Source: Rhizobium sp. NLR16a (lineage in GTDB: Bacteria > Pseudomonadota > Alphaproteobacteria > Rhizobiales > Rhizobiaceae). Taken from it: a DNA stretch of 64,000 nt. A program made the position numbers and the translations under genes. This document shows, piece by piece, positions 1-64,000 of this stretch; the stretch's first letter is position 1; the number at the start of each line of letters is the position of its first letter. The stretch is taken from assembly GCF_017948245.1 (NCBI RefSeq), contig NZ_CP072866.1:1-64000 (forward strand), read 5' to 3'. The notes beneath the pieces are model-generated. The model was not told the DNA's origin. It was given only the letters and a program-made list of their open reading frames with translations, and did not search any database.

Positions 1-298
1 CTTCGTCGGCCCATGCGAATTCCGTGTAGACGTCCTGGACTTCGTAGGAGATCTCGCTTCGGTCGAGAATATCCTTGATCTCCGCAGCCTTGTCGGAGAG
101 CGCGTCGATCTCGCGCTGGCGTTCCTCGATCCATACGGGCGAGATGACATTGTAGTCCCCGATGATCGGAGCTGCTCCCGTCGCAATCACCAGCGCATTC
201 AAATGCGCGCCATGGGCACCGCAGAAGTCGATGGCGGTTTTGAGATCTTCCTCGAACTGATGAACGCTGAGGATGCTGAGTGCCGTCCTGATGGCCAT
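1..298 (-). CDS. Universal stress protein, N-terminal part (cut by window edge)
   Basis: Only the first 99 codons are visible; the gene runs off the left edge. The start ATG (298-296) follows an AGAGAGG ribosome site. The peptide begins MAIRTALSILSVHQFEEDL and contains VQDVYTEFAWADE, which closely matches VQDLYTEGAWADE in the USP at 21349, so it belongs to the double-domain UspA type. It is divergent from the metallohydrolase at 422 and shares the FixK/FNR site at 356-369, whose centre lies 41.5 bp from a predicted start point about 23 nt before this ATG. Family role: ATP-binding stress protein of the cytoplasm; ligand and partner unknown. Confidence 0.85.
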   Translation of the reverse strand, partial: MAIRTALSILSVHQFEEDLKTAIDFCGAHGAHLNALVIATGAAPIIGDYNVISPVWIEERQREIDALSDKAAEIKDILDRSEISYEVQDVYTEFAWADE

Positions 299-355
299 GT
301 CGATATACCTCTCTGCTGGATGCAAAAAGGATAATCGCGATGGCCCTGGGTTTCC

Positions 356-369
356 TTGACCTTCATCAA
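356..369. promoter_or_regulatory. FixK/FNR-type box shared by two divergent genes
   Basis: TTGAC-CTTC-ATCAA. Centre 362.5. It predicts transcript starts near 404 (plus) and 321 (minus), leaving leaders of about 18 and 23 nt for the genes at 422 and 298. Confidence 0.8.
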
Positions 370-421
370 AGCGGTTTCGAATTTAGCTTTGTAAAGTGGC
401 TCCGAACCCACAGGAGCAGTG

Positions 422-2035
422 ATGGACACCCCGATCCTAGAGTTTCACGGAGCCGCAGGTTCAGTCACCGGATCCTGTTTTCTTCTCAAGGCCGGCGGTG
501 CCCGTATTCTGATTGATTGCGGAATGTTCCAGGGCTCCAAAACCGAGAAGGAACTTAACTATAGACCGTTCCCATTTGAGCCTGTCGAGATCGGCGCGGT
601 GCTTCTCACGCATGCCCACATCGACCATTCGGGCCTGCTTCCGAAACTAGCCAAGGACGGCTTCAGCGGCCCGATTTACGCGACACCCGCTTCGATAGAT
701 CTTTGCGCCATCATGCTGCAGGATTCCGGGCATATCCAGGAAGCCGAGGTTCGTCAGCTTAATCGCCGGAACCGACGGCGCTCGCGAGAAACGGTGGAGC
801 CGATCTACACCGCAGACGACGCGCGCAGCATCATGCCGCAGTTTATCGCGGTGGAATATGGAGAATGGCGCGAGACGGCAGGCGCCGTGAGATTTCGTTT
901 CTGGGACGCCGGCCACCTTCTCGGATCCGCCTCGATCGAAATAGAGGCGAGCGGCATGGAAGGGCCGGTAAGGCTTTTGTTCTCGGGCGACATTGGACCG
1001 GGTTCCAAGCTTTTCGAGAGCCCGCCGGAAGCGCCGAGCGAGATCGACTATTTGATCTGTGAAACCACCTATGGCAATCGCGAGCGGGAGGAATACGCGC
1101 TGAAGGAAAGACGGATACGCCTTCAGAAGCTGGTCGCACAAGCAAACCAGCCCAATGGCGTGCTTCTCATCCCGTCTTTTGCGGTCGAGCGCACTCAGGA
1201 AGTCCTGACAGATCTTCTCGCGCTCATGGAAGCCGGAACGCTGCAGCGGTGTCCCATTTTTATCGACTCACCGCTTGCCTCGAGAGCGACCGGTGCCTTC
1301 AAGAAACATGTCGTCGAGATGGAGAACGGAGCGAACTTTTTGCGCGCGCTCAATGCGCCAAATGTGAGGTTTACGGAGACCGCCGAACAGTCCAAAGCCC
1401 TGGATCTGGTAACCGGTTTTCACATCATCATCGCGGCAAGTGGCATGTGCGAGGCGGGCAGGATCAGACACCGTCTGAAGAACTGGCTCTGGCGCAACGA
1501 GTGCACCGTGCTCTTCGTGGGGTTTCAGGCAGCCGGCACGCTCGGCAGAATCTTGCAGGACGGCGCCAAAATCGTGCGGATCCAAGGCGAGGAAATCCGG
1601 GTGAGCGCGAGAATGGCAACCCTTGATGCCTATAGTGGCCATGCCGATGCCAGCGAACTGGATGACTGGGTGATGGAGCGTGGTCCGATCCGCAAAGGCC
1701 TGTTTCTTGTCCATGGCGAGGCCGGGGCCCGGGATGCGATGTCGAGCAGACTTTCCGAGAAACTGTCTGTCGCGATAATTTCCCCACACCTCGACGACGT
1801 CTATGAGCTGAGTGGGACATCCGCTCGACTTCTGTCCAGGGTGGCACCGGCTCGTCTGCAGCCCGAGGAGATTGGACATCGGGATTGGCACAACGACTAC
1901 CAGAACTTCGTCCTCAACCTGGCCGACAGGTTGAAGGATGCAGCCGACCACAAGAGCCGCGCCGTCATCCTGCGCCGGCTTGAGCGCGCGCTCGAAGCCG
2001 ACGGGGACGACCCAAAGAAAAATGGGATCCCGTAA
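422..2035 (+). CDS. Beta-CASP metallo-beta-lactamase RNA/DNA hydrolase-like protein
   Basis: About 537 residues, the usual size of the bacterial beta-CASP exonuclease family (Ysh1/CPSF-like). The metal site HxHxDH is seen as THAHIDH near residue 64; later metal ligands are in GHLLGSASIE, FSGDIG and YSGHADA. The beta-CASP insert shows IDSPLA and the GMCEAGR segment. Predicted cytoplasmic, zinc-dependent, acting on RNA; substrate unknown. A GTG at 419 abuts the ATG at 422; I chose ATG because AGGAG (412-416) is then spaced 5 nt away. It is the first gene behind the 356-369 FixK box and is followed without a gap by a small gene and acetate kinase, so probably a three-gene operon. Confidence 0.85.
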   Translation: MDTPILEFHGAAGSVTGSCFLLKAGGARILIDCGMFQGSKTEKELNYRPFPFEPVEIGAVLLTHAHIDHSGLLPKLAKDGFSGPIYATPASIDLCAIMLQDSGHIQEAEVRQLNRRNRRRSRETVEPIYTADDARSIMPQFIAVEYGEWRETAGAVRFRFWDAGHLLGSASIEIEASGMEGPVRLLFSGDIGPGSKLFESPPEAPSEIDYLICETTYGNREREEYALKERRIRLQKLVAQANQPNGVLLIPSFAVERTQEVLTDLLALMEAGTLQRCPIFIDSPLASRATGAFKKHVVEMENGANFLRALNAPNVRFTETAEQSKALDLVTGFHIIIAASGMCEAGRIRHRLKNWLWRNECTVLFVGFQAAGTLGRILQDGAKIVRIQGEEIRVSARMATLDAYSGHADASELDDWVMERGPIRKGLFLVHGEAGARDAMSSRLSEKLSVAIISPHLDDVYELSGTSARLLSRVAPARLQPEEIGHRDWHNDYQNFVLNLADRLKDAADHKSRAVILRRLERALEADGDDPKKNGIP

Positions 2036-2338
2036 ATGTTGTCGACGGAACGAGACTACAAACGAGGCGGCGAGCGCTTTGCTATTCCTTCGCAAGGTGA
2101 AATCGAAGGCAAGCTTCTGATGTTCGAAGTGATTGCCATCACCTGCTTGCAGGAGCTTCTCGCAAAAACGGATTCGCATCAGATCCCCAGGCTTCGCCAC
2201 GGGCTCCTGGAAAATTTGAAAGCGAAGTCCGCCCCGCTGAAGTTGTGCGCGGACGACAAAAGGGCCGCAAAGGAACTCGCGCTTCAACTGCTGACTTTAG
2301 CCTGCGAGGAAACGAAGGACGAGAAGATGGCGCGTTAG
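2036..2338 (+). CDS. Small hypothetical protein between metallohydrolase and acetate kinase
   Basis: Up to 100 residues. The first ATG follows the preceding TAA directly, so translation may be coupled; an alternative start is the Met at 2120, which begins the more conserved-looking helical part (MFEVIAITCLQELL). No signal peptide or membrane segment. Composition is charged and helical, rich in Lys, Leu and Ala. I do not recognise the family. Its place in a tight run with the upstream hydrolase and ackA supports expression from the same FixK-type promoter. Confidence 0.55.
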   Translation: MLSTERDYKRGGERFAIPSQGEIEGKLLMFEVIAITCLQELLAKTDSHQIPRLRHGLLENLKAKSAPLKLCADDKRAAKELALQLLTLACEETKDEKMAR

Positions 2339-2359
2339 CGGAGATCTGCAGGAGGTCCA

Positions 2360-3532
2360 ATGAGCAGCATTGCAGTTACCTTCAACATCGGATCGTCGAG
2401 CTTGAAGATCGGCGCCTTCAACATCGGAGTGGCCGGCGCGCATCCGATGGCAAGGGGCACCGTGACGATTGGCCAGGAAACGCGCTTTAGATGCGAAACA
2501 GGGGAGACCGTTTATGAAGCCGATCTGCCGAACGTCACCGAAGTCGGGCCCGCCTTGATTGCGGAAATTCTATCGCGGCTGCTGCCACCAGGTTCGCAGC
2601 CCGCAGTGATCGGGCATCGCATCGTTCATGGAGGCCCCAAGTTTACCGGCGCTGTCCTGATAGACGCGGACACACAAGCGAGGATCGAAGAGCTCGTACC
2701 ACTGGCGCCTCTGCATTTGCCTCCAGCGCTGAATGTGATCCGCGCTGTGCGCACGGCATGTCCTGACGTGCCGCAGACCGCATCCTTCGATACCGCATTT
2801 CACACGTCTCAATGCAGCATGGCCACACGTCTGGCCATCCCGCGCGCACTGCATGACGCGGGAATCCGCAGATACGGCTTCCACGGGATTTCTTACAAGT
2901 TCGTTTCTTCGAAACTCAAGGAGCTCGCACCGGATCTGGGCAGCGGCAGGGTTGTTTGCGCGCATCTGGGAAGCGGCGCGAGCCTTTGTGGCATGGTGGA
3001 TGGCGTCAGCATCGATACCAGCATGGGGTTTTCCGCGCTCGACGGCATACCCATGGCAACGCGGCCGGGATCGATCGACGCCGGCGCCGTCATCCATCTT
3101 CTCCGAAACAAATTCCACGACCCCGACAAGCTTGAGGATTTTCTCTATCACAAATGTGGGTTGCTCGGCGTTTCCGGCGTGAGCGGAGACGTGCGGGTGC
3201 TTGTAGAGGACTTTCACCCGGCGGCACGGGAAGCGCTTGATCTCTTCTGTTTCAGGATAGCAGGCGAGATAGGCAGGTTGGCTGTGTCGTTGGGCGGTGT
3301 GGACGCCATCGTCTTCACCGCCGGAATCGGAGAAAATCAACCGGAAGTCCGAAAGAGCGTGGCACATTATCTCGCCTGGATGGGGCTCGACCTCAGCGCG
3401 CCTGCGAACAAGGCAAATGCGCTAATCATCAGTGGCCGGGATAGCGCAATAGCCGCATTCGTCATACCAACCGATGAGGAGCAGGTGATAGCCGACGAGG
3501 CGCTCGCTGTCGTAAATCGGCATCGGCACTGA
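2360..3532 (+). CDS. ackA: Acetate kinase
   Basis: 390 residues, normal length. ATP + acetate <-> ADP + acetyl phosphate; here probably makes ATP from acetyl phosphate when respiration is limited. Family signatures: FNIGSSSLKI at the N terminus, DTAFH, GFHGISYKFV, HLGSGASLCG, the GxDTSMGFSALDG loop, ATRPGSID and the nucleotide-binding GIGENQPEVR near the C terminus. A strong AGGAGG stands before the ATG. No phosphotransacetylase or phosphoketolase is visible in the window; the acetyl-phosphate source may lie beyond the left edge. Third gene of the run behind the box at 356. Confidence 0.93.
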   Translation: MSSIAVTFNIGSSSLKIGAFNIGVAGAHPMARGTVTIGQETRFRCETGETVYEADLPNVTEVGPALIAEILSRLLPPGSQPAVIGHRIVHGGPKFTGAVLIDADTQARIEELVPLAPLHLPPALNVIRAVRTACPDVPQTASFDTAFHTSQCSMATRLAIPRALHDAGIRRYGFHGISYKFVSSKLKELAPDLGSGRVVCAHLGSGASLCGMVDGVSIDTSMGFSALDGIPMATRPGSIDAGAVIHLLRNKFHDPDKLEDFLYHKCGLLGVSGVSGDVRVLVEDFHPAAREALDLFCFRIAGEIGRLAVSLGGVDAIVFTAGIGENQPEVRKSVAHYLAWMGLDLSAPANKANALIISGRDSAIAAFVIPTDEEQVIADEALAVVNRHRH

Positions 3533-3822
3533 TGATCGTGGAGCATGAACCGCCAGAGGGTCACTTGAAGGCTCCCGCACGGTTTTCGCTGGACGATAAT
3601 CGGCAACGGGGCTCAGGAAGTCTTCGGCCGCGTGATCCAAAACGGCATAGCTGACGTCTATTGCACCGCTTTCAAGCGCAGGTTCGCACGACCATGTCTT
3701 TGGCGGTGCCCTCCGCCAGCTCGCGCACGACCTTTGCGGACGCCGGCGCCACTTTCGAAGAGATACCTGCCGATCGCGCTGAAGCGCAACCCGCTCGATC
3801 GTTATTCCCTTCGATCGGCTTA
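3533..3822. other. Gap with no intact gene; possible decayed coding sequence
   Basis: No intact gene starts here with a credible ribosome site. On the minus strand, roughly 3590-3880, two frames in succession give coding-like peptides (KVAPASAKVVRELAEGTAKD, then SGAIDVSYAVLDHAAEDF), as if one reading frame had been broken by a frameshift. I cannot assign a family. Confidence 0.3.
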
Positions 3823-3836
3823 TTGATCGAGCGCAA
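3823..3836 (+). promoter_or_regulatory. FixK-type box with CGCAA right half
   Basis: TTGAT-CGAG-CGCAA. It fits the looser FixK2 form TTG(A/C)-N6-(T/G)CAA. Centre 3829.5; predicted start near 3871, 24 nt before the ATG at 3895. Confidence 0.55.
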
Positions 3837-3894
3837 TGCGCAGGGGCCAAGCTCGCTCGAAGATAGCCATCTCACCGAGCGAAAGGAACGCGCA

Positions 3895-4071
3895 ATGCCG
3901 AAGATAGTGACAGTAACAGCTGTGATCCTGCTTGCCATCCTGGCCGGCTACAGCGGCGCGACATGGTGGCCGCAGCCCGATCAATCGGATAACGCCCCGC
4001 AGACGAAAACAGTTCCCAAGGAAGGCTACCCAGATCCATTCATCCCGCCGACAAAAGGCAACGGTTTTTGA
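3895..4071 (+). CDS. Small single-pass membrane or exported protein
   Basis: 58 residues starting MPKIVTVTAVILLAILAGYS, one hydrophobic segment (about residues 4-22) that could be an anchor or an uncleaved signal, then a Pro-rich polar tail. AAAGGAA precedes the ATG. It ends at GGT TTT TGA, directly followed in the +1 frame by a phasin-like stretch (4072-4240). Function unknown. The box at 3823 has the right spacing to drive it, and the cation ATPase at 4297 probably shares the transcript. Confidence 0.6.
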   Translation: MPKIVTVTAVILLAILAGYSGATWWPQPDQSDNAPQTKTVPKEGYPDPFIPPTKGNGF

Positions 4072-4240
4072 TCCTGCCGAGGTCGGCGAAATCGGCGCCG
4101 GCAACTGTGAGGGGTTATTAGCCACATGCAGTAAGATTTTCAGCGACTATGCAGACGTCGTGATCAGCGCTCAGGCGGTTCCGGAGAAAATGAAGCAGCT
4201 TCGGCTTGAAGCGGCAAGATCCCTCGACGAGGTCGGCTAA
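4064..4240 (+). pseudogene. Phasin-like fragment without its own start (or +1 frameshift product)
   Basis: The frame reads FDPAEVGEIGAGNCEGLL, then FSDYADVVISAQ and a helical tail to a TAA at 4238-4240. The pattern (FDPAE near the N terminus, then amphipathic helix with a YA(D/A)VV motif) resembles the small phasin family that coats polyhydroxyalkanoate granules. No ATG, GTG or TTG with a ribosome site opens this frame. It is in the +1 frame relative to the small protein ending at 4071, with the join at UUU UGA. Either a remnant, a one-base indel in a T5 run, or a recoded extension. Confidence 0.4.
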
Positions 4241-4296
4241 AGCCTTTCCGGGTGATATGCGCCAGGCTGCCGGCACTTTCGTGCAGGAGACATCTC

Positions 4297-6987
4297 ATGA
4301 CCGTTCCCATTCCCCAGCCATTCGCCGCCAGCTTCGGCAGCCGTAGAGGCCTCGTCACTGAAGAGGCCGAGAGCCGGCTCGTGCGCTACGGTCCAAACAT
4401 TCTGCCCGAGCCCGAGGCCCCCTCTTTTGCCATCGTCTTCATGCGGCAGTTCCGCAGCCCGCTGATCTATATCCTGTTTTTGGCTGCCGCGGTCTCCCTG
4501 GTGATCAGTGACACAAAGGATGCGGTCTTTATCGGCGTCGTCTTGCTGTTGAACGGTTTGATCGGCAGCCTGCAGGAATATTCGGCGGGCCGAGCTGCGC
4601 TGGCGCTTCGCAAGCTGGAACAACCGCGTGCCGCCGTCATCCGCGACGGAGAGGTGCGTGACATTGAAGCGCGCCAGTTGGTGCCGGGGGATCTCGTGCT
4701 GCTGGAAGCCGGCGGAAGGGTTCCCGCCGACCTCGCGCTGGTCGAGGCGACCGAGCTTCTGTGCGACGAATCCCTCCTTACCGGAGAATCCATGGCGACG
4801 CGCAAGACGGCACCGTCCCCCGCCGCGCCGGTTGCGGAGGGCAAGACCGCAACCGCATTCGCCGGCACGCTCGTTACTCGTGGCCGCGGCACGGGCATCG
4901 TGACGGGGACAGGACTTGCAACGGAGATTGGCAAGATCGCCGCCGAAATCGGCAAAACTTCCCTCTCGCAACCGCCACTGATGATCCGACTTGCTCGTTT
5001 CTCCAATGCGATCGCCTGGGCGGTGGGATTGACGTCGCTGGTCCTGGTCGGCATCGGCCTCATGCGAGGGCTCGCCTGGAGCGATCTTTTCCTTATGTCG
5101 GTCGGTCTTGCCGTCAGCGCCATCCCCGAAGGCCTGCCGATCGCAATCTCGATTGCGCTCGCGATCAGCATGCGTCGCATGGCGAAACGCAACGTTATCG
5201 TCCGGCGAATGCCGGCGGTCGAAGCGCTCGGCTCCTGCACCATGATCGCAACCGACAAGACCGGGACTCTAACGCTCAATGAGCTCACCGTTACCGATAT
5301 CCGGCTCCCGGATGGCACCGACCTTGCCCTTGATGCGGGGACTGACCCGGACACCTGCGAGATCAAGGCAGCCAATATGGCCGTGGCGGAGGCGCGCGCA
5401 CGGGCCGGCCGACTGCTCAGAGCCGCCTCCCTTCCCAACGAGGGCTCGCTCATGCAGGACGGGAACGGCTGGAAGGGTATCGGCGACACGGTCGACGTCG
5501 CCCTTCTGACCGCCGCGCGCAAGGCGGGCTTGGCGCAAGACAAGGTGGCTGCGGACTATCCCTTGATCGCCCGTATTCCCTATGAGCCCGATCTCAAATA
5601 TGCCGCCTCCTTCCATCGCGGGAGCGAAAACGTGCACATCTTCGCGAAGGGCTCGACCGAAACGCTGCTCAGCATGGCCGACCGGATGGATATCGGCGAC
5701 CGCGTGGTGGAAATCGACCGACACAGGCTTCTTGCCCAGAAAGAGGAGATGGCGGCCCGCGGCCTTCGGGTCCTCGCTTTCGCGGAAGGCGAAATCCGGA
5801 GTGATGCCGACGCCGCCTTCGGCCATCATCACCTGGTCGATCTCATATTCCTCGGCATTACAGGCATGCAGGATCCGATCCGCCGGGAAGTTCCGCAGGC
5901 GATCCGCGAATGCCGCGCCGCCGGCGTCGAGGTGGCGATGGTGACGGGCGACGACCCCAAAACAGCGGCGGCGATTGCCGCTCAGGCGGGTTTGCAGTTC
6001 GGACCGAGCCAAGTGACCACCGGCGATGCGGTGCGCGAGGCCGAGGCCGCAGGCCCGGCGCGGCTGGACGAGCTTACAAACGGCGCCCGCATCTATGCCC
6101 GGGTCGCTCCCAATCAGAAGCTTGCGATTGTGCTCTCCCTGGCGCGCAACGGCCATTTCGTGGCGGTGACGGGCGACGGCGTCAATGATGCTCCGGCTTT
6201 GAAACACGCCCATGTCGGTGTCGCCATGGGCATGAAGGGTACGGAGGTCGCCAAGGAGAGCGCCGACATCGTCGTTGTCGATGACAATTTCGCCTCCATC
6301 GTCGGCGGCATTCGCGAGGGCAGAACCGCCTATTCTAACATTCGCAAAGTCATCCTGATGCTGACGGCGACAGGAGCTGCGGAAATGCTGCTGTTCCTGC
6401 TGGCGATTCCGCTCGGCATTCCAATGCCACTGTTGCCCGTGCAGCTCCTCTGGCTGAATCTCGTGACGAATGGAATTCAGGACGTGACGCTCGCGGGAGA
6501 GCCGCCTGAGGGCGACGAACTGGCCCGGCCACCTCGCCGTCCGAAGGAGCCGATCTTCGACCGGCTGATGGTTCGCCGCATCGTCCAATCCGCGCTCGTC
6601 ATCGGCGGCGGCGGGTTTGCGGTCTTCTACTGGCTGCTGTCACAGGGCTACCCGGTATCCGAGGCGCGCAATCTGTTGCTTCTGCTTTTCGTCATGTTCG
6701 AAAATGTGCAAACCCTCGGCTGCCGTTCCGAACATCACTCGCTCTTCTCGCGGTCCTTCTTCAAAAACCCGCTGCTGCTTGCCAGTATGGTCGTAGCCCA
6801 GGCCATCCATATCGGCGCCATGCATGTCCCGTGGTTCCGTGAGGTGCTTGGCCTGGCGCCGATTTCCCTCGCGGAATGGGCGCTGACGCTTCTGGCCGCC
6901 GGATCACTGCTTCTGGTCATCGAAGTTGACAAGGTGCGGGAACGCACGTCTTCTCGCGCATATCCGAGGAGAATCGAAGCAAAGTAG
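4297..6987 (+). CDS. P2-type cation-transporting ATPase
   Basis: 896 residues, complete. N-terminal cation ATPase domain, actuator loop with TGES (LLTGESMATR), PEGLP in the transport site (AIPEGLPIAISIA), phosphorylation motif DKTGTLT, hinge TGDGVNDAP, and a C-terminal block with NLVTNGIQDV. This is the SERCA/PMA-like P2 layout; the ion (Ca, Na or other) cannot be fixed from the sequence. Start ATG 4297 follows GGAGA; an upstream in-frame ATG at 4252 has no ribosome site. In-membrane exporter. The same type of pump (CtpF) is in the mycobacterial DosR regulon. Followed by a convergent USP gene across a stem-loop. Confidence 0.9.
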   Translation: MTVPIPQPFAASFGSRRGLVTEEAESRLVRYGPNILPEPEAPSFAIVFMRQFRSPLIYILFLAAAVSLVISDTKDAVFIGVVLLLNGLIGSLQEYSAGRAALALRKLEQPRAAVIRDGEVRDIEARQLVPGDLVLLEAGGRVPADLALVEATELLCDESLLTGESMATRKTAPSPAAPVAEGKTATAFAGTLVTRGRGTGIVTGTGLATEIGKIAAEIGKTSLSQPPLMIRLARFSNAIAWAVGLTSLVLVGIGLMRGLAWSDLFLMSVGLAVSAIPEGLPIAISIALAISMRRMAKRNVIVRRMPAVEALGSCTMIATDKTGTLTLNELTVTDIRLPDGTDLALDAGTDPDTCEIKAANMAVAEARARAGRLLRAASLPNEGSLMQDGNGWKGIGDTVDVALLTAARKAGLAQDKVAADYPLIARIPYEPDLKYAASFHRGSENVHIFAKGSTETLLSMADRMDIGDRVVEIDRHRLLAQKEEMAARGLRVLAFAEGEIRSDADAAFGHHHLVDLIFLGITGMQDPIRREVPQAIRECRAAGVEVAMVTGDDPKTAAAIAAQAGLQFGPSQVTTGDAVREAEAAGPARLDELTNGARIYARVAPNQKLAIVLSLARNGHFVAVTGDGVNDAPALKHAHVGVAMGMKGTEVAKESADIVVVDDNFASIVGGIREGRTAYSNIRKVILMLTATGAAEMLLFLLAIPLGIPMPLLPVQLLWLNLVTNGIQDVTLAGEPPEGDELARPPRRPKEPIFDRLMVRRIVQSALVIGGGGFAVFYWLLSQGYPVSEARNLLLLLFVMFENVQTLGCRSEHHSLFSRSFFKNPLLLASMVVAQAIHIGAMHVPWFREVLGLAPISLAEWALTLLAAGSLLLVIEVDKVRERTSSRAYPRRIEAK

Positions 6988-7016
6988 CTGCCATTGCCCT
7001 CTTTCGCCAATGGCAG
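6987..7016. terminator. Stem-loop between convergent genes
   Basis: Arms GCTGCCATTG (6987-6996) and CAATGGCAGC (7007-7016), perfect 10-bp stem, loop about 10 nt, no clear T run. It lies between the stops of the ATPase and the USP and may serve both strands. Confidence 0.5.
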
Positions 7017-7027
7017 CAAGCTCTGGC

Positions 7028-7858
7028 TCATCGGGCCATTAAAACCGGCGTGTTGCAGTCCTCGAGAATCGAGGCCGTCACGCCGCCAAATATTCTTTCG
7101 CGAAGCCGCGAATGACCATAGGCGCCCATAACGATCATGTCACAGCCAAGCTCGCGCGCGCGTCTCAGGAGAACCTCCTCGGTTCTGCGTCCACCGCTTG
7201 CCAACTGCTCGACAACAATCTTTACTCCATGGCGCGCCAGAAATGTTGCAAAATCCGCCCCTGGCTCATCGCCGCTTTTGAAATAGGTGCCATCCGGATC
7301 GACGAGCACAAGATGAACCTCCTCGGCTGCGATCAGCAGCTCTAAAGCTGCCTTGGCGGCATTGGCGGCTTCAGGTCGCGAGTTCCAGGCAACGAGCACG
7401 TTCGTCGGCTTCAGGCTTGCGGTGCCCGCATTCGGAACAAGCAACAGCGGCGTCCTCGAATCGAAGGTTGTTGCCGCCACAACGGTTCTCCTCAGCTCGG
7501 CGTCAGCGCGTAAGCCATGTCCGATCAAGACGATGTCGGCGTACATGCTGCGCATGCCGATACTGCTCTCCAGGATAAAGAGATCTTCATAGAGGCACTC
7601 GACATTGAAGGAGATATCGTTCGTGCGGCACAAGTCTTCGGCCTCCAGCCGGATCTTCTGCAGGGCATCTGTCTCCTTCTGCACTTGGTCAATCCAGGCT
7701 GTGGTCACCGGGTATTCGACGGTGACCGGCTGCAACGCGGCGCCGACTACCAGAATCGACAGATGAGCACTGTTCTCGACCGCCAGTTGAATGGCGCTCT
7801 TGATCTCTGTTTCAGGATCCGTGGCTCCGACGATCGCAAGCAGAGTTTTCAAGGACAT
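7028..7858 (-). CDS. Universal stress protein, two-domain
   Basis: 276 residues. Starts MSLKTLLAIVGATD after AAGGAGATCACC; upstream in-frame Met codons lack a ribosome site. Two UspA-like halves; the C-terminal half has the ATP-binding signature G-2x-G-9x-G-(S/T): GAYGHSRLRERIFGGVT, followed by TPVLMAR. Cytoplasmic stress protein, expected to bind ATP. Its own upstream site (7923-7936, minus orientation) would place the transcript start about 30 nt before the ATG. Divergent from the HlyD/ABC exporter operon. Close relative of the USP at 21349. Confidence 0.92.
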   Translation of the reverse strand: MSLKTLLAIVGATDPETEIKSAIQLAVENSAHLSILVVGAALQPVTVEYPVTTAWIDQVQKETDALQKIRLEAEDLCRTNDISFNVECLYEDLFILESSIGMRSMYADIVLIGHGLRADAELRRTVVAATTFDSRTPLLLVPNAGTASLKPTNVLVAWNSRPEAANAAKAALELLIAAEEVHLVLVDPDGTYFKSGDEPGADFATFLARHGVKIVVEQLASGGRRTEEVLLRRARELGCDMIVMGAYGHSRLRERIFGGVTASILEDCNTPVLMAR

Positions 7859-7922
7859 GGTGATCTCCTTCCGGTTTGGCTGGTTGATCTTAGGGAGGCT
7901 ACAAGGCTGCCCGAAAGCCGCA

Positions 7923-7936
7923 ATGATCTTTGTCAA
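7923..7936 (-). promoter_or_regulatory. FixK/FNR-like box for the USP (one mismatch)
   Basis: Read on the minus strand: TTGAC-AAAG-ATCAT, one mismatch at the last base. Centre 7929.5; predicted start near 7888, 30 nt before the ATG at 7858. Confidence 0.5.
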
Positions 7937-7979
7937 TAGCCACAAGCACGCGTGAGAAGATCAATTGAATCCGTCGCGA

Positions 7980-7993
7980 TTGATCCCCATCAA
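7980..7993 (+). promoter_or_regulatory. FixK/FNR-type box for HlyD/ABC exporter operon
   Basis: TTGAT-CCCC-ATCAA, perfect half sites. Centre 7986.5; predicted start near 8028, which excludes the ATG at 8014 and fits the TTG start at 8056. Confidence 0.8.
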
Positions 7994-8055
7994 GGTAGAT
8001 TCCCGGGAATCGTATGATGAAAGGCTCGTCAGATCTCGCAGGTAAGGAGCCTTCG

Positions 8056-9126
8056 TTGAACCGTTACTGGAAACTTGCACTCCTGCTCCTCGCCCTGGCG
8101 GGTGCCAGCTATGCCGCCTGGCAGTTTCAGGCAAACCGGCGTGCCGCGAAGGCCATGATAGGCATCGCGAGTGGAAACGGACGCATCGAAGCCGTCGAAA
8201 TCGACGTCGCTGCACGCACGGCGGGACGTCTGTCGGACGTGCTCGTCCATGAAGGCGACTTCGTCGAGGCCGGCCAAGTCGTCGCGACGATGGACATCGA
8301 GCAGCTCAATGCCCAAAGGCGGGAGGCCATGGCGCAGCTCTCCAGGGCAAAAATTGCGATCGGCACGGCACGGACGCTGGTTGCTCAGCGGCAGGCGGAA
8401 AAGGAGGCCGCGGCAGCCACCGTTTCCCAGAACGACGTCCAGCTTCAGTCGGCGCAAAAGCGGCTTACCCGCAGTCAGCAACTTTCAAGGAGCGGCACCG
8501 TCTCCGAGCAGACGCTCGACGACGATCGCGCGCGCGCCGACGCAGCGGCGGCCACACTTGGCGCAGCCAAGGCGAACCTCGCCGCCACTGACGCTGCCAT
8601 CGGCAACGCCGAAGCGCAGGTGATCGACGCGGAAGCCGCCGTTGAAGCCGCTGAGGCGACCGTCGTGCGGATCGAGGCGGATCTGCGGGATTGCGATCTC
8701 AAGGCCCCGCGAAGCGGCCGCGTCCAATATCTCGTTGCGCATCCGGGCGAAGTCGTCGCGGCCGGAGGACGAGTCCTCAACCTCCTGGATGTTGGCGATG
8801 TTTATATGACCTTCTTTCTGGGAACCGCGGACGCGGGCCGCACCGCGATCGGCAGCGAGGCACGCATCGTCCTCGACGCCGCACCGCAATACGTCATCCC
8901 TGCTCGAGTTTCTTTCGTTTCGGACGTCGCCCAGTTTACCCCGAAGACGGTCGAAACGCAGGAGGAGCGCGAGAAGCTGATGTTTCGCCTTCGTGCGCAG
9001 GTGCCGAAGGAACTGCTGCAGAAATATGTGACGCAGGTGAAGACAGGCCTTCCTGGGCGAGCCTATGTCAGGATCGATCCCGCCGCTAAATGGCCGGCCC
9101 CGCTTTCGACGCCTCTCACCCCGTAA
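8056..9126 (+). CDS. HlyD-family membrane fusion (periplasmic adaptor) protein
   Basis: About 356 residues. N-terminal membrane anchor ([19 protein letters not shown]), biotinyl-lipoyl half motif around [20 protein letters not shown], a long alanine-rich coiled-coil hairpin (about residues 90-200), then the second lipoyl half ([20 protein letters not shown]) and a beta-barrel. YhiI/YbhG type. I chose TTG 8056: it has AAGGAG at 8044-8049, and the FixK box predicts a start point at about 8028, downstream of the in-frame ATG at 8014. First gene of a three-gene exporter operon with 9140 and 11893; it would link the inner-membrane ABC part to an outer-membrane channel encoded elsewhere. Confidence 0.87.
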
Positions 9127-9139
9127 CCTGGAGCATCCT

Positions 9140-11890
9140 GTGACCTTCGAGATGACAGACTCGGCATATGTCGCCCGCCTGAAGGACGTGACGCATACCT
9201 ACGGCGGATGCACGGCTCTCGATGCAGTCACGATCGGTATTCCGGCAGGTTTGATGGCCGGCCTTGTCGGTCCGGATGGCGTTGGCAAATCCTCACTCCT
9301 CTCGCTGATCGCCGGCGCGCGACAGATCCAAAAGGGCGATGTGACTGTGCTTGGCGGCGACATGCGCCGCGCCGGCCACCGTCGCCAGACCTGCCCCCTG
9401 ATCGCCTATATGCCTCAGGGCCTTGGCAAAAATCTCTATCCGACCCTCTCGGTTTTTGAGAATGCCGACTTCTTCGGTCGCCTGTTCGGCCAGAGCCGAG
9501 AAGAACGGCAGGACCGCATCCGCACGCTCCTGCAGCGCACCGGCCTCTCCGGCTTCAAAGACCGGCCGGCGGGGAAACTTTCGGGAGGGATGAAACAAAA
9601 GCTCGGCCTCTGCTGTTCACTGATCCACGACCCAGAGCTTCTGATTCTTGATGAGCCGACCACCGGCGTCGACCCTCTGTCACGCCGGCAATTCTGGGAC
9701 CTTATCGATGACATACGGTCCGAGCGACCGAGGCTCAGCGTGGTGGTGGCAACGGCCTACCTGGAAGAGGCGGCGCGTTTCGACTGGTTGGCGGCCATGG
9801 ATGCTGGCCGGCTGGTGGCGACTGGATCGCCCCAATATCTGCTGGAGCGAACGAAGACGGCCACACTTGACGATGCCTTCATCGCACTGATGCCGGAAGA
9901 CAGGCGGGCGTCGCATCATGTCGTGGAATTGCCGCCGCTCTCGACACCTGATGAAGCGGACTTCGTCATCGAGGCGGAGGGCCTGACGACACGGTTCGGC
10001 GAATTCACCGCGGTCGATAACGTCAGCTTCAAAATTCGCCGCGGCGAAATATTCGGCTTCATCGGTTCGAACGGATGCGGCAAATCGACCACGATGAAGA
10101 CGCTGACCGGCCTTTTGCCGGCAAGCGGAGGCACGGCAAGACTGTTCGGCAAAACAGTCGATACGCGCAATATGGATGTCCGCCAGCGCGTCGGCTATAT
10201 GAGCCAGGCCTTTTCGCTCTACACGGAATTGACGGTCCGGCAGAATCTCGACCTGCACGCGCGGCTTTTGGGATTGCCGGCCGAGACCATCCCCGCGCGG
10301 ATCGAGGAACTGGGGCATCGCTTCCAGCTCGATGGCGTCATGGAATTCCTGCCTGACACGCTGCCGCTCGGCATTCGGCAGCGATTGTCACTGGCGGTGG
10401 CTCTCGTCCATGGGCCGGAGATGCTCATTCTCGACGAGCCGACATCGGGTGTCGACCCCATCGCTCGTGACCAACTCTGGGCAGCGCTGATCGAACTGTC
10501 ACGCAAGGAGAAGGTGACGATCTTCATTTCCACGCATTTCATGAACGAAGCCGAGCGCTGCGACCATGTCTCGCTCATGCATGCCGGCCGCGTTCTGGTG
10601 ACGGACACGCCCGAGGCGCTCCGCGAAAGCCGCAGGGCGGCCACGCTGGAGGACGCCTTCGTCAGCTACCTCCAGGATGCGATCGGTCAATCGTCGAAAA
10701 CGGATCTCGCTCCGTCTGCCATGATCGGTAGGCCGCATCCACTTCCCGCGGCCAAGCCGCGGCGCGCTTTCGATCTTCGCGGCGCTTTGAGCTATAGCCG
10801 CCGCGAAGCGCTGGAGCTGCGCCGCGATCCCGTCCGCGCGACCATGGCCTTGATCGGCAGCGTTATCCTGATGTTTGTCCTCGGCTATGGCATCAACATG
10901 GACATCAAGGATCTTGCCTTCGCGGCGCTCGATCGGGACGATACGGTCGCCAGCCGCGATTATATCGCGGATATTGCAGGTTCTCGCTATTTCATCGAAC
11001 AGTCGCCGATCACCGACTACGCCGATCTCGACCGACGCATGCGCGACGGCTCGCTGAAGCTCGCAATCGAGATACCACCCGGCTTTGCCGAACACCTCGC
11101 CCGCGGCCATAATGTCGAGATCGGCGCCTGGATCGATGGTGCGATGCCACAGCGCGCGGAAACGGCGCGCGGCTATGTGCAGGGCATGCACAATAGCTGG
11201 ATCGCCCGCAGGGCACGCGAAGTCTACGGCCAACCAGGACCCGGCCAGTTCTCCGTGGAGACTCGTTTTCGCTACAATCCCGGCATTGAAAGTCTGGTCG
11301 CCATCGTGCCGGCCGTCATCCCGCTCCTGCTGCTTCTGATCCCCGCCATGCTTTCAGCTCTTTCGGTCGTCCGGGAGAAGGAACTGGGATCGATCGTCAA
11401 TCTCTACGTCACACCTGTGACGAGGCTCGAATTCCTGCTCGGCAAGCAGCTTCCCTACTTGGTGCTCGGAATGATGAATGCCGCGCTGCTCTGGCTGTTT
11501 GCGGTCTTCATCTTTGAGGTTCCGTTCACCGGCAGCCTTATCGTCTTCACGATATCCGCCTTCCTCTACGTGGTCTTCGCGACTGCTTTCGGACTGATGA
11601 TCTCCACCTTCATGTCCAGCCAGATCGCGGCGATCTTCGGCACGACGCTTCTGACCATCATTCCGGCTGTACAGTTCTCCGGCATGATCGACCCGGTCTC
11701 GTCGCTGCAGGGTTTTGGCGCGATAATTGGCCACATCTTTCCGGCGACCTATTTCAACATCATCTCGCGCGGCACTTTTTCGAAGGGGCTCGGCTTCGGC
11801 AATCTCGAAACGACCCTGCTTCCGATCCTCGTCGCCGGGCCGTTGCTCCTTGCCGCCAGCGCCCTTCTCCTCAAAAAGCAGGCGAGATAA
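9140..11890 (+). CDS. ABC transporter, two ATPase domains fused to ABC-2 permease (RbbA/YhiH-like)
   Basis: About 916 residues. First ATPase domain: Walker [10 protein letters not shown], signature [10 protein letters not shown], Walker [14 protein letters not shown]. Second: Walker [10 protein letters not shown], a degenerate signature ([10 protein letters not shown]), Walker [14 protein letters not shown]. From about residue 540 an ABC-2 permease with an N-terminal membrane helix, large extracytoplasmic loop and a C-terminal group of helices. GTG 9140 has GGAG six bases upstream; ATG 9152 is the alternative. Same architecture as E. coli YhiH/RbbA. Works with the HlyD adaptor before it and the permease after it; substrate unknown. 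Confidence 0.9.
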
Positions 11891-11892
11891 CC

Positions 11893-13005
11893 ATGCGCCT
11901 CGCCACCATCTTACATCTCGGCATCAAGGAGTTGCGGGGGTTGATGCGCGATCCGATCCTCCTCGGATTGATCTTCTATTCCTTCACCGTCGCCGTTTAT
12001 GCCGAAGCGAGGGCCGTCCCCCAAACCTTGAACAACGCTCCGATTGCCATCGTCGACGAAGATGGTTCGCCGCTTTCGCTGCGCATCGCCGATGCTTTTT
12101 TGAAGCCCTATTTCAAGCCGCCGGTGACGATCACCGCAGACGAGATGGACGCCCGCATGGACGCAGCCACGGATACGTTCGCGCTCGACATTCCCCCACA
12201 TTTCCAGAGCGACCTCATTGCCGGCAAATCGCCGGTCATCCAGCTCAATGTCGACGCCACCCGCATGACCCAGGCATTTTCCGGATCAGGTTACGTGCAA
12301 TCCATTGTTGCTCAGGAAATCACGGGCTTTGCCGCCATACAAACAATCTCCCAAATCCCTCAGGTTGATCTGGCGCTCCGGGCCCGATTCAACCCCGAGC
12401 TCAATCAAACCTGGTTCGGATCGGTGATGAACGTCATCAATATGGTGACGATGTTGTCGATCATCCTTACCGGCACTGCGCTGATACGTGAGCGGGAACA
12501 CGGTACCGTGGAGCATCTGTTGGTAATGCCGGTTACACCACTCGAGATCATGCTCGCCAAGGTCTGGGCCATGGGGCTGGTCGTCTTCGTCGCAACCGGT
12601 CTTTCCTTGGTTTTCATGGTGGAGGGCCTGCTTCAGGTGCCGATCGAGGGGTCACTGGCCCTTTTCATGGCGGGAGCGGCACTCCACCTCCTGGCGACAA
12701 CGGCAATGGGCATCGCGCTAGCGACAATTGCGGGCTCCATGCCACAGTTCGGACTGCTGCTGATGCTGGTGCTGATGCCGCTGCAGATCCTCTCCGGCGC
12801 CACCACTCCGCGCGAGAGCATGCCCGAGGCGATACAGACGATCATGCTCGCGGCGCCGAACACGCATTTCATCACCATGGCGCAAGCGATCCTCTATCGT
12901 GGCGCCGGCTTTGTCACCGTCTGGCCGCAATTCGTTTGGCTTGCAGTGATTGCCACAGTCTTGTTTGTTTTCTCCCTGCATGGATTTCGCCGGTCGTTAA
13001 GGTGA
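11893..13005 (+). CDS. ABC-2 type permease (YhhJ-like)
   Basis: 370 residues. N-terminal helix (LGLIFYSFTVAVYA), a large periplasmic domain, then five helices from about residue 180, with the ABC-2 motif LIREREHGTVEHLLVMPVTP. Starts two bases after the TAA of the fused ATPase-permease, so translation is very likely coupled. Third gene of the HlyD/ABC operon, equivalent to YhhJ/YbhR, and would form the membrane heterodimer with the permease half of its neighbour. Confidence 0.9.
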   Translation: MRLATILHLGIKELRGLMRDPILLGLIFYSFTVAVYAEARAVPQTLNNAPIAIVDEDGSPLSLRIADAFLKPYFKPPVTITADEMDARMDAATDTFALDIPPHFQSDLIAGKSPVIQLNVDATRMTQAFSGSGYVQSIVAQEITGFAAIQTISQIPQVDLALRARFNPELNQTWFGSVMNVINMVTMLSIILTGTALIREREHGTVEHLLVMPVTPLEIMLAKVWAMGLVVFVATGLSLVFMVEGLLQVPIEGSLALFMAGAALHLLATTAMGIALATIAGSMPQFGLLLMLVLMPLQILSGATTPRESMPEAIQTIMLAAPNTHFITMAQAILYRGAGFVTVWPQFVWLAVIATVLFVFSLHGFRRSLR

Positions 13006-13034
13006 CCTCCGTTGATCGCGACTGACGATGTCAA

Positions 13035-13048
13035 TTGACGGCGATCAA
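13035..13048 (+). promoter_or_regulatory. FixK/FNR-type box upstream of CBS-BON gene
   Basis: TTGAC-GGCG-ATCAA. Centre 13041.5; predicted start near 13083, 17 nt before the ATG at 13100, with AGGAGG in the leader. Confidence 0.78.
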
Positions 13049-13099
13049 GGAAGAGCGCCGCAGACGTCGTATCCTGCCGTCAGTTAAGGAGGCAGGAAG

Positions 13100-13807
13100 A
13101 TGTTGAAAATTCGATCAATCATGACGCCAAAACCGGCGACGATCGGGCCGGATGCCAAGATCTGGGAGGCTGCCAACGCGATGCTGGATCACCGCATAAG
13201 CGGATTGCCCGTCGCCGATCAATCAGGCGGCCTTCTCGGCATCATCAGTGAAAGCGACTTCCTGCGGCGCAGCGAAATCCACACCGACGCAACGCATGGC
13301 CTCTGGCGTGATTTCTTTTCTTCACGGGGCGAGCTGGCTGAAGAATACGCGAAAAACTTCGGAAGTACCGTTGGCGAAGTGATGTCCTGTCCGGCGGTGA
13401 CTGTGCAGCCCGATGCATCCGTCGAAACCGCTGCCGAGCTAATGGCCAGGAAGAACATCAAACGTCTTCCCGTGGTCGAAGGCGACGAAATCATCGGTAT
13501 CGTGACCCGCTTCGACGTCATGGCCGCGCTCGTCCGCGAACTCGCAAGCCATTGCGCCTCACGAGCCGATAGCGACATCCGAAATGCGTTGGAAGCGGAG
13601 CTGGCTCGTCAAAAATGGGGAGATTCCGTGACTCTGCACGTCGCCGATGGGGTGGTTACGCTTGAAGGCCGGGTGTTGGACACGCGAGAGAAGACCGCCC
13701 TTCACGTGGCGGCGGAAAACACGATCGGCGTGAAACGGGTGGATGACCGGATCCAGGTCGTTGTGCCGCCTGACATGCCGGTACCGCCACCCGGCTTCTA
13801 TCTATGA
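13100..13807 (+). CDS. CBS-domain pair with C-terminal BON domain
   Basis: 235 residues. CBS 1 at about residues 1-60 (IMTPKPATIGPDAKIWEAAN, SGLPVAD, GIISESDFL), CBS 2 at 90-150 (VMSCPAVTVQPDASV, IKRLPVVE, GIVTRFDVM), BON at about 160-230 (VTLHVADGVVTLEGRV). CBS pairs bind adenosyl nucleotides and act as energy sensors; BON domains bind membranes or other ligands. No signal peptide, so cytoplasmic. AGGAGG precedes the ATG. Probably co-transcribed with the Mg-type ATPase at 13882. A CBS-pair protein (Rv2626c) is also a strong DosR target in mycobacteria. Confidence 0.9.
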   Translation: MLKIRSIMTPKPATIGPDAKIWEAANAMLDHRISGLPVADQSGGLLGIISESDFLRRSEIHTDATHGLWRDFFSSRGELAEEYAKNFGSTVGEVMSCPAVTVQPDASVETAAELMARKNIKRLPVVEGDEIIGIVTRFDVMAALVRELASHCASRADSDIRNALEAELARQKWGDSVTLHVADGVVTLEGRVLDTREKTALHVAAENTIGVKRVDDRIQVVVPPDMPVPPPGFYL

Positions 13808-13881
13808 CGGCTGTGCGGGGCGGTCTCTCCGTTCTCTTGGGGCCGCCAGGCGCGGTTGCCAATCGCTGAAAAGGATCTGGA

Positions 13882-16488
13882 ATGGACACGATCTCCGATC
13901 ACGCGAGGCCGCCCTACTGGTCCTTATCCGCTGAGACGGTCTTGGCGGAGCTGCACAGTTCGCGGGACGGCCTTTCCACATCCGAGGTTGCACGGCGATT
14001 GAAGGACAGCGGTCCGAATTCGCTTGGCCAGGACCGGAGCCACTCGGCGACCGCGGCTCTTGTGCGGCAGTTCCGCAGTCCTCTTGTCCTGATCCTCATC
14101 GCGGCCGCGGCAATCTCCGCTTTTGTGGGCGAAGGGCATGAGACGCTTATTATCTCCATCATCGTGCTGGCCAGCTGCCTGCTCGGCTTCTTCCAGGAGT
14201 ATGGGGCTTCGCAGGCGACGGAAAAGCTCAAGCGGCGCCTGTCACAGAAAACGGTGGTCCTGCGCAATGGCGCCGAGAGTACTATTCGCGTCGAAGAGGT
14301 CGTGCCAGGCGACATCGTGCATCTTTCCGCAGGCAGCCTGATCCCCGCCGATGGTATCATCCTGGAAGCGCGCGACCTCAATGTCGGTGAGGCAGTACTG
14401 ACGGGAGAAACTTTCCCGGCTGTGAAGATACCGGGCATCGCGGAAGCCGGTGCGCCTCTTTCCCGGCGCAGTAACGTTGTTTTCGCCGGTACATCCGTGC
14501 GCAGCGGCAAGGCTTGCGTCCTGACCGTCAAAACCGGCATCCACACGGAATTCGCCTCGATCGCCGAGAGCCTGGAACGTCAGGTTCCGGAGACCGAGTT
14601 TTCCCGGGGTATCCGCCGGTTCGGCCTGTTGATGACCGAGATCATGTTCGTCATGGTTATTCTGGTCTTCTTCGCAAACGCGCTGCTCGGCCGCCCGCTG
14701 ATTGACTCCATCCTCTTTTCCCTTGCGCTTGCGGTCGGCCTCACGCCCGAGCTGCTGCCCGCCATCATTAGTGTGACGCTTGCCCGGGGAGCCAGGGCAA
14801 TGGCGGCCAACGGCGTCATCGTTCGCAGGCTTGAAGCGATCGAGAACCTCGGCAGCATGGATATTCTTTGCACCGACAAGACCGGGACATTGACGGAAGG
14901 TGTCATCCGTCTCGAGAGCTGCCTGGATGCGAGCGGACAGCGATCGCAGGACGTGCTCCTGCTGGCCCGTCTCAATGCCACTCTCCAGAGCGGCCTCACC
15001 AATCCCCTGGACGAAGCGATCCTCGCCGCAGAGGGCACTGATGCGCGCGAGCAGTTCTTCGCCAAGCGGGACGAAATTCCCTACGATTTTGTGCGAAAGC
15101 GACTGTCGGTGATCGTCACGTCTCCGGAAGGACACACCGTGCTGATCTGCAAAGGGGCGGTCGACGGTGTCCTGGGGATCTGCAGCACCATCCGCGACGC
15201 TGGAAAAGAGGCACCCCTCGATCCGGAGAATCGAGCTGCGGTCGAGGGCAAGTTCCAAAGCTGGAGCCAACAGGGCTTTCGCGTTCTCGGTCTTGCAACA
15301 CGGCGCTTGAGGACTCCCGGTCCTTACGCCCGCACGGACGAAAACGGCCTTTGCTTCGAAGGCTTTCTTCTTTTTCTTGATCCGCCGAAGCAGGGGATCC
15401 AGCGCTGCCTCTCCGAACTGGCGAGGCGCGGCATCATGGTCAAGGTCATTTCCGGTGACAACCGCTATGTCGCCGCCCACCTCGCTGCCGCGATCGGGCT
15501 GTCATCCGATCTGATTCTTACGGGGGCGGACCTATCGAAGCTCTCCTCGCAAGCACTTGCGGCAAAAGCAGCGCATATCGATCTCTTTGCCGAGATTGAT
15601 CCCAATCAGAAAGAAAGCATCGTAAGGGCCCTCAGGTCGCGCGGCCACGTCGTCGGCTATCTCGGCGATGGGATCAACGACGCCCCCGCCCTACATGAAG
15701 CCGATATTGGGATTTCTGTCGACAGCGCCGTAGACGTGGCGCGCGAAGCCGCCGATATGGTCCTTCTGAAACGCGATCTCGGCGTACTGGTACAAGGCGT
15801 TGATGACGGGCGAACCACCTTCGCCAACACGATGAAATATATATCGATCACCACCAGCGCCAATTTCGGCAATATGATCAGCATGGCGCTGGCCTCCGTC
15901 GCGCTCCCTTTCCTGCCCCTTCTCGCCCAGCAGGTCCTGCTCAATAATTTTCTCTCTGATATCCCCTCCTTCGCGATTGCCACCGATAATGTCGACGAGG
16001 AGGACAGGCGTCGGCCCCGTCATTGGGAAATCGGCTCCGTACGACGGTTCATGGTCACCTTCGGCTTGGTCAGTTCGCTCTTCGATCTCCTGACCTTCGG
16101 CTTTTTGATTTTCCTGGTGGGGGCCGGCGAGCGGCATTTCCAGACGGCGTGGTTCGTTGAATCGCTGCTGACGGAATTGCTGATCGTCTTCATTATCCGT
16201 ACACGCAAGAGGTTCTGGCAGAGCTGGCCGTCGCGCCTGCTCACCGCTCTGTCTGCTGTGATCATCTCGGTGACCTTTGCGCTGCCCTTCCTGCCGGTCG
16301 CGCGCTGGTTCGGCTTCCTCCCCTTGCCGCTTCCCACCATACTTGGGATCGTCTCCATCAGCGTGATGTATCTTTTGTCGTCGGAGCTGGCCAAACACTG
16401 GTTCTTCCGACGCGAGGACCAACGACGCCGCACCGCAGGCCGGAAACGTCGAAGATCTCCACGGCGTCTCCGGCCAGAACGCGCCTGA
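13882..16488 (+). CDS. P3B-type magnesium-transport-like ATPase (MgtA family)
   Basis: 868 residues. Phosphorylation motif DKTGTLTEG, actuator TGET (VLTGETFPAV), hinge GDGINDAPAL. The transport-site motif GLTPELLPAI in place of PEGLP and the C-terminal FLSDIPSFAIATDNVD segment match the P3B Mg2+ importer branch (MgtA: GLTPEMLPMI). Inner membrane. The start ATG has only a weak GGAT ribosome site. It follows the CBS-BON gene by 74 bp with no box of its own, so it probably uses the 13035 promoter. Substrate Mg2+ is inferred from family, not proven. Confidence 0.87.
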   Translation: MDTISDHARPPYWSLSAETVLAELHSSRDGLSTSEVARRLKDSGPNSLGQDRSHSATAALVRQFRSPLVLILIAAAAISAFVGEGHETLIISIIVLASCLLGFFQEYGASQATEKLKRRLSQKTVVLRNGAESTIRVEEVVPGDIVHLSAGSLIPADGIILEARDLNVGEAVLTGETFPAVKIPGIAEAGAPLSRRSNVVFAGTSVRSGKACVLTVKTGIHTEFASIAESLERQVPETEFSRGIRRFGLLMTEIMFVMVILVFFANALLGRPLIDSILFSLALAVGLTPELLPAIISVTLARGARAMAANGVIVRRLEAIENLGSMDILCTDKTGTLTEGVIRLESCLDASGQRSQDVLLLARLNATLQSGLTNPLDEAILAAEGTDAREQFFAKRDEIPYDFVRKRLSVIVTSPEGHTVLICKGAVDGVLGICSTIRDAGKEAPLDPENRAAVEGKFQSWSQQGFRVLGLATRRLRTPGPYARTDENGLCFEGFLLFLDPPKQGIQRCLSELARRGIMVKVISGDNRYVAAHLAAAIGLSSDLILTGADLSKLSSQALAAKAAHIDLFAEIDPNQKESIVRALRSRGHVVGYLGDGINDAPALHEADIGISVDSAVDVAREAADMVLLKRDLGVLVQGVDDGRTTFANTMKYISITTSANFGNMISMALASVALPFLPLLAQQVLLNNFLSDIPSFAIATDNVDEEDRRRPRHWEIGSVRRFMVTFGLVSSLFDLLTFGFLIFLVGAGERHFQTAWFVESLLTELLIVFIIRTRKRFWQSWPSRLLTALSAVIISVTFALPFLPVARWFGFLPLPLPTILGIVSISVMYLLSSELAKHWFFRREDQRRRTAGRKRRRSPRRLRPERA

Positions 16489-16538
16489 GGCGTCAGGGAG
16501 TTGCGCCGAACACGTATGAGGTCCGCCGCGCACGAAGC

Positions 16539-16552
16539 TTGATCCGCGTCAA
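16539..16552 (+). promoter_or_regulatory. FixK/FNR-type box upstream of hsp20
   Basis: TTGAT-CCGC-GTCAA. Centre 16545.5; predicted start near 16587, giving an 85-nt leader to the Hsp20 ATG at 16672. Confidence 0.75.
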
Positions 16553-16671
16553 TGCTGACTTGCTCCTAAAGATTTGAAATGGAGATGCTCAATGACGAGC
16601 TGACGTCGGCTGCATCGAATTCCACTTGGCGCTTCGATGCGGCCTCCTTCTTGGAAGACAGGAGAAAAATC

Positions 16672-17190
16672 ATGGCAGATGCAACCAAACTTGCTGTTAA
16701 GAACGAAGATAAGCCGGTCCAGTCGGCGGGAATCTGGTCCCCCTTCGAAGCGCTGCGCTCCGAGATCGACCGTCTGTTCGATGGCTTCGTGCCCTCGCCT
16801 TGGCGTTCCTCTGACCGATCCATTTTCGCGCGCGGCTTTCCGTCGCTGAATGGATGGGCAGCCCCGGCTGTCGATGTGATCGAAAAGGACGACGCCTTCG
16901 AGATCACCGCCGAAATGCCCGGCCTCGATGAAAAGAACATCGAAGTCACGCTGTCCAACAGCTACCTGACAATCCGTGGCGAAAAGCAGGAGGAGAAGGA
17001 GGATAAGCAGAAGGAATACCATGTGTCCGAGCGTCGCTACGGCTCCTTCCAGCGCACCTTCCAGATCCCAGATGGGGTAGACGCCAACAAGGTGGAGGCC
17101 ACCTTCAACAAGGGCGTCCTGAAGGTGAGACTTCCAAAGAGCGCCGATGCCAAAAAAAACGAGCGGAAGGTGGAGATAAAAGTCGCTTGA
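16672..17190 (+). CDS. Small heat-shock protein Hsp20
   Basis: 172 residues. Alpha-crystallin domain from about residue 60 (APAVDVIEKDDAFEITAEMPG) to the end, with the GVLKVRLPK motif. ATP-independent holdase of the cytoplasm. ATG 16672 has AGGAG; an upstream in-frame ATG at 16579 lies before the predicted transcript start and is unlikely. The 85-nt leader is longer than for other island genes and could hold secondary structure. Ends at a strong terminator. HspX, another Hsp20, is the classic DosR target. Confidence 0.92.
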   Translation: MADATKLAVKNEDKPVQSAGIWSPFEALRSEIDRLFDGFVPSPWRSSDRSIFARGFPSLNGWAAPAVDVIEKDDAFEITAEMPGLDEKNIEVTLSNSYLTIRGEKQEEKEDKQKEYHVSERRYGSFQRTFQIPDGVDANKVEATFNKGVLKVRLPKSADAKKNERKVEIKVA

Positions 17191-17205
17191 TCGGATTCGT
17201 GTCGG

Positions 17206-17237
17206 ACGGGCGCGCGTCGCGACGCGCGCCCGTTTTC
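17206..17237 (+). terminator. Rho-independent terminator after hsp20
   Basis: Perfect inverted repeat with 14-bp arms (17206-17219 and 17220-17233), G+C rich, followed by a short T run (TTTT ending 17236). Confidence 0.8.
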
Positions 17238-17378
17238 GTTGGCGATGAGGCAACAGAAATCGCCGAACGCCATGCACATCGTCCCACCGTGCTTTTGCCG
17301 ATGCCGTTGCCCGGCCAGTCATCAGCTACCGGAGAGTCGACCTGGCCGCTGCCGTGCCATCCATGATAAATTCGTTGT

Positions 17379-17822
17379 TCACGACGTCAGATGTTTTTCG
17401 ATTTCGTCGACCGGAAGGTTGACGAGGTCCTTGTCGTATTCGGCCACGATCCGCTTCCTCACACCCTCCGAAATGACACGCCGCAAGTCGGCAAGGGCCT
17501 TCGGGGGAGCCACGAGAAAAAGCTTCTGAATGTTGTCGCCGGCGCAGATCATTTCCAACTTTTCCGCGACCATGGAAGAGAACCGCTCTTCTTCAAGCTG
17601 ATGGAAATCAGTCTGTCCGAGGCTGCTGCGATGGCTGCCGCTCGCGGTCCGGCCGGGACGATCTGTTCCCTGTTGACGGGTCGGTGCATTGTGCGGCGCC
17701 TCGAATACCTGCTCGACTTCGAGAGATAGGTCGGACGCTGTCCCAACATTGCGCAGAAGCAGGGCTTTTCTCGCGTCCATGACGAGCACTCGCGCGTTGT
17801 ATGAGATGATATTCTGATTCAT
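17379..17822 (-). CDS. Host-attachment-protein family (Pfam 'required for attachment to host cells')
   Basis: 147 residues beginning MNQNIISYNARVLVMDARKA. The first part (RVLVMDARKALLLRN) and the C-terminal part (IQKLFLVAPPKALADLR, KDLVNLPVDEIEKHL) match the small family annotated as needed for attachment to host cells, which has an eRF1-like fold. The middle (about residues 45-75) is low in hydrophobics and likely loose. ATG 17822 follows AAAGGAT. The box at 17877 gives a predicted leader of about 20 nt. Real biochemical function unknown; the family name comes from Agrobacterium attachment work. Confidence 0.8.
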   Translation of the reverse strand: MNQNIISYNARVLVMDARKALLLRNVGTASDLSLEVEQVFEAPHNAPTRQQGTDRPGRTASGSHRSSLGQTDFHQLEEERFSSMVAEKLEMICAGDNIQKLFLVAPPKALADLRRVISEGVRKRIVAEYDKDLVNLPVDEIEKHLTS

Positions 17823-17876
17823 CGCGATATCCTTTCTTTCGCGCGGTTCATCATACTCGGGTGCTGGATTGGCGAT

Positions 17877-17890
17877 TTGATCGGCGTCAA
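17877..17890. promoter_or_regulatory. FixK/FNR-type box for attachment-family gene
   Basis: TTGAT-CGGC-GTCAA. Centre 17883.5; minus-strand start near 17842 fits the gene at 17822. A plus-strand start near 17925 would face a stretch with no convincing gene. Confidence 0.75.
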
Positions 17891-18324
17891 TGCCCGGAGA
17901 AGGCCTCGGCGGTTCGATCAAGACTTCTTCATGCGCTTACGACACAACGGAACCTGCGCTGAGCGCGTCTGCCGGATGTCTTGCAGGCATGCTGGAAAGC
18001 GGCGGCAGAGTGAGCCGAGCGCGCCGCGCGGGCGGCGCTTCCGCGGGCTTCGTTCCGCGTCAGAAAAACCGATGTCACACCCGCCTCCCCGGTGAACCGC
18101 TGCTCGCTTCGACCAGCTGTAGAGACCGAAGGGCGCGGGGGACGCAGATGTATTTCCCTTTCTTGTACATTGTCTTGGCTTCCCACCTGCCAGCTTGTTC
18201 CGCTCGCTGCTGTTGTGATCCCTTCCTCGTATGCCCTCGCAATTGGAGGTGCGACGGGATCGTCCGAAATCTACGCACATTCCGCAGGCCGGACATTAAG
18301 CGAGATCAAAATAGACGCCGTGTC
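17891..18324. other. Gap between two FixK boxes, no convincing gene
   Basis: An open frame at 17890-18357 on the plus strand has no ribosome site and an Arg/Ser/Cys-rich composition unlike a real protein. I see no tRNA, transposase or repeat. The symmetric box at 17877 could in principle drive a non-coding transcript into it. Confidence 0.5.
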
Positions 18325-18338
18325 TTGATCGGCATCAA
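18325..18338 (+). promoter_or_regulatory. FixK/FNR-type box upstream of DUF2254 gene
   Basis: TTGAT-CGGC-ATCAA, perfect. Centre 18331.5; predicted start near 18373, 41 nt before the ATG at 18414. Confidence 0.8.
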
Positions 18339-18413
18339 TGATCTTTCCGGGCGATAAACCATGGTTGAAAGGCAAAATTTCGCCCTCAGAATTTTCAGGA
18401 GTGAGATAAGTCG

Positions 18414-19709
18414 ATGCGTTGGAACCGCTGGTATAGCTTCAGGAGTTACATCAGATCCTCTTTGTGGATCGTTCCCTTCGTGGCCCTGCTCCTTTACGTC
18501 GCCGCCATCCGATTGGTCTATGCTTTTGAAAACTGGACCCCTTGGATCGACTTCTGGCCTTGGGAAGTGGCGGGCACGCAAAGGATGCTTGAGACAATCA
18601 TTACAATGACTTTGACGTTCGTGGTGTTCACGTTCGGATCGCTGCTGGTGGCAATTCAAGTTGCCGGCGGCCAGTTGACGCCCCGGATCATCGCGACGAC
18701 TCTTTTGCGCGACAATGCCATCCGATTCACCGTGGGCCTTTTCATTTTTACATTACTGTTTGCAACCGGCGCCCTTTCCAGACTCGATGCGACCGTTCCT
18801 CATGGTGTCTCTGCGATCGCGGGACTGCTTGGCTTTCTTTCCATTGCGGCCTTCCTGTATCTGATAGACTACGCGGCCCGCCTGCTGCGTCCTGTCAGCA
18901 TCATCTTGAGAGTCGGCGAAAGCGGTCATGCCGTCATTGAGGAAGTCTATCCCGCACCTGCCGAAAGTGACTGCTCCCATCGTGGAGTGACCTCGTTCAC
19001 GAGTTCGCCCGATAGAATTGTTTACCATCGGGCCAATTCCGCGGTCGTGGTCGCGGTCAATATGACGGCGCTCGTCGCGCTGGCCGAGAGGACGGACTCG
19101 ATCATCGAGCTGGTGCCAAAAGTCGGCGATTTCGTTGGTGCGGGCGAAATTCTTTTCCGCCTGTACGGCGAGGGTCTGCCCCCGGATAGCGTAGTGACAG
19201 CCTTGGTCGCTTTCGGGCCGGAACGCACGCTCGAACAGGATGCGACATTTGCCTTCAGGATCATCGTCGATATCGGAATCAAAGCTCTATCAAAGGCCAT
19301 CAACGATCCCACAACGGCCGTTCTCGCGATCGATCAGCTTCAACGCCTTCTTTGCTTCGTGGGAGGAAGGCATCTTCTCGGCGATGAGATCCGCGGAAAA
19401 TCCGGCAAACTGCGGTTTATCTGCAGGACGCCGAATTGGGAGGATTTCGTGCAGCTGACCTTCAGCGAGATACGCTTATACGGCGCGGAAAACTTTCAGA
19501 TCGCCCGCCGTCTGCGAGCCCTGATCGAATATGCCCTGCAAATTTTGCCTCAGGACCGGCGCCCGGCGCTGCTCGCTGAACTGGACCTCATCGACCGGAT
19601 GCTCGAGAGGACATACGTCTTTCCTGAAGATTTGGCGCTGGCACGCACACCAGACTCGCAGGGACTCGGAGGGGCTGCCGAGCGGACAAGCGGAGTTAGC
19701 CAGTATTGA
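18414..19709 (+). CDS. DUF2254 integral membrane protein
   Basis: 431 residues. Four predicted membrane segments in the first 170 residues (about 20-40, 63-90, 103-123, 133-153), then a soluble cytoplasmic part. Diagnostic blocks: TFGSLLVAIQVAGGQLTPRI and IKALSKAINDPTTAVLAIDQ. DUF2254 is conserved in proteobacteria without a proven function. Its last 14 bp overlap the 3' end of the convergent symporter gene. The box at 18325 is well placed. Confidence 0.88.
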   Translation: MRWNRWYSFRSYIRSSLWIVPFVALLLYVAAIRLVYAFENWTPWIDFWPWEVAGTQRMLETIITMTLTFVVFTFGSLLVAIQVAGGQLTPRIIATTLLRDNAIRFTVGLFIFTLLFATGALSRLDATVPHGVSAIAGLLGFLSIAAFLYLIDYAARLLRPVSIILRVGESGHAVIEEVYPAPAESDCSHRGVTSFTSSPDRIVYHRANSAVVVAVNMTALVALAERTDSIIELVPKVGDFVGAGEILFRLYGEGLPPDSVVTALVAFGPERTLEQDATFAFRIIVDIGIKALSKAINDPTTAVLAIDQLQRLLCFVGGRHLLGDEIRGKSGKLRFICRTPNWEDFVQLTFSEIRLYGAENFQIARRLRALIEYALQILPQDRRPALLAELDLIDRMLERTYVFPEDLALARTPDSQGLGGAAERTSGVSQY

Positions 19710-20571
19710 TCGCCAAATCGGGCCTCGGCGCCAGTCGAGCCAATATTTTCGCTACGGCAAATCCGACCGCCAGAGTGATGAAGGCTGCCAGGATGCACAT
19801 CGTGCTGGATCGCGGATCGGCATTGGCAACTGCTGACAATGGGGCGAGTGCCGCCCCGACGTTCCTGGTACAGACCCCAAGTGTGACTACGCCTCGCTTC
19901 TCGCGAGGAAGCCTGAACGAAACGGCGTAGGAGCCCAGAGCCAACGCGCAGTAGTAGATAAACTGTGCTGCTATCGCCCAGGTTCCTATGGCGCTGAGAA
20001 TGTGGTCCCAATTCTGCAGGAACGCGACGGAAAGCAATACGATAGTGCTGAAGGCGACCAGTTTCCTAATAATCGGGTCGCACCTATCCGCCCACCTGTT
20101 CGACAGTTGACGCACTGCTATTCCAATGCCGAAAGGTGCGAGAATGAGAAGCAGGAGCGGCCGTGCGATCACACCTACACCCGCGTGGAGGCCTGGGGCA
20201 ACAACGGGAAGTGCGATCGGCATCAAGAGGATTGTACCAAGAGCAGCAATCAGGATGAACGCCGCCGTATAGGCGGGGTCTCCTTTCGCAACGTCAGACA
20301 GCATTGGCATGAATGGCGCACACGGCGCCAAGCCCAGCAGCAGCAAACCGATGGCGTAAGGTTCCGGCAAGGCGAGCAATCTTGCGATGACAATGGCAAG
20401 GATTGGCCCCAGAACGAAGCCTGACAATACGCTGGGGACGACGAATTCCTTGTCATGCAGTGCAGTCGAGGCATCCCTGACATCAAGTTTAAGGCCGACA
20501 TCTGCCAGGCTGCCAAGCATGAACGAGATCAGCGCGACCTGTAAGGTGTATCTAAGTAACTCCGATATCAT
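19696..20571 (-). CDS. Bile acid:sodium symporter (SBF/BASS) family transporter
   Basis: 291 residues, eight to ten hydrophobic segments. Family blocks: a glycine-rich N-terminal helix, GLLLLGLAPCAPF in the first repeat, and the crossing-helix signature in RNVGAALAPLSA near the C terminus. Sodium-coupled uptake of an organic anion is expected; substrate unknown. ATG 20571 follows GGAGAGGAGAAGAAC. No FixK-type box was found upstream. The 3' end overlaps that of the DUF2254 gene. Confidence 0.8.
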   Translation of the reverse strand: MISELLRYTLQVALISFMLGSLADVGLKLDVRDASTALHDKEFVVPSVLSGFVLGPILAIVIARLLALPEPYAIGLLLLGLAPCAPFMPMLSDVAKGDPAYTAAFILIAALGTILLMPIALPVVAPGLHAGVGVIARPLLLLILAPFGIGIAVRQLSNRWADRCDPIIRKLVAFSTIVLLSVAFLQNWDHILSAIGTWAIAAQFIYYCALALGSYAVSFRLPREKRGVVTLGVCTRNVGAALAPLSAVANADPRSSTMCILAAFITLAVGFAVAKILARLAPRPDLAINTG

Positions 20572-20730
20572 GTTCTTCTCCTCTCCGCCGGAGAGCTCCG
20601 CTCTCTCGGTCTGTTGCCCTGTGGCTATGCGCCGTCGGTGCTCTCGCCGAGGTGGCAAATCCTGGCGTGCGGTGGCGGTCCTAGGATCTTTCAAATGATT
20701 GCCTAAGCGGCCGGTTTAGTGCCCCAAAGG

Positions 20731-21030
20731 CTAAAATAGATCCTTGCCGCTGCGGCCAATGAATTCAGTTCGCAATCCCCTTTCGTGCGCCTCTTTCACG
20801 AAAGAGTTCGCGCTGAGAGCATCTGCTCGGACGACGTCATTGAAGCATTGAGCGAAGGGGCCGCATAATTCGTCACGCATCCAGGCGTGGGCGCGGGGTG
20901 ACACGGCCGTTATCTGCCAGTCATCATTGCTCGTTCGCTCAAGGCGAAAGTCCACACCACCGCGAAGGACATCCGGGCACCCTGCGCCGGCTAGCAATGC
21001 CTCTGCCGTCCGCGAGACAACTTGGCTCAT
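20731..21030 (-). CDS. Small protein, paralogue of the 85-residue protein at 32181
   Basis: 99 residues, start ATG 21030 after AAGGGGG. The C-terminal two thirds (DWQITAVSPRAHAWMRDEL, then ALSANSFVKEAHERGLRTEF) aligns with the protein encoded at 32181-32438 (HWTISPLTPRAAHWMRANF, then NALIRKARSFGFVTEY). No known family recognised; no signal peptide or membrane segment. The box at 21164 lies upstream with a leader of about 99 nt. Shared core suggests a small alpha/beta stress-regulon protein family. Function unknown. Confidence 0.7.
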   Translation of the reverse strand: MSQVVSRTAEALLAGAGCPDVLRGGVDFRLERTSNDDWQITAVSPRAHAWMRDELCGPFAQCFNDVVRADALSANSFVKEAHERGLRTEFIGRSGKDLF

Positions 21031-21163
21031 TTCATCCCCCTTTCTTTCATGGGGTGCGATCAACGCCAGGGATGTCGTAGTCGCTTTCGTCCGACCAAAC
21101 GCGGTAGCGACCATCATCTCGGCTGGAGCGCTTCAAGAAGACATCTCTTAACGCCGTTTCTCA

Positions 21164-21177
21164 TTGATGCGGGTCAA
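21164..21177. promoter_or_regulatory. FixK/FNR-type box between small-protein gene and USP gene
   Basis: TTGAT-GCGG-GTCAA. Centre 21170.5; minus-strand start near 21129, 99 nt before the ATG at 21030. Confidence 0.65.
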
Positions 21178-21274
21178 AATGTGATCAGCATTCATCTCCA
21201 TTGTGAAAGCCCCGCAGGTGACGGGCCTGCTTCTGCCTCGCAGGGGGCGGATCATGGATGAAGGCTTCCACGTC

Positions 21275-21288
21275 TTGACGTGAGTCAA
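21275..21288 (+). promoter_or_regulatory. FixK/FNR-type box upstream of USP
   Basis: TTGAC-GTGA-GTCAA, perfect dyad arms. Centre 21281.5; predicted start near 21323, 26 nt before the TTG at 21349. Confidence 0.78.
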
Positions 21289-21348
21289 AGCGCCCGCAAG
21301 CAGGCGGACTAGACTTGCGGCGTGCAGCCCAAAGAAGGAGGCATAAGA

Positions 21349-22185
21349 TTGCTTTACAAAACGATACTGGTCGTGCTTGGCGTCAACGACTTTCAAGACG
21401 ACATCAAGGACGCCATCGTCAGTGGTCAGACGATTGGCGCGCACTTGTCGGTTGTAGTGGCGGCCATGGCAGCGCCACCGCCCTTTGGCGCATCTGCCGA
21501 GGAGATTTCAGCCGTCTGGCTGGAGGAACGCGGAGGCGACATCGCGAAGCTTGCGGAGCAGACGAGGCATGTGGAAGAGCAGCTTGCCTCTTCGGGGCTT
21601 TCGTTTGATGTTCAGGACCTCTACACGGAGGGCGCCTGGGCGGACGAGGCGATCGCCGAAAGAGCGCTGTATGTCGATCTGACTCTTGTCGGCCGGCGGG
21701 CTGCCCGCGATCGCGATCTCTGCCCGCGGATCATCGGCGGAGCCTTGTTTCAGGCGCCCGCCCCTCTGCTTTTGAACCCGACGGATCAGCCCGCCGAGTT
21801 CACCCCTCGCACCGTTCTGATCGCCTGGAACTCCCGGAGAGAAGCGGCCCGCGCGGTTCAGCAGGCCCTTCCAATTCTCCAGCGCGCCGGCGAAGTGCGT
21901 CTTGTTCTGGTCGATCCTTTGGCAAAGGCATCGCCCGGCGGCGAAGATCCGGGTGCCGATATCGCTGCCTATCTTGCACGACAAGGCGTGCCTGTCACGG
22001 CGGAAACCGTCATGAGCAGAGGAAGGCCCGTCCAGGACATCCTCAAGCAACGCGCCGCGGAAATGGGGGCCGATCTGATTGTCATGGGCGCATATAGCCA
22101 CTCCCGATTGCGCGAACGCATTTTCGGCGGCGTGACGCGATCGATGATTGAGACGTGCAGTCGGCCGCTTTTCCTCGGTCACTAG
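21349..22185 (+). CDS. Universal stress protein, two-domain
   Basis: 278 residues starting (M)LYKTILVVLGVNDF. I chose TTG 21349: AAGGAGG stands at 21335-21341, and the box at 21275 places the transcript start near 21323, downstream of the in-frame GTG at 21322. C-terminal ATP-binding signature GAYSHSRLRERIFGGVT is intact. N-terminal domain matches the partial USP at the left edge of the window (VQDLYTEGAWADE). Cytoplasmic, ATP-binding stress protein. Likely co-transcribed with the phosphoribosyltransferase 105 bp downstream, which has no box of its own. Confidence 0.9.
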   Translation: MLYKTILVVLGVNDFQDDIKDAIVSGQTIGAHLSVVVAAMAAPPPFGASAEEISAVWLEERGGDIAKLAEQTRHVEEQLASSGLSFDVQDLYTEGAWADEAIAERALYVDLTLVGRRAARDRDLCPRIIGGALFQAPAPLLLNPTDQPAEFTPRTVLIAWNSRREAARAVQQALPILQRAGEVRLVLVDPLAKASPGGEDPGADIAAYLARQGVPVTAETVMSRGRPVQDILKQRAAEMGADLIVMGAYSHSRLRERIFGGVTRSMIETCSRPLFLGH

Positions 22186-22290
22186 CGCAGGCATCGGGAT
22201 CAGTATTGCAGGAACAAGTCGCACTGTAGGCCGAGGCCATTGATCCAAAGAACGATGTGCGCTCAGAAGCGCGCCGAAAGGAGATTTACG

Positions 22291-22938
22291 ATGTTCAAGG
22301 ATAGAAAGGATGCTGGTCGGGCACTTGCTGCAGCCCTGCTCCGGTATCGTGGGCGAGACGTCGTCGTCGTAGGCCTTCCGCGCGGAGGCATTCCAATTGC
22401 TTACGAGATCGCCAGCGCTCTGGACGCGCCAATGACGATGGTGTTCGTGAGGAAAATTGGAGTGCCCGCAATGTCTGAAGTTGCTATGGGCGCGGTCGTC
22501 GACGGACCGCATCCCTGTATCTTCAAGAACGACGACATCATACGCCAAACCGACATCTCGGACGCCGTCTTTCAATCCGCCACGGATATGGAGTTGAAAG
22601 AAATCGCGCGCCGCAGATCCGTGTTCAAGGGCATTTTGCCCGATATCGACATCGAAGGCAGGACCGTCATCCTGGCGGACGACGGCATCGCTACCGGTGC
22701 CACGATGAAGGCAGCGGCGATGGCAATCAGACAATGCGGGGTCGAACGCATCATCATTGCCGTTCCCGTTGCGCCGGCAAAGGTGGTCGCCGATCTCGAG
22801 GACGAGGTCGAAGAGGTGGTTTGCCTTGAGGCCGGGCTGTCCTTCCGCGCGGTCGGTGATTTCTACTTCCACTTTCCTCAGCTGTCAGACGAAGATGTCA
22901 TCCGCTGCTTCAAGCAGCTTGCACCGGCGGCACACTGA
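22291..22938 (+). CDS. Phosphoribosyltransferase-family protein
   Basis: 215 residues, start ATG 22291 after AAAGGAG. Type I PRTase fold: VVVVGLPRGGIPIAYEIA near the N terminus and the PRPP-binding loop LADDGIATGATMKAA at about residues 128-142. Cytoplasmic. Its acceptor base is unknown. The same domain forms the N terminus of the triple fusion at 34633 (both start with F-[KR]-DR-x-DAGR). In the DosR regulon of mycobacteria comparable PRTase domains are also induced by low oxygen. Confidence 0.88.
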   Translation: MFKDRKDAGRALAAALLRYRGRDVVVVGLPRGGIPIAYEIASALDAPMTMVFVRKIGVPAMSEVAMGAVVDGPHPCIFKNDDIIRQTDISDAVFQSATDMELKEIARRRSVFKGILPDIDIEGRTVILADDGIATGATMKAAAMAIRQCGVERIIIAVPVAPAKVVADLEDEVEEVVCLEAGLSFRAVGDFYFHFPQLSDEDVIRCFKQLAPAAH

Positions 22939-23062
22939 TTGCGTCGGTTAATCCAGCGTCTTATCTGTATGGCGCGCGGCGCTCCCCGCCGAATAATCGC
23001 GCTCGAGAGGCACGGCACAGCAAGATATAGACGCAGGGGCTTCATTCCGGTCTCGTCTGCAA

Positions 23063-25465
23063 TCACCCCCGAACGGTCTGCTCCCTGCACCGCTCAGCCT
23101 CCGCCACTTTCTGTTTTACAGCCACGAAGCTGTCCGGCGTGACGGAAATGCTGTCGATCCCGCATTCGACGAGGTAGGCGGCAAAGTCGGGGTAGTCGCT
23201 CGGCGCCTGGCCGCAAATGCCGATCTTGACGCCGGCCTTTCTGGCTTCGGTGATCACTCTCGAAATCATCCACTTTACCGCCGGATCCTGCTCGTCAAAT
23301 AGATCGGCGAGATCGCCCGCGTCTCGATCGACGCCGAGCGTCAGTTGCGTGAGATCGTTTGAGCCGATGGAGAAGCCATCGAAATAGCGGGCGAAATCCT
23401 TAGCAAGAATGACGTTTGAGGGTATCTCGCACATGACATAGATCTTCAGTCCGTCCTCGCCGCGCTTCAAGCCGCTTTCCGCCATGACCTGCAGCACCTT
23501 CTCAGCTTCTTCGACCGACCGGCAGAAGGGAACCATGACGACGACATTGGCAAAACCCATCTCGTTGCGCAGCTTGCGAATGGCGCGGCATTCCAGCGCA
23601 AAACCCTCACGGTAGCGAGGTGAATAGTAGCGGGAGGCACCGCGGAAGCCGAGCATCGGATTTTCTTCCTTGGGCTCGAACTCAGCCCCGCCCAGAAGCC
23701 CGGCATATTCATTCGTCTTGAAATCGCTCAGCCGGACGATGGCGGGATTGGGGTGGACCACAGCGGCGATACGGGCAAGGCCACGCGCGAGATTGTCGAC
23801 GAAATATTCCGACTTGTCGTCATAACCCTGCGTCAGCGCCGCGATCTCGTTCCGGGCAGCCTCGTCCTTCAGGCTGTCGAAGTGGACAAGCGCCATCGGA
23901 TGGATGCGGATGGCGTTGCTGATGACGAACTCCATCCGGGCAAGGCCGACGCCATCAGCGGGCAGCCGCCACCAGCGGAAGGCCGTACCCGGATTTGCAA
24001 GATTCAGCATCACTTCGGTCTGCGTCGCCGACAGGTCGTGGGCATCGAACGTTTCGGACTCGTATTCGGCAGCCCCGTCATAGACGAACCCTTCGTCCCC
24101 CTCCGCGCAGGACACAGTCACCTCCTCGCCCGTATGCAGCAGCAGCGTCGCGTTGCCGGTCCCCACCACCGCCGGCAGGCCAAGCTCGCGGCTGACAATT
24201 GCGGCATGAGAAGTGCGGCCCCCGTGATCGGTAACGATCGCCGCCGCCCGTTTCATGATCGGCATCCAGTCCGGGTCGGTCGTCGCAGTTACCAATACCG
24301 AACCGTCGATGAATTGATCGATATCCTTGGCCGTTTCAATGAGGCAGACTCGGCCCGAGACGATGGCGTCACCGATCGCCAGACCTTCGACAAGCTTCCT
24401 GCCTTTCTGTTTGATGCTGTAGCTCCTGAAGACCCCTGTCCTGTGCCTCGACTGAACTGTTTCCGGCCGCGCCTGCACGATGAAGAGTTCTCCGGCCTCG
24501 CCGTTACGGGCCCATTCCATGTCCATCGGACAGCCGTAGTGCTGCTCGATGAGCGACGCCCAGCGGGCGAGCTTGAGCACCGCTTCATCGTCAAGCACAT
24601 AGCTTGCCCGTTCGGCTTTCGAGGTCGGAACGTTGAGGGTAGGCTCTTCGGCCGATCCATAGATCATCTTCTTTGCCTTTGCGCCGCACTTGCGGGCGAT
24701 GATGGGGCGGAGAGAGCCCTTTGCAAGAAACGGCTTGAACACTTGGTATTCATCCGGGTCGACGGCGCCCTGGACGACATTCTCACCGAGCCCCCAGGCG
24801 GCATTGATCAGCACGATTTTGTCGAAGCCGGTTTCCGTGTCGATGGAGAACATGACGCCGGAGCCGCCGAGATCCGACCGGACCATCTGCTGGATGCCGA
24901 TCGAGAGTGCGACTTTCAGATGCTCAAAGTCCTTCGTCTGGCGATAGGAGATCGCCCTGTCGGTGAATAGGGAAGCGTAGCAGCGCCGGCAGGCATCGAG
25001 AAGCGAACGCTCACCGCGAATATTCAAGAAACTTTCCTGCTGCCCGGCAAAGCTCGCATCCGGCAGATCTTCGGCCGTGGCGCTGGAGCGAACAGCAACG
25101 GCGACATCTTCGCTTCCGATGCGCTTCGAAAGCTCTGCGTAAGCGGTTCGGATGGTGTTCGCCAGGTCCTCTGGCCAGTCGCCGCGCAGGAAAAGCTTGC
25201 GTATGGCCGAACCGGTTTCAGCCAAGCTCGCTTTGCCCTGCTGCCAGTCGGCGATGCGTGCGGCGATCTCGCCCCGAATACCATTGGCGTCGACATAATG
25301 CCAGTAGGCATCGGCGGTGGTGGCGAAACCCGCGGGTACGGCAATTCCTTTCGGCGCGAGATCCTGGATCATTTCCCCCAGCGAGGCATTTTTGCCGCCC
25401 ACTCGGGCGATGTCGCCGCGCCGGAGATGCTCAAACCAGATCACCTGTTCCATCCTGCCGCCCAT
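23063..25465 (-). CDS. ppsA: Phosphoenolpyruvate synthase
   Basis: 800 residues, usual length. Pyruvate + ATP + H2O -> PEP + AMP + phosphate, cytoplasmic. N-terminal ATP-grasp domain (VGGKNASLGEM, QESFLNIRG), central swivelling phosphohistidine domain with the catalytic His in TDHGGRTSHAAIVSREL, C-terminal PEP-binding TIM barrel with GFRGASRYYSP, MVPFCRSVEEA, SIGSNDLTQLTLGVDRD and the catalytic Cys in GICGQAPSD. ATG 25465 has GGGAG seven bases upstream; the Met at 25453 is an alternative. Shares the box at 25529 with the divergent glucokinase-like gene. Confidence 0.93.
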   Translation of the reverse strand: MGGRMEQVIWFEHLRRGDIARVGGKNASLGEMIQDLAPKGIAVPAGFATTADAYWHYVDANGIRGEIAARIADWQQGKASLAETGSAIRKLFLRGDWPEDLANTIRTAYAELSKRIGSEDVAVAVRSSATAEDLPDASFAGQQESFLNIRGERSLLDACRRCYASLFTDRAISYRQTKDFEHLKVALSIGIQQMVRSDLGGSGVMFSIDTETGFDKIVLINAAWGLGENVVQGAVDPDEYQVFKPFLAKGSLRPIIARKCGAKAKKMIYGSAEEPTLNVPTSKAERASYVLDDEAVLKLARWASLIEQHYGCPMDMEWARNGEAGELFIVQARPETVQSRHRTGVFRSYSIKQKGRKLVEGLAIGDAIVSGRVCLIETAKDIDQFIDGSVLVTATTDPDWMPIMKRAAAIVTDHGGRTSHAAIVSRELGLPAVVGTGNATLLLHTGEEVTVSCAEGDEGFVYDGAAEYESETFDAHDLSATQTEVMLNLANPGTAFRWWRLPADGVGLARMEFVISNAIRIHPMALVHFDSLKDEAARNEIAALTQGYDDKSEYFVDNLARGLARIAAVVHPNPAIVRLSDFKTNEYAGLLGGAEFEPKEENPMLGFRGASRYYSPRYREGFALECRAIRKLRNEMGFANVVVMVPFCRSVEEAEKVLQVMAESGLKRGEDGLKIYVMCEIPSNVILAKDFARYFDGFSIGSNDLTQLTLGVDRDAGDLADLFDEQDPAVKWMISRVITEARKAGVKIGICGQAPSDYPDFAAYLVECGIDSISVTPDSFVAVKQKVAEAERCREQTVRG

Positions 25466-25528
25466 GACACGCTCCCGGCCTGCCCCCTTGAACTGCGCCG
25501 AGAGTAGACGGGCTCGCCTCCTTCGACC

Positions 25529-25542
25529 TTGATGAAAATCAA
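25529..25542. promoter_or_regulatory. FixK/FNR-type box shared by ppsA and glucokinase-like gene
   Basis: TTGAT-GAAA-ATCAA, perfect. Centre 25535.5; predicted starts near 25494 (minus, 29-nt leader) and 25577 (plus, 24-nt leader to ATG 25601). Confidence 0.82.
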
Positions 25543-25600
25543 GGCCAGGGCGCAGCAGCTGGCGCAGACTGGGAAAAGTTTAAGAATGTGGAGACCCAAT

Positions 25601-26560
25601 ATGCCGACCCTTTCAGATCGTCACGCCGTTGTCGGGGAGATCGGCCCGACCCACTTGCGCTTTGCGGTGGCCGATATCGATGAACTGGCGATGGACCACT
25701 ATGTCAACTTTCGAACCGCCGAATTCGACTCGATCGAACTGGCGATCGATGCTTATCTCACGTCGCTGCAGGACCGGCCGGCGAGGATGAGCCTCGCCGT
25801 GGCCGGCGATGTCGCCGGAGGCCAGGCTCGCCTCCTTCATCATCCCTGGAGTTTTACCGCCAAACAGCTGCACGACGCGTTTTCCATTCCCACAGTCAGC
25901 CTTATGCGCGACATCGAAGCAGTCTGTCGATCCGTGCCGCTGCTGACGCAGCACGACCTTCTGCGGATCGGCGAAGCAATGCCCCCGCGGGTCGGACCGA
26001 AAGCCATCCTGCTGGTGGAAAGGGACGTGGAGGTCGCTGCCGCCGTTCCGGTTGGCCCGGGTTGGAAAGCCGTATTGGGCCGAGCCGGCGACATTTCGTT
26101 CGGTGCCGAAGACGGGGATGAGCTCCTCGTCCTCAATAGCATACGACGCGGACCGGGCAGAATGGTGCTAAGGAATGTTCTGACTTCAACCGGGCTTGCC
26201 GGTGTTTACGATGCGCTGCGGCAGCATGCCGGTCTCAGTGCATCAGCTTGGGGCGTATCGGAGATCATCGAAGCCGCGTCGCTCGAAGAGCCGGACCCCC
26301 ATGCGAGGGAAACGCTCCAACGTTTTGCCACTTGGCTCGGGCGCTTGGCCGGCGACCTGGCTGCTGCTTACGGCGCAGAGGGAGGACTTTATCTGGCCGG
26401 CAGCCTGCCGAACGATCTGCGGAACGTTCTGACGGAGGGAACATTCGCCGCCTCGTTCATGGCTGCAGGCGGCCCAGCAGGCTTCGCGTCGACTGTGCCG
26501 GTCCACATCGTGACCGCTTCGAACGTTGCCCTGCGCGGCGCCGCCCTGGCGCTTTCCTGA
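25601..26560 (+). CDS. Glucokinase (Glk family) homologue with degenerate active-site motifs
   Basis: 319 residues. Aligns over its length with the E. coli-type Glk family: HHPWSFTAKQL (family HxWxF), MRDIEAVCRSVPLL (family NDFxAxxxxIPxL, catalytic Asp kept), LVLNSIRRGPGRMVLRNVLTSTGLAGVY and GGLYLAGSLPNDL. The phosphate loop DxGGTN reads EIGPTH, the GTGLG segment reads ERDVEV, and glucose-binding GEGGH reads GRAGD. So sugar or ATP binding is probably altered or lost. ATG 25601 has GTGGAG seven bases upstream and fits the box at 25529. Could be a regulator, a scaffold or a kinase for another substrate. Confidence 0.75.
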   Translation: MPTLSDRHAVVGEIGPTHLRFAVADIDELAMDHYVNFRTAEFDSIELAIDAYLTSLQDRPARMSLAVAGDVAGGQARLLHHPWSFTAKQLHDAFSIPTVSLMRDIEAVCRSVPLLTQHDLLRIGEAMPPRVGPKAILLVERDVEVAAAVPVGPGWKAVLGRAGDISFGAEDGDELLVLNSIRRGPGRMVLRNVLTSTGLAGVYDALRQHAGLSASAWGVSEIIEAASLEEPDPHARETLQRFATWLGRLAGDLAAAYGAEGGLYLAGSLPNDLRNVLTEGTFAASFMAAGGPAGFASTVPVHIVTASNVALRGAALALS

Positions 26561-26607
26561 TTGCCACGAAAGGATCTCACGCAAAGTCCAGCCGGCGTCG
26601 ACCGGCT

Positions 26608-28227
26608 CTACATCTCCATCGGCGGCGCAGTCGGCTGACGGGCGGGTTCGGGAATCTCCGTCATCGTCGCCTCCGTCAGCAGCAATATGCTGGCGACGGA
26701 GACCGCGTTTTCCAATGCGACGCGCACGACCTTGGTCGGATCGATAATGCCTTCCTGCAGGAGATCGACATAGCGGTTCCGCGCTGCGTCGAAGCCGATC
26801 GCGCCCTGACTTTCGAGCATCCTGGCAACAACGACACCGCCATCGACAGCCGAGTTCTCGGCAATCTGCCGCGCCGGGACTTCCAGAGCACGCTTCAGGA
26901 TCTGTACGCCCGTCCGCTCATCCCCATCGCAGAGCTGTTCTTCCTCGGCCACAGCCGCGATGCAGCGCAAGAGCGCAAGCCCGCCGCCGGGAACGATACC
27001 CTCCTCAACCGCCGCCTTGGTGGCATTGATCGCGTCGTCGAGAGCTTCCTTCTTGGCCTTCACCTCCGCTTCCGCAGGAGCACCAACGCGAATGACGGCC
27101 ACCCCACCGGAAAGCTTCGCCAGCCGTTCCTGCAGCTTCTCCTTGTCATAGTCGCTGGTGGTCGTCTCAATCTCCTTGCGGATCTGCTCGCCCCTTGCCC
27201 TGATCGCCTGCTGCGAGCCGCCGCCCCCGATGATCGTGGTGGTGTCCTTATCCACGACAACGCGCGTCGCCGTGCCGAGCTGCTCCAGCGTCGTCTTATC
27301 GAGCTTGAATCCGAGGTCTTCCGAAATGAGCTGAGCGCCGGTGAGGATCGCCAGATCCTGCAGCATTGCCTTGCGGCGGTCACCGAAGCCGGGCGCTTTG
27401 ACGGCGCAGTTGCGGAAGGTGCCGCGGATCTGGTTGACGATCAAAGTGGCAAGCGCCTCGCTTTCCACGTCCTCGGCGATGACGAGGAGCGGCCTGCCCG
27501 ACTTGGCGATTTCTTCGAGCAGGCCGACCAAGTCGCCAAGCGCAGAGATCTTCCTGTCGAAGATCAAGATCCGAGCATCCTCGAGAACGGATTCCATCTT
27601 TTCCGGATCCGTCGCAAAATAGGGCGAGATATAGCCGCGGTCGAATTGCGTGCCTTCCACGACATCCAGCCGGGTTTCCATCGTCTTCGATTCCTCGACG
27701 GTGATGACACCTTCCTTGCCGACTTGCGTCATGGCTTCGGCGACCAACTGGCCGATGGTTTCGTCATTGTGTGCGGAGATCGCCGCAACCTGCTGTTTTT
27801 CCTTGTCAGTGGTCACCGGCCTGGAAAGATCCCGCAATGCCTTGATGGTGCGGTTGACGGCGCGGTCGAGGCCACGCTTGAGGTCGATGGCGCTCGCGCC
27901 CGCCACGACATTGCGGTGACCATCCGCCAAGATCGCGTGCGCAAGCACGGTGGATGTGCTTGTTCCGTCTCCAACCACATCTCCTGTCTTCTCGGCAGCG
28001 GCGCGCAACATGCGGGCGCCGAGATTTTCCTCGGGATCCTTCAGATCGAATTCCTTGGCGATCGTCACCCCGTCATTGCAAACGATGGGAGCAGCCCACT
28101 TTTTCTCGATCAGAACCGACTTGGAACGCGGGCCGAGGGTGATGCGAACGGCGTCTGCCAGTCTGGTTGCCCCCTGAAGAACCTTACTCCTGGCCTCTGC
28201 ATGAAAGAGAACTTGTTTGTGCGGCAT
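26608..28227 (-). CDS. Divergent 60-kDa chaperonin (GroEL paralogue), no adjacent groES
   Basis: 539 residues. ATPase residues kept: NDGVTIAKE (Asp52 equivalent), GDGTSTST (Asp87) and [13 protein letters not shown] (Asp398); [11 protein letters not shown] present. Departures: GPRSKSV in place of GPKGRNV, a Cys before NDG, and the C terminus is PTAPPMEM without the GGM repeats. No groES neighbour. This points to an accessory chaperonin, probably with special clients or used under hypoxia. The box at 28305 lies 41.5 bp from a start about 43 nt upstream of the ATG. Confidence 0.9.
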
Positions 28228-28304
28228 TGCCCTATCCCCAAGTTGTCATGACCTCGCCTGACAGGCTGGCACGATATCAATGACATAGATCCGCGGTGAT
28301 GAAA

Positions 28305-28318
28305 TTGACCGGCGTCAA
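28305..28318. promoter_or_regulatory. FixK/FNR-type box at groEL paralogue promoter
   Basis: TTGAC-CGGC-GTCAA, perfect arms. Centre 28311.5; minus start near 28270 fits groEL; plus start near 28353 could serve the small membrane protein at 28449. Confidence 0.8.
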
Positions 28319-28448
28319 AAGCGGCCGCCAGGAAATCGGCGCGGCGGCAATTTGATCCTGCGCAATGCCTCTTCGATGGCGCCCTCTAGACTGTTGCCGT
28401 GAAGACAATCGTTCTCACTGGCTCACCAGCTACGATTGGAGCAAGGCC

Positions 28449-28661
28449 GTGAACCACTTCTCCGCGGGACGATGGCTGCGATGGCTTATCATCGATCACC
28501 TCCTGTTGATCGTTCTCATTCTGATGGTTGCGGCCGTCTTCAGCATCCCAGCGATCAAAGCTATGATCGAGCACGATCAGCGAAATGCGCCGCTGATGGG
28601 TTCGACACCGCAGCAGTCCGTGCTGGCTGGGACCCCTCACTCGACCTCCAGCGAGCGATAG
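28449..28661 (+). CDS. Small single-pass membrane protein (candidate)
   Basis: 70 residues from GTG 28449 (GGAG about eight bases upstream). One clear membrane segment (HLLLIVLILMVAAVFSIPAI), preceded by basic and aromatic residues, followed by a polar tail rich in Ser, Thr and Pro. I do not recognise a family. The last 25 bp overlap the 3' end of the convergent P1B ATPase gene. The plus side of the box at 28305 could drive it. Confidence 0.45.
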   Translation: MNHFSAGRWLRWLIIDHLLLIVLILMVAAVFSIPAIKAMIEHDQRNAPLMGSTPQQSVLAGTPHSTSSER

Positions 28662-30937
28662 ATCTCCTCCTCCTGCGCAAAATGAAGACGTGTGATCGCC
28701 TCCAGCCCGTGCAGCAGCCGCTGGACCTCATGAAGCTGCGCCTCTGTCGGCGCCTTGCCGTCGAACGCCTTGCGCATGACGGTGAGGTTGTGAATTTGCC
28801 GCTGAATTTCCATGTGCGTCCGGCTCATTCCGGCCAGAATGTCAGGCTTGGCGTTTTTTTGGCGAAGCCGCGCGTAAACCTGTTCGTCCCTCTTCTCGTG
28901 GGGAAGGAGACGGTCGCGCAGCCCGCGATCCAGTCTTTGGAGCTCGTCTATTGCCTCTTCCTGTGGCAGGCGTGCAATTCGATCTGCCGTCATGCCAATA
29001 TCGTCGACCACGTCAGCCAATGCCTTATGCTCGGCCTCCAGTCTCTGCAGGTCTTCGTTGCTCAACCGCGGCGAGGCCATGGCGAAGGAGACAGGTGGCC
29101 CCAGGGCGCGCAGGGCATTCAGGATGACGGCGACATCGATCGCCTCCTGAAAAAGCGCTCCTTCGACCGGCGTCAGATAACCGAGGGCGGCAGCAATCAT
29201 GCCTGCGACCGAAAGGGCCATGCCGGCATAAACGCTCTGTAGCGCGATCGCGCGCGAGCGGCGTGCGATATGGAGGGCACCGACCAGCCTGTCCAGACGA
29301 TCGACGAGGATCACGACATCCGCCGCTTCGGACGAAGCAGCGGCACCGCGCGCTCCCATTGCTATGCCGACATCGGCGGCGGCAAGCGCGGGCGCATCAT
29401 TGACCCCATCGCCGATCATCAGCACGGGACGGCCTCTCACCCGCTCCTTGTCGACCGCGTTCGTCTTGTCCTCGGGCTTCATTTCGCTGATGACGTCATC
29501 CACTCCGAGGAATGCGCCAACACCTGCAGCGAGATCGGCGCGATCGCCGGTAACGAGAACGATGCGCGCAATGCCGGTCTCGCGCAGATGCCGCAATACG
29601 TAACCCGCTTCGGGACGAATCTGGTCTGCCAGAAGCATCGCCCCGGCCAGGGCGCCGTCTATTGTCACAACGACTGCGACCGTTCCGTCGCGCCGTATCC
29701 ATGCCTCGATCTCGCGGCGAAAGTCCGAGTCCTCAATGCCTGTGCTCGCGAAAGCCCAGCCGCCGACCACGACCTCTCGCCCGGCGACGCGGCCCGTCAA
29801 TCCTGAGCCTGCCGTTTCCCGGACGCCGCTGGGTACATCAAGCCGCAGCCCCCGTTCACGGGCGGCGGCCACGAGGGCCTGGGCCACGACATGAGGCGAG
29901 CTCTGATCCAGCGATGCCGCCACCCTCAAGAGGTCGAGCGGATCGAGGTCGCCGCGTGCCTTGATCTCAATCAGGCGGGCCCGACCATCGGTAACCGTTC
30001 CCGTCTTGTCGAGAAGCACCGTCCTCGCGGCAGCAAGGGCTTCAAGGGCGCCTCCGTCTTTCACCAGGACGCCTTTCTTTGCGCAGCGCGAGATGCCGGA
30101 CACGATGGCGACGGGTACGGCGAGTATCAGCGGACAGGGCGTCGCCACCACGATGACGGCAAGAGCCCGGGTTGCCTCGCCGGTCAGTGCCCAGGCTGAA
30201 GCGGCAATCGACAAGGTGAGGGCCAGGAAGGCCAAACCGAATTTGGCCGCCAATCGCACGATCGGCGCTTTCGTCCGCTGTGCTGCCTCGACCAGCCGGA
30301 TGACGCCGGCATAGGTGCTGTCGGCAGCCGCGCTCGTCGCCTTCAGGTCGAACGCATCGCCGGCATTCGTGGAGCCGCTCATCACCGCCTGTCCAGATTG
30401 CCGTCGGATAGGCAGCGCCTCGCCCGTCAGTGCGGATTCATCTAGGACGGCAAGGTTGCCCTCGACAATGCCATCGACGGGAACAACTTCGCCGCGGCGG
30501 ACCAGAACGAGATCGCCAGGCGCGATGGCCGACACCGCAACATCCTCGATGCGGCTGTCTTGATACCGGGCCGCGCGCGTTGGCACCCGGCTCAGCAGTG
30601 CTGTCATCTCCCGGCTTGCCCTGTTTTGCGCGAAGTTCTCCAGGAACTGCCCGCCAGTAAACATGAGTGCCACGACAATCCCGGCCAGATACTCTCCAAA
30701 CAGGATGGCCCCGCCCATCGCCAGCGCCGCGATGAGATCCAGGCCGAAATCCTTCCTGTGCAGACCAATGCCGATATCGATGACGAGCACCGCAAAGACG
30801 ACTGCTGTGCCCGTCGTCCAAAATTGCGTCGCAAGGCTCTCTTGCCCCACAAATCTGGCCAATCCACCGCCGACCAGAGCCAATGTTACCAATGGCAGCA
30901 TCCATGCTTTGGCGACACGCCAGCCGGGCATCCGCAT
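28637..30937 (-). CDS. nia: P1B-5-type metal ATPase with C-terminal hemerythrin-like domain (Nia-like)
   Basis: 766 residues. No N-terminal metal-binding (HMA) domain. Membrane metal motif TPCPLILA, phosphorylation motif DKTGTVTDG, actuator TGEALP, hinge GDGVNDAPAL. The nucleotide-domain dipeptide, normally HP, reads PH (DQSSPHVVAQ). From about residue 610 a hemerythrin-like bundle follows: LEAEHKAL, LPHEKRDEQVY, SRTHMEIQ and LHFAQEEEIY supply His and Glu ligands for a di-iron site. This matches Nia of S. meliloti, an iron/nickel exporter expressed in nodules. ATG 30937 chosen (GGAG nine bases upstream); a GTG at 30964 has the site too close. No box was found directly upstream. Confidence 0.88.
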   Translation of the reverse strand: MRMPGWRVAKAWMLPLVTLALVGGGLARFVGQESLATQFWTTGTAVVFAVLVIDIGIGLHRKDFGLDLIAALAMGGAILFGEYLAGIVVALMFTGGQFLENFAQNRASREMTALLSRVPTRAARYQDSRIEDVAVSAIAPGDLVLVRRGEVVPVDGIVEGNLAVLDESALTGEALPIRRQSGQAVMSGSTNAGDAFDLKATSAAADSTYAGVIRLVEAAQRTKAPIVRLAAKFGLAFLALTLSIAASAWALTGEATRALAVIVVATPCPLILAVPVAIVSGISRCAKKGVLVKDGGALEALAAARTVLLDKTGTVTDGRARLIEIKARGDLDPLDLLRVAASLDQSSPHVVAQALVAAARERGLRLDVPSGVRETAGSGLTGRVAGREVVVGGWAFASTGIEDSDFRREIEAWIRRDGTVAVVVTIDGALAGAMLLADQIRPEAGYVLRHLRETGIARIVLVTGDRADLAAGVGAFLGVDDVISEMKPEDKTNAVDKERVRGRPVLMIGDGVNDAPALAAADVGIAMGARGAAASSEAADVVILVDRLDRLVGALHIARRSRAIALQSVYAGMALSVAGMIAAALGYLTPVEGALFQEAIDVAVILNALRALGPPVSFAMASPRLSNEDLQRLEAEHKALADVVDDIGMTADRIARLPQEEAIDELQRLDRGLRDRLLPHEKRDEQVYARLRQKNAKPDILAGMSRTHMEIQRQIHNLTVMRKAFDGKAPTEAQLHEVQRLLHGLEAITRLHFAQEEEIYRSLEVE

Positions 30938-31092
30938 GTGGACGTTTCTCCGTTTCTGAACCACGGCCTCCCGAAGCAGACGTGACGAATATGGCCGGAG
31001 ACCCCTTGCACTCCGGACACTCGGACTGCGCCCGCATTGGGAAAGCCGAATACATCACTAGTCCACGCCGATCGGTCAAACCTTGAGCATGA

Positions 31093-31689
31093 TCATCCTG
31101 CGGGGGGCGCGCCCAGGGATAGAGGTTGAAGCCCGACCTGCTCGCAGATGAATTCAGCAAGGGTTTCGATGGGACCGATCAGATCGATCTCCCCGTCGTG
31201 CATCGCCGCATTCTCCGGCATGTCCGGAAAGGAGGCTTCCGCCGGATCTTGCACCAAAGCGATGCCGCCAGCTTCTTTCAGGAACTTCAGGCCTAGCGTT
31301 CCATCTTTCAGGGCGCCCGAAAGGATCACGCCGATCGTACGCGGGGCAATTGCGGCGGCAAGAGACATGAAAAGGGCGTCGACGTTGTGGGCTCGATAGA
31401 AGCCATCGGCCAACAAATGTACTCGGCAATCCTTCGACACGCTCAGGTGCCGGCCAGGCGGGCTCAACAGACAGGTGCCGTGTTCGAGTTGCTCGCCTTC
31501 GCGTGCGAAGCGCACTGGAAGCGCGCATAGTCGTGCGAGAACCTCAGGCAGGTAACTCGGCGGCTCAATTGGTCGATGGATGACGACCAAGACAGAGGCT
31601 GGGAGTTCTGCCGGCAAATAACTCAGTAACTTCGAAACGGCTTCAATTCCACCCGCAGAGGCTCCGATAGCGACAACATCCCGTTTCAT
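31093..31689 (-). CDS. Stand-alone CheB-type methylesterase domain protein
   Basis: 198 residues, only the catalytic domain: no receiver domain. Catalytic triad visible: Ser in GASAGGIEAV, His in VIHRPIEP and Asp in LSGALKDGTLG. In chemotaxis CheB removes methyl groups or deamidates glutamine on receptors. No chemoreceptor, CheR or CheA in the window, so it may act on another methylated protein or have been recruited to the stress regulon. ATG 31689; the box at 31747 gives a predicted leader of 23 nt. Confidence 0.86.
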   Translation of the reverse strand: MKRDVVAIGASAGGIEAVSKLLSYLPAELPASVLVVIHRPIEPPSYLPEVLARLCALPVRFAREGEQLEHGTCLLSPPGRHLSVSKDCRVHLLADGFYRAHNVDALFMSLAAAIAPRTIGVILSGALKDGTLGLKFLKEAGGIALVQDPAEASFPDMPENAAMHDGEIDLIGPIETLAEFICEQVGLQPLSLGAPPAG

Positions 31690-31746
31690 GATCTACCTCG
31701 ACCATCCGATTTTCCGATCCTTTAGCCGATGATAGGTTTTCGGACA

Positions 31747-31760
31747 TTGACGTTGGTCAA
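31747..31760. promoter_or_regulatory. FixK/FNR-type box for cheB-like gene
   Basis: TTGAC-GTTG-GTCAA. Centre 31753.5; minus start near 31712, 23 nt before the ATG at 31689. Confidence 0.78.
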
Positions 31761-32027
31761 GGTCGAAAAAATCAGCCTCAGTGACCAGAGTTTGGCGCAA
31801 TTCCTCTTCATCGAAGTTCGAGCAATTGACCCTTCAATGCCGATCGAGATCCGTCGGGTCATCTCCTGAGCTCCCGCGGTAGGCGATGCCTTGATCGGAA
31901 ATTGCATAAATGCATTGAACCGCTCAATCCTTCGCAGACCACCGCCGTCGACGTCTCGACTGGGAGGCGGCTGTCCGAAGCGAGCCACTCCTGTTTCCCC
32001 CGCGTGCAACAACTTCATTCGACGTCT

Positions 32028-32041
32028 TTGATTCGAATCAA
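32028..32041 (+). promoter_or_regulatory. Perfectly palindromic FixK/FNR box
   Basis: TTGAT-TCGA-ATCAA; even the spacer is palindromic. Centre 32034.5; plus start near 32076, just before the small-protein operon at 32095-33393. Confidence 0.82.
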
Positions 32042-32094
32042 AGAGCGCCGGAACATTTCGCCTATGGTGAACGAAAGAAGAAGGAGCTCATCTC

Positions 32095-32193
32095 ATGTAT
32101 ATCGCTCGCGCCTCGGAAGACCTCCGAGTATCGCGGGCTTCATGTCGAACGTATCGTTGCGCCGATAGGGGAGAAATTGGATGTCCGTCTTAA
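32095..32193 (+). CDS. Candidate leader peptide, 32 residues
   Basis: ATG 32095 follows AAGGAG with eight-base spacing and sits 19 nt after the predicted transcript start. The peptide MYIARASEDLRVSRASCR... is Arg-rich and overlaps the start of the next gene by 13 bp, so ribosomes could be handed on. It may be a real short protein, a leader, or a remnant. No homology recognised. Confidence 0.3.
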   Translation: MYIARASEDLRVSRASCRTYRCADRGEIGCPS

Positions 32194-32438
32194 TTGCTTC
32201 GAATGAGCAGCAACTGCCAGATTTCAGGGTTAAGCGTGAAGAGGCCAGCCACTGGACGATCAGCCCGCTCACGCCCCGAGCAGCCCATTGGATGCGCGCG
32301 AATTTCGGCCAAGGCGATCCAAAAGAGGATCAGATCATCAAGACCAACCTCATTGGCGCCAACGCACTGATCAGGAAAGCCCGTTCTTTCGGCTTCGTGA
32401 CGGAATATGTCGGGCCGGTTACCACCTTTCATTTCTGA
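32181..32438 (+). CDS. Small protein, paralogue of the 99-residue protein at 20731
   Basis: 85 residues, start ATG 32181 after GGGGAGAAATTGG. Core HWTISPLTPRAAHWMRANF and ANALIRKARSFGFVTEYVG matches the protein encoded at 20731-21030. No signal peptide. Charged, with an aromatic C-terminal end (TTFHF). Unknown family. First full gene of an operon with a secreted protein and a BON protein (gaps 11 and 53 bp), behind the palindromic box at 32028. Confidence 0.72.
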   Translation: MSVLIASNEQQLPDFRVKREEASHWTISPLTPRAAHWMRANFGQGDPKEDQIIKTNLIGANALIRKARSFGFVTEYVGPVTTFHF

Positions 32439-32449
32439 AGGAGAAGAAA

Positions 32450-32692
32450 ATGCGGATGCCAGCAGCGATTTTCGTTTCTTCCATCGGCCTCGTCGGTCTG
32501 ATGAGCCTGGACGGGGCAGGCCACGGCATTTCGAAGGGTCCACGGGTGACCCTGCCGGCGGCGGCTTACAACGACCAAAGCCCAATTCAGAGATCGCGCG
32601 CACAACTTGACCAACTGCGCAGCGCCTTGCTTCAGCAGAAGGAGGGGTTGCGCGCGAAATCGGCAAACGAACGCATGGGGCTTCCCGTCTGA
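32450..32692 (+). CDS. Small secreted protein
   Basis: 80 residues. AAGGAG seven bases before ATG 32450. Signal-peptide-like start (MRMPAAIFVSSIGLVGLMSL) with likely cleavage near residue 25, then a Gln/Arg/Leu-rich helical mature part (RSRAQLDQLRSALLQQKEGL). Probably periplasmic. No family recognised. Middle gene of the 32181-33393 run. Confidence 0.6.
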   Translation: MRMPAAIFVSSIGLVGLMSLDGAGHGISKGPRVTLPAAAYNDQSPIQRSRAQLDQLRSALLQQKEGLRAKSANERMGLPV

Positions 32693-32745
32693 AAGCGCCT
32701 TCGGCCGTTGCCGGAAAAAGTCCTGAAAGCAGAAAGGAGCAAATC

Positions 32746-33393
32746 ATGGACGATATTACTCTCAGACAGAACATCATCGACGAGCTTGACTTCGAACCCA
32801 GTATCGATGCCGCCAACATCGGAATATCCGTCGAAGAGGGCATCGTCACTCTCACCGGTCACGTCGGCTCCTACTCAGAAAAGGAGACCGCCGAGCGAGT
32901 GGTAAAGCGGATCAAAGGCGTGCGAGGCATTGCCCAAGAGATCGACGTCAGGATCTTCGGAAACTACGAGGCTTCCGACGATGATATCGCCCGCCGCGCC
33001 GCCAACATGCTCGACTGGAACGTTTCCGTCCCGAAGGGCGCAATCCAGGTCAAGGTCCAAAAGGGCTGGATCACGCTCACCGGCAAGGCCGAATGGCAAT
33101 ATCAGAAAAATGCTGCGTCCGATGCCGTTCGCAACCTCGTGGGCGTCGTCGGCCTGTCGAATTTGATCGAGATCAGTCCTCGTGTCAGCGCTGCTGACGT
33201 GAAGAAGCGCATCGAGGATGCGTTCAAGCGTGATGCCGAGCTGGAATCGCAGGGGATTCGGGTCGAAGTGTCCGGCGGCAGCGTAACTCTCAAAGGCAAG
33301 GTCCATACTTGGTCGGAGCGGAGAGCGGCCGAACGGGCAGCCTGGTCGGCTCCGGGAATCAAGACGTTAAATGATCAAATAGCGATCGGATGA
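32746..33393 (+). CDS. Triple BON-domain protein
   Basis: 215 residues, three BON repeats: about 1-70 (NIGISVEEGIVTLTGHVGSY), 75-145 (IQVKVQKGWITLTGKAEW) and 148-215 (GIRVEVSGGSVTLKGKVHTW). No signal peptide, so cytoplasmic in this form, unlike the periplasmic OsmY. BON domains are thought to bind phospholipid or small ligands in stress. AAAGGAG precedes the ATG. Same length and domain plan as the protein at 43918, clearly a paralogue. Last gene of the operon behind the 32028 box; a stem-loop follows. Confidence 0.88.
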   Translation: MDDITLRQNIIDELDFEPSIDAANIGISVEEGIVTLTGHVGSYSEKETAERVVKRIKGVRGIAQEIDVRIFGNYEASDDDIARRAANMLDWNVSVPKGAIQVKVQKGWITLTGKAEWQYQKNAASDAVRNLVGVVGLSNLIEISPRVSAADVKKRIEDAFKRDAELESQGIRVEVSGGSVTLKGKVHTWSERRAAERAAWSAPGIKTLNDQIAIG

Positions 33394-33419
33394 CCGGATT
33401 AAGGCACATCAAATTTCGT

Positions 33420-33445
33420 GCCGGGGAGGTTTTGCTGTCCCCGGC
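33420..33445 (+). terminator. Stem-loop after BON gene
   Basis: Arms GCCGGGGA (33420-33427) and TCCCCGGC (33438-33445), 10-nt loop containing four T; no T run after the stem. Confidence 0.4.
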
Positions 33446-33572
33446 GTGACTGCATCAGCGATTGCATGCAGGTCATCCGAGAAGGCGACGCGCTGTTGCC
33501 CGTGCAACAAGAAACGCTGCTCCGTCAGGACGGCGAGGCGGCATTCCGTCGCTTGGCGTGAATGGGTTTCAT

Positions 33573-33995
33573 ATGACATCCGAACTGAAGATCGGCCAGT
33601 TGCAGGAAACTCAGATAGAGCGTGCGTATGTCGTCGCGCAGGCGGCAATGCCACGTCTGACGCTCGCCTCCTGGCGTCAGGTCACTAGCGGTTCGGAACG
33701 CCGCAACTTCATCGTCGCGGCCGATATCGATGATCGCGTCCGCGGACTCTGCCACGCTCGAATCGAGAACCACCCACTTGCCGGGCGTCTGTTCGATGTT
33801 GCGATTTTCATCGTGGTGAGCGCGTTTCGCGAGCAAGAGATCGCCGCAAAGCTCTTTTCCAATGTGAGGAACAAGGCGATTGACGCGAACTGCAATTATT
33901 TAAGGGTATGGACGCTCAGGCCAGAGAACTGGAGCCTCCTCGATGACCGGGAATATCGTCATCGTTGGGATCACGGGAGCATGCACCCGCTTTGA
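33573..33995 (+). CDS. GNAT-like protein, divergent
   Basis: 140 residues from ATG 33573 (no strong ribosome site seen). The layout looks like a GNAT acetyltransferase: substrate part, a central strand (RVRGLCHARIENHPLAGRLF), VAIFIVVSAFREQEIAAKLF where the acetyl-CoA loop should be, and a late strand (NYLRVWTLRPENW). The acetyl-CoA motif R/Q-x-x-G-x-G/A is poor (REQEIAAK), so activity is uncertain. A related protein is encoded at 38293. No box found in the 180 bp upstream. Confidence 0.55.
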   Translation: MTSELKIGQLQETQIERAYVVAQAAMPRLTLASWRQVTSGSERRNFIVAADIDDRVRGLCHARIENHPLAGRLFDVAIFIVVSAFREQEIAAKLFSNVRNKAIDANCNYLRVWTLRPENWSLLDDREYRHRWDHGSMHPL

Positions 33996-34199
33996 CCCTC
34001 CTTCCAGCTGCCGTAATCGCTCGGCGCCCTAAGACGGGGTTGCGTCCGATTTCGTCCAGCAGAATTCAACGCTGCGCAGATCAGTCACGAAACGTCAGGA
34101 TAGATAGGTTCGGTTCGGCCCTCGCTGGCCCACCGCCAGAGCTCCACGTTGAGAACAAGCGAGCTGACAGCAAGAGTATTCAGATCAGCCGATGTACAA

Positions 34200-34400
34200 G
34201 CTGACTTGATCGCGACGCAATGCCGCGATTGGCGAAACATGCCGACCGCATCTTGTCTCGCAAGCAGGATCGGGACCGTCGCCCTATCGATCATCGCTTG
34301 GGTAACGAATATCCGCTCGCAGCCGCGCATGGCCATAGGCTGCCATGACGAGCATGTTGGCAGGCAGCTCGGACGTCACACGTGATCGCGACAGCATGTT
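34200..34400 (-). pseudogene. Decayed universal stress protein, C-terminal part
   Basis: On the minus strand one frame reads NMLVMAAYGHARLRADI and then stops, while another frame continues ERIFVTQAMIDRATVPILLA. Put together they give the USP C-terminal signature (MGAYGHSRLRERIF...TPVLLAR) with at least one frameshift inside the ATP-binding motif. Upstream sequence is too worn to follow. A relic of a further USP copy of the island. Confidence 0.6.
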
Positions 34401-34583
34401 CATAGAACGATACCAGCCGGGCTCGCAAAAGCAGCGCCGGACTGGCAGGCAGGGAAGCGCCAGTAGTAGAGCTCAATTGAATAGGTTCCGCGTGCTAAAT
34501 TGATTCCCTATCGAAATGGCCGCCGATTGCTGCTCCGCGTCATCATCGAATGCAAAGTTAGTCCATCTATTTCCCGCGAGGAT

Positions 34584-34597
34584 TTGATGTTGATCAA
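34584..34597 (+). promoter_or_regulatory. FixK/FNR-type box upstream of the triple-fusion gene
   Basis: TTGAT-GTTG-ATCAA, perfect arms. Centre 34590.5; predicted start near 34632, one base before the ATG at 34633. Confidence 0.75.
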
Positions 34598-34632
34598 TGC
34601 GTGGCAGATCAACAGGCACACATTCTATCTGT

Positions 34633-37278
34633 ATGGTTCAATTGCACTTCCAATTTCGGGACAGGTTCGATGCAGGGCGTCAGCTAGCGACCAAGCTCGT
34701 CGCGCTATCTCTCGAGCAACCTGTCGTCTATGCCTTGCCGCGCGGTGGCGTACCGGTCGCGCTGGAAATCTCCCGTGCTTTGCAAGCGCCGCTCGATCTC
34801 CTTCTGGTCCGAAAAATTGGCGCGCCGGGGACGCCCGAAGTGGCGCTCGGTGCTGTCGTCGAAGGCTCAGGGGCCGAAACCGTCATCAATGAAGACGTAC
34901 GGATGGCGACGGGTGCCGACGATACTTACCTTGAGCGTGCGCGGCAACGGGAACTTGTCGAGCTCGAACGTCGGCGCGCCTTATACCTCGGTAGTCACGC
35001 ACGGTTGGAGCCGGCGGGACGAACCGCAATCGTCGTCGATGATGGTCTTGCCACGGGGGCAACAGCCAAAGCCGCGCTCATCGCAATCAAAAATCGGGGT
35101 GCCGCAAAAGTTGTGCTTGCTGTTCCCGTGGCGCCAGAAGGAACGCTGGCGGAAATGCGTCCATATGCTGACATTGTCGTCTGTCTTCATCCGGCGCAAG
35201 GTTTTCAGGGAGTGGGCGCATTCTACAGCGATTTCCACCAACTCACCGATGAAGAGACAATCGGACTGCTGAGACAAGGGTGGGCCGAGGGTAGTACCAC
35301 CGGCCCAGATCGTTCCAGGCGCCGTATCGTGGTCCCGCCGCACAGTCTGGTGGGCGATTTGAGCGTGCCACCGGATCCACGAGGCATCATATTATTCGCC
35401 CATGGTAGTGGGTCGAGCCGCCTCAGTCCTCGCAACGTTGCTGTCGCTGACAGGCTGAATGACAAGGGTTTCGCGACGCTTCTTCTTGATCTGCTGACGG
35501 CAGATGAGGCGACAGACCGCCGAAATGTCTTCGATATTCCATTGCTTGCCGAGCGTTTGCTCGAGGCTGCGATCTGGATTCAGGCTGAGCCGGACATTGC
35601 CGATCTACCGTTGGGGCTGTTCGGTGCGAGCACCGGCGCCGGGGCGGCAATGTTGGCAGCTGCCGAACTTCAAGGCCGCGTGGCAGCGGTAGTCTCGCGC
35701 GGCGGGCGCCCTGATCTCGCCGGGCCGCGTCTGGCCGAGGTCGAAGCACCGACCCTGCTCATTGTCGGCGGCGATGATCGGGAGGTTCTTACCCTGAACC
35801 ACAAGGCACTAAATGCACTCGCATGTGAGAAGCTGCTCAAAATCGTTCCTGGAGCCACGCATCTGTTCGAAGAACCTGGTGCGCTTGAAGCGGTGACCGA
35901 CTTGGCAAGTGCCTGGTTCGAGCATTACCTGTTGACGCCCAACCAGCCAGCCTCCGCGATACCTCAGTCAATCTCACAGACATCGGCAGTGGCCGTGTTG
36001 CGGACTGCGGCCGAGCCACTGCCTTCGCTGGAGGACGCGAATTTCGCAGCCGTCTTTGACCGGTTCGCTCAAGCAAGGGTCGTGTTGCTTGGCGAAGCCT
36101 CCCACGGTACTTCGGAATTTTATCGGGCTCGCGCCGCTATCACGCGCCGTCTGATCGAGCGGCACGGCTTCACGATTGTCGCTGTGGAGGCTGACTGGCC
36201 CGATGCCGCCGCAATCGACCGCTATGTTCGGCAAAGCCCGCATCGGCCAATGCACTCAACACCGTTCGCGCGATTCCCCACCTGGATGTGGCGCAACAAG
36301 GATGTCGACGCCTTCATCAGTTTCCTGCGCGATCACAACGCCACGAAACTCCAAGGTGAAAAGGTCGGTTTCTATGGCCTGGATCTTTACAACATGACGG
36401 CGTCGATCGCCGCCGTGCTCGCCTATCTAGACCGCGTGGATCCCAAGGCCGCGCAAATTGCGCGTGAACGGTATGCCTGCCTGTCGCCGTGGTCGCGGGA
36501 GCCGGCTGCCTATGGCCGCGCATCGCTGACTGAAGGTTATGCACTGTGCGAACGGCCGGTGACACGCATTCTCATCGACCTGCTGCAGAAGGAGCTCCAA
36601 TACGCCAAGAACGATGGCGCTGAGTTCTTCGACGCGATGCAGAATGCCCGTCTTGTGGCTGACGCGGAACGCTACTATCGGGCCATGTATTACGGGGCCC
36701 ATGAATCATGGAACCACCGCGACCAGCACATGTTCAACGCGCTGCAGAATATCCTCGCATGGACAGGTCCAAAAGCGAAAGCGGTTATCTGGGCACACAA
36801 TTCCCACATCGGAGACGCGCGGTTCACCGAAATGGGTATGGAGCGCGGCGAGCTGAACATCGGCCAGTTGTGCAGACAGGCGTATGGACGTGATGCAGCG
36901 CTGATCGGCTTTGGCACACATTCCGGTACCGTCGCGGCGGCATCGGAATGGGATGGGCCGATGGAAATCAAGGCCATACGATCGTCTCGCCCAGGCAGTT
37001 ACGAGGACTTGTTCCACAACGTCGGCGCCGACCGCTTCCTGGTAGATTTTCGCGCAAAGGAGCACGACAATCTCCGCCGCGTCATCGCTGCCCCGCGGCT
37101 TGAACGCTACATTGGTGTCATCTATCGGCCCGAGACGGAGCGATGGAGTCACTACAGTTACGCGTCGTTGTCCGACCAGTACGATGCGTTCGTGTGGTTC
37201 GATCAGACCTGCGCAGTAACTCCCTTGCCGACTGAGGTGGCCGCCGGAGAGGATGAGACTTATCCCTTCGGTCTATGA
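34633..37278 (+). CDS. Triple fusion: phosphoribosyltransferase, alpha/beta hydrolase, erythromycin-esterase-like domain
   Basis: 881 residues. Domain 1 (about 1-215): PRTase with VYALPRGGVPVALEIS and PRPP loop VVDDGLATGATAKA. Domain 2 (about 235-440): dienelactone-hydrolase-like fold with nucleophile GASTGAG, Asp in VGGDDREV and His in GATHLFEE. Domain 3 (about 465-865): EreA-like hydrolase with GEASHGTSEF, VAVEADWPD and VIWAHNSHIGDA. All three active sites look intact. Start: ATG 34633 matches the N terminus of the PRTase at 22291; the box predicts a start point next to it, so the mRNA may be leaderless. Cytoplasmic; substrates unknown. In mycobacteria these domains occur as two-domain DosR-induced proteins. 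Confidence 0.88.
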   Translation: MVQLHFQFRDRFDAGRQLATKLVALSLEQPVVYALPRGGVPVALEISRALQAPLDLLLVRKIGAPGTPEVALGAVVEGSGAETVINEDVRMATGADDTYLERARQRELVELERRRALYLGSHARLEPAGRTAIVVDDGLATGATAKAALIAIKNRGAAKVVLAVPVAPEGTLAEMRPYADIVVCLHPAQGFQGVGAFYSDFHQLTDEETIGLLRQGWAEGSTTGPDRSRRRIVVPPHSLVGDLSVPPDPRGIILFAHGSGSSRLSPRNVAVADRLNDKGFATLLLDLLTADEATDRRNVFDIPLLAERLLEAAIWIQAEPDIADLPLGLFGASTGAGAAMLAAAELQGRVAAVVSRGGRPDLAGPRLAEVEAPTLLIVGGDDREVLTLNHKALNALACEKLLKIVPGATHLFEEPGALEAVTDLASAWFEHYLLTPNQPASAIPQSISQTSAVAVLRTAAEPLPSLEDANFAAVFDRFAQARVVLLGEASHGTSEFYRARAAITRRLIERHGFTIVAVEADWPDAAAIDRYVRQSPHRPMHSTPFARFPTWMWRNKDVDAFISFLRDHNATKLQGEKVGFYGLDLYNMTASIAAVLAYLDRVDPKAAQIARERYACLSPWSREPAAYGRASLTEGYALCERPVTRILIDLLQKELQYAKNDGAEFFDAMQNARLVADAERYYRAMYYGAHESWNHRDQHMFNALQNILAWTGPKAKAVIWAHNSHIGDARFTEMGMERGELNIGQLCRQAYGRDAALIGFGTHSGTVAAASEWDGPMEIKAIRSSRPGSYEDLFHNVGADRFLVDFRAKEHDNLRRVIAAPRLERYIGVIYRPETERWSHYSYASLSDQYDAFVWFDQTCAVTPLPTEVAAGEDETYPFGL

Positions 37279-37519
37279 AGCGCCGCTATCCTTCAGTTTT
37301 TCTCACGCCACTTCAGGAGGCTGTTCAAGTCTATGTCCCAGCCTCAAAACCGTGGACGCGACGAGTCCGTCACATAAGGCGTCACCACGTCAAGATCCAA
37401 TGACAGCCATCCGGATCTAAAGGCGAAGCATTTTTGCCAGGCATCCGAAACGAAAAAGGGTCGCCACATCGGCCCATTGGGAAGAGCCAAAGCTCTCACG
37501 GCACCCCTTCCGATTCATC

Positions 37520-37978
37520 TCAAATTGCCTCGACACCATGCCTGCCCGAAATCTCTTCAACCCAAATTCCAAAGAAAATCGGCTCGCGTGGCTTTGCGGC
37601 GGTCCCATCTTCAGGGGTGAGCGCGCCAGGCTCCCACCACCCGCTGTCCTTCTGCAGAACACTCCAGGCGTGCTGACGTTCACTGGCAAAGCCATTCTTA
37701 TCTGGAAATTCTTCGAAGCGTCCGGAGGCAATCACGGAACGCCATGAGCCACGGGATGTATGTTCGTGGACCAGCACGCAAACTTGGGGATTTGCGCGCA
37801 TCCAGTCGATTTTCTTTCCCTCGAGCGAGAAGGCGTAGATCTTTCGTTCCTCGCAGGCAAAGGAGATCGGCACGAGATAGGGTTTGTTCTCATGGCTACA
37901 TGCCAATATTCCCGTTTTCGCGTGGCGAAGCATATCGAAGCAATCGTCTGTGTTCATTTCCTTAATCGTCACGCTCAT
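37520..37978 (-). CDS. Pyridoxamine 5'-phosphate oxidase-like flavin-binding protein
   Basis: 152 residues. Split-barrel fold: KTGILACSHENKPYLVPISFACEERKIYAFS resembles the FMN/F420-binding barrel of the PNPOx-like family, followed by KIDWMRANPQVCVLVHE and WRSVIASGRFEEF. ATG 37978 follows GGAGG. Probable FMN- or haem-binding reductase or oxidase of the cytoplasm; exact substrate not predictable. A related-type gene (acg-like or Rv-type split barrel) would be expected in a hypoxia regulon. A FixK-like site of the CGCAA class lies at 38034. Confidence 0.8.
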   Translation of the reverse strand: MSVTIKEMNTDDCFDMLRHAKTGILACSHENKPYLVPISFACEERKIYAFSLEGKKIDWMRANPQVCVLVHEHTSRGSWRSVIASGRFEEFPDKNGFASERQHAWSVLQKDSGWWEPGALTPEDGTAAKPREPIFFGIWVEEISGRHGVEAI

Positions 37979-38033
37979 CGTCGTCGCCTCCAGCCGAGTA
38001 TTGAGACAATGCCACACTGCTCGCCACAAGACC

Positions 38034-38047
38034 TTGCGATAGCTCAA
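38034..38047 (-). promoter_or_regulatory. FixK-type box, degenerate, for PNPOx-like gene
   Basis: Minus strand: TTGAG-CTAT-CGCAA, fits TTG(A/C)-N6-(T/G)CAA. Centre 38040.5; predicted start near 37999, 21 nt before the ATG. Confidence 0.45.
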
Positions 38048-38207
38048 TTCGCCACAGATTTCAGGAACAACGCACCAGGCGGGTTCCGTTAGAATCTGAT
38101 CTCGTTTGAGAGAGGAGGCGCCGCGACAGTTTGCCAACGCAGGAGTTTTCGAGCGCGCACGAGCAAGTCTTCGACAGTGCAAGGCCAATTCTCACGGGCC
38201 GGAGCGT

Positions 38208-38221
38208 TTGATCTGTCGCAA
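38208..38221 (+). promoter_or_regulatory. FixK-type box with CGCAA right half
   Basis: TTGAT-CTGT-CGCAA. Centre 38214.5; predicted start near 38256, 37 nt before the GTG at 38293. Confidence 0.5.
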
Positions 38222-38292
38222 TGTTCTCCAGCCGTCCGACATCTATAGTTCGTTAGATCTTTGCTCCTCATTGCAGCGGGAGGGCAAGCGGT

Positions 38293-38760
38293 GTGAGCGA
38301 CTTTACTGTAGCGCCGGCTCAGGAGTGCGATTGGCCGGACCTCGAGCGGTTTCTGGATGCGGGAGGCGCAATGCCGCCGCCGGCTGTGTGGCAGGAACTC
38401 AAGCAGCTGACCGTCGAATATCCAGCGGGCATGACCCATCGGGGCTCAAACCAAATGCTCATCGCCGTCGATAGAGTTGGCATGATCAGAGGCTTTTGTT
38501 TGCTCCAACGCACGCAACAGTGGCCTTATCACGAGGTGCTGGACGTGCCGGTTCTTATTGTTGAAGAAGGCGCAAACCAGAATGCCATCTGCCGCGCGCT
38601 GTATGACTACGCAACCGAGATTGCGAGAAAGTACGCGGTTCGTACTGTACATTTTCGCAGATTGGCAAAGGATTGCTGGTGGTCTGCTCCACAATGCCAG
38701 CCGGCCTCGAAAGGCAGCGTGATTGTACCAATTGCGGGAAGCTCGCTTGCAGGCCGCTGA
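38293..38760 (+). CDS. GNAT-like protein, divergent
   Basis: 155 residues from GTG 38293 (GGGAGG upstream). Looks like a worn GNAT fold: MLIAVDRVGMIRGFCLLQRT, then EVLDVPVLIVEEGANQNAICRALYDYATEIA, and AVRTVHFRRLAKDCWW. The acetyl-CoA loop is degenerate (EGANQNA). Shares layout with the 140-residue protein at 33573 (both have an RGxC strand followed by a DVxxxIV strand). Catalysis uncertain. The box at 38208 is suitably placed. Confidence 0.55.
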   Translation: MSDFTVAPAQECDWPDLERFLDAGGAMPPPAVWQELKQLTVEYPAGMTHRGSNQMLIAVDRVGMIRGFCLLQRTQQWPYHEVLDVPVLIVEEGANQNAICRALYDYATEIARKYAVRTVHFRRLAKDCWWSAPQCQPASKGSVIVPIAGSSLAGR

Positions 38761-39006
38761 CAGCGAAAGGCGCATTATATTTGTGGCCGAGTCTGCTGCG
38801 AATACGCACCTGTTGCCGTAACGGGATGATCTGGAGGCATGGACCTTATTATCCCGCCGTCGAACGGGCCCCGCCGGACCCATCTGCTCGACAAGCCGTT
38901 GCCTGTTACCAACTGTTACAAATTCGCACCATCTTTAACACGCGCGGCATCGGCGTGTCACCGGCGGCTGGTCAATTGTCGTCATCAACAGCACGGAGGG
39001 ATGGAC

Positions 39007-39759
39007 ATGCTGCAGGTCGCCAATTTTCACCACGCAGAAGGCGTCACGAGCGCGACCTTTCCTGGCTCCGCGCCGACCGGCCTTCAGGCACTTTTCCAAA
39101 AACAGCCCGTCGAACGCGTCGCCGCGGGCCAATCGCTGTTCTTCGAGGGGGATGCCGCCACGCATCTCTTCGAGGTTATCGAGGGCAGCCTGCGGATCTT
39201 CAAGATCATCTCCGATGGCCGCCGCGTCATCACCGGTTTCCTGCATGACGGCGACATTATCGGCGTATCGCTAAAGAGCCACTATCTCTACAGCGCCGAA
39301 GCGGTCACCGATATCAAGGTCCGCCGCATCTCACGCAGGGCTTTCGAGACAGCGGTCGACAAATCACCGGATCTGCGGCCTGAGGTCTTTGTCCATCTCT
39401 GCGACGAGATGGCAGCCGCCCAGGATCAGATGGTGCTCCTCTCCCGCAAGAATGCCGAGGAGCGCGTTTGCAGCTTTCTATTGAAGGAACTCCTTCGCGA
39501 TGCTGACCGCCGCCAGTGCGATGCCATCATCGAGCTGCCGATGACCCGGCTCGATATTGCGGATTATCTCGGCCTGACCATCGAGACGGTCTCGCGGACG
39601 ATGACGAAGCTGACGAACAAGGGCGTCGTCGCCCCCGCCGGTCGTCATTCAGTCAGGATCGTCAAGCGCTCCGCTCTGGTGCTACTGGCGGGCAATGACG
39701 ACGAATACGTCGACAACATGGTGGAATTCGCCAGCTATGCAAGGGGGTCGCACCACTGA
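39007..39759 (+). CDS. Crp/Fnr-family transcription regulator, FixK type
   Basis: 250 residues. Cyclic-nucleotide-binding-like domain (about 15-140: GQSLFFEGDAATHLFEVIEGSLRIFK) and a C-terminal HTH_Crp domain with recognition helix LGLTIETVSRTMTKL. The E-x-x-S-R motif is that of FNR/FixK proteins reading TTGAT half sites, the same half sites found 22 times here. No N-terminal cysteine cluster, so not an FeS FNR; three scattered Cys in the second half. ATG 39007 has GGAGGG six bases upstream; ATG 39001 is too close to that site. No box in its own promoter. Likely controller of the island. Confidence 0.9.
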   Translation: MLQVANFHHAEGVTSATFPGSAPTGLQALFQKQPVERVAAGQSLFFEGDAATHLFEVIEGSLRIFKIISDGRRVITGFLHDGDIIGVSLKSHYLYSAEAVTDIKVRRISRRAFETAVDKSPDLRPEVFVHLCDEMAAAQDQMVLLSRKNAEERVCSFLLKELLRDADRRQCDAIIELPMTRLDIADYLGLTIETVSRTMTKLTNKGVVAPAGRHSVRIVKRSALVLLAGNDDEYVDNMVEFASYARGSHH

Positions 39760-39892
39760 ACGCCAGCGGCGGGAAATAGATGTGACAACGAACATACATC
39801 ATGGAAGCTGACCATAGCTAAAACGAGCTATTGATCTGGGCGGGCGTGAGACTAAAATGGGCGTTCCCGCTGTCCGGAACAGGGCTACGACC

Positions 39893-40057
39893 ATGGACCC
39901 TTATGTCATCCAGCAGAACATCAGGCGATTTCAGGACATGCTCGAACTGGCGCGAGATCCTGTAGAGCGTGAAAAACTAAGTCGGATGATCGACCAAGAG
40001 CAAGCGCAGTTGGAACAGGCGATTGAGAAAAAGGCTGACAGCTTCAAGAGGTCCTGA
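39893..40057 (+). CDS. Small hypothetical protein
   Basis: 54 residues starting MDPYVIQQNIRRFQDMLELA. Entirely helical and charged (PVEREKLSRMIDQEQAQLEQ), probably a short coiled coil. Weak ribosome site; an alternative ATG 36 bp upstream exists. I believe similar short proteins occur in other rhizobia but cannot name a family. Located between the FixK-type regulator and a convergent DUF3775 gene. Confidence 0.5.
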   Translation: MDPYVIQQNIRRFQDMLELARDPVEREKLSRMIDQEQAQLEQAIEKKADSFKRS

Positions 40058-40147
40058 CCATCGCTGCCCTTGGTGTGGTTTGAACCGGCGGCTCTTCGCC
40101 GGCGCACGGCTAAGCTTTGCAACGCACCTTCCGTTGCACTGGTGCCT

Positions 40148-40579
40148 CTACAATTTGCCTTCCATTGCGGCAGCCGAGCTCTCTCCGAACTGGTCGAGCG
40201 CCTCTTCGAGGTAGTCCGGCAGCAGCGGCAGGCCAAGAAGGTAGGCAGCCGTGCGATTGTTATGCGCTTCGGCAGCCTGATGGCGCAGATCGTCCCATTC
40301 GCTGGCGTCGCCATCACCGCGACCGAGCCAGGCAAGAGCGACAAGATCAATCTGCTCGTCTTCGTTGAGCGCCCAGATCGCGCTTTCCAGCTCCTTTTCG
40401 ACGACGTCATCCGGATGCTCTTCCAGGATTTCAATCATATTGTCATCCGTCGGATTGGAGCCGGGATCCGGCTCCGTGAGCACGTCCTTCGCGTCGAATT
40501 CCCGGCTCTTAAGAATGAGAAAGCGCACTTTATCCGGCGAAATGCCAGGCTTCCAATCACCGCTCGCATCATTGCGCAT
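40148..40579 (-). CDS. DUF3775 protein
   Basis: 143 residues, strongly acidic. Blocks ISPDKVRFLILKSREFDAKD, SAIWALNEDEQIDLVALAWLGRG and RTAAYLLGLPLLPDYLEEAL are typical of DUF3775, common in alphaproteobacteria, function unknown. Divergent from ftsH; the box at 40705 could serve it from a start near 40670 with a 91-nt leader. Confidence 0.82.
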   Translation of the reverse strand: MRNDASGDWKPGISPDKVRFLILKSREFDAKDVLTEPDPGSNPTDDNMIEILEEHPDDVVEKELESAIWALNEDEQIDLVALAWLGRGDGDASEWDDLRHQAAEAHNNRTAAYLLGLPLLPDYLEEALDQFGESSAAAMEGKL

Positions 40580-40704
40580 GTCGCTTCCTCACATCACGTC
40601 ATCTTAACCTCACAGTCTATCAGCTTTCGGTTTGGCCGCGTTGCGTTGGATCAATTTCAAATTCCGCCGATCGCGACACTTTCCCATGGCGACGCGCCGC
40701 AACT

Positions 40705-40718
40705 TGATCGGCGTCAAT
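40705..40718. promoter_or_regulatory. FixK/FNR-type box upstream of ftsH paralogue
   Basis: TTGAT-CGGC-GTCAA, identical to the site at 17877. Centre 40711.5; plus start near 40753, 22 nt before ATG 40775. Confidence 0.8.
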
Positions 40719-40774
40719 GATCGCCTCGCCCACTTATGCAAGGAAAATGGAAGACGCGGATGCGGGAGTGACCG

Positions 40775-42622
40775 ATGGAACGCAAACACGGCTTCAACCT
40801 TGGGTACTTCTTCGTTGCGATGGTCTTGGTCGGAATTTTTCAGCTCTGGCTCGCATCGAGAGATGTCGTCGAGGTTGCCTATAGCGATCTGATGCACATG
40901 GTCAGCGACGGAAAGGTACAGTCGGTAACGCTGACTGAGACGACGATCCAGGGCATGTTCAAGCAACCGCAAAACGGCAAGACATTGTTCGTCAGCAACC
41001 GCGTCGATCCCGCCGCCGCCGAGGCTTTCGAAAGGGCCGGCGTCAAGGTTATGGGAGGCACGGACAGCAATTGGCTGACGACCCTCCTTTCCTGGGTGCT
41101 GCCGACGCTGCTGTTCCTCGGCGTCTGGGTTTTCCTCTTCCGCGGCTTTGCGGAGCGGCAGGGCATGGGGGGGCTGATCAATATCGGCAAATCCCGGGCC
41201 AAGGTCTACCTCGAACGCAAGACCGGTGTCACGTTCGAGGACGTCGCCGGTGCAGACGAGGCCAAGGCCGAATTGCAGGAGATCGTTTCCTTCCTGAAGG
41301 AGAAGGACAAGTACGGTCGGCTTGGCGCCCGTATTCCCAAGGGCATCCTGCTCGTGGGTCCGCCGGGCACCGGCAAGACGCTGCTGGCTCGTGCGGTGGC
41401 TGGCGAGGCGGGTGTGCCCTTCTTCTCGATCTCCGGATCAGAATTCGTCGAGATGTTCGTCGGTGTCGGTGCGGCGCGCGTCCGCGATCTTTTCGAGCAG
41501 GCGCGGGACGCCGCCCCGTGCATCATTTTCATCGACGAGCTCGATGCGCTCGGCCGCGCTCGAAGCCCGCTTGCGGGTTACGGCGGCAGCGACGAGAAGG
41601 AGCAGACGCTCAACCAGCTTCTATCCGAACTCGACGGCTTCGACCCCCGGGTGGGAATCGTGCTCCTGGCCGCCACCAACCGACCTGAGATTCTGGACGC
41701 GGCGCTGCTGCGTGCCGGCCGTTTCGATCGGCAGGTCGTAATCGACCGGCCGGACCGGAAAGGTCGTGCCGCCATTCTTGCCGTCCACGCGAAGAAGGTG
41801 ACGATGGCGCCTGACGTGAAGGTCGACGACATAGCGGGCCTGACGCCGGGGTTCACAGGCGCCGACCTTGCCAATCTCGTCAACGAGGCGGCGATCTTCG
41901 CGACGCGCCGCAGCGGCACCACCGTCAATATGGATGATTTCACTCAGGCGGTGGAGCGCATCGTCGCCGGTTCCGAACGCCGCAGCCGTCTGCTCAATCC
42001 GCAGGAGCGCGAGCGCGTTGCCTATCACGAGATGGGACACGCGCTGGCGGCAGCTGCCCTGACGAGGACCGATCCGGTGCAGAAGGTTTCGATTATTCCG
42101 CGTTCCATCGGGGCCTTGGGCTATACGCTGCAGCGGCCAACGGAGGATCGCTTTCTGATCACCCTCGGCGAGTTGAAGGAGCGGATGATCGCTCTGTTGG
42201 CAGGCCGGGCCGCGGAGGCCGTCGTCTTCGGCGAGGTGTCGACGGGAGCTGCCGACGACCTTGCCAAGGCCACCGATGTGGCGCGGGGATGTGTGACTCG
42301 CTTCGGCATGAGTTCGGTCGGCCAAGCCGTCCTGGAACCGCAGCGTCTTCAGTGGCTGGGCGACGGCCAGCCGGACCTGCGGCAGAAAGACTATTCTGAA
42401 GCTACTGCACGCGAGGTCGACATCGCTATTCGCACCATGCTCGACGAGGCTTATGAACAAGCTAAAGCGCTGCTGAAGACACGCATGGCCGATCTCCACG
42501 CAGGCGCCAAGCTGCTGCTTGAGCGCGAAACGATCACCCCTGCCGATTTCGAGCCGCTGCAGCGTGGCGACAGTGCGAGCGCCCATCAGGTGCAGGAAGA
42601 CCTGCCACTCGCGGCACAATAG
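40775..42622 (+). CDS. ftsH: FtsH-type membrane AAA+ zinc protease (accessory copy)
   Basis: 615 residues. Two N-terminal membrane helices (about 9-27, 100-120) around a small periplasmic domain; AAA module with Walker A GPPGTGKT, Walker [15 protein letters not shown] with [21 protein letters not shown]; zinc site HEMGH ([10 protein letters not shown]) and the distal ligand near [10 protein letters not shown]. Degrades membrane and some cytoplasmic proteins. The C terminus is short and low in charge compared with housekeeping FtsH, so this is probably a stress-specific second copy. Followed by a YbhN-type protein 9 bp later. Confidence 0.92.
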
Positions 42623-42631
42623 GATGCGATC

Positions 42632-43678
42632 ATGGTCAATCGCCGACCAGATCTCGTGGCACCGGGGGAGCCATCGCTGGAGTCGGAATTCCCATCGCTT
42701 TCAAGTGAGCCGAGCACCGTCAACCTGCTCGTCGGCTGGGGAATTGGCGTTCTCGTCCTTGCAGGATTGGTCGGCTTCATCCTGCACTTCGGCGATCTCA
42801 GTCTGTTCATCGCCACACTGAAATCAGCGGATCCCAGCTGGCTTGCGGCGGCGCTGATAGTCCAGGCAGCCACCTATGTCTGTGCGGCGGCAATCTGGGC
42901 AATGGTGATGGCCAAGGCCGGCCACCGCAAACGGATCCCCGACCTCCTTTGCCTGGCAGTTGTTGAACTTTTCGCCAATCAGGCGATCCCGACCGGTGGG
43001 CTGAGCGGTAGCCTCATGGTGGTTCGCGGCCTGATCAAGCGGGCTGTTCCCTCGCCGATTGCGATAACCGCGCTGCTGGTGGCGGCAATCTCCTATTACG
43101 CCGCCTATCTGCTGGTCGCCTTCATGGCCTTCGCACTTCTGTGGTACGGAGGCGAACTGACCGACATCTGGTTCTCCCTATCGATCGCCTTCAGTGGCGT
43201 CGTCGTCCTCATCGCGGCTCTTCTGCTCCTTGTCGCCCACTCCCGCGGCCGGTTTATCCCCAGGCGGATGTTGTCCTGGCCGCCTATCGCGAGAACTGCG
43301 GACATGCTAGCCAAAGTCAGGCGCGACTTGCTGAGCGACGGTACCGTTCTGGCTCAGGCAACGGCCTTACAGGCAGCGATCTTTCTTCTCGACGCTGCAA
43401 CGTTATGGCTCGCGCTACGGGCAATTGGCGTGCACATCGAGCTGTCGAACGCCCTGGTCTGTTTCATTCTGGCCTCCGTCGTCGCGACACTTTCGCCGCT
43501 ACCACTTGGTCTCGGTCCCTTCGAAGGAAGCTGCGTCGCTCTCCTTCACCTGCTCGGGGTGCAGGTCGAAATGGGACTCGCGGCGACACTTATGCTGCGA
43601 GGCTTCACGTTCTGGCTGCCGATGCTGCCTGGCCTCTGGCTTATTCGCCGAGAAGCCCGGGAGAAGCAGACATCATAA
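42632..43678 (+). CDS. YbhN/UPF0104-type integral membrane protein (LPG-synthase flippase-like)
   Basis: 348 residues, about eight membrane helices. Signature blocks: AVVELFANQAIPTGGLSGS and ASVVATLSPLPLGLGPFEGS, as in the membrane half of lysyl-phosphatidylglycerol synthase. No catalytic synthase domain, so at most a lipid-moving or lipid-binding part. Starts nine bases after ftsH and must share its transcript; it may be an FtsH partner or help adjust the membrane in hypoxia. Confidence 0.85.
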   Translation: MVNRRPDLVAPGEPSLESEFPSLSSEPSTVNLLVGWGIGVLVLAGLVGFILHFGDLSLFIATLKSADPSWLAAALIVQAATYVCAAAIWAMVMAKAGHRKRIPDLLCLAVVELFANQAIPTGGLSGSLMVVRGLIKRAVPSPIAITALLVAAISYYAAYLLVAFMAFALLWYGGELTDIWFSLSIAFSGVVVLIAALLLLVAHSRGRFIPRRMLSWPPIARTADMLAKVRRDLLSDGTVLAQATALQAAIFLLDAATLWLALRAIGVHIELSNALVCFILASVVATLSPLPLGLGPFEGSCVALLHLLGVQVEMGLAATLMLRGFTFWLPMLPGLWLIRREAREKQTS

Positions 43679-43784
43679 TCGCGATGGGTTCAGCCAGGAG
43701 AAGACGCCAGTAGTGAAATTCACATGGTGCCTGTCGCGGAGGTCGCCGTGGCAATGTCGGCATACACGAGACCAAACACTTAAA

Positions 43785-43812
43785 ACGCGTCGCATGAATC
43801 GATGCGACGCGT
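43785..43812 (-). terminator. Stem-loop terminator for the minus-strand BON gene
   Basis: Arms ACGCGTCGCAT (43785-43795) and ATGCGACGCGT (43802-43812), 11-bp perfect stem, 6-nt loop. Read on the minus strand the stem is followed by TTTTAAG. Lies between convergent genes. Confidence 0.6.
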
Positions 43813-43917
43813 GAGGCCCCATCTGCGGCATTCGGTCATACACGGCGGCTCGACTTCAGCCAGGCCGATATGCTGCTTGAGCAGACGCCGAGCCGTCGCC
43901 TGACGATTCCCTTCCCT

Positions 43918-44565
43918 TCAGTGCACCGCGATGCGGTTGTCTACCTTGGTCACGCCGGGAACAGACCAGGCAGCGCGTTCAGCGGCGCGACGCTCGTTCA
44001 AGGAATGGACATCGCCATTGAGGACAACGCTGCCGCCGGCCACGTCAGCGCGAATGCCGGACGCCTCGATCTCGGCATTGCGGCGCAATGCACTCTCGAT
44101 ACGCTCCCGAACGTCAGCCGCGCTTGCGGTCGGCCGAATGGTCACACGATTGACGATCGCCAGAACCCCGCCCAGTTTGCGGACGGCATTTTCCGCCGCG
44201 ACGCGCTGGAAGTGCCACGGCACCTCGCCCGTCAGCGTAACGCAGCCGCGCTGGACGGTCACGCCGATAGCGGCATCTGGAAGTGCTGTATCCCAACTGA
44301 TGATCTTCACCGCCCGGGCAGCAATTTCGTCGTCGGCATGCTTCTTCCGCTCCGGATAGCGAATCTCGATTTCCTCGGCAATTGCCCGTACACCTCTCAC
44401 ACGTCGCGCCGCTGCTTCGGCAGCGGCCTTTTCCGCATAACTCTCGACGTGGCCTGACAGGGTGACGATCCCATTTTCGACCGCGACGCCGATATTGGCA
44501 GCATCAATGCTTGGCTCGAACTCAAGTTCGTCCAGAACGTCCTGTTGTATGGTACTGTCGTGCAT
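43918..44565 (-). CDS. Triple BON-domain protein
   Basis: 215 residues, start ATG 44565 after GGAGAG. Three BON repeats (NIGVAVENGIVTLSGHVESY; IGVTVQRGCVTLTGEVPW; GIRADVAGGSVVLNGDVHSL). Same length and order as the protein at 32746, with which it shares DELEFEPSIDAANIG versus DELDFEPSIDAANIG. No signal peptide. Duplicate within the island. A CGCAA-class box at 44641 stands at the right distance. Confidence 0.88.
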   Translation of the reverse strand: MHDSTIQQDVLDELEFEPSIDAANIGVAVENGIVTLSGHVESYAEKAAAEAAARRVRGVRAIAEEIEIRYPERKKHADDEIAARAVKIISWDTALPDAAIGVTVQRGCVTLTGEVPWHFQRVAAENAVRKLGGVLAIVNRVTIRPTASAADVRERIESALRRNAEIEASGIRADVAGGSVVLNGDVHSLNERRAAERAAWSVPGVTKVDNRIAVH

Positions 44566-44640
44566 CTGATCTCTCCACTTTTGAAGATGATAGAGGGGGA
44601 CCCTCGGAGGCAACTCTGTCCCTTTCCCGGCAGGACTGCA

Positions 44641-44654
44641 TTGCGGTCGATCAA
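44641..44654 (-). promoter_or_regulatory. FixK-type box with CGCAA half, for BON gene
   Basis: Minus strand: TTGAT-CGAC-CGCAA. Centre 44647.5; predicted start near 44606, 41 nt before ATG 44565. Confidence 0.5.
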
Positions 44655-44725
44655 AGAAAGCTTGCGACTGCGCGTTTGAGATCCGATTGCAATTTCCCTC
44701 ATGAACTCTTCCGCAGGCGCCTGAT

Positions 44726-44739
44726 TTGACCGATCTCAA
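44726..44739 (+). promoter_or_regulatory. FixK-type box, one mismatch
   Basis: TTGAC-CGAT-CTCAA; fits TTG(A/C)-N6-(T/G)CAA. Centre 44732.5; predicted plus start near 44774. Confidence 0.5.
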
Positions 44740-44860
44740 GGAAAGGCGTCGCCAAAACTCCGATAAACTCAAGAAATCATGCATGTGGATGCTGAGATCG
44801 AGCCCGACCGCTGATGAAGGTTTGCGTCACATAGGGCGCCAAAAAGAGATTGTTCGGCAG

Positions 44861-45397
44861 ATGGACGATGAGAGCCACACGATCATTTTGAAAGTCGATT
44901 GCGCCGCGCGCCTATTCAACTCCCTCGACCCCACGCCATTTCGTGAGCGGGACCTTGATCCAGACGCGGAGCGCTTCATCGTCGAATGGGCACAGGAAGC
45001 ACCGAGAAGCGCTCGGCTGGAGATCGTCGTTCAGCTGCCAGTTCAAGAACTCGCAACCGACTCGGCTGCAATGATATGCGAGGCAATTCAACATAACTTC
45101 GGCGATCGAGCCGTTCAAACTCGCCGCGAATTGCGGGAGCTCCTACGGGAAGGGCGACGTGAACTGATCGTTGGCATTCCGACCCTGGCGTTGAGCATCG
45201 TTTGCAGCCAACTCATCATCAACGTGATGGGATCGGACACCCTTGGAAAGGTCCTGAGCGAAAGTCTGCTTATTTTCGGCTGGGTTGCGAATTGGCGCCC
45301 GCTCGAGATCTTCCTTTATGATTGGTGGTCCATCGCCCTTAAACGCCGCTTCTATCAAGGACTCGCGGCAGCCGATGTGAAAGTCGTTGCAGCATGA
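44861..45397 (+). CDS. Hypothetical membrane-associated protein
   Basis: 178 residues if ATG 44861 is used; ATG 44783 would add 26 residues but leaves almost no leader from the predicted start at 44774. The first half is soluble (SHTIILKVDCAARLFNSLDP, AERFIVEWAQEAPRSARLEI); then two hydrophobic stretches (LIVGIPTLALSIVCSQLIIN and a C-terminal LLIFGWVANWRPLEIFLYDW). I do not recognise a named family. Position next to a box supports membership of the regulon. Confidence 0.6.
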   Translation: MDDESHTIILKVDCAARLFNSLDPTPFRERDLDPDAERFIVEWAQEAPRSARLEIVVQLPVQELATDSAAMICEAIQHNFGDRAVQTRRELRELLREGRRELIVGIPTLALSIVCSQLIINVMGSDTLGKVLSESLLIFGWVANWRPLEIFLYDWWSIALKRRFYQGLAAADVKVVAA

Positions 45398-45500
45398 TTA
45401 TCCAGATCCGGCCTGCTCCTCCCCGCAATCACCCACGCAACAGGTTTTCCCGCGTGGCAGCGCCGACGAGAAGTTTCGGGAACCCCAGCGAAAGGCGAAG

Positions 45501-47420
45501 TCAATCGAGGAGCTCACGGAGCCGGAACGCCAACTCACGGGCGGTATAAGGCTTCTTCAGCCAGCTCCCGGAAAGGGCCAGCTCCCGGCCTGCGATTGCC
45601 GGCTCCGCGTACCCAGACGTGAACAGGATCTTGATCCCGGGCTTCCGCGCCCTCACTTCGTTGGCGAGCTCATCGCCGGTCATGCCGCCTGGCATGACGA
45701 TATCGGTGAAGAGCAAGGCGATATCATCATGTTCGTCCAGCCGCTCCAGCGCTTCCCCACCATTCGCGGCCGAGACGACCGTGTAACCTGCGGCTGCCAG
45801 ACGGGAGACAGCGACGCGGCGCACGCGCGGATCGTCCTCGACGACGAGGATTTTTTCGACGCCGCCCGGAATGCTCGGTTGGAGGCGCTCTTTCGCTCCC
45901 TCTTCGCCGGCGCCTTCTGCCGCCGCGCGCGCGGCTGGAAGGAAGACGCGCACACTCGTACCCCGGTCGATCTCGCTGTAAAGCTGGATAAAACCGCCGG
46001 ATTGCTTGGCGAAGCCATAAACCATCGAAAGGCCGAGCCCGGTTCCGGCGCCGACGCCCTTGGTGGTGAAGAAGGGTTCGAAGGCCCGCTGCTTGACCTC
46101 GGCCGTCATGCCGCCGCCGGTGTCGGTGACCGAGATCAGCACGTAATCGCCGGTGCGCACCTCGGGATACATCTTGGCATAGTCGACATCGAGCTTGACA
46201 CGCGAGATCTCGATCGAAACCTGCCCGCCGCGGGGCATCGCGTCCCTGCCATTGAGCACGAGGTTCAAAAGCGCATTTTGGAGTTGCGAGCTGTCGACGA
46301 GCGCCTTGTTGTCTACGCCGGTGACGATGGTACGGAATTCGATCGCCTCGCCCACAGTGCGCCGCAGCAGCTCGGAAAAGCCTGAAACCAATTGCGCGAC
46401 ATCAACGAGCTTCGGGTTCAGCGGCTGCCGGCGGCCAAAGGCGAGCAACTGGCCCGTAAGTTTGGCGCCATCGTCAGCAGCATTCTGCGCCTCACGCAGG
46501 AGCGGCCGCAGCCTTTCGTCGGTCAACTTATCCTCGATCATCTCGAGATTGCCGATGACGACGGTCAGAAGATTGTTGAAGTCGTGCGCCAGTCCTCCGG
46601 TCAACTGACCAATCGCTTCCATCTTCTGCGATTGGCGCAGTTCCTCGTCGATCCTCTGGCGGCTCGTCAGATCACGGATGAAACCGGTGAATATCTGCTT
46701 GCCATTGGCAATGGCCTCGCCGACAGCGAGCTCCATGGGAAAGACGGAGCCGTCCTTGCGCTGCCCGGTCACTACCCGGCCATAGCCGATGATGCGCCGT
46801 TCGCCAGTCGTCATGTAGCGAGAGAGATAGCCATCATGCGCGTCGCGATCAGGCTGCGGCATCAACATCTTGACGTTCCGGCCAAAGACTTCCTCGGAGG
46901 AATAGCCGAAAAGTCGCTCGGCCGCGGCGCTGAAAGAGGAGATGGTGCCGGTACTGTCGATGACGATCATCGCCTCGGGAACGGTATCGAGGATGGAGCG
47001 CAAATGCGCCTCCCGTCCTGCGAGATCATCCTGCACCCTCTTCATACTGGTCACATCATTGTTGGTCTGGACGATCATGCCCTTGGAGGAAGATGGGTCG
47101 ATCCCAATCCAGCGAGTAGCGATGAAGAGGGTGCGCCCGTCCTTGTGGCGATGCAGCACCTCGCCTTCCCAGGCGCCTTCGCTTCGCACCGCTTCGCGGA
47201 TTTCTTCCACCGGCCGGGGGAAATGCGTTGCCAGAAGCTCATGTACGACCTTGCCGAGAGCCTCTTCCCGCGACCAGCCGTAAAGTGCTTCGCAGCCGCC
47301 GGTCCACCGGCTGATGACGCCATCGAAACCATGGATGATGAGATTAGCTCCATCGAGCAGGCGCGCGAGCTCGACGAGCTGGGTTTCGCTGGTGGATCTG
47401 GTCGTCATGTCGCCGTTCAT
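45501..47420 (-). CDS. Hybrid sensor histidine kinase with FixL-like haem-PAS domain
   Basis: 639 residues: PAS 1 (about 15-125), PAS 2 (138-255), HisKA with HDFNNLL (His about 277), HATPase (about 380-495), receiver (about 520-638; Asp in [10 protein letters not shown], Lys in WLKKPYTA). PAS 2 carries the FixL haem pattern: proximal His in [10 protein letters not shown], Arg six residues on, and Arg in [13 protein letters not shown] at His+20, as in FixL His200/Arg206/Arg220; it also keeps [10 protein letters not shown]. Predicted soluble oxygen sensor. No separate response regulator adjacent, so output is unknown. No box directly upstream. Confidence 0.88.
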
Positions 47421-47612
47421 GGCACTTCTTCATCAAAAGACAGGTGGCGCGGCTTCGATCGTAAGATCATCCGACATTCGCCGCCATCAAGAATGCACTA
47501 TCGTGCCACATTTTGCGAGACAGCGTCGGGTGCCGGCCGACAACAGGTTATCCCACGGCCGCCTACCGGCTACGAGAGCGTCTCGCTTTCGGGTCAAGAC
47601 TGCGGCAACCGC

Positions 47613-48596
47613 TCAAGGCGTCAGAACGGCGGCCCCGTTCACCCGGCCTAGCCGAAGATCCTCAAGCGCTCTGTTGGCATCGACAAGCGCATAGACAGAC
47701 GTATGGGTCCTGACCCTGGCCTTGCGAGCGACCGGAAAGAATTCCTCCGCGTCGGCGCGCGTGAGATTAGCGACCGAGACCACGCTTCGCTCGCCCCAAA
47801 TAAGGGCATAGGGCATCGCCGGGAGATCGGTCATGTGGATACCGCCGCAAACGACCCTGCCCCCCTTCCGCACTGCCTTCAAGGCAGCCGGCACGAGCTC
47901 GCCGACAGGCGCGAAGATGATCGCCGCGTCGAGTGGGACCGGCGGACTTTCGTCCGAACCTCCCGCCCAGACGGAGCCGAGGCCGAGCGCGAAATCTTGC
48001 GCCGCCTCGTCGCCGGGGCGTGAGAAGGCATAGACCTCGCGACCCTGCCAGCGACAGATCTGGGCGATGATATGAGCGGCCGCGCCAAATCCGTAAAGAC
48101 CGATCTTGCCGGCATCGCCGGCCTTCTTCAGCGAACGCCATCCTATAAGGCCGGCGCACAGCAGCGGCGCAAGCGCAACGGGGTCGGCATCGTTCTCCAG
48201 CGCAAAGGCATAATCCGCATCTGCAACGACATGTGTGGCAAAACCGCCATCGCGCGTGTAGCCGGTGAATTCAGGACGGTCGCAAAGGTTCTCCCGTCCG
48301 GCGCGGCAGAAGGAGCAGGACCCGCAAGTGTGTCCCAGCCACGGCACGCCGACCCTTTGCCCGAGCCGCGACGAAGCGACACCCCCGCCGACGGCCTCGA
48401 CGATGCCGACGATCTCATGGCCCGGAACGAGCGGAAGCTTTGGATCGGCCAGATCGCCGTCACAGACGTGAAGATCGGTTCTGCAGATGGCGCACGCCTC
48501 CATCCTCAGCATTAGTTGCCCATATCCCGGCGCGGGATCGGGCCGCTCTTCCGAGCGCAGCGGAGAGCCCACCCTTTCGAGGACCATTGCCTTCAT
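47613..48596 (-). CDS. Zinc-dependent alcohol dehydrogenase
   Basis: 327 residues, start ATG 48596 after GGAGG. Medium-chain dehydrogenase. Catalytic zinc site CAICRTDLHVCDG and GHEIVG; structural zinc Cys in CGSCSFCRAGRENLC; nucleotide-binding region GLYGFGAAAHIIAQ is a slightly altered GxGxxG. Oxidises an alcohol or reduces an aldehyde with NAD(P). Substrate unknown. AdhA-like enzymes of this group are often linked to low-oxygen fermentation. It lies directly after the remains of a CoA-transferase gene whose 3' part is lost. Confidence 0.88.
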   Translation of the reverse strand: MKAMVLERVGSPLRSEERPDPAPGYGQLMLRMEACAICRTDLHVCDGDLADPKLPLVPGHEIVGIVEAVGGGVASSRLGQRVGVPWLGHTCGSCSFCRAGRENLCDRPEFTGYTRDGGFATHVVADADYAFALENDADPVALAPLLCAGLIGWRSLKKAGDAGKIGLYGFGAAAHIIAQICRWQGREVYAFSRPGDEAAQDFALGLGSVWAGGSDESPPVPLDAAIIFAPVGELVPAALKAVRKGGRVVCGGIHMTDLPAMPYALIWGERSVVSVANLTRADAEEFFPVARKARVRTHTSVYALVDANRALEDLRLGRVNGAAVLTP

Positions 48597-48605
48597 CAAC
48601 GCCTC

Positions 48606-48951
48606 CTCACCTCTGTGACGCGACTCTGGTCGACGAACATCACTTAGCCGGCATTGATCGCCCGGAGTAAGACGGGATCGGATTGGACCGGCATGCGGCG
48701 CGCGATGACATGAGCCTCGGTGGCGTGCCGTCGAGATTGTGGCCGAGCGAGGCACCGATCATCAGTGTGATCTTCAGCGGATCGCGTCTTGCCCGTTCCG
48801 CCAGCGCCAGCGGCACGGCCTTGGCCTCGCCGGCTCTGGTGAAGCCGCTCATGCCAGCGGTCATGCCATCGGTGATCAGCTGCGCGGCCTCCGCGGCACC
48901 GACGATACGATCCCACAACCGATCGTTCCGAAGCCGGTCCTTGAACGTCAT
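48606..48951 (-). pseudogene. 5' remnant of acetyl-CoA hydrolase/CoA-transferase gene
   Basis: The first about 75 codons from ATG 48951 (KDRLRNDRLWDRIVGAAEAA, GMSGFTRAGEAKAVP, ITLMIGASLGHNLDG) are typical of the acetyl-CoA hydrolase / succinate CoA-transferase family (about 500 residues). The frame then shifts: EAHVIARRMPVQSDPVL continues in another frame, followed by a stop where the family has Glu, then VMFVDQ. The rest is missing; the adh gene begins there. Non-functional. Confidence 0.7.
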
Positions 48952-48981
48952 GCACAGGCCCCTTTTATTTACCGGTCCTGC

Positions 48982-49347
48982 CTATTGCCGCCAGAACGCC
49001 TGCATCTCCTCGGGCGTGACCTTGCCGTCTTTGTTGGCATCCACGCTGTCGAAAATCCGCTTATGGATGGCCGTGACCTCCTCGAATGACAGCGCACCAT
49101 CCCCGTCCACGTCGGCAATTGCGAACATGATCTTCATCATCTGACCGCGCATGCCCATCTGGGGCATGCCTCCCATCATGCCGGGCTGCATCATCATACC
49201 CTGCCCCATCATTCCGCCGGGCATCATGCCGGAGCCGGGCATGGACTCCTGGCCCTGTCCGTTCGTCTGTGCGACCGCGAATCCCGCAGCGCCGAGGGCG
49301 ATCGTTGCGGCCAAAACGAGAGTGTTTGGAATTCTTGTCTTTCTCAT
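48982..49347 (-). CDS. Secreted EF-hand protein with Met-rich segment
   Basis: 121 residues. Signal peptide (TLVLAATIALGAAGFAVAQ), then a Met/Gly/Pro-rich stretch of about 35 residues with many MMxG repeats, then two EF-hands: DVDGDGALSFEE and DANKDGKVTPEE. Periplasmic calcium binding is expected; the Met-rich part could bind Cu(I) or Ag(I). RBS GGGGAAGGAC precedes the ATG. No box upstream. Confidence 0.85.
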   Translation of the reverse strand: MRKTRIPNTLVLAATIALGAAGFAVAQTNGQGQESMPGSGMMPGGMMGQGMMMQPGMMGGMPQMGMRGQMMKIMFAIADVDGDGALSFEEVTAIHKRIFDSVDANKDGKVTPEEMQAFWRQ

Positions 49348-49644
49348 GTCCTTCCCCTTTGGTTGATCTGTCTACTCGCCTGTTTCCGAAGTGGAGCAGG
49401 ACGATTTCGAATGCCGGATCCGTCGGATCCGGCGCCGGGTCATCCAGTTGACAACTTGCCGATGCTGACCCGAGGCCATGACACTGCGTCCGTCGCAGTG
49501 ATCGGCGATAGGCGCAGTCCGAAAGCCCGGATAACGCACGCCTGCGGTAATAGAAACGCCAGCCTCAGATGAAAACAGAAGCAGGTTCTGGCTTAATTGC
49601 TCACGTAGGCTGAGGTTGCGCCCAAGCTCCACAGATCGCCTTCA

Positions 49645-49950
49645 TCAGCCAAAACGTCGGCTGATGAAGTTGAAGATAATAGCGATCAATGCTCCCGCGT
49701 AGCCGCCGAAGATAACGCTTTGAATCGTCCCCAGGGCCAGGCTTCGAAGATCAAAGCCGGTCAGACCCGAAAAGAACTGCAGCCAAGGCCGATGCAGCCC
49801 CCAGTCGGGAGCTACGAAGCCGAGAACCATGCAGAGCAGGAATGAGATGGTTACGAAGGCGGCCAGTGTCGTGCCAAGCACCAGCACGGAGACATGAATC
49901 GGCATTGCAGAGTAGGTTGACGGTTGCGCATGCAAGGTAGTGTTCGCCAT
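49645..49950 (-). CDS. Small two- or three-helix membrane protein (DUF5676-like)
   Basis: 101 residues from ATG 49950. Hydrophobic segments at about 23-46 (VLGTTLAAFVTISFLLCMVL), a middle amphipathic LHRPWLQFFSGLTGFD, and 72-95 (TIQSVIFGGYAGALIAIIFN). The WLQFFSGLTGFD block and size fit DUF5676 small membrane proteins. Function unknown. The box at 50030 is well placed (45-nt leader). Confidence 0.72.
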   Translation of the reverse strand: MANTTLHAQPSTYSAMPIHVSVLVLGTTLAAFVTISFLLCMVLGFVAPDWGLHRPWLQFFSGLTGFDLRSLALGTIQSVIFGGYAGALIAIIFNFISRRFG

Positions 49951-50029
49951 TGAATGATCCTCCGCATATGACCGCGAAGCCGCGGCCATGACGATAGAGC
50001 CATCATCTGTCTATCGGGCGTGAGCCCCA

Positions 50030-50043
50030 TTGATTCAGGTCAA
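50030..50043. promoter_or_regulatory. FixK/FNR-type box upstream of DUF5676-like gene
   Basis: TTGAT-TCAG-GTCAA. Centre 50036.5; minus start near 49995, 45 nt before ATG 49950. Confidence 0.75.
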
Positions 50044-50195
50044 CAATGGCAACGCTTTTGCTTTCAGGGAGCTTAACGTCTCGCCCCTCTTACGAACGGT
50101 TCAGCAGGAAATCTGCGGCATCCGGATGCTTGGTTGAAGCCCCTCAGCAAGACGGTGGCCAGTTTCCAGATTCTCAGCCTGGTTGCGCCGCGGCC

Positions 50196-50209
50196 TTGAC
50201 GAAGCGCAA
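50196..50209 (+). promoter_or_regulatory. FixK-type box with CGCAA half, upstream of USP
   Basis: TTGAC-GAAG-CGCAA. Centre 50202.5; plus start near 50244, 22 nt before ATG 50266. Right-most box of the island. Confidence 0.6.
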
Positions 50210-50265
50210 TGCAGACTCCCTCTGCGGCAGGCATCATGACTGCTGTTTAACCTCAGGAGGCCAGC

Positions 50266-51087
50266 ATGCACCCGCAGTTCCATCTTCCGTTGTCGACCTA
50301 TCCCGACGCAAGTTCCTTCACCATAATCGACAATGCAATTGACCTGGCTCGGCAGAATGACGCCCATCTGGTCGCCAGCATCCCGCAAGTTCGCATCCCC
50401 CAGGTCCACCAGCCCTTTCCGACAGTGATCGATGTCGACACATGGCGGGGGCAAGCAGAGCAGTATAGCCGGGACAGCGGGACTTCGCTGCGGGAACATC
50501 TCACCCACGCTGTTTCGGAGACTGACGTCCGAATGCGAATCCATGGATTCGAGGCCACGGAGCCGTTCGTATATGAACGCCTTTCCGAAATTGCCAGGTG
50601 CCACGACCTGTCCATCATCGAGTCCTCGGAGCTCTCCCGCCAGCTTTCCGAGACGCTGCTGTTCGGAAGCGGCCGTCCCCTCGTTCTATTTCCCGCCACC
50701 AGCGTCTGCTCTCGCGTAGACACGATCGCCGTTGCCTGGGACGGCAGCGCCACCGCCGCGCGTGCCCTATCCTGCGCCCGCATTTTCTTCGAGCGGGCGA
50801 CCAAGGTGCAGGTCATCTCGATCACCGACGACAAGCAGACCGACGAGGTGAACCGCGCCCTTCTCATCTCGTCTTTGAAGCACTCTGGATTGGATGTGGA
50901 AGACGTATCGATCCAGGCAGGTGGAGAGACCGCGACCGCGGCCATCCAATCGGCTGCGCTGGAACGAAAAGCAGACCTCCTGGTTGCGGGCGGTTTCGGC
51001 CATTCCCGGCTTCGTGAATTCATCCTCGGCGGCGTTACTCGCGAATTGCTCGTCCACGCTGAGCTCCCGGTGCTTCTCGCCCATTAG
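50266..51087 (+). CDS. Universal stress protein, two-domain, divergent
   Basis: 273 residues, ATG 50266 after AGGAGG. N-terminal half diverged (no clear ILV start); C-terminal half has DTIAVAWDGSATAARALSCA and the ATP signature GGFGHSRLREFILGGVTRELL followed by LPVLLAH. Cytoplasmic stress protein. More distant from the USPs at 7028 and 21349 than these are from each other. The next bases hold remnants of two other genes. Confidence 0.9.
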   Translation: MHPQFHLPLSTYPDASSFTIIDNAIDLARQNDAHLVASIPQVRIPQVHQPFPTVIDVDTWRGQAEQYSRDSGTSLREHLTHAVSETDVRMRIHGFEATEPFVYERLSEIARCHDLSIIESSELSRQLSETLLFGSGRPLVLFPATSVCSRVDTIAVAWDGSATAARALSCARIFFERATKVQVISITDDKQTDEVNRALLISSLKHSGLDVEDVSIQAGGETATAAIQSAALERKADLLVAGGFGHSRLREFILGGVTRELLVHAELPVLLAH

Positions 51088-51145
51088 AGGAACCGAAGAG
51101 CGTTGCGGATGACCGCCACGTCGACCGCCTCCTGAGGCAACACCC
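51084..51145 (-). pseudogene. C-terminal scrap of a P-type metal ATPase
   Basis: Minus strand reads VLPQEAVDVAVIRNALRFL and a stop. It matches the end of the P1B core (ALFQEAIDVAVILNALRALG) in the Nia-like gene at 28637. Only about 20 codons remain. Its stop codon overlaps the stop of the USP gene. Confidence 0.6.
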
Positions 51146-51152
51146 GCCGCCG

Positions 51153-51314
51153 GGCTGAAACTGACGAGGTCCTGAGGCAGCATGCGACGGATGAGATTGC
51201 CGATTTGATCGTCATGGGCGCATACAATCACGCTCGTTGGCGGCAGACGCTGTTCAAGGCGTGACGCACAACATGATAGGGCAAAGCAGCATGCCAGTTT
51301 TCCTGGCGCATTAA
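51153..51314 (+). pseudogene. C-terminal scrap of a universal stress protein
   Basis: Plus strand reads TDEIADLIVMGAYNHARWRQ then a stop, and in a shifted frame GVTHNMIGQSSMPVFLAH with a stop. Together they are the end of a USP with one frameshift. Start and N-terminal part are missing. Confidence 0.65.
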
Positions 51315-51358
51315 CCGAGGGCGGAACATGACCGCGCCCCGTCCCTCTGCTTTGCGCC

Positions 51359-52156
51359 TTACCCCGACACCAGCGTCCCCCGGTTCCGATGCAAAATGTA
51401 AGCAGAAACCACGAAGATGAGCGCTGCGAAGAGGCGGTTGAGGATGTTCTTGTAGGCGCTGAGCCGCGTGGCGAGCAGCATGCCAAAAACGCCGCCGACA
51501 ATGCCGCCGCCGATGAACTCGGCGGCAAGCCACCAGTCCACAAGGCCCGAACTGGCATAGTTCAGGGCGGTCGCCAGTCCGAACGCACCGACGGAGAGGA
51601 GAGATGTGCCAATCGCGTTGATCATCGGCATGCCCGTCGCCAGCATGAGGCCGGGCACGATCAGGAAGCCCCCGCCGATCCCGAAGAAACCGGATGCGGC
51701 GCCGGCGGCGAGTGCCACGGCCGCGGTGGCGAGGCACATCCTGAGGTCGACCGGGCGGCCGTCGACGGCCACCGCCTTCCGGGGTTTCAGCATCAGAGCG
51801 CCAACGACCACCATCACGATCCCGAAGAAAAAGATCAGGCGATCTCCGTCTATCGCCTTGCCGAGGCTGGAGCCGCCTACGGCGCCGGCGATGCCGAGTG
51901 CAGAGAAGACGGCCGCGCAGCGCCACCAAACGTGACCCTTGATCGCGTGGCTGGCAAAATTTGCGAATGCGTTCGCCGAAACAGCGAGCGCTCCCGTGCC
52001 GATGGCAATGTGCGGCTGGGCCACTCCCACCACATAGAGCAGAAGGGGCGTTGCCAAGATCGATCCGCCTCCACCCAGGAGACCGAGCATGAAGCCGACG
52101 AGTCCGCCGGAGCCGACTGCCGAAACGATAGGATAGTTCACGCCCGTCCGCCCCAT
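51359..52156 (-). CDS. TauE/SafE-family sulfite/thiosulfate exporter-like permease
   Basis: 265 residues, about seven to eight membrane helices. Repeat signatures GLLGGGGSILATPLLL and GFFGIGGGFLIVPGLML, one per half. Expected to move a small sulfur anion such as sulfite or a sulfonate out across the inner membrane. Last gene of a five-gene operon; its start overlaps the end of the YeeE/YedE gene by 19 bp. In the operon it would dispose of sulfite made by the persulfide dioxygenase. Confidence 0.88.
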   Translation of the reverse strand: MGRTGVNYPIVSAVGSGGLVGFMLGLLGGGGSILATPLLLYVVGVAQPHIAIGTGALAVSANAFANFASHAIKGHVWWRCAAVFSALGIAGAVGGSSLGKAIDGDRLIFFFGIVMVVVGALMLKPRKAVAVDGRPVDLRMCLATAAVALAAGAASGFFGIGGGFLIVPGLMLATGMPMINAIGTSLLSVGAFGLATALNYASSGLVDWWLAAEFIGGGIVGGVFGMLLATRLSAYKNILNRLFAALIFVVSAYILHRNRGTLVSG

Positions 52157-52569
52157 ACTCTGTCATACAAGGTCATCCCGCCCAGCATCGCGACGACGAA
52201 CAGGATTGTCGGAGGAAGACCCATTGACAGGGATGCGACTGCCGGGCCTGGACAGAAGCCGCCGATCCCCCAGCCAAGGCCGAACAAGACGGAGCCGATA
52301 ACCAGCGGCGCATCGATCCGGCGGCTCGCCGGCACATGGAAGCTGTCGTCAAAGGCTGGGTGCCGCATCCGCTTCATCACCTGCACGCCGATGGCCGCGA
52401 CCGCAACTGCACCGCCGAGAACGAAGGCGAGGCTCGGATCCCAGGCGCCGAAGACGTCGAGGAAGCCCTGGATGCGGACGGGGTTCAGCATGCCGGACAA
52501 GGATAGCCCGAAGCCGAAGACGACGCCCGCGGCGAGCGCCGCGACGATTTGGTAGACTTTCCTGTTCAT
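52138..52569 (-). CDS. YeeE/YedE-family protein (DUF6691 type), half-size
   Basis: 143 residues, four membrane helices. GFGLSLSGMLNPVRIQGFLD and GLGWGIGGFCPGPAVASL carry the conserved Cys of this family. Forms, with the partner at 52566, a full-size thiosulfate- or polysulfide-transporter-like unit split in two. Overlaps its upstream neighbour by 4 bp. Likely role: import of a sulfur compound or movement of sulfide-derived species. Confidence 0.87.
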   Translation of the reverse strand: MNRKVYQIVAALAAGVVFGFGLSLSGMLNPVRIQGFLDVFGAWDPSLAFVLGGAVAVAAIGVQVMKRMRHPAFDDSFHVPASRRIDAPLVIGSVLFGLGWGIGGFCPGPAVASLSMGLPPTILFVVAMLGGMTLYDRVWGGRA

Positions 52570-52976
52570 GACCCGACACCTCGCAAAATTGCGACGCCGA
52601 TCACACCGGCGGTCAGGAACGTGGCGACCGCCACCATCGATCGTGTAGAAAGGCGGGCAAGCCCAAGCACGCCGTGTCCGCTGGTGCAGCCCGAGCCCAT
52701 GCGTGAGCCGAAGCCGACAAGCAGTCCCGCCACGATGAGCAGCGGCCAGCCGGCGGTGATCTGCACGACCGGCCAGCCGCCGAACACGAGGAGATAGGTG
52801 AGCGGCCCGAGCATCAGCCCGAGCACAAAGGCAAGGTTGGTCGTCAAGCCGATCCCTTGCGCGAGACGCCCGACGATCCCGCTGATCCCGGCAATCCGGC
52901 CGTTGAGGAGCAGAAGCATGACGGCCGATGTCCCGATCAGCATGCCGCCGAGCAGAGATGGGAGATAGGCGCTCAT
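52566..52976 (-). CDS. YeeE/YedE-family protein, half-size
   Basis: 136 residues, four membrane helices. GSRMGSGCTSGHGVLGLARL is the conserved Cys block of the family's first half. Partner of the protein at 52138; both overlap by 4 bp. Overlaps bigR by 4 bp upstream. In the BigR operons of Agrobacterium and Xylella, similar membrane genes accompany blh and bigR. Confidence 0.88.
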   Translation of the reverse strand: MSAYLPSLLGGMLIGTSAVMLLLLNGRIAGISGIVGRLAQGIGLTTNLAFVLGLMLGPLTYLLVFGGWPVVQITAGWPLLIVAGLLVGFGSRMGSGCTSGHGVLGLARLSTRSMVAVATFLTAGVIGVAILRGVGS

Positions 52977-53320
52977 TTTTCTTCCTTCACGCAGAAGATG
53001 TCATAGAGGGCGGCAACCAGTTGCGCGGCCTTTTCTTCCGTCAGACGGTAGAAGATCTGTTTCCCCACCCGCCGCGTTTCGACGATGCCGGAGCCGCGCA
53101 GTACCGTCAGGTGCTGCGACAGATGCGGCTGGTGGACGTCGACTTTCTCTTCAAGCTCCCCGACCGAATACTCGTCTTCCACCAGGGTGCAGACGACCAT
53201 CAGACGCGCCGGATGGGACAGCGTCTTCAGAAGGTTCGCCACTTCGCCCGCGCGGAGAGAAAGCTCCGCAGGAGACAGCCCAGCCTTCATCATTGCCTTC
53301 AGATCGGCGGTCATCCCCAT
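52973..53320 (-). CDS. bigR: BigR/SqrR-type ArsR-family repressor sensing persulfide
   Basis: 115 residues, winged helix of the ArsR family. Cys44 (LMVVCTLVE) and Cys110 (DIFCVKEEK) match the pair that form a disulfide or polysulfide bridge in BigR and SqrR and release DNA. DNA helix in HQPHLSQHLTVLRGSGI. Controls its own operon, most likely through the AT-rich palindrome at 54627. Overlaps the end of the blh gene by 10 bp. Confidence 0.9.
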   Translation of the reverse strand: MGMTADLKAMMKAGLSPAELSLRAGEVANLLKTLSHPARLMVVCTLVEDEYSVGELEEKVDVHQPHLSQHLTVLRGSGIVETRRVGKQIFYRLTEEKAAQLVAALYDIFCVKEEK

Positions 53321-54606
53321 GCTGCTCCCTGTAACGCATCGAGCGGAAACTTGAGGTAGCGCTTGCCGTTGGCTTCCGGCTCCGGCAGGCGCCCACTGCG
53401 GATGTTTACCTGCAGGGCATGGAGGATGAGCTTCGGCATCGGCAGCGTCTTGTCGCGCTTCGTCCTCAGCGCCACGAATTCTTCTTCCGTCACAGCAAGA
53501 TGCGGGTTGAACTTCTTCTGATCAGCGACGCTGCTTTCCCAGCGAGGTGCCCGCCCGTCTGGCTGGTAGTCGTGGCCGGTGAAGATCCGCATCTCATCCG
53601 GGAGCGTGAGGATGTCCTGTATCGACTTCCACAGGACGCGTGCGTCACCACCGGGGAAGTCGGCTCGTGCGGTCCCGCTGTCGGGCATGAAGAGCGTGTC
53701 GTGCACGAAAGCCGCATCGCCGATCACATAGGTGATGGAGGCGAGGGTGTGTCCCGGCGAGAACAGCACCTTGGCATCGATGGAGCCGACCTTGAAGGTC
53801 TCACCATGGGCGAACAGCCGGTCCCATTGCGAACCGTCGGTCGCGAGCTCTGGCCAGTTGTAAATGCCCTTCCACAGCTTCTGGACATCCACGACGCGCT
53901 CGCCGATGGCCGTTTTCGCCCCCGTCTTCTCCTTCAGATACTGCGCCGCCGAGAAGTGGTCGGCGTGCGGATGGGTGTCGAGGATCCACTCGACGCTCAG
54001 CCCCTGGTCGCGGACGTAGTCGAGGATGGCGTCGGCATTGATGGTCGCTGTCGCCCCTGACTTCTCGTCGAAGTCGAGCACAGGGTCGATGATGACGCAC
54101 TCGCTGCTCGCGGGATCTGAAACCACGTACTGAACGCTCCAGGTACGCTTGTCGAAGAAGCCCTTTACCTGTGGACGGCGCGCGGCTTGCTTCTCAAGCC
54201 AGCGTGCGGCGGCGCTGGTGTCGTAGCCGCGGCTGCGTCCGAACTCGACGACCTCATCGGCAGACATGCGGCCGTCAAGGACCTCACCGATCAAGTAGAG
54301 GCTCAGCGAGCGAGTGCCGGTCTTGCAGTGGCCGAACACAGGCCCCTCGGATTCGTCGACCGCGCGCTGGAACGCACGCACGTCCGCCTCGGTGATCGTG
54401 CTGGCCGTGACCGGGATGAATGCATAGGACAGGCCGCAGTGCTTCGCTTCCTGGCTTTCCGCTTGCGTGCCGGGTTGTGCAGGATCCTCGTCTTCCGGTC
54501 GGTTGTTGATGAGTGTCTTGAATCCTTTGTCGCGGAGTGACTGGATGTCCTCAATGCTCGGCTGCGTCGAGACGGAAAGCTTCTCGGATATTGCTGTAAT
54601 GGGCAT
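53311..54606 (-). CDS. blh: Bifunctional sulfurtransferase/persulfide dioxygenase (Blh)
   Basis: 431 residues. Domain 1 (about 1-110, DUF442): Cys-based sulfur transfer site VFGHCKTGTRSL. Domain 2 (about 145-400): metallo-beta-lactamase persulfide dioxygenase with THPHADHFSAAQ, SPGHTLAS and FTGHDYQPDG as iron ligands. Converts glutathione persulfide to sulfite, with the first domain handling thiosulfate or sulfane sulfur. Cytoplasmic. ATG 54606 has GGAG six bases upstream. First gene of the BigR operon. Role: sulfide detoxification. Confidence 0.92.
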   Translation of the reverse strand: MPITAISEKLSVSTQPSIEDIQSLRDKGFKTLINNRPEDEDPAQPGTQAESQEAKHCGLSYAFIPVTASTITEADVRAFQRAVDESEGPVFGHCKTGTRSLSLYLIGEVLDGRMSADEVVEFGRSRGYDTSAAARWLEKQAARRPQVKGFFDKRTWSVQYVVSDPASSECVIIDPVLDFDEKSGATATINADAILDYVRDQGLSVEWILDTHPHADHFSAAQYLKEKTGAKTAIGERVVDVQKLWKGIYNWPELATDGSQWDRLFAHGETFKVGSIDAKVLFSPGHTLASITYVIGDAAFVHDTLFMPDSGTARADFPGGDARVLWKSIQDILTLPDEMRIFTGHDYQPDGRAPRWESSVADQKKFNPHLAVTEEEFVALRTKRDKTLPMPKLILHALQVNIRSGRLPEPEANGKRYLKFPLDALQGAAWG

Positions 54607-54626
54607 GACTGGCTCCGTGCTTAATT

Positions 54627-54646
54627 ATTATATGTTCTAATATAAT
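54627..54646. promoter_or_regulatory. Probable BigR operator, AT-rich palindrome
   Basis: Inverted repeat ATTATAT-GTTCTA-ATATAAT, 7-bp perfect arms, in a 40-bp AT-rich island 20 bp upstream of blh. BigR is known to bind AT-rich palindromes overlapping the promoter -10 region. Confidence 0.7.
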
Positions 54647-54722
54647 ATATATCGATATCTCATCAAGATCGGGCATGCAACTTTGTGCTTAGCCTGCGGC
54701 TCCCCGAAGAGGAGGAACCGCC

Positions 54723-55000
54723 ATGGCCATGACAAAAAAACCGGGTCAGCGCGCCCAGACATCCGACGAGATCAACCGGCGACCTGCGCTGGCAGATGGA
54801 GGAGAGGCTCACATCCCGACCAGATAGAATCCAGGCTGACGGAGCTCGATCGGAAGTGGAACATCGAGCGGACGTTCGAGGCGAATGCTTTCACGTTGGT
54901 CTTCACGGAACAGTCCTGGCGGCCGCGTTGGATCGCCGGTGGCTGATCGCCACGGGGTCGTCGACCAGAATTGGCGCTACCTACGACCGTCCTGAATGAT
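54723..55000 (+). pseudogene. Frameshifted small-protein gene
   Basis: ATG 54723 opens MAMTKKPGQRAQTSDEINR, then the coherent text jumps frame: DLRWQMEERLTS, next (another frame) IESRLTELDRKWNIERTFEA, next LAAALDRRWL. In order these form a protein resembling small membrane/rhodanese-partner proteins with an LDREWDIER motif, broken by at least two frameshifts. Not functional as it stands. Confidence 0.55.
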
Positions 55001-55028
55001 CGCTGACTGGCACAATAAGATTAGGCTC

Positions 55029-56384
55029 TTACGTGATAGGCAAGCGCACGCGCACTTCGACGCCCTCGCTTTTTCCTGAGCGGGGAGACACGACGTCGAC
55101 AGCTGCTTCGACACGATCTGCGATCGCCTTGACGATGGCGAGTCCAAGCCCCGATCCATCAATCTTGACGTTGCCGCGCTCGAACTGGCGCATCAGGCGA
55201 TCCATTGCCTCTGTAGGAAGCGTCGCTCCATCATTGGCAACACAAAGAACCCCTTCAGGTTCTAGAACCACTTCGACCGGGCTTCCTCGTGCTCCGTGCT
55301 TCAATGCGTTTTCGATGAGATTACGGGAGAGGATTCCGACCGCATCTGGATCGAGCGGCGATAGAACGGGCCCTTCCGGCATAGTCAGCTCAATTTGCCG
55401 CTCTCCGGCACGTTCGAAGTCCTCTACGATCATGCGGATCACCGTCCTCAGATCGGACGGTTCGTCGGCGCGCAGCCGACCGCCTTCGGCTCGGGCGAGT
55501 TGCATCAGCTTTTCCGACATGCGCATCAGCCGCTTGAGCGTGGCTTCGATCTCATTTGTGCGCTGTGCCGTCAGCCTTTCCTTCGTCTCGGAGCGGATGC
55601 GTTGCGCCTGCGCTATCGCGCCGGCAACCGGTGTGCGGAGTTCATGCGCCGCGTTTGCAGCAAAGGCCCGCTCCGCCTCGAACGCGGCCCTCAGGCGGTC
55701 GAGAAGCTGATTGATTCCGGCGGAAATCGGCCGCAGTTCACTTGGCAAGCCGCTGTCCGGCAAAGGTGACAGATCCTGCGCTCCCCGACGGGAAAGTCCC
55801 TGCCGAAGAGCACGGACCGGACGCAGAGAATAGCGGACCGCGAACAGGATCACCACAAGGCTCAGCGGAATGACAACCAGCAGCGGCAACAACAGCCCGA
55901 GCAGCATGCTCTGCGACAGTTCCCGACGACGATCCAGTGGTTCGGCCACAGCGATGACCAGGTTTCCGTTAGCGCTTGCCGCATAATAGAGTTGATGCGT
56001 CCTGGTGCGGGAAAACCCCTGTCTCTCGAACGGAGGAAAGATCGAGGCGTCCGCACCCGCCGAACCAAGCAGCACACGGCCTTGTCTGTCGCGCAGGATG
56101 AAGGTGACATCCTCGCCGTAGCGAGCCTTTCGTTCTTGTCGCGGATCACGCCCGACGTCGTCGTCCTCCTCATCATCAACGCTTTCACGTCTCTGGTGTC
56201 CTTCGCGCAGGTCATGTTGGGCGATCGGCAGGATGCGCTCGGCAGTCGCTTTCAACCCGTCGTTATAGACTTCTTCCATGTCTTGTCCGAGGCGGTGCGC
56301 GGTGGCTATGGCGGCCGCGAGCCACAATATGGTCACTGAAACACCGACCGCGACTGCCAGCCGCGCCTGAAGCGAAGACATCAT
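55029..56384 (-). CDS. Sensor histidine kinase with acidic periplasmic loop
   Basis: 451 residues. Two membrane helices (about 9-30, 160-185) around a periplasmic domain with a striking acidic run ESVDDEEDDDVGRD; HAMP linker; HisKA with AANAAHELRTPVAGA (His about 247); HATPase with NALKHGA and GSGLGLAIV. QseC/PmrB-like. The acidic loop suggests sensing of a divalent or ferric cation. ATG 56384 overlaps the stop of the response regulator (ATGA), so the two are co-translated. Confidence 0.9.
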   Translation of the reverse strand: MMSSLQARLAVAVGVSVTILWLAAAIATAHRLGQDMEEVYNDGLKATAERILPIAQHDLREGHQRRESVDDEEDDDVGRDPRQERKARYGEDVTFILRDRQGRVLLGSAGADASIFPPFERQGFSRTRTHQLYYAASANGNLVIAVAEPLDRRRELSQSMLLGLLLPLLVVIPLSLVVILFAVRYSLRPVRALRQGLSRRGAQDLSPLPDSGLPSELRPISAGINQLLDRLRAAFEAERAFAANAAHELRTPVAGAIAQAQRIRSETKERLTAQRTNEIEATLKRLMRMSEKLMQLARAEGGRLRADEPSDLRTVIRMIVEDFERAGERQIELTMPEGPVLSPLDPDAVGILSRNLIENALKHGARGSPVEVVLEPEGVLCVANDGATLPTEAMDRLMRQFERGNVKIDGSGLGLAIVKAIADRVEAAVDVVSPRSGKSEGVEVRVRLPIT

Positions 56385-57046
56385 CTTGATGGCCGTCCCA
56401 GCCGATAGCCTAGACCGCGCTCCGTCTCGATCACATGAGCCCCCAGCTTCTTGCGCAGCCGGCTCACATGAACCTCGATCGCATTGCTGCCGACTTCCTG
56501 ATCGAACGAATAGAGCCGCTCCTCGAGTTGTGCCTTGGAAAGCAATTGGCCAGGACGCTGGACGAAAACCTCGAACAGCACCCATTCGCGCGCCGTCAGA
56601 GCGACCGGCTTGCCGTTAAGCCTGACGCTGCGGGCGGCTAGGTCGACCTCCAATGGTCCAAGCGTAACGATCGGGTTCGGGTTGCCCGTATAGCGACGCG
56701 CCACAGAACCGATACGTGCGGAAAGTTCGTCTAGGTCGAAGGGCTTGACCATATAATCGTCCGCGCCGGCGTTCAGCCCGGCAATTCGGTCGGAAACCTG
56801 ATCCAGCGCAGTCAGTATGATCACGGGCGTCGCGTCTCCGCGCGCCCTCAGGCCCTTGAGGAAGGGAATGCCGAGGCCGTCCGGCAACATCAGGTCGAGC
56901 AGTACGAGATCGTAGGCGGCCGAGCAGAACGCATCTCGCGCCTCGTCGAGGCGGCTCATCCAATCGACGGAATGACCGTCCGCGGCGATCTGGTCACGAA
57001 TAGCCGTCCCCAGTGCCCTATCGTCCTCTATCAGCAGAACCCTCAT
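56381..57046 (-). CDS. OmpR-family response regulator
   Basis: 221 residues. Receiver with acidic pocket IEDDRAL, phosphoacceptor Asp in LVLLDLMLPDG, Thr in ILTALD and Lys in MVKPFD; C-terminal winged helix (ALTAREWVLFEVF, NAIEVHVSRLRKKLG, IETERGLGYRLG). PmrA/QseB group. Partner of the kinase it overlaps. Probably activates the divergent operon at 57284-61273, whose promoter lies in the 230 bp between. Confidence 0.92.
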   Translation of the reverse strand: MRVLLIEDDRALGTAIRDQIAADGHSVDWMSRLDEARDAFCSAAYDLVLLDLMLPDGLGIPFLKGLRARGDATPVIILTALDQVSDRIAGLNAGADDYMVKPFDLDELSARIGSVARRYTGNPNPIVTLGPLEVDLAARSVRLNGKPVALTAREWVLFEVFVQRPGQLLSKAQLEERLYSFDQEVGSNAIEVHVSRLRKKLGAHVIETERGLGYRLGRPSR

Positions 57047-57177
57047 GCAGGAATTCTCCCTTCGCCCTCTCTGTAGTCCATCCGCCAGCTTACCGGAAGC
57101 TGAAGCAAGATCTTGGCGTCCGTCAGGTGGCGGTCAGTCTGCGGCCTGAATTATCGGTTCGACACCGAGAGGAAACG

Positions 57178-57246
57178 ATGATGAAGACCGGCATCCCCGT
57201 GACGCTCGATGTCGTCGGAATCGAGGAACCCACGATCACGTGGTGA
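57178..57246 (+). CDS. Candidate 22-residue leader peptide
   Basis: ATG 57178 is preceded by AGAGGAAACG. The peptide is MMKTGIPVTLDVVGIEEPTI plus two residues. It sits in the leader of the Asp-rich gene and could be a leader, a small protein or chance. Confidence 0.25.
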   Translation: MMKTGIPVTLDVVGIEEPTITW

Positions 57247-57283
57247 TCCCTCGCTCTCGCCAATTCTCAAAGGAGACACACGC

Positions 57284-57631
57284 ATGAAACACCGCAAGCT
57301 CCTTCTTACCGCGATTGTCGCTACCGGCATTCTCGCCGCCTTCGCCGGTATGGCCCTACCGCTTAATCCATTGAGGCTCAGTGGTACCGACGTCGTGAAA
57401 GCGGATTATCGCGAACATGAGAGCAAAGGCCACAGCGAGGAACAACGCCGGCGTGAACACGAGGATGACCGCTACGCTGCCAACGGCTGTGGCGGCCGAA
57501 GTGATGACGACGATGATGACGATGGCAAGGCTGGGTGCGACGCTCGCAATCCCCCCATGCAAGAGAAAGCGAATCCCCCGAGCAACAGCCTGTTTACGCC
57601 CGGCAGCAAGCCGCGCGCCCAGATGAACTGA
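57284..57631 (+). CDS. Secreted Asp-rich small protein
   Basis: 115 residues, ATG 57284 after AAAGGAG. Signal peptide (KLLLTAIVATGILAAFAGMA). The mature part is very polar: His/Glu/Arg-rich (HESKGHSEEQRRREHEDD), then an unbroken run of seven Asp (SDDDDDDDGK) and two Cys. Likely periplasmic, metal-binding by composition; no family recognised. First gene of the DUF2271/PepSY/ApbE operon. Its acidic run mirrors the acidic loop of the neighbouring kinase. Confidence 0.68.
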   Translation: MKHRKLLLTAIVATGILAAFAGMALPLNPLRLSGTDVVKADYREHESKGHSEEQRRREHEDDRYAANGCGGRSDDDDDDDGKAGCDARNPPMQEKANPPSNSLFTPGSKPRAQMN

Positions 57632-57655
57632 CCGCACCCGGAAAGGAGATAAACA

Positions 57656-58132
57656 ATGAGGATGAAGTCGTATTTGGCCACGCTGGCCGTCACGACGGCG
57701 TTGACAGTACCCTGTCTGGCGCTCGCAACCGAAGTGACCTTCACCACCAGCATGCGCAACTATGGTGGAGACGGAGCCTATCTTGCCTACTACGTGACCG
57801 ACGCGCAGGGAAAATATGCCGGCAGCTTGTGGATGGCAGGAGGCAAGGCGCGCTACCACGAGCATCTGAGCGGCTGGTATCGGGCCACAGGCGGCGACAC
57901 AGGCGAAATCAACGGCATCACCGGAGCCAGCGTCGGGGCCGGCCGCTCGCTCAAGATCACACTTGACCTCGCCGATACCCTCTTTGATGCCGGCTATAAG
58001 CTGCACATCGATTCCGCCGTCGAAGACATGCGCGACAGCCCCAACGAAATCGTCGTGCCGCTAACCTCGGCCGGATCGGGTCAGGCGGCTAAAGGTAGTC
58101 ACTACATCGCCGACTTCATCTATACGCGTTAA
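57656..58132 (+). CDS. DUF2271 exported protein with flavinylation-like motif
   Basis: 158 residues, ATG 57656 after AAAGGAG. Signal peptide ending near LALAT. Mature part fits DUF2271 (TTSMRNYGGDGAYLAYYVTD; HYIADFIYTR at the end). It contains NGITGAS (about residue 88), close to the ApbE target consensus D-G-x-(S/T)-(G/S)-A-(T/S), with Asn in the first place. So FMN may be attached to the Ser. Followed by the PepSY reductase and ApbE in the same operon, which supports this. Confidence 0.85.
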   Translation: MRMKSYLATLAVTTALTVPCLALATEVTFTTSMRNYGGDGAYLAYYVTDAQGKYAGSLWMAGGKARYHEHLSGWYRATGGDTGEINGITGASVGAGRSLKITLDLADTLFDAGYKLHIDSAVEDMRDSPNEIVVPLTSAGSGQAAKGSHYIADFIYTR

Positions 58133-58149
58133 TCTGCAAGGAAATTGCC

Positions 58150-60348
58150 ATGATCCGGTCACTCCACCGCTGGTTCGGGCTGGTCGCCGCTGTGCTTATC
58201 GCCGTCATCGCCCTGAGCGGTACGGCACTCTCCATCTTCCCGGCCATTGAGGGGCTCACCACCCCTGTCACTCAAGACATCAGTGTCGCGGAACTCGCGG
58301 CACGGATCCAGACAACGGAACCCTCAGTAGAGCTGATCAGGCGCGCGCCATCCGGCCGGATCACGGCACACTATTTCGACGGCGACCAGCCGGCGTCTTC
58401 CATCATCGACCCGGCGACCGGCTCGCCCGCTGGCAGCGCCGACACGTCGACCGTCGAGCGTTGGCTCATCGAGCTTCATCGCGCGCTGCTCCTCGACGAT
58501 AGTGGCCGTCTCATCGTCGCTAGCGGCGCGGCATCCCTGCTGACGCTGACCCTGTCCGGCCTATTCCTGCTGGCGCGCCGTGCCGGCGGCTGGCGCCATA
58601 TGCTGAAGCCTGCAAAAGGCACGGGCGACAGACGCTTCCATGCCGTCATCTCGCGGATTGCGCTGCCCGGCCTGCTCCTGTCATCGCTAAGCGCACTCTG
58701 GATGACCGCCTCAACATTCGGCTATCTGCCGGAGGGGGCCGGCGCTCCGCCCTTCCCATCGCAGGTCAGTGGCGCCATCGGTGCTCAGATCGCCTCCATA
58801 ACCCTACTGCAGGAGACCCCGGTCGAAACATTTCGCTCCCTCAGCTTTCCGGCTGCCGGCGATGCAAGCGACGTATTTACCCTCAAGACGGCTGCCGGCG
58901 AAGGCTATATCGACCAGGGTAGCGGCGAACTGCTCGCCTGGAAGGATTCAAACTGGGTCAATCGCCTGACCGACCTCCTCGCCATGCTGCATACCGGTCA
59001 GGGAATGGCGTGGCTCGGCCTGCTTCTCGGTGTTTCCGCACTTGCCGTTCCTGTCCTCAGTTGGACCGGTCTCGCCGTCTGGTTCAGGGGGCGTGGCGAG
59101 AAGAAAGGCAGTTCCGTTTCCGCAGACGAGGCCGACACCATAATCCTCGTCGGCAGCGAGGGCGGGACGACCTGGGGCTTTGCCGAAACCCTGAGAAAAT
59201 CGCTCGCGGCGCATGGCATGCATGTCCATGTCGGTCCAATGTCGAGCTTCCAACCCGCACGCTGGCCCATCGCGCAACGGCTCATCCTTCTTGCCGCAAC
59301 CTATGGCGACGCCGAAGCCCCGGCGTCCGCGCAAGGTTTTCTGGAACGCTTTCGGCGCACGCCTGCAGAGAAGGGGCTTTCGCTTGCCGTTCTCGGCTTC
59401 GGCGACCGGAGCTTCCCTGCCTATTGCGGTTTCGCGGCCGACATCGCGCGGCTGGCGGAAGAGAAGGGCTGGGATAGGCTGCTGCCTTACGACACCGTGG
59501 ACCGTCAGTCGTCGCCGGATTTTGCTCGCTGGGGCCGTGATCTCGCGGAGATGCTCGGGCTCACCTTCGAACTCGATCACCGGCCCACCAGACCCAAGAC
59601 CTGGGAGCTTTCACTGGTCTCGCGACGCGACTATGGCGCAAGCGTTCAGGCCACGACTGTGATCCTGCGCTTCACTCCGCCGATGCCGTCCGTCTGGCAG
59701 CGTCTGGCCGGCAACGCATTTCCGCGGTTCGAAGCCGGCGACCTGGTCGGCATCCTGCCGGAAGGTTCGGAAGTGCCGCGCTTCTACTCGATCGCTTCGG
59801 GCACGAAGGACGGGTTCCTCGAAATCTGCGTCCGCAAGCAGCCGGGCGGCCTCTGCTCCGGACAACTGACAGCTCTGGAACCCGGGCAGACGGTGACGGC
59901 CTTCGTTCGCTCCAATCCGAGCTTTCGGCCTTTACACAGCGGCAGGCCCGTCATCCTGATCGGCGCAGGCACCGGTATCGGACCTCTTGCGGGATTCGCC
60001 CGCGCGAATAGGGCCCGCCACCCCATGTATCTTTATTTCGGAACACGTCATCCGGCGAGCGATGCTCTCTATGCGGAGGAATTGTCGGACTGGAGGCAGG
60101 ACGGCCGGCTGGCAGGCGTCTCCACCGCTTTCTCGCGCACCGCAAATCCGGCCTACGTCCAGGACATCTTGCGCAAGGATGCCGCTAAGATCGGTAGACT
60201 CATCGCGGCAGGCAGCCAGATCCTCGTCTGCGGCGGCCGTGACATGGCGGCGGGTGTGGCCGCCGCTCTCTCTGAAATCCTAATTCCGCAGGGCGTAAGT
60301 CTTGCAGCACTCAAGGCAGAGGGCCGTTATGCCGAAGACGTTTACTGA
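58150..60348 (+). CDS. PepSY-membrane / flavodoxin / FAD-NADPH reductase fusion protein
   Basis: 732 residues. PepSY-type membrane part (residues 1-310) with four helices (about 8-30, 122-142, 168-188, 285-312). Flavodoxin-like domain about 330-465 (IILVGSEGGTTWGFAETL, AATYGDAEAP). FAD and NAD(P) domains about 480-732 (RFYSIAS; GAGTGIGPLAGFAR; the CGGRDMAAG loop). Electrons from NADPH would pass over FAD and FMN through the membrane to periplasmic acceptors. Like CysJ fused to a ferric-reductase-type membrane unit. Starts 17 bp after the DUF2271 gene. Confidence 0.9.
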   Translation: MIRSLHRWFGLVAAVLIAVIALSGTALSIFPAIEGLTTPVTQDISVAELAARIQTTEPSVELIRRAPSGRITAHYFDGDQPASSIIDPATGSPAGSADTSTVERWLIELHRALLLDDSGRLIVASGAASLLTLTLSGLFLLARRAGGWRHMLKPAKGTGDRRFHAVISRIALPGLLLSSLSALWMTASTFGYLPEGAGAPPFPSQVSGAIGAQIASITLLQETPVETFRSLSFPAAGDASDVFTLKTAAGEGYIDQGSGELLAWKDSNWVNRLTDLLAMLHTGQGMAWLGLLLGVSALAVPVLSWTGLAVWFRGRGEKKGSSVSADEADTIILVGSEGGTTWGFAETLRKSLAAHGMHVHVGPMSSFQPARWPIAQRLILLAATYGDAEAPASAQGFLERFRRTPAEKGLSLAVLGFGDRSFPAYCGFAADIARLAEEKGWDRLLPYDTVDRQSSPDFARWGRDLAEMLGLTFELDHRPTRPKTWELSLVSRRDYGASVQATTVILRFTPPMPSVWQRLAGNAFPRFEAGDLVGILPEGSEVPRFYSIASGTKDGFLEICVRKQPGGLCSGQLTALEPGQTVTAFVRSNPSFRPLHSGRPVILIGAGTGIGPLAGFARANRARHPMYLYFGTRHPASDALYAEELSDWRQDGRLAGVSTAFSRTANPAYVQDILRKDAAKIGRLIAAGSQILVCGGRDMAAGVAAALSEILIPQGVSLAALKAEGRYAEDVY

Positions 60349-61273
60349 TCTCGCCCGCCATGCCCTGAACGGTCCCACCATGGGCACACGCTGGTCTGCC
60401 CTCTTCCACATGCCAGACGGCTTTGAAACCGCTGGGGTCTACGCCGCGATGGCGGGTGCCGTCGCAGAGGTCGATCGGCAGATGTCCACCTGGAAGCCCG
60501 AAAGCGATCTCAATCGCCTGAACGCGGCCCGTCCTGGCGAATGGGTCGCCCTTCCCGAGCAATTGGTGAAGGTGCTTCAGGCAGGCCTTGCCGTCGGCGT
60601 GGCTTCAGGCGGAGCCTTCGATATCGGCATAGGCGATGCCGTCGCCGCGTGGGGATTCGGCGTTGGAGAAGCCGACGCACAGGCAATAAAGGCTGCTCGC
60701 CGCTTACGCCGTAACCCGGCTCATGACATCCTGGAGCTCGACGCAGCTAACGGGCGGGTGCGAAAGCATGCCGACATGCGCTTCGACTTAAACGGCATCG
60801 CCAAGGGCTACGGTGTCGATCGGCTGGCGGAAGCCGCCGCTCTGCACGGCATAGAAGCGGGCCTTTTTGCCATTGACGGCGAGCTACGCGCCCGCGGCGC
60901 GCAGCCTGACGGCACGGGCTGGGCGGTTGCGGTCGAGAAACCTCATCGTCATCAACGCGCGCCGCATTCCATCATCGAACTTGAGGATGCGGCCGTCGCA
61001 ACCTCCGGGGATTATCGCCATTGGGTGGATGTCGGCGGACACCGCCTCTCCCACACCATCGATCCATGCCGCGGCATGCCGCTTGAGGATTCGCCCGCCT
61101 CGGCGACCGTGATCGCTCACGATTGCATGAGTGCGGACGCTTGGGCGACGGCAATGATGGTTCTTGGCGAGCACAGAGGGCTGAAATTGGCGAAGAGGCT
61201 GGGCCTCTCCGTGGTCTTCCTGTTTCACGGCCGTGAGGGCGGGGCAGGAGGTGGCGTGTTCGCCAGTTGCTGA
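60329..61273 (+). CDS. apbE: ApbE-family FAD:protein FMN transferase
   Basis: 314 residues, ATG 60329, overlapping the reductase gene by 20 bp. Motifs: GPTMGTRW at the N terminus, MSTWKPESDLNRLN, DLNGIAKGYGVDRLAE, HTIDPCRG and DCMSADAWATAMMVLG (Mg/flavin site). It transfers FMN from FAD to Ser/Thr of target proteins. I see no signal or lipoprotein peptide, while most ApbE proteins are exported. The probable target is the DUF2271 protein or a domain of the reductase. Confidence 0.9.
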   Translation: MPKTFTDLARHALNGPTMGTRWSALFHMPDGFETAGVYAAMAGAVAEVDRQMSTWKPESDLNRLNAARPGEWVALPEQLVKVLQAGLAVGVASGGAFDIGIGDAVAAWGFGVGEADAQAIKAARRLRRNPAHDILELDAANGRVRKHADMRFDLNGIAKGYGVDRLAEAAALHGIEAGLFAIDGELRARGAQPDGTGWAVAVEKPHRHQRAPHSIIELEDAAVATSGDYRHWVDVGGHRLSHTIDPCRGMPLEDSPASATVIAHDCMSADAWATAMMVLGEHRGLKLAKRLGLSVVFLFHGREGGAGGGVFASC

Positions 61274-61459
61274 ATGCGCATGCCCACCCGAAAGATTGCT
61301 GCTCGCGGATAGCGGTATCTTACATCCTGCGATAGCGAATTGAACGAGACGTTCCGCGAAATCAATTGCCGGTCACGCACGTGAACCGAGGCTCAAAGTG
61401 GTATCCACGGTGCTCCGCGACGGTGTCCCGAGCCTGAGGGAGAGGCGCCCGAATCCTCG

Positions 61460-61530
61460 TGTCGAAGATGATCGTCAGCGACAATGGCAGCGAGTTCACC
61501 AGCAACGCGATCCTGCAGCGGAGGCGCAAT
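61460..61530 (+). pseudogene. IS3-family transposase fragment
   Basis: Plus strand reads KMIVSDNGSEFTSNAILQ, the conserved core (DNGxEFxSxA) around the second Asp of the DDE site in IS3-type transposases. Only about 25 codons are recognisable; both sides are lost. Confidence 0.65.
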
Positions 61531-61561
61531 TCGCGGTCGGCGAGGACCACGATGTCCCGCC

Positions 61562-62545
61562 TCATCTGAACTTGATATCACCCGCTTTCTGGGAAACGCG
61601 GACGTTCCAATCCCGTAGAGCATCGCACGCCTCTGCTCGCGTGGGTGCGCCGATGCGTCCGCCGAACACCTGGCATTTGAGAGCCGCCGCCATCGATGAC
61701 AATCGCATCGCCTCTTCGATCGGCAGGCCTTCTGCGATTGCCAGCGCGAAGGCGCCGTGGAAGATGTCACCGGCCGCAAGCGTGTCGATGGTTCTCACTT
61801 TCGGCGCGGCGAGGTGACGGATGTCGCCGCTTGGGTCGTCGAACCACAGGGACCCGTTTTCGCCAGCCGTAACGCTGATGAAGGCATGTTCGAATTTCCG
61901 CTTTAGCAGGCCGACGGTCTCGACGAGATCCGCCGTCCCGGCAAGCCGCTCGGCCGCAGGCTGTGAAAACACGATGTGGCTGGCGGCCGGCGCCAGCATC
62001 TCGATGACGCCCTCGCCGGCAACGTCGCCGTCCAGTATGGCGGGTTTGCCCGCCTTGCCAGCTGCGATCAGCGCCCGCAGTGCAAGCTTCGGCCATCGGA
62101 CATCGACAAGCACCGCATCGAAAGCAGACATCTCCTGCTCGGTGACCAGCCTCACTGTATTGTGGAGCCGCTCGTCGTAGAAAGGCACGATCAGGCGTTC
62201 GCCTTGATCATCGATGAGGATCGTCGAGACGGCCGAGCGGGCGCCCTGCACAACCGTCATGCCGCTCGTGTCTATGCCGTCATTCCCGAGGTCGGAAAGG
62301 ATGCGTTCGCCCGTCGTATCGTTGCCAACCGCGCCCCAGAGGCTGGCATAGCCGCCAAGCCGGGCGACTGCGAATGCCGCACTCGACGCCATGCCTTCGG
62401 CGACCTGCAGCATCCCATAGGGCAAGATCTTGCCCTGGCCCGTGGGCAATGAGCGAACGCGGAACAGGGTGTCGAGCACCGCCGCGCCGATGCAGAGCAC
62501 GCGGCGTGGCGGACCTGGCGGCGGGCCGAAGGCAGAGGAAGTCAT
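61562..62545 (-). CDS. PfkB-family sugar kinase
   Basis: 327 residues from ATG 62545. Ribokinase fold: VLCIGAAVLDTLF at the start, GGYASLWGAVGNDTTGE, and the C-terminal catalytic TIDTLAAGDIFHGAFALAIAEG with the Asp base. Phosphorylates a sugar or sugar derivative. Located after two ABC sugar permeases on the same strand, so it probably acts on the imported sugar. Similar kinases in Agrobacterium act on sulfosugars, but I cannot decide this here. Confidence 0.87.
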   Translation of the reverse strand: MTSSAFGPPPGPPRRVLCIGAAVLDTLFRVRSLPTGQGKILPYGMLQVAEGMASSAAFAVARLGGYASLWGAVGNDTTGERILSDLGNDGIDTSGMTVVQGARSAVSTILIDDQGERLIVPFYDERLHNTVRLVTEQEMSAFDAVLVDVRWPKLALRALIAAGKAGKPAILDGDVAGEGVIEMLAPAASHIVFSQPAAERLAGTADLVETVGLLKRKFEHAFISVTAGENGSLWFDDPSGDIRHLAAPKVRTIDTLAAGDIFHGAFALAIAEGLPIEEAMRLSSMAAALKCQVFGGRIGAPTRAEACDALRDWNVRVSQKAGDIKFR

Positions 62546-62564
62546 CGGCGGTCGTCTCACATGC

Positions 62565-63380
62565 TCACTTGACGGCGCCTGCCGTCAGACCGGCGACGAT
62601 CTGCCGTTGCGCAAACACGGTCAGGATCAGCACCGGCAAGGTGACGATCAGCGCGGCTGCCGCGAGCGGTCCCCAACTGACCTGTTCGAAAGACAGCATA
62701 TTGTAGACGGCGACCGGCAGCGTGCGTGTCTCGCGGCTCGCGAGCACGATGCCGAAGACGAAATTGTTCCAGGAGAAGATCACCGACAGGATGAAGGCGA
62801 CGACGATGCCGGGCCTCGCAATCGGCAGGGCGACCAGGCGGAAAACCTGCCAGGGCGTCGCGCCGTCGATGCTTGCCGCCTCCTCCAGCTCCATCGGCGT
62901 CGTCTCGAAATAGCCGATCATGATCCATACGACGATCGGCACGGTGACGACGAGATGGATGATGATCTGCGGCATCAGCGTACCGAGCAGATTCAGCCAT
63001 TGGAACAGCAGGAAGAGCGGAATGAGAAAGGACAGGCCCGGCGTCATGCGCGCGATCATGATGACCATCGCCGACTTCTCCGCCTTCAGACGCGCGATGC
63101 CGTATCCGGCCGGCACGCCGATCAACAGCGCCAGAAGCGTAGCGGCACCCGTCACCAGCAGTGAATTCCAGAGATAGAGGAAGAAGTTGTTCTCCTCGAA
63201 GACCTTCACATAGTTCGACCAGGCGAAACGTTCCGGGATGAAGATCGGCGGATAGGCGCCGTTGTCGATCTCATATTTCAGCGACAGCGAGATCATCCAG
63301 AGGAAGAACAGCACGACCGGCGAGATCATCACCAGCGCGACGAACAGCAGTCCGATGCGGTCGAGCGTCTTGCGCTTCAT
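62565..63380 (-). CDS. ABC sugar transporter permease (MalG type)
   Basis: 271 residues, six membrane helices. EAA loop EEAASIDGATPWQVFRLVALPIARPGI at about residue 175-200. Works with the permease at 63380, whose stop overlaps this start (ATGA). Imports a carbohydrate; binding protein and ATPase are outside the window or to the right. Confidence 0.93.
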   Translation of the reverse strand: MKRKTLDRIGLLFVALVMISPVVLFFLWMISLSLKYEIDNGAYPPIFIPERFAWSNYVKVFEENNFFLYLWNSLLVTGAATLLALLIGVPAGYGIARLKAEKSAMVIMIARMTPGLSFLIPLFLLFQWLNLLGTLMPQIIIHLVVTVPIVVWIMIGYFETTPMELEEAASIDGATPWQVFRLVALPIARPGIVVAFILSVIFSWNNFVFGIVLASRETRTLPVAVYNMLSFEQVSWGPLAAAALIVTLPVLILTVFAQRQIVAGLTAGAVK

Positions 63381-64000
63381 CAGCGTGCCTCCCCGTCGGA
63401 CCAGTTGACGCGCTGCCGGATCATCATCAGGACGATGGAGAGCAGCACGATGAGGATGAAGAAGACGACCGCCATGGCGGAGCCATAGCCGATGTCGTAA
63501 TAGGCGAACGCCGTATTGTAGAGATAGATGTTAATCGTTTCCGATGCCGTTCCGGGACCGCCCTGGGTCATGGCATAGATGATGTCGAAGCTCTTCACCG
63601 CATCGATGCTGCGGATGATCACGGCGATCATCAGGAACGGCGCGATCATCGGCAGCGTCAGATAGCGGAATTTCTGCCAGACATTGGCGCCGTCGATCTC
63701 AGCGCTCTCGTAAGGTTCGCGCGGAACCGCGGCCAGGCCGCCGAGCACGATCAGCATGACGAGTGGCGTCCACTGCCAGCTTTCGACCAGGACCAGCGAG
63801 GGAATGACGCTGCGCTGATTGTAGATCCACTCCTGCGGGCCGATGCCGACGAAAGAGAGGAGATAGTTGAGCACGCCGAGTTGCGGATGGTACATCATCG
63901 TCCAGACGAGCGCGATGGCGACGGGCGTCGCCATCATCGGCATCACGAATATGCCTCGAATGAGGCCGCGCAGCGGGAATTGGGCATCGAAGATCAGCGC
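63380..64000 (-). CDS. ABC sugar transporter permease (MalF type), N-terminal part beyond window
   Basis: About 206 C-terminal residues are visible; the gene runs off the right edge. EAA loop YESAEIDGANVWQKFRYLTLPMIAP and several helices. Partner of the MalG-type permease. First of the visible genes of this minus-strand sugar operon. Confidence 0.92.
   Translation of the reverse strand, partial: ALIFDAQFPLRGLIRGIFVMPMMATPVAIALVWTMMYHPQLGVLNYLLSFVGIGPQEWIYNQRSVIPSLVLVESWQWTPLVMLIVLGGLAAVPREPYESAEIDGANVWQKFRYLTLPMIAPFLMIAVIIRSIDAVKSFDIIYAMTQGGPGTASETINIYLYNTAFAYYDIGYGSAMAVVFFILIVLLSIVLMMIRQRVNWSDGEAR

Follow-up and report, generated by a model that had tools for sequence, protein, structure and literature searches.

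A FixK-box island of stress and energy genes with its own FixK and haem-sensor kinase in a nitrogen-fixing Rhizobium

The first 64,000 nucleotides of contig NZ_CP072866.1 (hereafter the window) come from a nitrogen-fixing soil Rhizobium related to Rhizobium lentis, and they raise the question of why about 35 stress and energy genes lie together among FixK-type sites, and which regulator they answer to. An earlier note on this DNA had likened the region to the mycobacterial DosR regulon and taken it for a convergent or transferred module. We consider this DNA very likely to be a low-oxygen survival island under the rhizobial hFixL-FxkR-FixK cascade, probably plasmid-borne.

The gene content claimed earlier was borne out, comprising USPs, Hsp20, a CBS-BON protein, two P2-type ATPases, a multidomain fusion, a FixL-type kinase, acetate kinase and GroEL. 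Three USPs are whole and a fourth, identified through R. lentis, is truncated at the contig edge, where C2:1-384 and C6:1-383 share 90% identity. FtsH, PEP synthase, glucokinase, the RbbA-type ABC exporter, the BON proteins, the release-factor-like 'host attachment' protein and the P1B ATPase with a hemerythrin domain had been omitted from that note. The genes are as follows.

1..314 (end approximate), minus strand: USP gene truncated at the contig edge, intact here in R. lentis p1; promoter with box 356
419..2035, plus: MBL-fold beta-CASP nuclease-like protein (PF10996, PF00753, PF07521), then a small gene and acetate kinase
2360..3532, plus: acetate kinase (PF00871, E 2.1e-91)
4252..6987, plus: P2-type cation ATPase, Ca-type, below NCBIfam cut-offs (domain search)
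7028..7945, minus: USP (PF00582); box 7980
8014..13005, plus: HlyD adaptor, RbbA-type double ATPase and ABC-2 permease (NF033858 RbbA above cut-off)
13100..13807, plus: CBS-pair and BON protein (PF00571 twice, PF04972)
13882..16488, plus: Mg-type P2 ATPase, MgtA (TIGR01524 above cut-off)
16579..17190, plus: Hsp20/alpha-crystallin (PF00011)
17379..17921, minus: release-factor-like 'host attachment' protein, baeRF family 12 (PF18856, PF10116); box 17877
18414..19709, plus: DUF2254 membrane protein (PF10011)
21322..22185, plus: USP (PF00582), then a phosphoribosyltransferase at 22240-22938 (PF00156)
23063..25465, minus: PEP synthase (TIGR01418 above cut-off)
25601..26560 (start from R. lentis annotation), plus: glucokinase (PF02685)
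26608..28227, minus: GroEL (PF00118); upstream boxes 28305 (strict) and 28352 (loose)
28637..30964, minus: P1B ATPase with C-terminal hemerythrin domain, behind a CheB-like gene (31093-31689) and strict box 31747
32746..33393, plus: triple-BON protein (PF04972 three times)
34597..37278, plus: PRTase - alpha/beta hydrolase - erythromycin-esterase-like fusion (PF00156, PF12146/PF01738, PF05139); true start probably 34633
37520..38188, minus: pyridoxamine-phosphate-oxidase-like protein (PF12900); loose boxes 38034 and 38208 near its start
40775..42622, plus: FtsH protease, then an LPG-synthase-TM-like protein at 42632-43678 (PF01434, PF03706)
43918..44784, minus: second triple-BON protein; loose boxes 44641 and 44726 near its start
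47613..48755, minus: Zn-dependent alcohol dehydrogenase (Zn-ADH; PF08240)
50266..51087, plus: USP, the last island member (PF00582)

To these genes belongs a set of sites that we counted with a loose pattern (TTG[AC]-N6-[GT]CAA) and a strict one (TTGAY-N4-RTCAA). The window contains 25 loose boxes against about 4.2 expected (mean 4.19 and maximum 10 in 100 shuffles); the pattern behind the earlier count of 22 in fact gives 25, and the absence of sites beyond 50,209 held in the pattern scan. Placement in promoters was confirmed: judged against a 38-gene set, coding sequence makes up 81.5% of the stretch, yet 23 of the 25 loose boxes fall between genes. All 15 strict boxes are intergenic, and for 12 of them the nearest start codon is 40-130 bp away; these positions refer to gene starts that we set from open reading frames and the R. 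lentis annotation, with small hypothetical ORFs partly uncounted. The strict boxes outside the gene lines above (no strand assigned) are given here, with two loose partners.

356..369: strict box between divergent USP and MBL-beta-CASP genes
7980..7993: strict box between the USP and HlyD-RbbA-permease genes
13035..13048: strict box, 58 bp upstream of CBS-BON
16539..16552: strict box, 126 bp upstream of Hsp20
18325..18338: strict box, 82 bp upstream of DUF2254
21164..21288: two strict boxes (21164, 21275) upstream of USP
25529..25542: strict box between divergent PEP synthase and glucokinase
32028..32041: strict box between the CheB-like and BON genes, with no start codon within 300 bp in our gene set
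34584..34597: strict box, 42 bp upstream of the triple-domain fusion
40641..40717: loose (40641) and strict (40704) boxes upstream of FtsH
50030..50043: strict box, with loose box 50196, upstream of USP 50266-51087

Across the genome (6.58 Mb) loose boxes number 416 versus 223 for a control pattern, and strict boxes 52 versus 8. The island carries 498 loose and 299 strict boxes per Mb, compared with 60 loose per Mb outside it and 3.7 strict per Mb outside both box clusters. The genome-wide check proposed earlier sets the island far above most of the genome, but contig C6 has another, similarly dense cluster, with 13 strict boxes in about 48 kb around canonical fixNOQP/fixGHIS. All 14 strict boxes that align to R. 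lentis p1 are kept there, whereas other 4-N6-4 palindromes survive in 143 of 257 cases (Fisher p 0.0004), in a comparison that leaves out boxes 50030 and 50196, which could not be aligned. In the R. lentis region itself 14 of 16 strict boxes are intergenic and two overlap genes, its coding share including two genes placed from tblastn matches. Sites 1340 and 46392 were rejected as real boxes because they lie inside coding sequence and are lost in R. lentis, and are probably chance occurrences; the loose box 44726 is also lost in that genome. There is, then, an excess of conserved FixK/FNR boxes in promoter positions, as in an hFixL-FxkR-FixK island, and the data support reading the region as a FixK-box island whose stress and energy genes are accompanied by a local FixK and a haem-sensor kinase.

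The further features of such an island, namely a FixK without N-terminal cysteines, a K-box before fixK and a hybrid FixL with a receiver, were found in the window.

38905..38920, plus: K-box, the FxkR site GTTACA-N4-GTTACA with one mismatch, 86 bp upstream of fixK; overlooked in the earlier note
39007..39759, plus: FixK of the FixK9b type, without N-terminal cysteines (protein comparison)
45501..47420, minus: hFixL, a PAS-PAS(haem type)-HisKA-HATPase-receiver hybrid kinase (domain search)

The island FixK shares 72% identity with FixK9b of R. johnstonii 3841 and has cysteines at residues 132, 155 and 171 only. K-boxes with at most one mismatch occur in three places genome-wide, two of which precede the two fixK genes. 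Near-K-box sites are not commoner than a reversed control pattern (3 versus 13 places genome-wide), so the window K-box stands on its position and conservation: R. lentis has a perfect match, and the spacing to fixK is 84-86 bp in the window, R. lentis, C6 and pRL9. The PAS region of hFixL matches the FixL PAS structure 1d06 (E 6.6e-48), and by its sequence hFixL is a FixL-type kinase that would sense through a predicted haem PAS domain. The best FxkR candidate (88% identity), likely FxkR itself, is encoded on C6, with none on the island.

Based on these features, we propose that a drop in oxygen would activate the haem-PAS hybrid hFixL, both the island copy and its 62% identical C6 paralog, and that both copies would pass phosphate to the C6-encoded FxkR. 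Binding of FxkR to the K-box at 38905 would switch on the island's own fixK, whose product would in turn occupy the boxes and induce many island operons at low oxygen. Hsp20, GroEL, FtsH and the USPs could then protect proteins, acetate kinase, PEP synthase and glucokinase could shift carbon and energy metabolism, and the three P-type ATPases and the exporter could maintain ion balance, allowing the cell to survive at little oxygen, in soil or nodule. The hFixL-FxkR-FixK cascade has been described experimentally in strain 3841 (PMC7888657), and for B. japonicum a dependence of Hsp20, CBS and Zn-ADH genes on FixK2 is reported (PMC2908626). Counting against the cascade, several B. diazoefficiens counterparts (bll4644 USP, blr4646 CBS, blr4655 PEP synthase and blr4658 glucokinase) are microoxia-induced yet marked as not direct FixK2 targets. 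Also against it, FxkR lies off the island, fixK and hfixL do not form one operon here, and pattern scans of the window found neither a FixK box nor a K-box upstream of hFixL and no FixK box upstream of Zn-ADH. If the cascade reading is true, this Rhizobium holds a compact, self-regulated low-oxygen persistence set of a kind otherwise known mainly from Burkholderia and mycobacteria.

A rather unlikely alternative is that the direct oxygen sensor FnrN is the main driver of the island, with the local FixK and hFixL minor or redundant. FnrN is able to bind the same boxes, FNR, FixK and DNR sites being near-identical (PMC2908626), and the Hsp20 gene of R. leguminosarum UPM791 is FnrN-driven (PMC11784457). 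Two FnrN genes, with N-terminal cysteines at 17, 20 and 28, are present in the genome (C1:1349832 and C5:244386), each behind two strict boxes. However, the island has its own FixK with a conserved K-box, a pair that recurs beside cargo in other Rhizobium genomes, and free-living microaerobic expression in 3841 runs via hFixL-FxkR-FixK (PMC7888657).

Clustering of the gene set in other rhizobia, which the earlier note had suggested looking for, was found in R. lentis p1, on a chromosome-sized contig of another Rhizobium and in reduced versions. The 4.52-Mb contig holds 28 of 38 query genes, 17 strict boxes, a K-box, FixK and hFixL. In three genomes CBS-BON is accompanied by one to five of the other island genes, with 2 strict boxes in G218, 1 in G182 and 4 in G234. 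Eight arbitrarily placed control stretches of 40 kb had none of the genes and 0-1 boxes. The 11 Rhizobium regions compared were hand-picked from the matches (G226, G153, G173 and others were skipped) and are therefore no random sample. Within the genus the full island is uncommon, a full fusion linked to CBS-BON at 80% identity or more occurring in 2 of 100 genomes. Of 17 relatives of the fusion, 10 have a strict box in the 300 bp upstream, a count that omits 11 of 28 fusion loci, namely L029, whose 5' end is cut off, and the partial matches L034-L043. Beyond the genus, the HlyD-RbbA-permease genes recur on plasmids of Xanthobacter and Marinobacter, which otherwise share nothing with the island except P-type ATPases in Xanthobacter; Salipiger shares only the fusion and generic ABC ATPases, and S. 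meliloti pA matches in the esterase part and otherwise weakly. Module relatives are also present in Sphingobium, where the three domains of the fusion are three neighbouring genes.

We tentatively suggest that the K-box-fixK-hfixL cassette may be a seed that moves between plasmids and chromosomes, gathers from 0 to about 25 boxed cargo genes for low-oxygen survival and plugs each new island into the host's single FxkR, with the fusion as a recurring island enzyme. If so, two sensor kinases on different replicons would feed one response regulator. Since close relatives have the full, a partial or no island, they allow a direct test of the purpose of the gene set and of cargo recruitment by the regulator cassette.

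It is unlikely that the island is a bacteroid programme of the nodule and not one of free-living survival. Sphingobium, in which module relatives occur, is not known as a legume symbiont, and the rarity of the full island in the genus also argues against this possibility, as does the Burkholderia lxa locus, which serves anoxic persistence (PMC6127331). In its favour, nifH is encoded on C5, two fixN copies of 3841 are strongly up in bacteroids (PMC7888657), and Hsp20 of UPM791 is important in pea symbiosis (PMC11784457).

Recent common ancestry with the actinobacterial DosR regulon through cross-phylum gene transfer is highly improbable: the common families (USP, Hsp20, CBS and P2 ATPase) and a PRTase-erythromycin-esterase fusion as in Rv2030c (PMC4410610) speak for it, but among plasmid sequences the fusion has its best relatives in Proteobacteria (up to 94.7%), Rhodococcus fusions reach about 46%, apparently without the middle (hydrolase) domain, and in a Rhodococcus region around such a gene the one further match to the island is a generic ABC ATPase. 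Against known structures, Rv2626c ranked 41st of 55 listed for the island CBS protein, the one USP tested had no Rv2623 match, and specific orthology to DosR-regulon proteins was not seen for either. For the DosR site, the window has no exact match and no clear excess of sites with one mismatch (5 versus 2.4 expected; 7 of 100 shuffles reach 5), and such sites are absent in 27 of 28 fusion relatives. The transfer suggested in the earlier note accordingly finds no support, the sensor being of the FixL PAS type. The comparison covered plasmid relatives and M. tuberculosis proteins of known structure, so the evidence against transfer is weak; in the protein search with the fusion, the organisms named among the best 120 of at least 7,998 matches (from 7,999 scored candidates) are Proteobacteria, so that it is uninformative on mycobacteria.

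The DosR parallel is real at the level of protein families, the M. tuberculosis regulon likewise including USPs, Hsp20, a CBS protein, a PRTase/erythromycin-esterase fusion and haem-sensor kinases. It differs in regulator, site and sensor fold, since DosS and DosT sense through GAF domains and the island sensor is a FixL-type PAS kinase. The parallel is not new, having been printed for the Burkholderia lxa locus, in a discussion that also names a FixK/Anr homolog as the likely regulator (PMC6127331). As described in PMC6127331, PMC9733578 and PMC9104464, that locus has about 50 contiguous low-oxygen-induced genes, with six USPs, Hsp20/alpha-crystallin and a BON protein, and the island resembles it in being a long uninterrupted run of genes for USPs, Hsp20, BON proteins and metabolic enzymes. 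However, the FixK/Anr homolog BCAM0049 and FixLJ (BCAL2210/2211) lie outside lxa, whereas FixK and hFixL are inside the Rhizobium island. A B. stagnalis stretch, probably a region other than the lxa locus (BCAM0275-0323), matched only in HlyD-RbbA-permease, Zn-ADH and FtsH.

Similar genes appear in the alphaproteobacterial FixK core regulon (Hsp20, CBS, Zn-ADH, HlyD and ABC permeases; PMC2908626) and in the Bradyrhizobium FixK2/microoxia set (USPs, CBS, Hsp20, 'host attachment' protein, PEP synthase and glucokinase; PMC6515984), but in the cited parts of both papers they figure as members of a regulon rather than of a single island carrying its own regulators. Plasmid pRL9 of strain 3841 (R. 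johnstonii/leguminosarum) shares the K-box spacing, the FixK9b ortholog and an hFixL homolog, and 50 kb of it contain 15 strict boxes along with GroEL, BON, HlyD-RbbA-permease, USPs and the 'host attachment' protein. Unlike the window island, which has neither, pRL9 intermixes fixNOQP/fixGHIS and carries fxkR, and the island in turn has the additional fusion, PEP synthase, glucokinase, FtsH and more. Taken together, the island is a new, well-supported example of a type of low-oxygen survival locus known from other bacteria.

The loose FixK box, TTG[AC]-N6-[GT]CAA, occurs 25 times in the window against 4.2 expected and not once beyond 50,209, in agreement with the earlier note, which had claimed an excess confined to the island (356..50209). 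Across the 6.58-Mb genome (8 contigs), 416 loose sites compare with 223 for a control pattern, so this form is mostly background outside the island. The strict box, TTGAY-N4-RTCAA, is found 52 times against 8 for its control; the island holds 15 of these, a second cluster on contig C6 another 13, and the remainder of the genome 24. Strict-box density in the island far exceeds that elsewhere (299 versus 3.7 per Mb), as had been anticipated, but is comparable to that of the C6 cluster (269 per Mb if the two ends of C6 are taken as joined, following the related plasmid NZ_CP013603.1, whose corresponding region carries fixNOQP, fixGHIS, fixK, a PAS kinase, hemN and nirK). All 15 strict boxes and 23 of the 25 loose sites in the window are intergenic, although 81.5% of it is coding in our gene set; the nearest start codon is at most 141 bp away for 14 of the 15 strict boxes, several of which sit between divergent genes.

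The closest named relative found was Rhizobium lentis BLR27 plasmid p1 (NZ_CP071455.1), with 91.1% identity to the island over 49,935 aligned bases. This was the sole record covering at least 80% of either island half in a megablast search of 72,556 plasmid records, which may leave out entries from this genome itself or one very close to it. Because of this counterpart, we infer that contig C2 (546,133 bases), whose first 64 kb make up the window, is a plasmid; nifH is located on contig C5. Fourteen of the 15 strict boxes could be aligned to p1 and all 14 were kept, as were 20 of 23 aligned loose sites, against 143 of 257 other XXXX-N6-xxxx palindromes from the same stretch (Fisher p 0.0004 and 0.003 for strict and loose, respectively). 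Of the 16 strict boxes counted in R. lentis, 14 lie between genes. C2 starts inside a universal stress protein (USP) gene that is intact in R. lentis, and the island's real left edge therefore lies beyond the window; C2:1-384 and C6:1-383 are 90% identical, and it is at this duplicated USP-promoter stretch, which opens both contigs, that the assembly cuts the island. At 48598-49268, about 4.6 kb of p1 (a portion of an acetyl-CoA hydrolase gene as well as AdhP, CBS and an ABC protein) and another 3.6 kb are absent, and short pieces match C6:287772-288028 at 94-96% identity, hinting at exchange between the C2 and C6 replicons.

The regulatory genes and the three places in the genome that match the FxkR site (K-box, GTTACA-N4-GTTACA) with at most one mismatch are:

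39007..39759 (+), island fixK, preceded by a K-box with one mismatch
45501..47420 (-), hFixL
C6 fixK, preceded by a perfect K-box
C1:195554, a match with at most one mismatch

The island FixK belongs to the Crp/Fnr family of regulators and lacks N-terminal cysteines; its identity is 72% to FixK9b of R. johnstonii 3841, 51% to FixK9a of that strain and 48% to the C6 FixK. hFixL is a PAS-PAS-kinase-receiver hybrid whose second PAS domain matches the solved FixL haem domain (E 6.6e-48) and which has a 62% identical paralog on C6. The genome also has two FnrN genes (G000:C1:1349832 and G000:C5:244386, G000 being the own genome) whose products carry cysteines at positions 17, 20 and 28, with two strict boxes upstream of each gene; such pairing fits what is described for fnrN autoregulation. 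For strain 3841, an hFixL-FxkR-FixK cascade and the FxkR site have been described (PMC7888657, PMC4999443). Since a reversed control pattern matches at 13 places genome-wide, and K-boxes with up to three mismatches are at chance level in the window (9 versus 9.3 expected), support comes from position rather than number: two of the three places precede the two fixK genes, the R. lentis K-box is perfect, and the spacing between site and start codon stays at 84-86 bp across the window, R. lentis, C6 and pRL9 fixK9a. The top FxkR candidate, 88% identical to FxkR9, lies on C6 (runner-up 45%); the island therefore has a sensor and an activator of its own and would borrow a response regulator from another contig.

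The cargo includes the following genes, among them a fusion of phosphoribosyltransferase (PRTase), alpha/beta hydrolase and erythromycin-esterase-like domains:

34597..37278 (+), the fusion
13100..13807 (+), CBS-BON protein
28637-30964 (-), metal ATPase of the P1B type whose C-terminus carries a hemerythrin domain (PF01814, E 1.2e-6), which links a metal pump to an oxygen-binding type of domain within a low-oxygen island
419-2035 (+), MBL/beta-CASP protein, with a type VII CRISPR nuclease model as top NCBIfam match, far under its cut-off (337 of 800 bits)
31093-31689 (-), lone CheB methylesterase domain with a strict FixK box in front

The strict box in front of the fusion is kept beyond R. 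lentis. Among the 28 genome-scan loci, 17 relatives matched in full and had upstream sequence; 10 of these, against 0.6 predicted from locus density, show a strict box no more than 300 bp upstream, Methylocella, Shinella, Ochrobactrum, Devosia and Hoeflea among them. It is absent in seven (two Acetobacteraceae MAGs, Rhodopila, Neoroseomonas, Stappia and two unplaced Proteobacteria), two of which have a loose site. A second erythromycin-esterase-family protein (G000:C7:41674-42996, open frame 661 aa) is 54% identical across the esterase part and has no strict box in its 4-kb locus.

Among 100 Rhizobium genomes, at least a partial fusion match was found in 31, the full-length fusion in four (G000, G222, G156 and G151), a CBS-BON of at least 80% identity in six, and the full fusion within 30 kb of such a CBS-BON in two: the genome studied here and G222, the latter at coordinates that coincide with R. 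lentis p1. hFixL of at least 77% identity occurs in 11, counting the own genome. At 11 hand-picked FixK-hFixL sites, FixK adjoins hFixL in nine; in G209 and G156, as in the window, about 4-5 kb with island-type genes lies between them. A K-box-like site is present at nine, always at the front end of fixK, and was not seen in G196 and G184. Leaving aside FixK, hFixL and a single GNAT-like gene, the cargo amounts to nothing in G152 and G167 and reaches 25 island genes in G209, on a 4.52-Mb contig with 17 strict boxes in 60 kb and no fusion or PEP synthase found in the region. Eight arbitrary 40-kb control stretches contained zero island genes and 0-1 boxes; G218, G182 and G234 have small island parts only. 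pRL9 of strain 3841 carries the same gene kinds beside a fix cluster; 50 kb there contain 15 strict boxes.

In the Sphingobium conjugative plasmid pTK1, 12 of the 38 query genes were matched in 43 kb (E at most 1e-6) with only one strict box, and another regulator site may serve these genes. Here (L078, 19947-22623) three separate, neighbouring genes encode the erythromycin-esterase, the alpha/beta hydrolase and the phosphoribosyltransferase, in the reverse of the fusion's domain order; this adjacency is a hint that the three work together.

The cascade, boxes and cargo types are already known. New are the rhizobial island as such, of which no description was found in the open-licence papers searched, its K-box link, the differing replicon settings among relatives, and the span from bare cassette to large island. 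In Bradyrhizobium, FixK2 dependence has been shown for blr6070 (Zn-ADH), blr6071 (kinase), blr4637 (Hsp20), blr0497 (hypothetical) and blr6074 (CBS), according to PMC2908626 and its table. PMC6515984 lists USP bll6069, CBS blr6074, Hsp20 blr7961 and 'host attachment' bll5315 as microoxia-induced and marks them as direct FixK2 targets; Bll4644, bll4645, blr4646, blr4655 and blr4658 also rise in microoxia and are marked there as not being direct targets.

The likeness to the mycobacterial DosR regulon drawn in the earlier note stands at the level of protein families; Rv2030c, for instance, is described as PRTase plus erythromycin-esterase (PMC4410610), like two of the fusion's three domains. The parallel itself is already in print for the Burkholderia low-oxygen locus lxa: according to PMC6127331, the DosR regulon contains lxa-homologous genes and a FixK homolog is a possible central regulator. 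That paper alone combined FixK, DosR and universal stress protein in a full-text search of open-licence literature. Transfer from mycobacteria, the other possibility raised, finds little in its favour: CBS-BON matches Rv2626c weakly (E 8.7e-6, 41st of 55), the single USP tested had no match to Rv2623, and Rhodococcus fusions are about 46% identical, with the hydrolase apparently missing. One Rhodococcus region read holds no further island genes except a generic ABC ATPase, and carries its own USPs and chaperones by annotation. Nothing in these comparisons, which covered individual mycobacterial proteins and Rhodococcus sequences, points to direct transfer, and we conclude that widespread stress families came under low-oxygen control in both groups.
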